IMG/VR virus record: IMGVR_UViG_3300037963_004273
Location: 1-20,931 of that record
DNA: 20,931 bases
Direction: 5' to 3' (one strand)
Source of the DNA: a virus
Program-made: the position numbers and the translations under genes
The notes under the pieces: generated by a model
Databases searched by the model: none
What the model saw: only the letters and a program-made list of their open reading frames with translations
Told to the model about the DNA's origin: nothing
Part shown: one piece after another, positions 1-20,931 of the stretch
Numbering within the stretch: the stretch's first letter is position 1
Layout of the letters: every line of letters begins with the position of its first letter

Positions 1-765
1 CAAGAAGATAAAGAAAAACAAAATGCTAAAAATCGTAAAGAAACAGCTAAACTTTTAACTGATTATTTAGTTAAACAATCACAAGAACGTATAGAAGCTA
101 TTGATAGAGAAATAGCTGCTGCTAACAAACAAGCAGACCATTTGCGTAAATTGGCTGAAACTGGTAATATAGAGGCTAAAGATAGTTTGGCAGAACAAAA
201 TAAAATAATAGCAGAAAACAACTTAAAAAAACAACAAGAACTTAAAAAACAACAAAGAATAAAACTTGCTGAAAGCGTTTACAGTACCTATAATCAAAAA
301 GTAAGTGAGGGCAGTAAAAATGCTCTTGCTGATACAATAAAAGATACTACAATGCTACAAGCATTTATTAATAGTTTACCAACTTTTGAAAAGGGTATAG
401 AAAACACTGGTAAAAATGGAAGAGGATTAGACGGAAAAGGTGGTTTTTTATCAATTTTACACCCAGAAGAAAGGGTTGTTCCTAAAGAAGAAAATAAATT
501 AATTGGAAATGTTACTAATAAAGATTTAGCAAATATTGTAAATGAATATAATACTGGTAAATTAATTTCAACTGGTGCTAAACAGCTTGGAAATGGCTGG
601 GATAGTGCTTTAATAGTAAAACAATTAATACAAGTACAAAATGCAATAGAAAACAGACCAGAAACAAATATAGAATTAGAGCAGATAATTGATGGTGTTT
701 TAACTATTTCAAGAAGTACAAAAAGGGGGAATAACGTAAATTATAATAGATACAAAATTAAATGA
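1..765 (+). CDS. Phage tail tape measure protein, C-terminal part (5' truncated by window edge)
   Basis: The frame is open from base 1 with no stop, so this is the end of a longer gene; the TTG at 142 is not a credible start. The first ~90 codons are charged and rich in K, E and Q, consistent with the coiled coil of a tape measure protein, which sets tail length and occupies the tail lumen. The second half contains GRGLDGKGGFLSILHPEERV (about residues 141-160 of the visible part) followed by PKEEN. I recognise this signature from the C-terminus of tape measure proteins in Bacteroidota phages. The stop overlaps the next start as ATGA, indicating translational coupling to the downstream tail gene. 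A long-tailed (sipho- or myovirus-like) virion is inferred. Identity rests on motif recall and position, not on a search. Confidence 0.75.
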   Translation, partial: QEDKEKQNAKNRKETAKLLTDYLVKQSQERIEAIDREIAAANKQADHLRKLAETGNIEAKDSLAEQNKIIAENNLKKQQELKKQQRIKLAESVYSTYNQKVSEGSKNALADTIKDTTMLQAFINSLPTFEKGIENTGKNGRGLDGKGGFLSILHPEERVVPKEENKLIGNVTNKDLANIVNEYNTGKLISTGAKQLGNGWDSALIVKQLIQVQNAIENRPETNIELEQIIDGVLTISRSTKRGNNVNYNRYKIK

Positions 766-2483
766 AGCATATTTTAAATGGTTTAGAAATCGCACCAAGA
801 AATATTGATGATATTGGTGTTATATCTAATTTTGGCGATATACCAACAGAATTAGAATTAAACGTGGATAAAATAATTGTTCCTCGTGAGGGATATAATT
901 TAATTAAAAGTCATATTAATACACTGGGTTTATTTGAGGGAATACCTTATGAAATAGTAATGAATAATGGAACAAGTTTACAGTATTATGTTGATTTAAC
1001 AGAAGAAACTTTATATAGAGAGCACGAAGTTGAAGTAAAAATTAAAAGGCGAAAAGGTAAAGATAATTTTTTAGATAGGGCTGATGGAAGCAGTTTTGAA
1101 ATGCTTAAAAAAAATGGAGTAAATTTTAATATTATTGATATACCTTATTTAATTATATCAGATAATCAAGCAGAGTTGTTTTTTCATTTAGCAATAACCA
1201 GTTATATTATGACTAAAGAATTAATATATGCTGCTGACCAAGTTGTTCAAGCAATAACTGAAATAATTGCTGCAACAACTCCAGACATCGGATTAGCTGG
1301 ACCAACTGTTCAAACTGGGGATATAATTAACATGGCTTTAAAAATAGCTGCAAGAATAGTTTATTTTGCTGCTGTTATTATTGCTGTTATAACTTTAGGA
1401 AAAGATTTAGTTAAACTTATATTTCCAAAAGTAAGATATTTAAAAGGTTGTTCAGTTAAAGATTTAGTTGAAAAGGGGTGTCAATATTTAGGTTATAATG
1501 TACAATCACAGTTATTAAATGATATAGAAAATTATCATATTTTACCAGTTCCATTAATGTCAAATAAAAGTCAAAAATGGTATGAAAATTTAGTAGATGA
1601 TTTAAATACAGATTTTAATAAAGGTTATCCAACTGCTCAAGACACTACTCCAAATTTAGGAAACTTAATACGTTCTATTGAAACAATGTTTAATGCTAAA
1701 ACAAGGGTTTACAATGGCACTGTTTATATTGAAAGGAGAGATTTTTGGCAAAATTTATCACAAAACGCTATAAACCCAGCTTTAAATATTCAAGCTGATA
1801 GAGATAATGTTTTTAAATATAATACTGAAGATATTTGGAAGCGTTATTACATACATTATCAAGTAGATTTTAGTGATACTCATACAACTGATGACTTTGA
1901 TAGTACAGATGCAGAATTTAGTTGTGAAGCTGTTACAGTTGTAAACCAAGATTTAGTTAATATAAAAGGTTTAAACGATGTTAATGTTAATTTTGCACTT
2001 GGTAAAAGAAAAGACAAACTTAATTTTATTGAAGCTGCTGCTGCTGATATATTAAGCAATATTGATTTAGTTGTTTCGGTGTTTGGTGGTAATTCTAATG
2101 TTCAAAGTTTAATAACTAACAGAATTGGAGTGTTACAAATTAGCCAACAATTCTTTTCTGTAACGAAACTTTTATACTTAATTGGTACAAAACAGCCAAG
2201 TAACTATAAAAACTTCGTTAGGGCTTCTTATTTGTGGGATAAATACCATTATATTAACCAAATACAGTTAAACAATTATAAAATAATTGAAAATGTAAGA
2301 GTGAGACTTTCTGATACAGATTTTGTAAATTTACAAATAAATAATTTTGCACAAATAGGAAACCAAGTTGTAGAAATACTTAAAATTGAATATATAGATG
2401 ACAAAAGTTATGCTTTAATAACTTATAGAGATTTTAATAATTATGCTCAAGGAAAAGTTAATACATTAACAATTAATAGTTAA
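762..2483 (+). CDS. Large tail protein downstream of tape measure (distal tail/baseplate hub candidate)
   Basis: 573 residues; the ATG sits in an ATGA overlap with the tape measure stop. In tailed phages the genes just after the tape measure usually encode distal-tail and hub proteins that close the tail tip, and this is the basis of the call. Residues ~1-130 look like a beta-rich soluble domain. Residues ~140-220 are strikingly hydrophobic, with two stretches around 140-170 and 190-215 (for example IVYFAAVIIAVITLG) that could be membrane-spanning helices. Residues ~225 onward are again soluble, with regions rich in aromatic and Asn residues. Such hydrophobic segments suggest insertion into a host membrane during DNA entry, which is inference. 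No enzymatic motif is recognised. It could equally be a tail-tip structural protein without enzymatic role. Confidence 0.6.
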   Translation: MKHILNGLEIAPRNIDDIGVISNFGDIPTELELNVDKIIVPREGYNLIKSHINTLGLFEGIPYEIVMNNGTSLQYYVDLTEETLYREHEVEVKIKRRKGKDNFLDRADGSSFEMLKKNGVNFNIIDIPYLIISDNQAELFFHLAITSYIMTKELIYAADQVVQAITEIIAATTPDIGLAGPTVQTGDIINMALKIAARIVYFAAVIIAVITLGKDLVKLIFPKVRYLKGCSVKDLVEKGCQYLGYNVQSQLLNDIENYHILPVPLMSNKSQKWYENLVDDLNTDFNKGYPTAQDTTPNLGNLIRSIETMFNAKTRVYNGTVYIERRDFWQNLSQNAINPALNIQADRDNVFKYNTEDIWKRYYIHYQVDFSDTHTTDDFDSTDAEFSCEAVTVVNQDLVNIKGLNDVNVNFALGKRKDKLNFIEAAAADILSNIDLVVSVFGGNSNVQSLITNRIGVLQISQQFFSVTKLLYLIGTKQPSNYKNFVRASYLWDKYHYINQIQLNNYKIIENVRVRLSDTDFVNLQINNFAQIGNQVVEILKIEYIDDKSYALITYRDFNNYAQGKVNTLTINS

Positions 2484-2484
2484 A

Positions 2485-2706
2485 ATGGAACAACACAAAG
2501 AATTAATAAACCAAATTAAAAGCAGTATAGATTTTCTAATGAAAAAAAATAATGAACTGTTGTCTAAAATACCAAAAGAAAAACAGCAAGAATTTACTGA
2601 TATAAGTGTTGATATAAATAGTGCTATTAATGCAGCAAAAGAAGGGAATTTAGAAAAAATAATGCAATTAAATAAGAAATACAATGCCAGTAAGAATAAT
2701 ATCTAA
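2485..2706 (+). CDS. Small helical protein between tail genes
   Basis: 73 residues, starting one base after the previous stop and overlapping the next gene by 23 bases, so it belongs to the tail operon. The protein is almost entirely charged and predicted helical (MEQHKELINQIKSSIDFLMK at the start), with heptad-like spacing of I, L and F that suggests a short coiled coil. No family is recognised. By position it may be a tail assembly chaperone-like or structural accessory protein, but nothing in the sequence proves that. Confidence 0.6.
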   Translation: MEQHKELINQIKSSIDFLMKKNNELLSKIPKEKQQEFTDISVDINSAINAAKEGNLEKIMQLNKKYNASKNNI

Positions 2707-5578
2707 CAGTTATCAAGATAACTTTAGCAGCCCAGCAACTTCAATTTATCGTTCTAATATAGGCGATAAAACAACTTTGACACAAGTTGTAGAAAGTGAT
2801 ATTAGATATTCAACTACTCAATCACCTTTGTTACTTGATGTATCTAATAATGAAATTTATTCAACTGGTCCTAATTGGCTTGATGAGGGGTTTATTGTAG
2901 GTGATACAGTTAGTGTAAACATATATGATACTGCTGGTGCTGTTGTTCATACTTATTCAACTACTGTATTATATGTTAATCAATCTATTTTAGGTTTAAA
3001 TGCTGTAACACATTTTTATGACAGTGCTGCTGGTGAAACAATGGTTATAGAAGTAACTGGTAGAAATAGGGGTGATTTATTAATTGCTTTTAACCAAATA
3101 CAAAATTCAAATAATACTGGAAGTATTTATTCATTAATAGACGGAGAAGCTACAAGAGCAACTTTTACAAATTTACACGCTTTAACTGTTGGCAGTACTC
3201 AAACTGGTGCTTTAGTAGGGAATCAAAGTGGGCAATTTTTACAAAGAATTACAATAGAACGAAATGCTGATAGTGGAAATACTCGTGTTTATACAATAAC
3301 TTATACTTTTTTAAATAGTGGTTTATATAATCAAACTGCTTTTACTTCTGCTGATTGTTTAAAAAACTATATAAGTTTAGAATGGGATATTGCAGACAAT
3401 AACCCAACAAGACAAACAGTAGTTAGTGATAGTGAAAAAGCTGATACTGGTTATTTTAATCAAGCGTATAATGTAGGAGTAGTTGATACTGTTTTACAAT
3501 CAACAAATTTTCAACAATTAGACTATTCTACAACAACAACTGGATTAGAAATAGTTATAGACGGAGATATTAATAATATTTCTCTTGGTGCTGCTTATGA
3601 AAGTGTAGATGATACTTATTACAAAAACCAAGTATTAAATCAAGAAAAAATTAGTATGATGATTTATACACAGTTAGCAACTGGAACTTTAACAAGTTTA
3701 CAGAACTCAAGTGGTGCTGGGTATAATTTAATAATAAACAGTGTTAATACAATAGGAACACAAACAACAATTAATTTTGATTTTCAGCCAAATACAGCTT
3801 TTAAAACTTTTATGGCAAATAGAAGTTTAGGAGACAGAAAGTTTTTTATTTGGGTTAAAGGTGGAACACAGAATATTATTGCTCATGCAAACCAACTATA
3901 TAAAGCAGAAGTAGCTGGGACTGTTTTAAGTTTATCTACTGATGTATTTAAAGACCATGCTAATATTGATGTTTTAGGAGATGCTGATACTCCAGCAAGG
4001 TTTGACACAGAAGATGATGTAAGTTATACAGCAAGATTTTTATTAACAAAAAACCAGCTTTATTCTACTTTTAAAGTTCGTTTAATGGCTTATAATAATG
4101 TTACTGGAGAGGAATTTGATTTACAAGAAAGTTTGTTTAGTTTTGCTTCTATACCTTATGATTCTACTACTGGAATTTATTCAATAGACCAACAGCAAAC
4201 TATTGTGACAACTTTGCCAACAACAAGTGATAAAAGAATAGCAACTTTTAAAAGATATCCAGCTAATGACACTGTTTTAAGTTATGGGGTTGAATTATAC
4301 TATCCTTTTTTATGTCGTTGGGAGTATTGGTTAAATTTATTAATTAGCACTTTTACAAGTAGTTTTTATCCAAACCAGAATAAAAATTGGCAACAGTATT
4401 CTGCTGCTACTAACTGGGGTGTAAAAATTAGATTAGAATTAACTGATAGCCCAAATGGAACAACAGATTTTTATGACAGACCATTTACTATTACTGATTA
4501 TGATTATGATGCTAATGTAGATAGTGGAATTGCTTTATATAGAGATTCTACTGGTGCTTATGTTAATATTATACCACAAGGGGAAATTATGACTATTTAT
4601 GCAGTGCATAAAAATTTAACTGGAAACTGGGCTGATGTTTGGGGTGCTATTACTGTTGAGCCTTTTGAATCTGCACCAAGACAAATAAGTAGTTCTATTA
4701 TTGATTATGACAATAATTTGCAAAACCCTTTAACTCCAGTTTCTGGAACAAAAATAGCTATAGATTTATCAACACCAGATTGGGCTGTTTTAAGTTGTAA
4801 ATTTGATACTAATAAAATAGATTTAACTAATGGTGTAAAAATTACTTCTAAAATTAAAGGCGATACTGTTGCTCCTTGGACAAATGCTTATTCTTTAGGT
4901 TTAGACGGAATTATGCAATATGCTGAAAGTGCTTCTACTTATAGTGCTTTAAATGGTTTAAGTAAAGCTACTTTTAGTGTTTGGATTAAGCCAGATAATT
5001 TAACTTCTCATAAAGTAATTTTTTCTAATCAACGTAATACAACAGCAACTGAAAGTCAGTTTTTCTTATGGTTGAGACCAAGTGCCTCTTATGCTTATGA
5101 ATTAGACTTTAGTATTGATGATACTCCATATTATTGCAGAAGTACAACTGGATATATTTCTGCTGGTGCTTGGAATCATGTTTGTATTGTATTAGATTTA
5201 AATGAAACTTGGAAATGCAAGATATATGTAAATGGTGTTGATAGAACTTATGGTCAAAATATGGGGAGTATTGCGACAACTTTACCGAATGCCAGTGGTA
5301 AATTAGCACTTGGAGAAGATTTAAATGGTTATCTTAATCCGTTTGAAGGAAACCTTGATGAGTTTGCTATTTTAGCAGATACTGCTCTTGATTCTACTGC
5401 TGTCGCAAACATATATAACAGTGGTAATCCAGCAGATTTATCAAGTTTAAGTCCGTCTTTATATTGGCGTTGTGGAGATAATAATAGTGGAACTGGGTTA
5501 ATAATAACAGACCAAGGAAGTAGTGCTAACAATGGTGCTTTAATAAACAGTGCTTCTTTTGAGACTGATGTACCTTAA
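2684..5578 (+). CDS. Large tail/receptor-binding protein with C-terminal LamG-like domain
   Basis: 964 residues, rich in T, S, N, Y and D with few charges, typical of beta-structured phage tail fibres. The ATG overlaps the preceding small gene by 23 bases. The N-terminal ~700 residues are a long beta-rich region with no recognised family. Residues ~736-930 resemble a concanavalin A/LamG-like jellyroll: GLDGIMQYA, then FSVWIKPDNL, WNHVCIVLDL, CKIYVNGVDR and NPFEGNLDEFAILADTAL, in the order characteristic of LamG domains. Such domains bind glycans, so recognition of host surface polysaccharide is likely. Its place at the end of the tail gene block fits a fibre or adhesin. Function in adsorption is inferred; the domain is visible by its motif series. 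Confidence 0.7.
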   Translation: MPVRIISNSYQDNFSSPATSIYRSNIGDKTTLTQVVESDIRYSTTQSPLLLDVSNNEIYSTGPNWLDEGFIVGDTVSVNIYDTAGAVVHTYSTTVLYVNQSILGLNAVTHFYDSAAGETMVIEVTGRNRGDLLIAFNQIQNSNNTGSIYSLIDGEATRATFTNLHALTVGSTQTGALVGNQSGQFLQRITIERNADSGNTRVYTITYTFLNSGLYNQTAFTSADCLKNYISLEWDIADNNPTRQTVVSDSEKADTGYFNQAYNVGVVDTVLQSTNFQQLDYSTTTTGLEIVIDGDINNISLGAAYESVDDTYYKNQVLNQEKISMMIYTQLATGTLTSLQNSSGAGYNLIINSVNTIGTQTTINFDFQPNTAFKTFMANRSLGDRKFFIWVKGGTQNIIAHANQLYKAEVAGTVLSLSTDVFKDHANIDVLGDADTPARFDTEDDVSYTARFLLTKNQLYSTFKVRLMAYNNVTGEEFDLQESLFSFASIPYDSTTGIYSIDQQQTIVTTLPTTSDKRIATFKRYPANDTVLSYGVELYYPFLCRWEYWLNLLISTFTSSFYPNQNKNWQQYSAATNWGVKIRLELTDSPNGTTDFYDRPFTITDYDYDANVDSGIALYRDSTGAYVNIIPQGEIMTIYAVHKNLTGNWADVWGAITVEPFESAPRQISSSIIDYDNNLQNPLTPVSGTKIAIDLSTPDWAVLSCKFDTNKIDLTNGVKITSKIKGDTVAPWTNAYSLGLDGIMQYAESASTYSALNGLSKATFSVWIKPDNLTSHKVIFSNQRNTTATESQFFLWLRPSASYAYELDFSIDDTPYYCRSTTGYISAGAWNHVCIVLDLNETWKCKIYVNGVDRTYGQNMGSIATTLPNASGKLALGEDLNGYLNPFEGNLDEFAILADTALDSTAVANIYNSGNPADLSSLSPSLYWRCGDNNSGTGLIITDQGSSANNGALINSASFETDVP

Positions 5579-5590
5579 AATTAAAATAAA

Positions 5591-5854
5591 ATGTTAAGAG
5601 AATTTATAGATGATACTTATATTATTATTAATAAAAGTGATATTAGTAGTGTAAACTTTGATGAAATAAAACAAGATAGCGTTTATACTTGTCGTTATTC
5701 AATAGATAATAAATTAGTAATATTATCTTATTTTGAAACACCAAACTTTATTAAAATAGGTAGATTAAAACCTAAAAAATATTTAACATGGAATCAAGCA
5801 GTAATAGAAATGCAGTTGCCTAACTGGAGTGAAACCCCAAAAGAAGATGAATGA
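5591..5854 (+). CDS. Hypothetical protein, 87 residues
   Basis: A small soluble protein starting 12 bases after the LamG tail protein and overlapping the next gene by 8 bases, so part of the late operon. The sequence is mixed beta with many aromatic residues (DSVYTCRYSIDNKLVILSYF) and ends in WNQAVIEMQLPNWSETPKEDE. No family is recognised. It might be a small tail accessory protein judging by position only. Confidence 0.55.
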   Translation: MLREFIDDTYIIINKSDISSVNFDEIKQDSVYTCRYSIDNKLVILSYFETPNFIKIGRLKPKKYLTWNQAVIEMQLPNWSETPKEDE

Positions 5855-6122
5855 TATATTTGACATATTAACTCAATATGGTGTTTTGGGTGTTTGGGTT
5901 TTTTATGCTATTACTCGTGAAAGGTGGTTGCTAAAAAAACTGGAGCAAATTAGTGAAAGGGCTACAAAAGAAAGAGAAGTTTGGCACAATGAAAGGCAAA
6001 ATTTTTTAAATAAATGTAACAAACAAAGAGAAGATTTTATTAAGGAAATTTCACTAATTAGACAAGAAGAAAGAAATATTTATATAAAACAATTAGAAAA
6101 AATATATAATAGTAAAAAATAA
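5847..6122 (+). CDS. BhlA/UviB-like small membrane protein (holin-like)
   Basis: 91 residues from the ATG at 5847; a GTG 18 bases upstream at 5829 is in frame, but the ATG is preferred because it gives the usual N-terminus (MNDIFDILTQYGVLGVWVFY). One N-terminal hydrophobic segment (~residues 7-24) is followed by a long, highly charged helix rich in K, R, E and Q, ending in QLEKIYNSKK. This single-TM plus charged coiled-coil plan is that of BhlA/UviB-type bacteriocin or holin proteins. A role in membrane permeabilisation during lysis is plausible, but these proteins are short and the assignment is by architecture. It sits between tail genes and a structural protein rather than next to the endolysin, so a virion-associated role is an alternative. 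Confidence 0.5.
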   Translation: MNDIFDILTQYGVLGVWVFYAITRERWLLKKLEQISERATKEREVWHNERQNFLNKCNKQREDFIKEISLIRQEERNIYIKQLEKIYNSKK

Positions 6123-6171
6123 AATAAAAAAAATCTTATTTTATTATTAATTTTGTAAAAAAAAAGAAAAA

Positions 6172-6465
6172 ATGAGTAAAGTGCAAAATGATGGAGTTTC
6201 AATAACTCTAAAAACAAGGTTAATATCTACAAGCTATAAAATTACGTCTTTAACTTATGAAGGAGATTTCGTAACTCGTGCTGATTTATTAATAGATTAT
6301 ATTAAGCAAGAATTTTATCAAGATGATGAATCTGAAGAGGGTGAGGGTGTTGAAACAATAGTGACAAGCACTACTGAATCAATGACTACTACTGCTCTTG
6401 GAACTGGAGAAGCTAACATTGATTATGAGGCTGCTGTTACTTTAGCTTTGAGTTCAAAACTGTAA
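6172..6465 (+). CDS. Hypothetical protein, 97 residues, acidic linker
   Basis: Starts after a 49-base gap. The N-terminal half (MSKVQNDGVSITLKTRLIST) looks beta-rich. The centre carries an acidic stretch (DDESEEGEGVE), then a Thr/Ser-rich segment (TSTTESMTTTALGTGEANID), ending in a short helix. No family is recognised. The composition fits a small virion or tail component. The stop is followed directly by a second stop and the GTG of the next gene, so the two are probably co-translated. Confidence 0.5.
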   Translation: MSKVQNDGVSITLKTRLISTSYKITSLTYEGDFVTRADLLIDYIKQEFYQDDESEEGEGVETIVTSTTESMTTTALGTGEANIDYEAAVTLALSSKL

Positions 6466-6468
6466 TAA

Positions 6469-7326
6469 GTGCCAGAGGAAAGAATATACCGAAAATTTGA
6501 AAGTATATTATTACCAACTTTACACTGTATTGAAGAAGAAAGAGGGTTTTTTAGGTGTTGTACTCCAGAACTGGTTTTAGCAAGTTCAACTGATGTAGCA
6601 AGTGCTAAAAATGATAAAACTTCTGCATGGATTAAATTAAGTGATGTAGCAGATACAGTTACTTTTACTTTAAAAAAAGACGGAGTTGCAACAACTTATA
6701 CTCCTATTGCAAATAATATAGTTCGTGAAAATTTTGGGAAATATACAACTATTGACTGGAGAAGTGTTTTAGCTTCTGACGGAATAGGTTGCTATACTCT
6801 TGAATTAGATTATGTTATTAGTGGTTTAACTGGGAGTATAACTTGGGGTACATTTAATCTTAAAGAATACAGTGTAAAAACATCTGAACATACTGCAAGA
6901 TTAAGAGCATATTTTAACAGTTATCAAGAAATAGAACAAATTGATTTCACAGATACTAATGTTGAAAGTACGTTTAGATTTTTTGGTTATATAGGTAACA
7001 GACAGCCAAACACCGAAATAGATAATTTAATCTATAATAATAGGGAAATGAAAAAGGTTATTAGAGAAAACCTCAATGAATATGAAATACTTTCAGACCC
7101 TATTTGTAAAGAGTTCACAAGCAAATTAGTTGATTTATATTTATTAAGTGAAAACGAATTATTTATATCAGATTATAACGCTTTTAATCACGATTATTGT
7201 ATAAAAGATAAACCAGTTATAGTTAAAGAAAGCCCAGAAATACAGTATTTTGAATACGCAAGAGATGCTGTTGTTACTTGTAAAGTTGAAGATAAATTTA
7301 AAAATAAAAGAAGTTATTTTAAATAA
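6469..7326 (+). CDS. Phage structural protein (conserved in Bacteroidota phages), GTG start
   Basis: 285 residues. The start is the GTG at 6469: an in-frame TAA lies directly upstream and the first internal ATG is about 190 codons in, so GTG is essentially forced. The protein is beta-rich. Its second half includes FGYIGNRQPNTEIDNLIYNN (~170-190), LYLLSENELFISDYN (~223-237) and DKPVIVKESPEIQYF (~246-260). From memory these resemble a conserved structural protein found near the tail genes of Bacteroides and Flavobacterium phages. The exact role (tail, baseplate or neck) is unknown. It is the last structural gene before the holin and lysis block. Confidence 0.55.
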   Translation: MPEERIYRKFESILLPTLHCIEEERGFFRCCTPELVLASSTDVASAKNDKTSAWIKLSDVADTVTFTLKKDGVATTYTPIANNIVRENFGKYTTIDWRSVLASDGIGCYTLELDYVISGLTGSITWGTFNLKEYSVKTSEHTARLRAYFNSYQEIEQIDFTDTNVESTFRFFGYIGNRQPNTEIDNLIYNNREMKKVIRENLNEYEILSDPICKEFTSKLVDLYLLSENELFISDYNAFNHDYCIKDKPVIVKESPEIQYFEYARDAVVTCKVEDKFKNKRSYFK

Positions 7327-7343
7327 TAATTTGTAATTTAGAT

Positions 7344-7664
7344 ATGAATAATATTAATGATTATACTGATGTTTATGCTGCTCTTGTAGGTATAATGGGA
7401 GCATTGCTAAAAGGTTTAAAGAGTAAAATGACACTAAAACAAACTTTTCTGGGAATGATAGTGGGTGGAATATTAGCATATTGCACAATCGGTATAATTG
7501 ATGAATTTTTGCCAGATTTAAGCCAAAGAACAACAGTTTTAGTCAGTTTTGCTGTTGGTTGGGTTGCTAATGAATTAACAGATATATTAGATAAATTTGT
7601 TAAGGATGCTTATGATATTTTTATAGCTTATATTAGAAGTTTTTTTAAAGGTAAAAACAAATGA
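7344..7664 (+). CDS. Putative holin, three predicted membrane segments
   Basis: 106 residues with hydrophobic segments at about 9-23, 34-53 and 61-80, then a positively charged C-terminus (FFKGKNK). The loops hold short charged turns (KGLKSKMTLKQ; DEFLPDLSQRTT). The pattern, including VSFAVGWVANELTDILDKF, is like the small holins that precede endolysins in Bacteroidota phages. Holins form membrane lesions that release the endolysin at the programmed time. The stop overlaps the next start (ATGA), linking it to the spanin candidate, and the amidase follows shortly after. The holin call depends on topology and context. Confidence 0.65.
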   Translation: MNNINDYTDVYAALVGIMGALLKGLKSKMTLKQTFLGMIVGGILAYCTIGIIDEFLPDLSQRTTVLVSFAVGWVANELTDILDKFVKDAYDIFIAYIRSFFKGKNK

Positions 7665-8116
7665 ACAAAATTTATTTTTTTGCTTTTTTGTTAAGTTTAT
7701 TTAGTTGCAGTCCTATTTATAGACATCAAAAATTAGTAGAAAAATATCCCTTTGTTCATACTCAAGATACAATTCTTTTAACTGATACAATAAGTATAAC
7801 TGTTCCAGAAGTAAAGCATGACACTGTATTTAGTCAGCATTATTGGACTGAAATAAGAAAAGACACTTTATTTATTGAAAAAGAACGCTTAACAATAAAA
7901 ATTTTTCACGATACGATAAAAGATAGTATTTTTGTATCTGGAAAATGCGATACAGTTTACAAACAAAAGATAATAACAAAAAAAATTCCAATAAGATATT
8001 ATAGTAAAAAAAGCGATTTATTAAAATGGATTATAATAGTCGCTGTAATTTCTCTTTTGTTTTTAGCAATATGTAAAGCAATAAAAACAGAAAGAAATGA
8101 AAATAAATCTAACTAA
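7661..8116 (+). CDS. Candidate unimolecular spanin (lipoprotein signal plus C-terminal TM)
   Basis: 151 residues. The N-terminus is a lipoprotein signal peptide: MNKIYFFAFLLSLFS with the lipobox ending at Cys16. Residues ~20-118 form a periplasmic region with repeated D-T or D-S turns (TDTI, HDTV, KDTL, HDTI, KDSI, CDTV), suggesting extended beta structure. A hydrophobic helix follows at ~121-139 (LKWIIIVAVISLLFLAI), with a short, positively charged tail. A lipid anchor at one end and an inner-membrane TM at the other is the diagnostic plan of u-spanins, such as phage T1 gp11, which fuse inner and outer membranes in the last lysis step. The start is ATGA-coupled to the holin, and the endolysin gene lies two genes downstream. 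The role is inferred from topology and context. Confidence 0.65.
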   Translation: MNKIYFFAFLLSLFSCSPIYRHQKLVEKYPFVHTQDTILLTDTISITVPEVKHDTVFSQHYWTEIRKDTLFIEKERLTIKIFHDTIKDSIFVSGKCDTVYKQKIITKKIPIRYYSKKSDLLKWIIIVAVISLLFLAICKAIKTERNENKSN

Positions 8117-8549
8117 ATTTTTAAAAGGTGTTTTAATTTTAAGTTTATCAATACTTATAGCAATACCCTTATTATTAATATCAATAGTTTTAACCCCAGT
8201 TTATCAAATAATTTGTTTTAAATGGCAAAGGGGATTAAATATTTTAGGAGAATATTTACTAAATGTTAGCATAGTTATAAGCAAGTTAATAAATGTTAGC
8301 TGCATAACTGGTTTAAATTTATGTTTTTTAAATAAAAACAGCTACAAATTTGGTAATCCAGATGATACTGTTCTTTATGTTTTAGCTAAAAACAGCAATT
8401 TAAGTGCTTTATCTTTGTTTGGTCGCATTATAACGTTCTTTATAAGGGTAATTAGCAAGAGTAGTTTAGAAAGTGCTTTAAACGACAAATTAATGCACGA
8501 CCAAGACTGCTTGTTAAGATTAAATGAAGATAATTATACATTAAACTAA
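8097..8549 (+). CDS. Membrane protein of unknown function in lysis module
   Basis: 150 residues; the ATG overlaps the spanin candidate by 20 bases. A long hydrophobic stretch occupies residues ~10-38 (GVLILSLSILIAIPLLLISIV), followed by mildly hydrophobic segments at ~48-78, with a more polar C-terminus ending HDQDCLLRLNEDNYTLN. No family is recognised. Its location between spanin and amidase suggests a lysis accessory or antiholin-like function, but no direct motif supports this. Confidence 0.55.
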   Translation: MKINLTKFLKGVLILSLSILIAIPLLLISIVLTPVYQIICFKWQRGLNILGEYLLNVSIVISKLINVSCITGLNLCFLNKNSYKFGNPDDTVLYVLAKNSNLSALSLFGRIITFFIRVISKSSLESALNDKLMHDQDCLLRLNEDNYTLN

Positions 8550-8554
8550 ACAAA

Positions 8555-9163
8555 ATGAGTAAATATTTATATTTATTAGATGCTGGACATGGGGGTTTAA
8601 TAGACGGAAAATATCAAACCAGTGGAAAACGAAGCCCAAAATTTGATGACGGAAGTGTATTATATGAGGGTGTTAATAATAGAGATAATGTTGCCAGACT
8701 AATAAAAGAACTTCGGCAAAGGGAAATAAATTGTTTAGACATTATTAACACAAATGAAGATATAAGTTTATCTGAAAGGGTTAAAAGGGCAAATAAATTA
8801 AATAAAGAACAAAAATGTATTTATTTAAGTATGCACTCAAACGCTTCTGGAAACGGAAAAGACTGGGGAAAAGCTACTGGAAATGGAGTTTATATATACC
8901 CAACTTGTAGCAAAACGACAAGAAAATTAGCTACTTATTTAAGTTATGAAATAAGCGAACAATTTGTGGAATTAACTAATCATAGAGGTATTAGAGAACG
9001 TAATTTTTATGTATTAAGAAAAACTAATTGCCCAGCAATACTTTTTGAAATGGGTTTTCACGACCATAAAGAAGAAAGTAAATTAATGCTGACAGAAAAA
9101 TGGAAAAAAACTTTAGTTAGTGCTATTTGTGATGCTATTGTTGAATTTGAAAATAATATATAA
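8555..9163 (+). CDS. N-acetylmuramoyl-L-alanine amidase (Amidase_3), endolysin
   Basis: 202 residues, a single catalytic domain with no cell-wall-binding extension and no signal peptide. The Amidase_3 signature is complete: DAGHGG with His12, Glu38 in LYEGVNNRDN, SMHSNA with His94, and the catalytic glutamate Glu165 in AILFEMGFHD. His12, Glu38 and His94 would bind zinc. The enzyme cleaves the bond between N-acetylmuramic acid and L-alanine in peptidoglycan, releasing progeny. Without a signal peptide it depends on the holin upstream for access to the wall. The stop overlaps the next gene as TAATG. Confidence 0.9.
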   Translation: MSKYLYLLDAGHGGLIDGKYQTSGKRSPKFDDGSVLYEGVNNRDNVARLIKELRQREINCLDIINTNEDISLSERVKRANKLNKEQKCIYLSMHSNASGNGKDWGKATGNGVYIYPTCSKTTRKLATYLSYEISEQFVELTNHRGIRERNFYVLRKTNCPAILFEMGFHDHKEESKLMLTEKWKKTLVSAICDAIVEFENNI

Positions 9164-10023
9164 TGTTTACAAGAATATCCAGAAACATAGTACGATTAGA
9201 AACTAAAGAAAGTAAAGAGTTTAAAATGGCTTTTTTAAGCGATTTACACTGGGATAATCCACATTGTAATCGTGAACTATTAAAAGCACATTTAGACTAT
9301 TGTTTGGAGCGTAAAATGCCAGTATTTTTAAATGGAGATACTTTTTGTCTTATGCAAGGTAGGGGAGACAGAAGAGGTAATAAAAGCGATATTAGACCAG
9401 AGCACAATAATAGTAGATATTTAGATAGCGTTATAGAAACTGCTGTTGAGTGGTTTGCACCATATAAAGATATATTGGCTGTTGTTGGATATGGGAACCA
9501 TGAGACGTCAATCATTAAGCACCAAGAAACAGACGTTTTAAATAGATTTGTTGATTTGTATAATTATACTAATAAAGCAAATTTAATAATAGGTGGTTAT
9601 AGTGGTTGGATATGGATAACAAATAATGCTAAAGGTAATTCAATAATTTCAACAAAAATTAAATATCATCATGGAAGTGGTGGGGGTGGAATTATCACAA
9701 AAGGAGCTTTAGGATTAAGTCGTGCGTTAATGTATTATGACCAAATGGATGTTTATACACAAGGACATATTCACGAAAATTGGGCTCGTGATGATGTAAA
9801 AGAATATTTATTTGCAAACCAAAAACCCCAAGTTAGAAAAAAAGAAGTTCATTTAATGCTAACTGGTACTTATAAAGACGAATATAACGATGGTTTTAGT
9901 GGTTTTCACATTGAAAAAGGGCGTAATCCTCGTGTTATTGGTGGTAGAATATTACATATTAAATACATAAGTAAAAAAAGTGGAATAGAAAAATTAGTTG
10001 GAAGTGTAAGATTTCCACTATAA
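9163..10023 (+). CDS. Calcineurin-like metallophosphoesterase
   Basis: 286 residues. The metal-binding series of the calcineurin-like superfamily is visible in order: D27-x-H29 (LSDLHW), G58-D59 (NGD), GNHE at 111-114, histidines at 169-170 (YHHGSG) and GHIH at 201-204. Such enzymes hydrolyse phosphomonoesters or phosphodiesters with a di-metal centre; the substrate cannot be read from sequence. It is the last gene before the strong terminator and is translationally coupled to the endolysin (TAATG). A role in DNA processing, nucleotide hydrolysis or countering nucleotide second messengers of host defence are all possible; none is shown here. Confidence 0.8.
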   Translation: MFTRISRNIVRLETKESKEFKMAFLSDLHWDNPHCNRELLKAHLDYCLERKMPVFLNGDTFCLMQGRGDRRGNKSDIRPEHNNSRYLDSVIETAVEWFAPYKDILAVVGYGNHETSIIKHQETDVLNRFVDLYNYTNKANLIIGGYSGWIWITNNAKGNSIISTKIKYHHGSGGGGIITKGALGLSRALMYYDQMDVYTQGHIHENWARDDVKEYLFANQKPQVRKKEVHLMLTGTYKDEYNDGFSGFHIEKGRNPRVIGGRILHIKYISKKSGIEKLVGSVRFPL

Positions 10024-10051
10024 TTTTATATATTTGTAATTCATAACTTTT

Positions 10052-10071
10052 AATTTCCTTATCTGGAAATT
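10052..10071 (+). terminator. Possible weak terminator hairpin upstream of the main one
   Basis: A perfect 7-bp inverted repeat (AATTTCC, 6-base loop, GGAAATT) lies in the 137-base non-coding stretch after the phosphoesterase gene, followed by a T-rich run (TCTTTGTTATCTTTTTT). It could be an accessory terminator or a 3'-end stabilising hairpin. It is weaker and more AT-rich than the hairpin at 10098. Confidence 0.4.
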
Positions 10072-10097
10072 TCTTTGTTATCTTTTTTAATGTTCTT

Positions 10098-10124
10098 AAA
10101 GGGGTTTTTATTAACCCCTTTTTT
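10098..10124 (+). terminator. Strong Rho-independent terminator at end of late/lysis module
   Basis: A 9-bp perfect stem, AAAGGGGTT paired with AACCCCTTT across a 6-base loop, is followed directly by a T run. The GC-rich core stands out in this AT-rich DNA. It separates the structural/lysis operon from the small-gene and replication block and is the clearest transcription boundary in the window. Confidence 0.88.
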
Positions 10125-10152
10125 GTTATATATAATTTTATTTTTAATTTTA
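10122..10152 (+). promoter_or_regulatory. Candidate Bacteroidota promoter (TTTG, 19 bp, TAATTTTA)
   Basis: TTTG at 10122-10125 is separated by exactly 19 bases from TAATTTTA at 10145-10152, matching TAnnTTTG except for the last base. It begins in the T-tract of the terminator and lies 8 bases before the ATG at 10161, so transcription would restart here for the next gene. The leader would be very short or absent. Confidence 0.4.
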
Positions 10153-10160
10153 AAGTTATT

Positions 10161-10406
10161 ATGAAAGAAACAGTTAAAAAAGATATTTACACTATAATAG
10201 ACAGTCATAAAAGCAAACGTACATGGAAAAACTGTTTTAAAAGAACTTTTTTATGGGATGCTGAAGAATTATATTATAGTTTATGTAAAAGACAATTTGA
10301 TTTAAGTAATTACAGCCAGTGCAAAGGTTATGTTGAATTAAGAAAAAACGGAAAAATTATTAAATATTTATCGTTTGACTCAAATATTAAAAAAAATTCT
10401 TTATAA
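10161..10406 (+). CDS. Hypothetical small protein, 81 residues
   Basis: First gene after the terminator. The protein is basic and rich in K, Y, C and W (SHKSKRTWKNCFKRTFLWDA), with a C-terminal beta-like segment GYVELRKNGKIIKYLSFDS. No family is recognised. Being isolated between a terminator and a strong promoter, it is probably its own transcription unit. Small early or accessory genes of this kind often act on the host, but nothing here shows a function. About 125 bases of gene-free AT-rich DNA follow it. Confidence 0.55.
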   Translation: MKETVKKDIYTIIDSHKSKRTWKNCFKRTFLWDAEELYYSLCKRQFDLSNYSQCKGYVELRKNGKIIKYLSFDSNIKKNSL

Positions 10407-10474
10407 TTAATTAACTGTTTTACAGTAAGTTACAAAATTTAATTAAAAAAAACATAAAAAAACTTCAAGATATA

Positions 10475-10505
10475 TTTGTGTATATAAATTTAATTTGTAT
10501 ATTTG
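10475..10505 (+). promoter_or_regulatory. Strong Bacteroidota-type promoter, copy 1
   Basis: TTTG at 10475-10478, then exactly 19 bases, then TATATTTG at 10498-10505. This matches the Bacteroidota sigma-ABfr consensus (-33 TTTG and -7 TAnnTTTG). An almost identical sequence occurs at 14489-14518. It should drive the small-gene and replication operon beginning at 10532, giving a leader of roughly 15-20 bases. Confidence 0.75.
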
Positions 10506-10511
10506 TACTGT

Positions 10512-10534
10512 AACATTAAAAAATAAACAAAATG
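10512..10534 (+). repeat. Duplicated translation leader, copy 1 of 2
   Basis: Bases 10512-10534, beginning AACATTAAAAAATAAAC and ending in the start codon at 10532, are identical to 10724-10746, which ends in the start codon at 10744. The A-rich element probably acts as a ribosome-binding leader, because Bacteroidota rarely use Shine-Dalgarno pairing. A shorter relative (AACATTAAAAC) precedes the gene at 14544. Confidence 0.6.
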
Positions 10535-10705
10535 GAAAATTTAAAAAACATAAAATTTTTAATTAAAGATTTTAAAAAACAAATCAATTTAGAAATTGAA
10601 AAACGAAACAAAATTTTATCTGAAATTGATAACGATTTTAGTAAAAAATCTATAAAGTTATTAGATGAAATAGATTTATTTCAAGATTTAAAAGATATAA
10701 TTTAA
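10532..10705 (+). CDS. Hypothetical small protein, 57 residues
   Basis: Starts with the ATG right after strong promoter copy 1 and its A-rich leader and ends at TAA 10703-10705. The product (MENLKNIKFLIKDFKKQINL at the start) is almost purely helical and rich in K, I, D and L, with a heptad-like pattern suggesting a coiled coil or dimer. No family is recognised. As the first gene behind a strong promoter it is likely made early and abundantly. Confidence 0.6.
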   Translation: MENLKNIKFLIKDFKKQINLEIEKRNKILSEIDNDFSKKSIKLLDEIDLFQDLKDII

Positions 10706-10723
10706 AAACAAAATAAAAAAACG

Positions 10724-10746
10724 AACATTAAAAAATAAACAAAATG
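10724..10746 (+). repeat. Duplicated translation leader, copy 2 of 2
   Basis: Exact 23-base copy of 10512-10534, including the ATG at its end. It places the same leader before the 102-residue gene although no TTTG/TAnnTTTG promoter lies directly upstream here. This argues for a translational rather than a transcriptional role. Confidence 0.6.
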
Positions 10747-11052
10747 CAAGAATTTAAAAAATATTTAGTTGAAAAAGAAGCTGGGTTTTACAGATATGAA
10801 ATAAATGGTAAAAGCTGGATAATACAAAAAAGCCCTTATTATAACCGAAGTAACAGTTATTGGAAATGGGAATTAACAATAGCAGAACATAATAAAGATA
10901 TTGAATGGTTTAAAGGCAACATTTTACACCATGAAAAAAGAGGTAATTTTAAAGCTATTACACGAAGTTTTAAAAATAAATTTAACAATGGTCTTAAAGA
11001 TACTTGTGAAGCAGTTTATAACCCAGTTTTTAACGAAATACAATACAAATAA
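10744..11052 (+). CDS. Hypothetical protein, 102 residues
   Basis: Soluble and basic, rich in K, N, W and Y (for example INGKSWIIQKSPYYNRSNSY at ~20-39, then WKWELTIAEHNKDIEWFKG). Two beta-rich segments are followed by a helix-rich half. No family is recognised. It carries the duplicated leader in front of its ATG and is followed 2 bases later by the next small gene, so it belongs to the same operon. Confidence 0.6.
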   Translation: MQEFKKYLVEKEAGFYRYEINGKSWIIQKSPYYNRSNSYWKWELTIAEHNKDIEWFKGNILHHEKRGNFKAITRSFKNKFNNGLKDTCEAVYNPVFNEIQYK

Positions 11053-11054
11053 TT

Positions 11055-11222
11055 ATGAATTTAAAAATAGGCGATTTAGTTAGGTTAATACATAAAGATT
11101 TTAACAAGTGGGAAACATTTCAAGTATTAATTGTTAAGAGTAAAAGTGCAAAGGTTATAAATATAAATAACCAGTTTGAAAAGTATTGGATTAATAATTT
11201 AAACATAATAAAAAAGTTATAA
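11055..11222 (+). CDS. Small protein with SH3/KOW-like beta pattern, 55 residues
   Basis: Begins 2 bases after the previous stop and its TAA overlaps the next ATG (TAATG). The sequence MNLKIGDLVRLIHKD, then FQVLIVKSKSAKVINI, resembles the start of small SH3-like or KOW barrels, with the typical GDLV turn and alternating hydrophobic strands, ending with a short segment (WINNLNIIKKL). Such barrels bind nucleic acid or protein. The resemblance is weak, and the function is unknown. Confidence 0.55.
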   Translation: MNLKIGDLVRLIHKDFNKWETFQVLIVKSKSAKVININNQFEKYWINNLNIIKKL

Positions 11223-11401
11223 TGAAAAAGGTAGAAAAGATAAGAGAATTGGTAGTTGGCAAAACTACAAAAGGTGAAAATATTTTAGTAACTAAACAGC
11301 AAAAAATTGAAATAAAAAAATTAGTTGATGCTGCTAAATACTGGGATAGTTTTAATGTAGATTTATTATTACAAATTAAAAAATATAATAATGAGCATTA
11401 G
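11222..11401 (+). CDS. Hypothetical small protein, 59 residues
   Basis: Coupled to the previous gene through TAATG and overlapping the next gene by 11 bases. The product is MKKVEKIRELVVGKTTKGEN at the start, then helix-rich, with KIEIKKLVDAAKYWDSFNVD and ending KKYNNEH. No family is recognised. The tight packing supports it as a real gene despite its size. Confidence 0.55.
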   Translation: MKKVEKIRELVVGKTTKGENILVTKQQKIEIKKLVDAAKYWDSFNVDLLLQIKKYNNEH

Positions 11402-11660
11402 GAAAAATTTAAAAATAGATATTACATTTGTTGATAACTATAAGAATACAGATAGGTCAATATTGTTAGACGTATTAAGCCAAATAACAGAAGATATTTT
11501 AGATAAAAAACTTATTTACAATAAAGAACAAATAAAAAGCAGTGATTTATACAGCAGCATATATGAGTATAAATTAGAGGATTGTAATAAAGAATATAGA
11601 GAAGAAAAAATTAATGATAAATGGTGTTGTATTTATCGTTCTAAAATGAATTTATTATGA
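11391..11660 (+). CDS. Hypothetical protein, 89 residues
   Basis: Overlaps the previous gene by 11 bases and the next as ATGA. Soluble and mixed charge, with MSIRKNLKIDITFVDNYKNT, then a helical centre (LLDVLSQITEDILDKKLIYN) and a C-terminal KINDKWCCIYRSKMNLL. No family is recognised. Position at the start of the replication block suggests an early function. Confidence 0.55.
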   Translation: MSIRKNLKIDITFVDNYKNTDRSILLDVLSQITEDILDKKLIYNKEQIKSSDLYSSIYEYKLEDCNKEYREEKINDKWCCIYRSKMNLL

Positions 11661-11974
11661 GTATGTTTAACGAAATGAAAAACATAAAAGATAAAATAGA
11701 ATATCTTTTAGAAACAAAACCACATTTAAGGGATTGTGATAGTAAATTAATAGCAACTTTATATTATTTTGAAATAGGTAAAGACAAACTTGATAATTTA
11801 AATGGGTTTGATGTTTTAAAATTAATAGCTGAAAACGAATTAACAAACAGTGGAAGCGTTATTAGAGTTAGAAGAAAACTGCAAGTTGATAATCCAGAAT
11901 TAAGGGGTTTAAGCTACAAAAAAAGGCACAATGAATCAGAACATATAAGAAAGAATATAAACAAAGAATTATGA
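11657..11974 (+). CDS. Small phage-conserved protein in replication block
   Basis: 105 residues, ATGA-coupled on both sides. The sequence has IEYLLETKPHLRDCDSKLIA, then GFDVLKLIAENELTNSGSVI, then RVRRKLQVDNPELRG. From memory this pattern (short N-terminal helix, LRD-x-D, then an R-x-R-x-KLQ-x-x-NP-x-LRG ending) is common in small proteins of many dsDNA phages, next to replication genes. Its molecular role is not established to my knowledge. The basic C-terminal segment would suit nucleic acid or protein binding. Confidence 0.55.
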   Translation: MSMFNEMKNIKDKIEYLLETKPHLRDCDSKLIATLYYFEIGKDKLDNLNGFDVLKLIAENELTNSGSVIRVRRKLQVDNPELRGLSYKKRHNESEHIRKNINKEL

Positions 11975-12594
11975 AAGGAAAAAAAAGTTTTATAATGTAT
12001 GCAGATTATATACATACGTTTAATATTTTAAATGATGAAAAAGCTGGTAGGCTAATTAAAACCATTTTTAGTTATGTAAATGACGAAAACCCACAAATAG
12101 ATGAGGAAGTTTTACAAGTAGCATTTGAGCCTATTAAACAGCAGTTAAAACGTGATTTAAAAGGTTGGGAAAACAAAAAAAGTAAAAGGGTTGAAGCTGG
12201 GCGTTTAGGTGGTTTAGCAAAAGCTAACAATGCTAAACAAAGCAAAGCAAATTTAACTGTTAATGATAGTGTAAATGTAAATGTTACTGTTAATGATAGT
12301 GTAAATAAAATTAATAATCATATTATTAATGATTTTAATACTGTTTTTAATGGTATAAAAAAAGCAAGAGTATTTCCAAATAAACTACAAAAAAAATATA
12401 AGGAATTAATTAAAGAGGGTTTTACTTTAAAAATGGTTTTATCAGCTATGCAAAACGCAAAACAAGACCAGTTTCATAAAGATACTAATTTTCGTTATTG
12501 TACTTTAGAATATTTTAGTAGGGTTAAAACATTAGACAAATATTGTTATATTAGTGAGAACAAAAAAGATAATAAATATATTCCTACATTATGA
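11971..12594 (+). CDS. DUF6291-type replication protein (initiator/helicase-loader candidate)
   Basis: 207 residues, starting in an ATGA overlap. The N-terminal half begins KKSFIMYADYIHTFNILNDE and continues AGRLIKTIFSYV, the pattern of DUF6291, seen in phage replication proteins. Residues ~75-120 are a low-complexity linker with a tandem TVNDSV unit. The C-terminal part (VFNGIKKARVFPNKLQKKYKELIKEGFT) looks like a helical domain, as in DnaD-like or O-like organisers. It directly precedes and overlaps the DnaB-type helicase gene (ATGA), as initiators or loaders do. Origin binding and helicase loading are inferred. Its linker-coding DNA carries direct repeats that may be origin elements. Confidence 0.65.
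   Translation: MKGKKSFIMYADYIHTFNILNDEKAGRLIKTIFSYVNDENPQIDEEVLQVAFEPIKQQLKRDLKGWENKKSKRVEAGRLGGLAKANNAKQSKANLTVNDSVNVNVTVNDSVNKINNHIINDFNTVFNGIKKARVFPNKLQKKYKELIKEGFTLKMVLSAMQNAKQDQFHKDTNFRYCTLEYFSRVKTLDKYCYISENKKDNKYIPTL
12256..12330 (+). repeat. Tandem 21-bp direct repeats plus AT-rich palindrome inside the replication gene (candidate origin)
   Basis: ACTGTTAATGATAGTGTAAA with one further T occurs at 12256-12276 and again, identically, at 12286-12306, a 30-base period. Immediately after, a perfect 9-bp inverted repeat (ATTAATAAT, 3-base loop, ATTATTAAT) lies at 12310-12330. It sits in the linker-coding region of a replication protein gene, the same arrangement as phage lambda's origin within O. 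Only two repeat copies are present, so this is a hypothesis. Confidence 0.4.
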
Positions 12595-13922
12595 GAGCAT
12601 TGGACAAAGTATATGCAGTTATACTTTTAAGCCCTAAAAAAGAATCATATAAAATTTATAATTTATTAAACAGTAAGTATAATAAAACAAAGTTTGAAAA
12701 AGACTTATATAATACTATTGGAAGTTTAATAGAGCAAAACAAAGAAATAGATTTAATGACTGTTGCACTGGGTTTTAAAGAGCAAAAAATTTATGATAAA
12801 ACATATATTGGAAAATTAAGTGCTATAACTGGTAACATTCCAGCAGAAACATTTTTAACAGTTAATCAAATATTAGCTGGTTTAAAATACAGTAATGATA
12901 TTGACAATGCTAAACAAACAGCAGATAAAATATATCATTTAATAAACAGTGGTAATTACACAAACAATAATTTTTTAGATATATTAAGTAACACCAGCAC
13001 AATAAAAAACAATGTAAATAATAATGTTATAAAAAACAGTGATTTAATATTTCAGTTATTAGAAAAACACGAAAAAAGTAAAAACGGAATAAACACTGGT
13101 TTGAGTTTGGGTTTTAGCACTTTAAGACGTTATATACAATTAGAGCCAGTTGATATGATGGTAGTTGGAGCAAGACCAGCGATGGGAAAAACAGCATTTG
13201 CTGTTGAAATAGTTTGCAGATTAGCAAGGCAAAACAAAAAAGTAGCTTTATTTAGTTTGGAAATGTCAGCAGAACAAATGATGAGAAGAATAGTTGGCAA
13301 CTTGGCAAAGTTAGACACAAATAAAATAAAGTTTGGAGAATGTAATAGCACAGAGATTGAAAAAATATATACTGTTCAAAGTGCTAAATTTTTAGATAAT
13401 ATTACCATATTTGAGGGCAGCAATAATGTTAGACAAATATCGCAAAAGGTTAATGACTTAAAACTTGATAAGGGTTGTGATTTATTTATAGTTGATTATT
13501 TACAAAAAGTAATGCCAAGTAGAAGCAACAGTAGTAGATATGAACAAGTTACTTCAATAAGTAATGGGATAAAATTTATAAGCCAAAATTTAAAAATTCC
13601 AAGTTTATGTTTAGCCCAGTTAAATAGAGAAAATGCAAGAACTGGAAAATTGCCAAGTTTGCCAGATTTGCGTGAAAGTGGGGAAATAGAGCAAGATGCT
13701 TCAATAGTTAGTTTTTTACATAGACCAGAATATTACGGAGAGGAAACAACAAGTAATGGAACACCAGCAGAAAATATTTGTGAATTTTTAATAGCTAAAA
13801 ATAGAGAAGGCAGTATAGATAAATTTGAATTTGCAGTTAATTTAAAAAATAGTAGTTTTGATGATATTAGCGAATATGATATAGCAAGACAAAAATTAAC
13901 AGCAGATGAAACCCCATTTTAA
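12591..13922 (+). CDS. dnaB: Replicative DNA helicase, DnaB family
   Basis: 443 residues, close to the family's usual 440-470. It is an ATP-driven ring helicase that unwinds the replication fork. The N-terminal domain (~1-110) has the weak family pattern; the RecA-like C-terminal domain carries Walker A GARPAMGKT (193-201), the FSLEMS motif (221-226), Walker B with VDYLQ (301-305), AQLNR (342-346), LRESGEIEQDAS (360-371), SFLHR (374-378) and an NREGS motif near 404. The start overlaps the replication protein as ATGA, and the stop overlaps the NinG-like gene by 17 bases. The sequence looks intact. No primase or DNA polymerase gene is seen in this window. Confidence 0.92.
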   Translation: MRALDKVYAVILLSPKKESYKIYNLLNSKYNKTKFEKDLYNTIGSLIEQNKEIDLMTVALGFKEQKIYDKTYIGKLSAITGNIPAETFLTVNQILAGLKYSNDIDNAKQTADKIYHLINSGNYTNNNFLDILSNTSTIKNNVNNNVIKNSDLIFQLLEKHEKSKNGINTGLSLGFSTLRRYIQLEPVDMMVVGARPAMGKTAFAVEIVCRLARQNKKVALFSLEMSAEQMMRRIVGNLAKLDTNKIKFGECNSTEIEKIYTVQSAKFLDNITIFEGSNNVRQISQKVNDLKLDKGCDLFIVDYLQKVMPSRSNSSRYEQVTSISNGIKFISQNLKIPSLCLAQLNRENARTGKLPSLPDLRESGEIEQDASIVSFLHRPEYYGEETTSNGTPAENICEFLIAKNREGSIDKFEFAVNLKNSSFDDISEYDIARQKLTADETPF

Positions 13923-14469
13923 AGAGGTTAAATGTAAACAATGTAAACAGCCATTTAAACAGTATAAAAGCACTCAAAAGGTATGTTCTTATGATTGTGC
14001 TATAAAGTACGCTAAAAACAAAAGACAAACGGAAGAAAAAAGGTTATGGAATAAAAAAAAGAAAATATTAAAAGAGAAATTAGAAACTGTTACCAGTTTA
14101 GCAGTAAAAGCCCAAAAAGTATTTAACAGTTATATTAGATTAAGAGATGAGGGAAAACCTTGTATTAGTTGTAAAACACCATATAAAAAAAATTTTCAAG
14201 CTGGACATTATTTTTCTGCTGGGTTTCATTGGTCAGTTAGGTATGATGAAAATAATTGTTTTGGACAGTGTATTCGCTGCAATATGTATTTAAGTGGAAA
14301 TTTACAACAGTATTCAGTTAATATATTAGAACGTATAACACCAGACCAGTTAGAAGAATTAACTATAAAAAGCCAAAAAACAATAAAATATACTAAAGAA
14401 GAATTAATAAATATTCGTTTATTATACCAGCAAAAGATTAAGATTTTAAAGGAAAGTAAAAAAAAATAA
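13906..14469 (+). CDS. NinG/Rap-like recombination protein
   Basis: 187 residues, overlapping the helicase gene by 17 bases. An N-terminal zinc-finger-like region has Cys10, Cys13, Cys27 and Cys31, followed by a basic, lysine-rich helix. The core matches phage lambda NinG/Rap: YIRLRDEGKPCISC (76-89), FQAGHYFSAGFHWSVRYDEN (97-116), then CIRCNMYLSGN (122-132), an HNH-like fold with zinc-binding cysteines (Cys86, Cys89, Cys122, Cys125). Rap acts as a structure-specific endonuclease on recombination intermediates. Its place beside the helicase, with annealing protein and exonuclease genes downstream, is consistent with phage recombination or replication repair. Confidence 0.85.
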   Translation: MKPHFKEVKCKQCKQPFKQYKSTQKVCSYDCAIKYAKNKRQTEEKRLWNKKKKILKEKLETVTSLAVKAQKVFNSYIRLRDEGKPCISCKTPYKKNFQAGHYFSAGFHWSVRYDENNCFGQCIRCNMYLSGNLQQYSVNILERITPDQLEELTIKSQKTIKYTKEELINIRLLYQQKIKILKESKKK

Positions 14470-14488
14470 AACTTTTTTTATAAAATAC

Positions 14489-14518
14489 TTGTTTATATAA
14501 ATTTAATTTGTATATTTG
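14489..14518 (+). promoter_or_regulatory. Strong Bacteroidota-type promoter, copy 2
   Basis: TTG at 14489-14491, 19 bases, then TATATTTG at 14511-14518. A 32-base stretch from the TTG to just past the -7 box differs from the corresponding stretch of 10477-10508 by one base only. It follows the NinG-like gene and drives the block of small genes from 14544. The leader again contains AACATTAAAA. Confidence 0.75.
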
Positions 14519-14543
14519 TATAGAACATTAAAACAAAGAAAAA

Positions 14544-14708
14544 ATGATTACTTGTATTAAAAACATTGAAACAAAAAAAGGATTAAAATTTATAAAGGGA
14601 AAACAGTATAAATTTACAATACAAAATAATTCAATTAGAATTTATTTTAATGACTTTAAATCATTAATTATAAAAAATGAAAATACACTTAATAAATATT
14701 TTAAATAA
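14544..14708 (+). CDS. Hypothetical small protein, 54 residues
   Basis: First ATG after promoter copy 2; TAA at 14706-14708. Product starts MITCIKNIETKKGLKFIKGK and ends LIIKNENTLNKYFK; basic, with alternating beta-like strands (KQYKFTIQNNSIRIYF). No family is recognised. As with the gene at 10532, placement directly behind the strong promoter suggests high early expression. Confidence 0.55.
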   Translation: MITCIKNIETKKGLKFIKGKQYKFTIQNNSIRIYFNDFKSLIIKNENTLNKYFK

Positions 14709-14735
14709 TAACAAAAAAAAAGAAAAAATATAGTT

Positions 14736-14960
14736 ATGAAAAAATTAGATTTAAACGCAGAAAAAGCATGGGTTACTTTTAGTGAAAATGATGAGTTTGA
14801 AAGTGTTTGGCAACCAGTAATGATGAACGGAAAGCAATTAAACTGGGATAGTCATTTTATAATGGAAATAGCACGTGAAAGATGGGGTGAAACTAAAAGT
14901 TTTGGAATAGCACCTACATCACAAATGTTAATGAGAAATGCAGTAAGAGATAATTTTTAA
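14736..14960 (+). CDS. Hypothetical protein, 74 residues
   Basis: Follows after 27 bases, with the leader AAAAATATAGTTATG before it. Sequence: MKKLDLNAEKAWVTFSENDE, then FESVWQPVMMNGKQLNWDSH, then a basic helix ERWGETKSFGIAPTSQMLMR. Tryptophan-rich. No family recognised. The next gene carries the same leader, so the two were probably duplicated or share a translational signal. Confidence 0.55.
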   Translation: MKKLDLNAEKAWVTFSENDEFESVWQPVMMNGKQLNWDSHFIMEIARERWGETKSFGIAPTSQMLMRNAVRDNF

Positions 14961-14979
14961 TTTAAAAAAAAATATAGTT

Positions 14980-15345
14980 ATGAAACAATTAGAATTTTTA
15001 ACAAAAGATAAATTAAAAGATAGTGATTTTTTTAATGATGAACACAAAGGAAATAACACTATTGGAATTAGTTTTTTTGATAACAATATAGAGCATACTT
15101 TTTATATTGGTTGGACAGTTGAAAACGTAAAAATTACAGCAGCTAATTTTGAACACGAAACAGCAGAAGTAGATTATGATATTGTGTTTAACTGGGAAGA
15201 TAAACATTACTACTATGATAATTTAACTACTGGTAAAGATGAGGAATTAAATATTAACATAAAGTATAAAAAAATTATTGAAAAATATATTTTAGACAAT
15301 AAAAGCATTTTTTTACACCAGTTAATAGATTTTGAAAATATTTAA
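14980..15345 (+). CDS. Hypothetical acidic protein, 121 residues
   Basis: Starts after the same AAAAATATAGTTATG leader as the gene upstream. The protein is acidic and beta-rich (HTFYIGWTVENVKITAANFE; VDYDIVFNWEDKHYYYDNLT). No family recognised. Small, acidic, early-expressed phage proteins include DNA mimics and anti-defence proteins; this one has that composition, but there is no motif to support a specific function. Confidence 0.55.
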   Translation: MKQLEFLTKDKLKDSDFFNDEHKGNNTIGISFFDNNIEHTFYIGWTVENVKITAANFEHETAEVDYDIVFNWEDKHYYYDNLTTGKDEELNINIKYKKIIEKYILDNKSIFLHQLIDFENI

Positions 15346-15373
15346 TGCCAAAAAAAATCACGAAATTTGTTAA

Positions 15374-15706
15374 ATGAAATTAACAAGTTTTTTAGATGGT
15401 TTGGCTTTTACTCCAGAGAGGGCTCATATAAATGGCTTTTATTTTTTTAAACCCTCTGAAACACTGTTAGAAGATTACAGTAAATTACAAGACAACGAAT
15501 GGGAAGAGTTTTTAGTTGGTTTTATATACTGGGTTGATATTACTGGTATAGAACACAAATTTGCCAAAGTAATAAAACACGCTGATGACAGTTTAAGTTT
15601 AAATATTTACGTTTTAGGCAAATTAGTAATCGTACAAATAGACCAAACCATGATTGATGAATTTAGAAAAACAGATAAAAAAGAAGTAATTTTTCTATAT
15701 AATTAA
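15374..15706 (+). CDS. Hypothetical protein, 110 residues
   Basis: Starts 28 bases after the previous stop. Mixed alpha/beta, with MKLTSFLDGLAFTPERAHIN, then WEEFLVGFIYWVDITGIEHK and VLGKLVIVQIDQTMIDEFRK. No family recognised. It ends just before a candidate promoter and a 65-base gap, so it is probably the last gene of the second small-gene block. Confidence 0.55.
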   Translation: MKLTSFLDGLAFTPERAHINGFYFFKPSETLLEDYSKLQDNEWEEFLVGFIYWVDITGIEHKFAKVIKHADDSLSLNIYVLGKLVIVQIDQTMIDEFRKTDKKEVIFLYN

Positions 15707-15737
15707 TTTGTATATATATATTTTTTTACTACTTTTA
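15707..15737 (+). promoter_or_regulatory. Candidate Bacteroidota promoter (TTTG, 19 bp, TACTTTTA)
   Basis: TTTG at 15707-15710 and TACTTTTA at 15730-15737, 19 bases apart, matching TAnnTTTG except for the last base. It lies about 35 bases before the ATG at 15772, in a gene-free stretch, and would drive the recombination genes. Confidence 0.45.
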
Positions 15738-15771
15738 TTAAAATTTTAATTTATATAAAAAAGATAACAAA

Positions 15772-16236
15772 ATGAGAACATTTAACAAGTACAAAAAAAA
15801 TTTGAAAGTTGTAATGAGCAACGGAGAAAACTTTGTAAAAAGCTATGATACTTTAGTAGCTAAAATTGACAGAGGCAACAATAAACTTTATCAGTTAGGT
15901 TATTGGAGTATGACAACACAAAAACACATTAATTATGCAGCTTATGAACTGGGGTTGGAATTAATAAGAGAAGATGATAAAGAAAATATTGAAACTAACA
16001 AACCAAAACAAGAGGATAGTTTTGCACTGGGTTTTATGGGTGCATTTTTACAGTTAGGACAATTAACCAAATTTAAAAACATTGAAGAAGAAATAAAGTA
16101 TAAAGAAAAAATTGTTTTTTCTACTATGAAATTTGAAATACCAAATTGGCAAAAACCAAATGACTGGAACGATATATCAAATGAGGAAAAATTAGAAAGA
16201 TTAAATAAAATACAAACAGTTAATTTAAATAAATAG
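15772..16236 (+). CDS. Phage-conserved hypothetical protein, 154 residues
   Basis: Preceded by a 65-base AT-rich gap with a candidate promoter. The N-terminal ~70 residues, SYDTLVAKIDRGNNKLYQLG followed by YWSMTTQKHINYAAYELGLE, resemble a small phage domain (pattern: gly-x-trp-ser-x-thr-thr-x-lys-his-ile-asn) that I have seen in many dsDNA phages. The C-terminal half is acidic and helical (QEDSFALGFMGAFLQLGQLT). Its function is unknown; its location next to the annealing protein gene makes a role in replication or recombination possible. Confidence 0.5.
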   Translation: MRTFNKYKKNLKVVMSNGENFVKSYDTLVAKIDRGNNKLYQLGYWSMTTQKHINYAAYELGLELIREDDKENIETNKPKQEDSFALGFMGAFLQLGQLTKFKNIEEEIKYKEKIVFSTMKFEIPNWQKPNDWNDISNEEKLERLNKIQTVNLNK

Positions 16237-16238
16237 TT

Positions 16239-16799
16239 ATGAGTAAAACCACAGACAAAGTGATAGAAATGGCAGAGGAATTAATGCATATTAATAACCA
16301 AATGAACAGCCAACTAAAAACGGAAAACATTAAGGGAAAACCTTATGTTAATGTAACTGAACGAATAAAAGCGTTTATAGCATACAAATACAATTATAAG
16401 TTAGAAACAGTTTTGCTACAATTTACAGAAGATTATTGTGTATTTAAAGCAATAGTAACAAACGAAAATAATGAAATTGTATCTACTGGACACGCCCACG
16501 AGTTACAAGGTAACAGCTATATTAACAATTTAAGTTATGTAGAAAACTGTGAAACTTCTGCTATTGGAAGGGCTTTAGGTTTTATTGGAATAGGTATTGA
16601 CACCAGTATAGCATCAGCTAATGAAGTTAGAACAGCTATTAAAAACCAAGACAGAAAAATTGTTAAGCGTACAACTTTAAACGGAGATGAGTTTAAAAGA
16701 GCATTAAAAGCAATAGAAAAAGGCGATTACACGAAAGAAAAACTTAAAAAGGAGTATAACCTTAACACAGAGCAAATAAACCTTTTAAAACTAATGTAA
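16239..16799 (+). CDS. Putative single-strand annealing protein (ERF/Sak-like)
   Basis: 186 residues. The central region carries YVNVTERIKAFIAYKYN (~36-52), VFKAIVTNENNEIVSTGHAH and NNLSYVENCETSAIGRALGF with GIGIDTSIASANEV after it. This pattern, and particularly ENCETSAIGRALG, is typical of phage recombination proteins of the Rad52/ERF/Sak group, which anneal complementary single strands. The C-terminal part (GDEFKRALKAIEKGDYTKEK) is a small helical domain. An exonuclease gene overlaps it downstream (TAATG), and annealing protein and exonuclease pairs are a standard recombination module. Family assignment is from memory and should be checked by a profile search. Confidence 0.6.
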   Translation: MSKTTDKVIEMAEELMHINNQMNSQLKTENIKGKPYVNVTERIKAFIAYKYNYKLETVLLQFTEDYCVFKAIVTNENNEIVSTGHAHELQGNSYINNLSYVENCETSAIGRALGFIGIGIDTSIASANEVRTAIKNQDRKIVKRTTLNGDEFKRALKAIEKGDYTKEKLKKEYNLNTEQINLLKLM

Positions 16800-17539
16800 T
16801 GGAAAAATATATAGAAAGAGCAAGTCAATTGCATAGGATAATGTCAAACCCAGTTTCTAAAAAAGCTAAAGAAGCTGGGGAATTATCACTAACTGCTAAA
16901 GGTAGAGTATTAGAAAGATACAATGAATTAAATTATGGTATATATAAAAACATTGATAACAAATTTACATTAAAAGGAACACAGCTTGAAGATGAAAGTA
17001 TTTTGTTATTTAAAAAAGTGTTTGGGGAGTTTAGTTTATTTAAAAATGAAAAAAATTTTAAAGACGAATATTTTACTGGAACACCAGATTTAATTACTGA
17101 TGATTTAGTTATAGATATTAAAACTAAATACAGTTTAGATGGTTTTCAAAAAATGTATTATAATCAAAAACCAGTAGATAAAGCATATATATATCAAATA
17201 CAATGTTATATGCACTTGTTAGGGCTTAAAAGGGGAATGATAGCATTTTGTTTAACTAATAACAGTGAAGAAGGTATTGTTAAAGAAATACAAAGTCAAA
17301 TTTATAAAAGTGATAAAATTAGTTATACAGATTCAGAATATTTACAAATAGAGGAAAAAGTTAGAAAGGAACAAACATTTGATTATTTGCCAGACAATAA
17401 AAGGGTTAAAATGATATTTGTAGATTATAATGAAGATTTAATAGTGCAAATGAAAGAAAGAATAAAACAATGCGATAAATATTACAAATGGATTGATACT
17501 TATGTTTGTGATAATTTAGAAAAAAGTTTGGTTATATAG
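16799..17539 (+). CDS. YqaJ-like/PD-(D/E)XK phage exonuclease
   Basis: 246 residues. Motif series of lambda-exo/YqaJ-type nucleases: a glutamate in GTQLEDESILLFKK (60-73), GTPDLITDDLVIDIKTKYS with Asp97, Asp106 and Lys108 (D...DxK), and the conserved IYQIQCYMHLLG with Gln133 and Tyr137 (QxxxY). The enzyme is expected to resect dsDNA ends with Mg2+ and to hand single strands to the annealing protein encoded just upstream (TAATG coupling). The catalytic residues are intact. Confidence 0.78.
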   Translation: MEKYIERASQLHRIMSNPVSKKAKEAGELSLTAKGRVLERYNELNYGIYKNIDNKFTLKGTQLEDESILLFKKVFGEFSLFKNEKNFKDEYFTGTPDLITDDLVIDIKTKYSLDGFQKMYYNQKPVDKAYIYQIQCYMHLLGLKRGMIAFCLTNNSEEGIVKEIQSQIYKSDKISYTDSEYLQIEEKVRKEQTFDYLPDNKRVKMIFVDYNEDLIVQMKERIKQCDKYYKWIDTYVCDNLEKSLVI

Positions 17540-17557
17540 TAAAAAGTAGTAAATTTA
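17527..17557 (+). promoter_or_regulatory. Candidate Bacteroidota promoter (TTTG, 19 bp, TAAATTTA)
   Basis: TTTG at 17527-17530, inside the last codons of the exonuclease gene, then 19 bases, then TAAATTTA at 17550-17557. One mismatch to TAnnTTTG. It ends 20 bases before the ATG of the ssDNA-binding protein gene at 17578 and could drive it together with the downstream HTH and modification operon. Confidence 0.4.
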
Positions 17558-17577
17558 AAATTTAAAAAAGTAAAATT

Positions 17578-17931
17578 ATGCGATTAAAAGGAAAATTAAT
17601 TAAGATTAATCAAGAACAAGTTATAAATGATAAGTTTAAAAAGCGTGAGTTTATAATAGAAACTTTTGATGAAAAGTACCCACAAACTATAAATTTTCAA
17701 TTAAATAACAACAATGTTAGTTTAATAGATGATTTTAATGTAGGTGAAGCAGTAGAAGTAGAATTTAGAATATCTGGTAAACTATGGACGGATAAAAATG
17801 GTGTTGAAAGGTGTTTTAATAATTTAGTTTGTATAAACTTATTTATAACAGAAACACAAGTTTTATACAAAAAAGATGTTGAGCCAGTTACTAAACACTA
17901 TGTAGAAAATGAAGATGATTTACCATTTTAA
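17578..17931 (+). CDS. DUF3127-type single-stranded DNA-binding protein
   Basis: 117 residues. The pattern GKLIKINQEQVINDKFKKRE, then FIIETFDEKYPQTINFQL, then VGEAVEVEFRISGKLWTDKN and FNNLVCINLFI is that of DUF3127, an OB-fold family in Bacteroidota. The acidic C-terminal tip ENEDDLPF matches the SSB tail (DDxPF) by which SSB proteins recruit replication and repair partners. It probably protects ssDNA during phage replication and recombination. Position after the annealing protein and exonuclease supports this. Confidence 0.75.
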   Translation: MRLKGKLIKINQEQVINDKFKKREFIIETFDEKYPQTINFQLNNNNVSLIDDFNVGEAVEVEFRISGKLWTDKNGVERCFNNLVCINLFITETQVLYKKDVEPVTKHYVENEDDLPF

Positions 17932-17941
17932 AAATTAAAAC

Positions 17942-18154
17942 ATGAAAGCAAAAGATTTAAAAAACTTAACTAAACTATCACAAAAGTTAGTTAAAGAGCA
18001 TTTAATAAAACATAGCAAGACTGAAAGTGGTTTTGCTAAAGAAGCTGGAATACACCCAGCACAGTTATTATTATTTATGAGAAATGAAAGGGGTTTAACA
18101 GCCAAGTCTTTAGAAAATATTGGCGAAATAATTTACAAGTATGACAAAAATTAA
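17942..18154 (+). CDS. Small helix-turn-helix protein
   Basis: 70 residues, starting 10 bases after the SSB-like gene. A helix-turn-helix is apparent: KTESGFAKEAGIHPAQLLLF (~26-45) followed by NERGLTAKSLENIGEIIYKY, similar to XRE/Cro-type DNA-binding domains. It may regulate the phage's own promoters. A large inverted repeat 34 bases downstream of its stop (18188-18238) is a candidate site. The gene overlaps the next gene by 14 bases. Confidence 0.6.
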   Translation: MKAKDLKNLTKLSQKLVKEHLIKHSKTESGFAKEAGIHPAQLLLFMRNERGLTAKSLENIGEIIYKYDKN

Positions 18155-18371
18155 AAAGTTTTTAAGTACGCTTATAGGGTTGTTATTAATACCAGTAGTT
18201 ATATCAATATTTTTTATTGATAGAGTTATACTGGTATTTTTACCTCATGTTAAAAGCAGCACAATAGGAGAAGTTTTTACAGATTTAAAAATGTTGGCTC
18301 ACTCTTTATATAGAGTTGGATTAGTGTTTTTTATTTATTGTATATATTTACTAATTACAAAAGTTATTTAA
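18141..18371 (+). CDS. Small membrane protein, two predicted TM segments
   Basis: 76 residues, overlapping the HTH gene by 14 bases and the ParB-domain gene by one (TAATG). A hydrophobic helix at ~8-34 (STLIGLLLIPVVISIFFIDR then VILVFL) and another at ~58-76 (GLVFFIYCIYLLITKVI) flank a polar loop. No family is recognised. The coding sequence contains a long interrupted inverted repeat at 18188-18238. It precedes the 7-deazaguanine gene cluster, but nothing ties it to DNA modification directly. Confidence 0.5.
   Translation: MTKIKKFLSTLIGLLLIPVVISIFFIDRVILVFLPHVKSSTIGEVFTDLKMLAHSLYRVGLVFFIYCIYLLITKVI
18188..18238 (+). repeat. Large nested inverted repeat/hairpin followed by T-tract
   Basis: Outer arms AATACCAGTA (18188-18197) and TACTGGTATT (18229-18238) are perfectly complementary. 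Inside, TATCAATA (18202-18209) and TATTGATA (18215-18222) also pair perfectly around a 5-base T loop, giving 18 bp in two stems. A run of Ts follows. It lies within the membrane protein gene, upstream of the ParB/dpdA/que operon, and could be an attenuator or an operator. Confidence 0.55.
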
Positions 18372-18904
18372 TGAAAAAAATAGATATAAATAAAATAAAA
18401 GAAAACAGTGAAAACCCTCGTTACATAACAGAGGAAAAATTTGAAAAACTTGTAGAAAGTTTAAAAGAATTTCCAGAAATGTTAGAAGTTAGAGAATTAG
18501 TAGTTGATGAAAACTTTGTTGTATTGGGTGGAAATATGCGATTAAAAGCACTTAAAGCTGTTGGGGTTAAGGAAGTACCATATAAACAAGTAAAGAACTG
18601 GACAGAGCAGCAAAAACGTGAATTTATTATTAAAGATAATATTGGTTTTGGTCAATGGGATTGGGATATACTTGGTAACGAATGGGATAATGAAGAATTA
18701 AATAAGTGGGGTTTACAAACCTATGATATAAAAAATGATATAGAGTTAGATGATTTTTTTGAGGAAAACACCCCACAAGAAAAAATTAATACAAATGTTA
18801 TAACACTGGAATATAATGATGATGATTATAAAGTTATTAATGATATTTTAAGTGGTTTAAATGGCTCTAAAGAGGAAATAATATATAATTTATTAACTAA
18901 ATGA
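18371..18904 (+). CDS. ParB-like (ParB/Sulfiredoxin fold) domain protein
   Basis: 177 residues from the ATG at 18371, chosen because it follows the upstream stop as TAATG and gives the family N-terminus (MKKIDINKIKENSENPRYIT). NPR at 15-17, FPEMLEVRELVVDENF and VVLGGNMRLKALKAVGVKEV (51-70) match the ParB N-terminal domain, with GGNMR as the nucleotide-binding box II. The family includes ParB CTPases and phage proteins, often adjacent to or fused with DNA methyltransferases, but no methyltransferase domain is present here. The C-terminal ~55 residues end in a helical segment (DDYKVINDILSGLNGSKEEI). It is ATGA-coupled to dpdA, suggesting a link to DNA modification or targeting; this is inference. 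Confidence 0.7.
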   Translation: MKKIDINKIKENSENPRYITEEKFEKLVESLKEFPEMLEVRELVVDENFVVLGGNMRLKALKAVGVKEVPYKQVKNWTEQQKREFIIKDNIGFGQWDWDILGNEWDNEELNKWGLQTYDIKNDIELDDFFEENTPQEKINTNVITLEYNDDDYKVINDILSGLNGSKEEIIYNLLTK

Positions 18905-19635
18905 AAGTTTTTTTAGCTGGAAGTGGATGGGAGAAAAGATTATGGATGAAAGATAACTTTTATAAGTTTTATCGCTTACATACTTTTTATCATATTGCTG
19001 AACATGAAGCAAAAGTTATTAATAAATACGATGATTTTTTGCTTGATAGTGGTGCATTTTCTTTTTTTGGTGGAAAGGTTGTAAACTGGGATGAATATTT
19101 AACTGATTATATAAATTTTATTAATAAATATGATGTTAAACTGTTTTTTGAGTTAGATTTATATAGGTTAATAGGTATAAAAGAAACAGAAAAATTAAGA
19201 GCAAGATTAGAAAAAGAAACAAATAAACAAAGTATTCCAGTATTTCATAAAATGTTAGGAATAGATTATTATAAAATGTTATGTAAAAATTATAATTATA
19301 TTGCTATCGGTGCTTCTGGTATGTATGACACTGATTGGACAAGAAAAGACCCTAAAAAACTTTTAAAAATGCTTTTATTCGCAAAAAAACTTAATACTAA
19401 AGTTCATGGATTAGGATATACAAAAATTCCAATGCTTGATAAAATGCCTTTTTACAGTGTTGATTCAACAAGTTGGTTAGCTGGAAGTAGATTTGGAGTA
19501 TTACATTTTTTTAATGGTAGAGATTTAAGAAAAGTAAAAAAACCTTTAGGAACAAGGTTAAAAACATTTAAAACAGCAGAATCTAATTTCTATGAGTGGG
19601 TTAAATTTACAAGTTACGCAAAAGATAATTTATGA
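18901..19635 (+). CDS. dpdA: DpdA-like DNA-guanine transglycosylase (TGT superfamily)
   Basis: 244 residues, short relative to bacterial DpdA (about 400) but in the range of compact phage forms. TGT-family features: FLLDSGAFSFFGG with Asp49-Ser50-Gly51 (the D-S-G-F box that holds the base-binding aspartate), FFELD (82-86), SIPVFHKMLG (111-120), HGLG (169-172), then FYSVDSTSWLAGS with Asp188 as the likely catalytic nucleophile. DpdA enzymes swap guanine in DNA for preQ0 or a derivative. The gene lies in an ATGA-coupled run with the preQ0 genes queC, queD and queE immediately downstream, strongly supporting DNA, not tRNA, modification. No zinc-binding Cys cluster of tRNA TGT is visible. Confidence 0.78.
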   Translation: MKVFLAGSGWEKRLWMKDNFYKFYRLHTFYHIAEHEAKVINKYDDFLLDSGAFSFFGGKVVNWDEYLTDYINFINKYDVKLFFELDLYRLIGIKETEKLRARLEKETNKQSIPVFHKMLGIDYYKMLCKNYNYIAIGASGMYDTDWTRKDPKKLLKMLLFAKKLNTKVHGLGYTKIPMLDKMPFYSVDSTSWLAGSRFGVLHFFNGRDLRKVKKPLGTRLKTFKTAESNFYEWVKFTSYAKDNL

Positions 19636-20309
19636 AAGCAGTAGTGATATTTAGTGGTGGACAAGACTCAACAACTTGTTTAAAATGGGCTATAAATAGA
19701 TATAAAAAGGTTGAGGCAATCACTTTTAATTATGGGCAAAAACATAATATTGAAATAGAGCAAAGTAAAATTATATGTAAAAAATATAATATAAAACAAA
19801 CACTTATAAACATAGATTTTTTAAATACTATTGTAGAAAGTGCTTTAATATCAAATGGGGATATAAACAAAACTAATAAAAAAGAACAGCCAAGCAGTTT
19901 CGTGCCAAATAGAAACCAGTTATTTATCACTTTAGCACATAGTTACGCACAAAAAATTAATTTTAATGTTATTGTTACTGGTGTTTGTCAAACTGATTAT
20001 AATGGTTTTGCTGATTGTAGAGAGAGTTTTATTAAAGCAATAGAGTGGACAACTAATTTAGGAAGTAAAGACAATATAATTATTGAAACTCCATTAATGT
20101 ATTTAACAAAATCAGAAACTTTTTTATTAGCCAAAAAAGAAAATTGTTTAGATGATGTTATAAATTTGTCACATACTTGTTACAATGGTAATAGAGAAAA
20201 ATTAAATGAGTGGGGTTATGGTTGTGATAATTGCCCAGCTTGTAAATTAAGAAAAGAGGGTTATAATAAATTTTTAAAAAATGAGTTACATATCAACAAA
20301 AATATTTGA
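19632..20309 (+). CDS. queC: 7-cyano-7-deazaguanine (preQ0) synthase QueC
   Basis: 225 residues, near the usual family length. It converts 7-carboxy-7-deazaguanine to preQ0 with ATP and ammonia. The PP-loop ATP pyrophosphatase motif SGGQDS is at 8-13, followed by FNYGQKHNIEIEQSK. The mid region has VPNRNQLFITLAHSYAQ and DYNGFADCR (122-130). The C-terminal zinc site consists of Cys183 (HTCY) and Cys198, Cys201 and Cys204 (CDNCPAC). All key residues are present, so it should be active. The start overlaps dpdA as ATGA and the end overlaps queD by 29 bases. Confidence 0.92.
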   Translation: MKAVVIFSGGQDSTTCLKWAINRYKKVEAITFNYGQKHNIEIEQSKIICKKYNIKQTLINIDFLNTIVESALISNGDINKTNKKEQPSSFVPNRNQLFITLAHSYAQKINFNVIVTGVCQTDYNGFADCRESFIKAIEWTTNLGSKDNIIIETPLMYLTKSETFLLAKKENCLDDVINLSHTCYNGNREKLNEWGYGCDNCPACKLRKEGYNKFLKNELHINKNI

Positions 20310-20745
20310 TAATTATTCAGTAGCATTAAGACAACACAAAGCACAGCACTCTCATTGTCAGTTGTTACATGGTTATGCTATTAAATTCAAAGTTTGGTTT
20401 AGTACAGACAAATTAGATGATATGAACTGGGTTGTTGATTTTGGGGGGTTTAAAGATAAACCAGTAGGAAACGGATTAAAAAGTTGGATGAACGATATGT
20501 TTGACCATACGTTATTGATAGAAAAAGATGACCCTTATATAGATATATTTGAACAACTGGGTGTCATGGGTTTAGCAAAAGTTAAAATAATGAATAAAAT
20601 GGGTTGTGAAAATCTTGCAAAGTTAGTATATGATAAATTTAATGATGTATTAAGTAAAACAGATGCTGCAAGGTGTAAAGTGATAAAAGTAGAATGTTTT
20701 GAAAACGATAAAAATTCAGCAATATATGAAAATAGAGGATATTAA
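20281..20745 (+). CDS. queD: 6-carboxytetrahydropterin synthase QueD, phage-type variant
   Basis: 154 residues. The enzyme makes 6-carboxy-5,6,7,8-tetrahydropterin from dihydroneopterin triphosphate. The call rests on the active-site-like blocks HCQLLHGYAIKF (25-36) with Cys26, WVVDFGGFK (50-58), MFDHTLLIEKDDP (73-85) with Asp75 and His76, and VECFEN (137-142). In classical QueD two of three zinc histidines lie in an HGH motif and one lies in an AAH motif; here the motif reads HGY and the AAH position is altered, so metal binding is rearranged. This HGY form seems to occur in other phage QueD-like proteins. The gene overlaps both neighbours. Confidence 0.8.
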   Translation: MSYISTKIFDNYSVALRQHKAQHSHCQLLHGYAIKFKVWFSTDKLDDMNWVVDFGGFKDKPVGNGLKSWMNDMFDHTLLIEKDDPYIDIFEQLGVMGLAKVKIMNKMGCENLAKLVYDKFNDVLSKTDAARCKVIKVECFENDKNSAIYENRGY

Positions 20746-20931
20746 GTTAAATGTTAGTGAAATTTTTTACTCTTTACAAGGCGAGGGAGCAAGAATAGGA
20801 ACTCCAACTATATTTATTAGACTTCAAGGGTGTAAAACTAAACACGCTTGTTTTAAAATGGGTATTAAATGTGATACAGAGTTTGAAAGTGGTAAAGAAA
20901 TGTCTATATTAGATATATTAAAATGGTGTAA
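20726..20931 (+). CDS. queE: 7-carboxy-7-deazaguanine synthase QueE-like radical SAM protein (3' truncated by window edge)
   Basis: The ATG at 20726 overlaps queD by 20 bases and the frame stays open to the end of the window (about 68 codons visible). The start NVSEIFYSLQGEGARIGTPT, then IFIRLQGC, is typical of QueE, which turns carboxytetrahydropterin into 7-carboxy-7-deazaguanine. Radical SAM enzymes of this family normally have CX3CX2C, or CX14CX2C, for the 4Fe-4S cluster; here three cysteines are spaced CX5CX6C (Cys37, Cys43, Cys50) just before the usual D-T. The rest of the protein is outside the window. A functional, divergent QueE is more likely than a broken one, since the surrounding motif is well kept. 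Confidence 0.82.
   Translation, partial: MKIEDIKLNVSEIFYSLQGEGARIGTPTIFIRLQGCKTKHACFKMGIKCDTEFESGKEMSILDILKWC

Follow-up and report, generated by a model that had tools for sequence, protein, structure and literature searches.

Introduction

Phages are known to escape restriction by site loss or by DNA modification, and both appear in the genome described here. Restriction-site avoidance is a known strategy of double-stranded DNA (dsDNA) phages (Rusinov et al. 2018, PMC6286503), and hydroxymethylcytosine coliphages avoid 2.4% of sites compared with 55.8% in relatives without that base (PMC6286503). Under the criteria set out by Hutinet et al. 2019 (PMC6884629), DpdA together with FolE, QueD, QueE, and QueC predicts preQ0 or ADG in DNA. 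Broad-host-range plasmids avoid 6-bp palindromes, a trait interpreted as the result of passing through many restriction systems (Shaw et al. 2023, PMC10359461). The phage analyzed here is an extreme new case of the known site-avoidance strategy.

Results

The phage genome and its probable host

The window, the whole stretch of 20,931 nucleotides under analysis (positions 1 to 20931), is part of a 35,946-base virus record whose remaining ~15.0 kb we refer to as L009. The ends of the record have ~150 bases in common with one mismatch (window positions 1 to 155 and the end of L009), so the record is probably a near-complete genome of ~35.8 kb; the shared ends also point to a circularly permuted or terminally redundant genome. 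Genes recognized in the record include those for terminase, portal, head protease, capsid, tape measure, DnaB-like helicase, NinG, and endolysin. The DnaB-like replicative helicase gene lies among the phage replication genes (positions 12591 to 13922, plus strand; PF03796). The portal gene (L009:5070-6275) is on the strand opposite to its neighbors, an arrangement also seen in the closest relative, L090. Most of the record's proteins were scanned against Pfam, PHROGs, and NCBIfam, and no integrase was recognized among them; searches for tRNA genes and for near-identical phage DNA returned none.

The capsid protein is ~50% identical to Flavobacterium phage capsid proteins, which makes a host within the Bacteroidota probable. 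A host search by terminase in genome contigs gave nothing close; matches included a Prevotella metagenome-assembled genome (MAG) at 42% and a MAG contig that carries the label Rhodobacteraceae but may be misbinned.

GATC is absent and Asp codons carry its footprint

Direct counting finds no GATC in the window, as a first-pass annotation made from the sequence had noted, and its figure of about 50 sites expected from base composition is close to the 46.8 that we compute. Markov models of order 1 and order 2 predict 17.2 and 20.0 sites, and synonymous shuffling within genes, which preserves the protein sequences and codon use, predicts 22.8 ± 3.3 (n = 1000; minimum, 13); the deficit holds in all of these counts. 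GATC is likewise missing from the 15.0-kb rest of the record, where 16.9 sites are expected, giving 0 against 42.8 ± 4.6 for the record as a whole (synonymous shuffles, 33.5 kb coding).

Junctions of GAT with a following C hold 17.6 of the 22.8 sites that the synonymous shuffle predicts for the window, and the use of GAC before C is therefore a direct footprint of GATC loss. All 15 Asp codons that precede C in the window are GAC and none is GAT (positions 136, 1236, 3953, 4187, 5510, 7096, 8499, 9062, 9739, 12466, 14344, 15641, 19348, 20503, and 20530), the Asp-Gln pair GAC-CAA at positions 1236 to 1241 on the plus strand being one example. Before A, G, or T, Asp is encoded by GAT 315 times and by GAC 60 times. 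The whole record repeats the pattern, with 0 GAT and 28 GAC before C and 540 GAT and 106 GAC (16%) elsewhere. The first-pass annotation had proposed this rule from about 15 cases, and the ten example sites that it gave are all confirmed.

General avoidance of T before C across codon junctions was ruled out, in agreement with the same annotation: Asn before C is encoded freely by AAT (41 codons, against 39 AAC) while GAT before C is zero. AAC makes up 49% of Asn codons before C and 28% elsewhere, so that C before C is mildly favored in general, which cannot account for GAC in 28 of 28 cases.

At least six other words are purged

The GATC deficit ranks only fourth largest among strand-merged 4-mers. 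The deepest full absences are those of CAGG/CCTG and CTAG, and CTNAG is at zero too. In synonymous shuffles of the whole record, the expectations are 59.3 for CTAG, 57.4 for CAGG, 15.2 for CCTG, and 48.7 for CTNAG, with none of them observed; TCGA, absent from the window, occurs once in the record against 16.9 expected. A second shuffle, in which the words already missing were forbidden so that overlaps cannot yield false signals, reveals further deficits in CTRYAG (1 versus 35), GTYRAC (0 versus 20), and AGTACT (1 versus 15), among others, as well as in the asymmetric words AAATCC/GGATTT (0 versus 21), ACCGT/ACGGT (0 versus 20), and GAGCT (3 versus 36). Words with an observed/expected ratio below 0.1 and an expectation above 15, the expectation being that of synonymous shuffling and not the published CB statistic, include GATC (0/43), CTAG (0/59), CAGG (0/57), CTNAG (0/49), CTRYAG (1/35), GTYRAC (0/20), and TCGA (1/17). 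The window from 1 to 20931, most of which reads as coding, thus lacks GATC, CTAG, CAGG/CCTG, CTNAG, TCGA, and GTYRAC and holds a single CTRYAG, and the rest of the record is similar. Codon and amino-acid use do not account for these deficits in within-gene shuffles, and the absence goes beyond short-word composition as well.

We take GATC to be the target of DpnII, CTAG of MjaI and BfaI, CTNAG of DdeI, TCGA of TaqI, CTRYAG of SfcI, GTYRAC of HincII, and AGTACT of ScaI, so that most of the at least seven eliminated words are presumably known type II sites. We know of no enzyme that matches CAGG/CCTG, and a literature search for one found none; nor can we name an enzyme for GGATTT or ACGGT. The loss of CAGG as part of CCWGG or CCNGG was ruled out: every CAGG is gone while CCAG and CTGG are enriched. 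Two pentamers are also enriched in the record, ACGGA 2.5-fold and ACTGG 1.5-fold; CAGG-to-CTGG changes may explain part of the ACTGG excess.

GATC is therefore neither the sole nor the dominant missing word, the deficits of CTAG, CAGG/CCTG, and CTNAG being equal or larger. The first-pass annotation had read the pattern as that expected from one special GATC system, of the DpnII/MboI type or methyl dependent; this part of its reading is not supported, since at least seven words are eliminated and GATC is just one of them. Ordinary type II restriction offers a simpler shared explanation for the loss of half a dozen unrelated words. A DpnI-like enzyme that cuts methylated GATC after the host Dam enzyme has methylated the phage DNA would also clear GATC completely, and for the type IIM pairs with that site studied by Rusinov et al. 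(PMC6286503), GATC counts are reported to be reduced in all genomes. This explanation is very improbable here: it leaves CTAG, CTNAG, CAGG, CTRYAG, GTYRAC, and TCGA unexplained, and the Pfam, PHROGs, and NCBIfam scans, which covered most of the record's proteins, recognized no methyltransferase.

The depletion extends to longer palindromes. Hexamer palindromes with two or four G/C occur 44 times against 231 expected, or 0.19 of the order-2 Markov expectation, and this ratio (19%) is the lowest among the ~70 sequences compared. AT-only hexamer palindromes are normal (0.97), and non-palindromes of equal G/C lie at 1.0 to 1.16.

The avoided words turn over among relatives

Many of the ~100 related loci retrieved have missing words of their own. 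In the closest relative, L090, of which 18.4 kb of a 20.7-kb contig was compared, structural proteins are mostly 72 to 86% identical to those of the phage. L090 avoids far fewer words: GATC occurs 98 times (40 expected, ~2.5-fold), CTAG 98 times (96 expected), CAGG 39 times (43 expected), and CTNAG 51 times, with CATG and TCGA absent and hexamer palindromes at 0.82. Loss of GATC as a trait of the whole lineage was ruled out by the GATC richness of L090. Selection against GATC, as the first-pass annotation had proposed, is a well-supported reading of the pattern, which survives codon-preserving shuffling, is no T-before-C effect, and stands against 98 GATC in the closest relative. That an intrinsic mutation or codon-pair bias of the phage or host removes the words is hardly credible, although the mild preference of Asn for C before C (AAC 49% versus 28%) leans that way: zeros remain after synonymous shuffling, L090 holds 2.5 times the expected GATC, and the loss strikes palindromic words and both strands while leaving AT-only palindromes untouched.

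In a codon alignment covering 14.8 kb, the phage has CTGG at 13 of the 15 positions where L090 has CAGG and CCAG at 11 of the 16 where L090 has CCTG; positions that are GATC in L090 are mostly GATT, GACC, or GATA in the phage (GATT or GACC most often). The missing words are thus replaced by one-step neighbors, and the differences between the two genomes are mainly one-step changes. The alignment suggests either that the purge is later than the split from L090 or that it has been relaxed in L090.

CTAG is the commonest eliminated word among relatives. The elimination of CAGG/CCTG is shared by L003/L004, L011, L022, and L097/L100, and CATG is avoided in the DpdA-bearing relatives L002 to L005 and not in the phage. 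Other relatives lack AGCT, CCGG, GGCC, or CTNAG, or the asymmetric words CCTTC, CCTC, and GGTGA, which we take to be type IIS sites. The avoided set turns over fast, and simple inheritance along the phage lineage does not explain it, since the closest relative and others miss different words. In L005, L008, L099, L104, and L108, CCAG/CTGG is eliminated instead of CAGG/CCTG; this too is a non-palindromic 4-mer for which we can name no enzyme.

A predicted 7-deazaguanine cassette

A ParB–DpdA–QueC–QueD–QueE–FolE cassette is present between a small membrane protein gene and the small terminase subunit gene, with those of its genes that lie in the window on the plus strand. Its first gene encodes a protein with a ParB N-terminal domain by profile scans (positions 18371 to 18904) and abuts and overlaps dpdA (positions 18901 to 19635), which encodes a small, 244-aa DpdA-type DNA 7-deazaguanine transglycosylase (phrog_887, E = 2e-44). 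The DSGAF (D49) and VDS (D188) motifs of this protein have aligned counterparts in the 9g and CAjan phage DpdAs, both aspartates being invariant. QueC, the 7-cyano-7-deazaguanine synthase, follows at positions 19632 to 20309 (PF06508, E = 7e-71; TIGR00364 above cut-off), and a QueD-like 6-carboxytetrahydropterin synthase at 20281 to 20745 (PF01242; TIGR03367, E = 2.5e-9, below the NCBIfam equivalog cut-off). The 5' part of the gene for QueE (7-carboxy-7-deazaguanine synthase), on which it was scored, occupies positions 20699 to 20931 with an uncertain start codon and continues at L009:1-417; FolE comes next by profile scans (L009:383-1069). No amidotransferase was recognized among the phage proteins scanned, which cover part of the small open reading frames.

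The cassette therefore combines a DpdA carrying the TGT-type acidic residues with FolE, QueD, QueE, and QueC, as in the preQ0 group, and is predicted to place 7-deazaguanine (preQ0 or a derivative/ADG) in the phage DNA. The suggestion in the first-pass annotation that the phage modifies its guanines is upheld at the level of gene content (DpdA, QueC, QueD, QueE, and FolE). A homologue of the ParB-like gene also lies directly 5' of dpdA in L002, L003, and L007, and the ParB-like protein may be a specificity partner of DpdA. In the Fusobacterium phage phiFN37, too, a ParB-like gene abuts the DpdA gene (L114:37548-38833). A PAPS-reductase-like protein (phrog_424) is encoded at L009:3954-4817, and phiFN37 has one near its DpdA gene.

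L090 lacks the entire cassette at the syntenic position, where the same two flanking genes are 35 bases apart (L090:2008-2044), a statement that covers this position within the 18.4 kb of the contig that was read. The phage and L090 thus form a clean natural plus/minus pair at the cassette locus (window position 18371 to L009:~1066). As L090 also avoids few words, the relation between the two escape strategies becomes testable.

The cassette itself might shape the pattern if DpdA, perhaps aimed by its ParB-like partner, modified only certain sequence contexts and exposed sites outside them were purged. The cassette is complete here and missing at the syntenic position in L090, with its far fewer avoided words, and the DpdA-bearing relative L002 has the next strongest depletion of hexamer palindromes (0.25), with L003, L004, L005, and L008 at 0.46 to 0.58. 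We nevertheless consider this explanation improbable: no word is eliminated in the DpdA-bearing phages 9g, CAjan, and phiFN37, the avoided words vary among DpdA-bearing relatives, as with CATG, and the correlation is based on few phages.

Discussion

The purge of GATC and at least six other words most probably reflects selection by host restriction-modification, with the cassette as a second, partial layer. Several host restriction-modification systems would select against their sites, which would be lost mainly through single, mostly silent base changes, such as Asp GAT to GAC before C or CAGG to CTGG, until GATC and at least six other short words had been cleared; where a site is missing, no cut can be made. 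The ParB–DpdA–Que–FolE cassette would add partial protection by replacing some guanines with a 7-deazaguanine, predicted to be preQ0 or a derivative. We infer that the selection came from restriction, that the phage encountered several type II systems, and that its cassette works, though incompletely.

In genomes sampled from the phylum of a Prevotella MAG, enzyme families occur for each of CTAG, GATC, TCGA, and GTYRAC. RE_MjaI, a CTAG enzyme family, is found in 42 of 296 of these genomes, which, with CTAG the commonest eliminated word among the relatives, counts in favor of this reading. Counting against selection by host restriction-modification, full-length DpnII-family (GATC) genes occur in only 1 of the 296 sampled genomes, TaqI in 1 of 198, and HincII in 2 of 198; further, no restriction gene is linked to the phage, and GGATTT and ACGGT have no enzyme that we can name. 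GATC, TCGA, and GTYRAC specificities are also found in other enzyme families.

The low avoidance in hydroxymethylcytosine coliphages also counts against our reading, since DNA modification should lessen the need for avoidance. Purge and modification together would be an unexpected combination, because those coliphages hardly avoid sites and 9g, CAjan, and phiFN37 eliminate none. The two could coexist if protection is sequence specific and incomplete, if it was gained after the purge, or if unusually many restriction systems were met, the argument made for broad-host-range plasmids (PMC10359461). A bolder proposal, which we regard as rather unlikely, is that CAGG/CCTG is the target of a widespread undescribed Bacteroidota restriction system and that ParB–DpdA modifies only some contexts, forcing the phage both to modify and to purge; if so, the purged words together would show the ParB–DpdA modification motif in negative. 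On our preferred reading, selection by several restriction-modification systems, the purged words predict restriction specificities of the phage host, including one for CAGG/CCTG that has no obvious known enzyme.

Comparison with known systems

The cassette resembles that of the preQ0-group Escherichia phage CAjan (PMC6884629) in its combination of DpdA with FolE, QueD, QueE, and QueC, in the lack of a recognized amidotransferase, and in its alignable DpdA motifs. It differs in having a short DpdA of 244 aa, with 24% identity to that of CAjan, and a ParB-like gene beside it. No 4- or 5-mers are eliminated in CAjan and 9g, whereas the present phage, whose modification is predicted from its genes, has many.

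Flavobacterium phage vB_FspS_snusmum6-1 (MN812234), with a major capsid protein ~50% identical to that of our phage, has likewise almost eliminated GATC (3/61) and CTAG (2/75). Unlike our phage, it has annotated DNA methyltransferase genes, and DpdA, QueC, and QueD proteins were not found in it. It also lacks CGCG and GGCC, its CAGG is not eliminated, and its hexamer palindromes are reduced only to 0.60.

General avoidance of 6-bp palindromes is shared with the plasmids of Shaw et al. 2023 (PMC10359461), although here it concerns a phage and another statistic (0.19 of the order-2 Markov expectation). As in the cases of Rusinov et al. 2018 (PMC6286503), short words, mostly orthodox type II sites, are eliminated (ratio below 0.1) from a dsDNA phage with no integrase detected. 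Unlike in those cases, a single 36-kb genome has lost, fully or nearly, at least seven unrelated words as well as most of its G/C-containing hexamer palindromes, and CAGG, a clear non-palindromic 4-mer, stands at zero.

Follow-up and report, generated by a model that had tools for sequence, protein, structure and literature searches.

A ParB–DpdA operon predicted to place dPreQ0 in the DNA of a probable Flavobacterium-like phage

Does a phage that carries a ParB-domain gene, a DpdA-like transglycosylase gene and que genes in one cluster make its own preQ0 and place it in its own DNA, and what might the ParB protein contribute? The locus that raises this question lies at the end of a 20,931-nucleotide stretch of viral DNA (hereafter the window; positions 1 to 20,931 of IMG/VR record IMGVR_UViG_3300037963_004273). 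The explanation that we favor, and consider highly probable as a whole, is that the phage would make preQ0 itself, that DpdA would insert it as dPreQ0 with the ParB protein as partner, and that the modified DNA would be protected from restriction. This kind of system is already known from other phages, and the fixed ParB partner is its most testable new point.

Overlapping genes at the window edge

The cluster begins with five consecutive genes on the plus strand. These encode a ParB_N-domain protein of 177 amino acids (18371..18904, ATG start), a DpdA-type DNA-guanine transglycosylase of 244 amino acids (18901..19635), the preQ0 synthase QueC (225 amino acids, 19632..20309), QueD, a 6-carboxytetrahydropterin synthase-like protein of 154 amino acids (20281..20745), and the 5′ part of QueE (20726..20931, with its ATG at 20726). 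By open reading frame, successive genes overlap by 4, 4, 29 and 20 bases, and both coordinates and overlaps are exactly as originally predicted. At the window edge, queE is interrupted by a scaffold gap of 10 Ns; the gene resumes after it and extends to position 21348 of the record. The folE gene, absent from the window, is found just downstream, at 21350–22000 of the record (FolE NF006824, 2.5e-98), and is directly followed by the genes for the terminase small and large subunits (TerS and TerL). The gene-family scores and the order kept in relatives are far beyond chance.

The interrupted queE could be read as the mark of a decayed or non-functional operon. However, the ten Ns are a scaffold placeholder whose flanks align to the intact QueE of a relative (L008) with 69 and 77% identity, leaving probably about three codons hidden, and all other operon genes are open and keep their expected motifs; decay is scarcely credible. 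Both halves of QueE match QueE models, the 5′ part at 3.9e-13 (phrog_2076) and the C-terminal part best, at 5.3e-25. Promoter and terminator scans of this AT-rich DNA were uninformative, with 44 promoter-like sites found and 36.8 expected. Many other genes of the phage have no assigned function.

Since the major capsid protein is 50% identical to those of Flavobacterium phages, the host is likely a member of the Bacteroidota and probably Flavobacterium-like. The phage had been called a Bacteroidota phage outright; we retain that host as the likely one, on the strength of the capsid protein.

A compact DpdA with a predicted TGT fold

Profile search and structure prediction agree that the 244-residue protein is DpdA-like, as had been proposed. 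It matches phrog_887 at 2e-44, and its AlphaFold2 model (pLDDT 93.3, pTM 0.90) is a TGT-type barrel, aligning to TGT with Z 14.6 and rmsd 3.6 over 235 residues and to bacterial DpdA (7ui4, a PDB entry titled as a DNA preQ0 insertase) with Z 14.1 and rmsd 3.7 over 238 residues. A tblastn search matched the DpdA of phage Iggy at 6e-9. Although identity is low (approximately 23% to Iggy, 24% to Sonali and 16% to Hedgerow DpdA), residues D49-S50-G51-A52-F53, H116, H169 and D188 are invariant in an alignment with these three proteins, and D49, D188 and H169 are invariant with the DpdA proteins of HD01 and BcepGomr as well, within DSGxF and VDS motifs. From the motifs we infer that D49 and D188 are equivalent to TGT D102 and D280, and the DpdA histidine to H196 of phage 9g. 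A Pfam search of the protein gave no consistent match, and PDB sequence searches with the protein and its profile found no DpdA or TGT; the family assignment therefore comes from PHROGs, tblastn and fold. Matches to a sorting nexin and a Homer EVH1 domain in the PDB sequence searches were at chance level and were rejected. The annotation attached to phrog_887 is 'queuine tRNA-ribosyltransferase'.

QueC, QueD, QueE and FolE are common to the tRNA pathway, and the genes might therefore raise queuosine in host tRNA instead of modifying phage DNA, a role that has been proposed for phages with que genes but without DpdA (PMC6884629). The transglycosylase itself argues against this. The tRNA-type TGT model PF01702 has no match in the 244-residue protein or elsewhere in the record, and the TGT zinc site (CxCxxC..H) is absent, since the protein has a single cysteine. 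Moreover, the protein clusters with phage DpdA, falling in a supported clade in a tree of DpdA relatives from which tRNA TGTs were left out. A tRNA role thus seems very improbable. A grouping with tRNA transglycosylases and a non-TGT fold, two of the outcomes that the original prediction had named as contrary to it, both failed to appear.

preQ0 synthesis and the predicted final base

With folE present downstream, the full pathway from GTP to preQ0 is encoded (FolE, QueD, QueE and QueC), and the synthesis gene set on which the preQ0-making claim depended is complete. QueC scores above the TIGR00364 cut-off (2.4e-71), and its PP-loop SGGQDS and four-cysteine cluster can be read in the sequence. 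QueD matches PF01242 at 2.1e-16 and phrog_2389 at 1.3e-35 and has 42% identity with its counterpart in phage Iggy. QueC is a stand-alone protein without a fused amidotransferase domain, as is likewise the case in phages of the dPreQ0 group (PMC6884629).

The original prediction had left the final base to whatever tailoring enzymes lie downstream. Our search for such enzymes covered QueF, PF03883 and QueC fusions. No QueF scored above cut-off in the record, the sole QueF match being the FolE gene itself at 16.5 bits, below cut-off, and PF03883 had no match anywhere in the record. Neither a Gat-QueC fusion nor QueF-L, either of which defines the dG+ group (9g type), was found in the record. Within the scope of these searches, the operon has the gene set of the dPreQ0 group: DpdA with FolE, QueD, QueE and QueC, and no QueC-fused amidotransferase or QueF found.

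The closest parallel in gene order comes from Mycobacterium phages Rosebush and Hedgerow, in which six genes (gp1–gp6) for a ParB-like protein, DpdA, QueC, QueD, QueE and FolE stand in the same order and are followed by terminase. We read this order in Hedgerow, whereas the base was measured in Rosebush, which belongs to the same species (Rosebushvirus rosebush). Hedgerow also shares the 4-base ParB–DpdA and DpdA–QueC overlaps. In contrast, its DpdA is longer (379 amino acids, with extra C-terminal repeats), and its host belongs to the Actinomycetota, whereas the genome described here is AT-rich. Rosebush DNA contains 96,530 dPreQ0 per million nucleotides, or approximately 28% of G, with dADG present only in traces (PMC6884629). 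Arthrobacter phage Sonali has the same order from ParB to FolE and the same 4-base ParB–DpdA overlap, but its operon is not near terminase. The Queuovirinae (9g, CAjan and Iggy) have FolE, QueD, QueE, QueC and a homologous DpdA in common with the operon; their DpdA proteins are larger, the Iggy genes adjoin DNA polymerase genes, and 9g carries Gat-QueC and makes dG+. Deletion of dpdA from CAjan leads to loss of the modified base (PMC6884629).

The DNA might nevertheless be modified with a different final base, such as dADG, dPreQ1 or another derivative, formed by an enzyme of the host or by a phage gene product that has escaped recognition. Indeed, dADG has been found in phages without recognised tailoring genes, namely Salmonella phage 7-11 (PMC6884629) and Pantoea phage MED16 (PMC8306585), and the many genes without assigned function in this phage could accommodate such an enzyme. 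The lack of QueF and PF03883 matches, the stand-alone QueC and the dPreQ0 made by Rosebush with the same gene set all weigh the other way, and we regard another final base as distinctly unlikely. dPreQ0 is our best prediction.

Taken together, the TGT fold, the grouping with phage DpdA, the downstream folE and the matching operon, gene for gene, of a phage species with measured dPreQ0 support the reading that this phage carries a 7-deazaguanine in its own DNA. We envisage that FolE, QueD, QueE and QueC would turn GTP into preQ0, and that the compact DpdA would exchange guanine in phage DNA for preQ0 by a TGT mechanism in which D188, the nucleophile by motif, displaces guanine and D49 serves as general acid/base, forming dPreQ0. 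G would be partly replaced by dPreQ0, and this would protect from some restriction enzymes and possibly from other DNA-sensing defences. dPreQ0, a modification measured in other phages, would thereby also occur in a phage lineage that is probably Flavobacterium-like, and the relatives of this DpdA would extend its range to several hundred uncultured viruses.

A proposed ParB-domain partner of DpdA

The ParB protein matches ParB_N (PF02195) at 3.7e-6, as do 44 of 45 homologues, and its model aligns to ParB CTPase domains with Z 12.4 and rmsd 1.6 over 89 residues. The nucleotide motifs are only partly kept in a profile alignment: QPR is NPR, GERR is G-N-M-R, and ENLQR is DN without the final R.

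ParB-domain genes are frequent near phage terminases, and this one could serve packaging or replication, lying between early genes and terminase by coincidence and outside the modification system. TerS and TerL do follow the operon directly, and in a mirror-tree comparison ParB–DpdA is not the highest-scoring operon pair (Spearman 0.51, below 0.74 for ParB–FolE). No ParB adjoins DpdA in the Queuovirinae Iggy, 9g and HD01, so that ParB must be dispensable for some DpdA proteins. However, among 100 distinct DpdA relatives, ParB is directly upstream of DpdA in 96, with a 4-base NTGA overlap in 81, and the pairing spans both de novo preQ0 contexts (68) and transporter-only contexts (20), where preQ0 would be imported. 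The pair persists where its surroundings differ: four relatives (L004–L006 and L024) have the order QueD-QueE-FolE-ParB-DpdA, and a ParB-DpdA-DUF6884-transporter arrangement is present in L007 and in Fusobacterium phage phiFN37, in which terminase is distant. In addition, among the nearest family matches of ParB are proteins in which a ParB domain is joined to a DNA methyltransferase. A bystander role is rather unlikely on this evidence, and by gene order and family matches the ParB gene is evidently part of the modification system. A ParB–DpdA gene fusion was sought and not found; the long DpdA open reading frame of one relative (L094) was considered as such a fusion and rejected.

As part of that system, ParB would act with DpdA on DNA as an accessory subunit, most likely a DNA-binding, nucleotide-dependent partner resembling DpdB. 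Salmonella Montevideo DpdA-DpdB-DpdC offers the likeness, combining a TGT-fold DpdA (7ui4) with the ParB-superfamily protein DpdB; DpdC and the restriction genes dpdD-K of the bacterial system were not seen here. Bacterial DpdB is described as a ParB-like ATPase used in dPreQ0 insertion (PMC12839542), and it carries a DndB domain (PMC11888242). The phage ParB, unlike DpdB, does not match that domain: no DndB model was among the 25 families listed for the ParB homologues, and when the ParB proteins were scanned with PADLOC, most matches were to methyltransferase models of ParB type and none was to DpdB. It is plausible that the phage protein is a counterpart of the DpdB ATPase, set apart by its domain models as ParB_N and not DndB-type.

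We tentatively go one step further, in a proposal to which we give somewhat less than an even chance: a ParB_N-domain protein may work with a large clade of compact DpdA proteins from phages as their dedicated, nucleotide-gated DNA clamp or loader. It would be a second solution to the job of the DndB-type DpdB, and one case of a wider rule that phage enzymes which modify DNA (methyltransferases, CmoX and DpdA) are assisted by ParB domains. This raises the questions of whether phage DpdA requires ParB as bacterial DpdA requires DpdB, and whether ParB sets the extent and site of guanine replacement. ParB–DpdA is also a gene pair that could be cloned to label DNA with dPreQ0 in the laboratory. 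A ParB gene accompanies DpdA of this clade across phages and prophages from several bacterial groups, among them Bacteroidota, Bacillota and Fusobacteria.

The operon and the genome that carries it

Five consecutive genes, encoding a ParB-domain protein (18371-18904), DpdA (18901-19635), QueC (19632-20309), QueD (20281-20745) and QueE (from 20726 to the window end and beyond), were recovered by an open reading frame check at the positions originally predicted, and the overlaps between them measure 4, 4, 29 and 20 bases, as predicted. Taken from a virus record of 35,946 bases, the window covers its first 20,931 and stops where a scaffold gap of 10 N interrupts queE; about three codons are missing there relative to an intact homologue. 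Past this gap lie the remainder of queE, then folE (record 21350-22000), which answers the question of whether that gene lies downstream, and then genes for the small and large terminase subunits. Window positions 1-154 overlap with the last 154 bases of the record at 99.4% identity, a single mismatch, so the record is probably a complete genome of about 35.8 kb, although no end repeat is registered for it. Outside the window, downstream of terminase, is a PAPS-reductase-like gene (phrog_424; record 24885-25748, L002:6885-7748) that weakly matches the phosphorothioation protein SspD and is rare among relatives.

Judged by their matches, the identities of the four preQ0 pathway proteins are clear: QueC matches TIGR00364 (2.4e-71), FolE matches NF006824 (2.5e-98) with residues C109, H111/H112 and C180 invariant in alignment, QueD matches PF01242 (2e-16), and the best score for QueE is 5e-25, for its C-terminal half. 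QueD belongs to the type encoded by phages Iggy, HD01 and BcepGomr (42% identical; motif HSHCxxLHGYA). Searching the record turned up neither a PF03883 protein nor a tRNA-type TGT, nor any QueF above cut-off: the one QueF match is the FolE gene, which scores under the threshold. In QueE, the radical-SAM cysteine motif varies among phages, being C-x5-C-x6-C in the window (20726-20931) and in locus L008, C-x3-C-x6-C in L004 and L006, and carrying a longer insert in L003. The FolE proteins of L003 (10517-11365) and L004 (2041-2898) have an additional N-terminal region resembling phosphoribosyltransferase, with a weak PF00156 match in L004.

The host is likely a member of the Bacteroidota, as first proposed, given a major capsid protein 50% identical to those of Flavobacterium phages snusmum and hattifnatt and a terminase 44% identical to that of a gut phage with the same operon. 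Genes of the que pathway have been reported earlier in marine Bacteroidetes viruses (PMC7198788).

The DpdA-like transglycosylase

The 244-residue DpdA protein matched no Pfam family and nothing among PDB sequences. It does match PHROG 887 (2e-44) and, by tblastn, phage DpdA proteins including that of Iggy (6e-9), and its AlphaFold2 model (pLDDT 93.3, pTM 0.90) folds as a TGT barrel (against TGT, Z 14.6 and rmsd 3.6 for 235 residues) and also aligns with 7ui4, a crystal structure titled DNA preQ0 insertase DpdA (Z 14.1, rmsd 3.7, 238 residues, 15% identity). PHROGs, tblastn and the predicted fold together support the assignment as a DpdA-like transglycosylase. Residues D49-S50-G51-A52-F53, H116, H169, D188-S189 and W192 are invariant across the window protein, Iggy, Sonali and Hedgerow; by motif correspondence with TGT we take D188 to be the nucleophile and D49 the general acid/base. 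With just one cysteine, the protein lacks the zinc site of TGT. Phylogenetic analysis of DpdA relatives puts it within a supported clade (98/93) apart from Queuovirinae DpdA.

Many relatives have N-terminal extensions built from repeats of the enzyme's initial strand, 'AMKIFLAG...' (L049, L053, L062, L083, L085, L086, L094, L101 and Hedgerow gp2, L143:789-1925), and in Hedgerow the repeats also occur in a C-terminal extension. Across 34 extensions the strand occurs 31 times, where shuffled sequences would give 0.14, and most repeats have an in-frame Met; the window DpdA has a single copy.

Precedent and the predicted base

The operon of Hedgerow, a Mycobacterium phage of the species Rosebushvirus rosebush, corresponds to that of the window gene for gene: gp2 DpdA, gp3 QueC, gp4 QueD, gp5 QueE, gp6 FolE and gp7 terminase, with 4-base overlaps at both gp1/gp2 and gp2/gp3. 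Hedgerow gp1, annotated as a transcriptional regulator, scores 24.7 bits against the ParB profile made for this analysis and does not match Pfam ParB_N. Arthrobacter phage Sonali has the same gene order. In Rosebush DNA, dPreQ0 was measured at 96,530 per million nucleotides, or about 28% of G, alongside traces of dADG (PMC6884629). A 2019 paper on mycobacteriophage CRB2 had already suggested that a ParB gene adjoining DpdA may be a dpdB homologue (PMC6392294). The window system is therefore known in kind; this precedent supports the original reading as a phage 7-deazaguanine DNA modification operon and makes dPreQ0 the best prediction for its base.

A fixed ParB–DpdA pair

What is least expected in the system, and most amenable to testing, is the constant pairing of ParB with DpdA. 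Scanning IMG/VR with a DpdA alignment gave 405 relatives; the 80 best were retrieved, together with 50 further loci from bacterial genomes, many apparently prophages. Among the 100 distinct clade DpdA genes with enough upstream sequence, 96 are immediately preceded by a ParB gene; the 100 are not fully independent, since duplicates were discarded only where their C-terminal ends were identical. The junction is a 4-base NTGA overlap in 81 of these 96 and a TAATG overlap in five. The four exceptions are L033 (order ParB, QueC, DpdA), L094 (a short contig), and L101 and L106, where the gene is the second copy of a tandem pair. In both of the latter, from Bacteroidota genomes, one ParB precedes the two DpdA genes. 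The pair stays constant while its neighbours change: que genes precede the pair (L004-L006, L024) or follow it, and 20 loci have no de novo genes and a PF02592 transporter instead. Because loci were chosen by DpdA only, the adjacency is not built in; ParB was called with a profile from the same loci, and 44 of 45 ParB proteins also match Pfam ParB_N, which is independent of that profile.

The predicted ParB structure aligns with ParB CTPase domains (Z 12.4, rmsd 1.6, 89 residues), with nucleotide-binding motifs kept only in part. The domain also has relatives fused to DNA methyltransferases, and CmoX, a phage cytosine modifier, is likewise accompanied by ParB_N proteins (PMC12783734). One paper describes bacterial DpdB as a ParB-like ATPase that DpdA uses to insert preQ0 (PMC12839542), and another describes it as carrying a DndB domain (PMC11888242). 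The phage ParB is similarly placed next to DpdA and falls in that broad superfamily but, unlike DpdB, is not recognised as DndB-type; by this analogy it may function as DpdB does without itself being a DpdB. A universal need of DpdA for ParB is counted against by Queuovirinae DpdA, which has no adjoining ParB.

In six loci (L007, L011 of Fusobacterium phage phiFN37, L052, L058, L089 and L117) ParB and DpdA are followed by DUF6884, and four of the six also have the PF02592 transporter. DUF6884 matches PF03883 at 3e-5, and its family includes bacterial DpdC (PMC11888242). These loci are predicted to be a miniature modification set making dADG.
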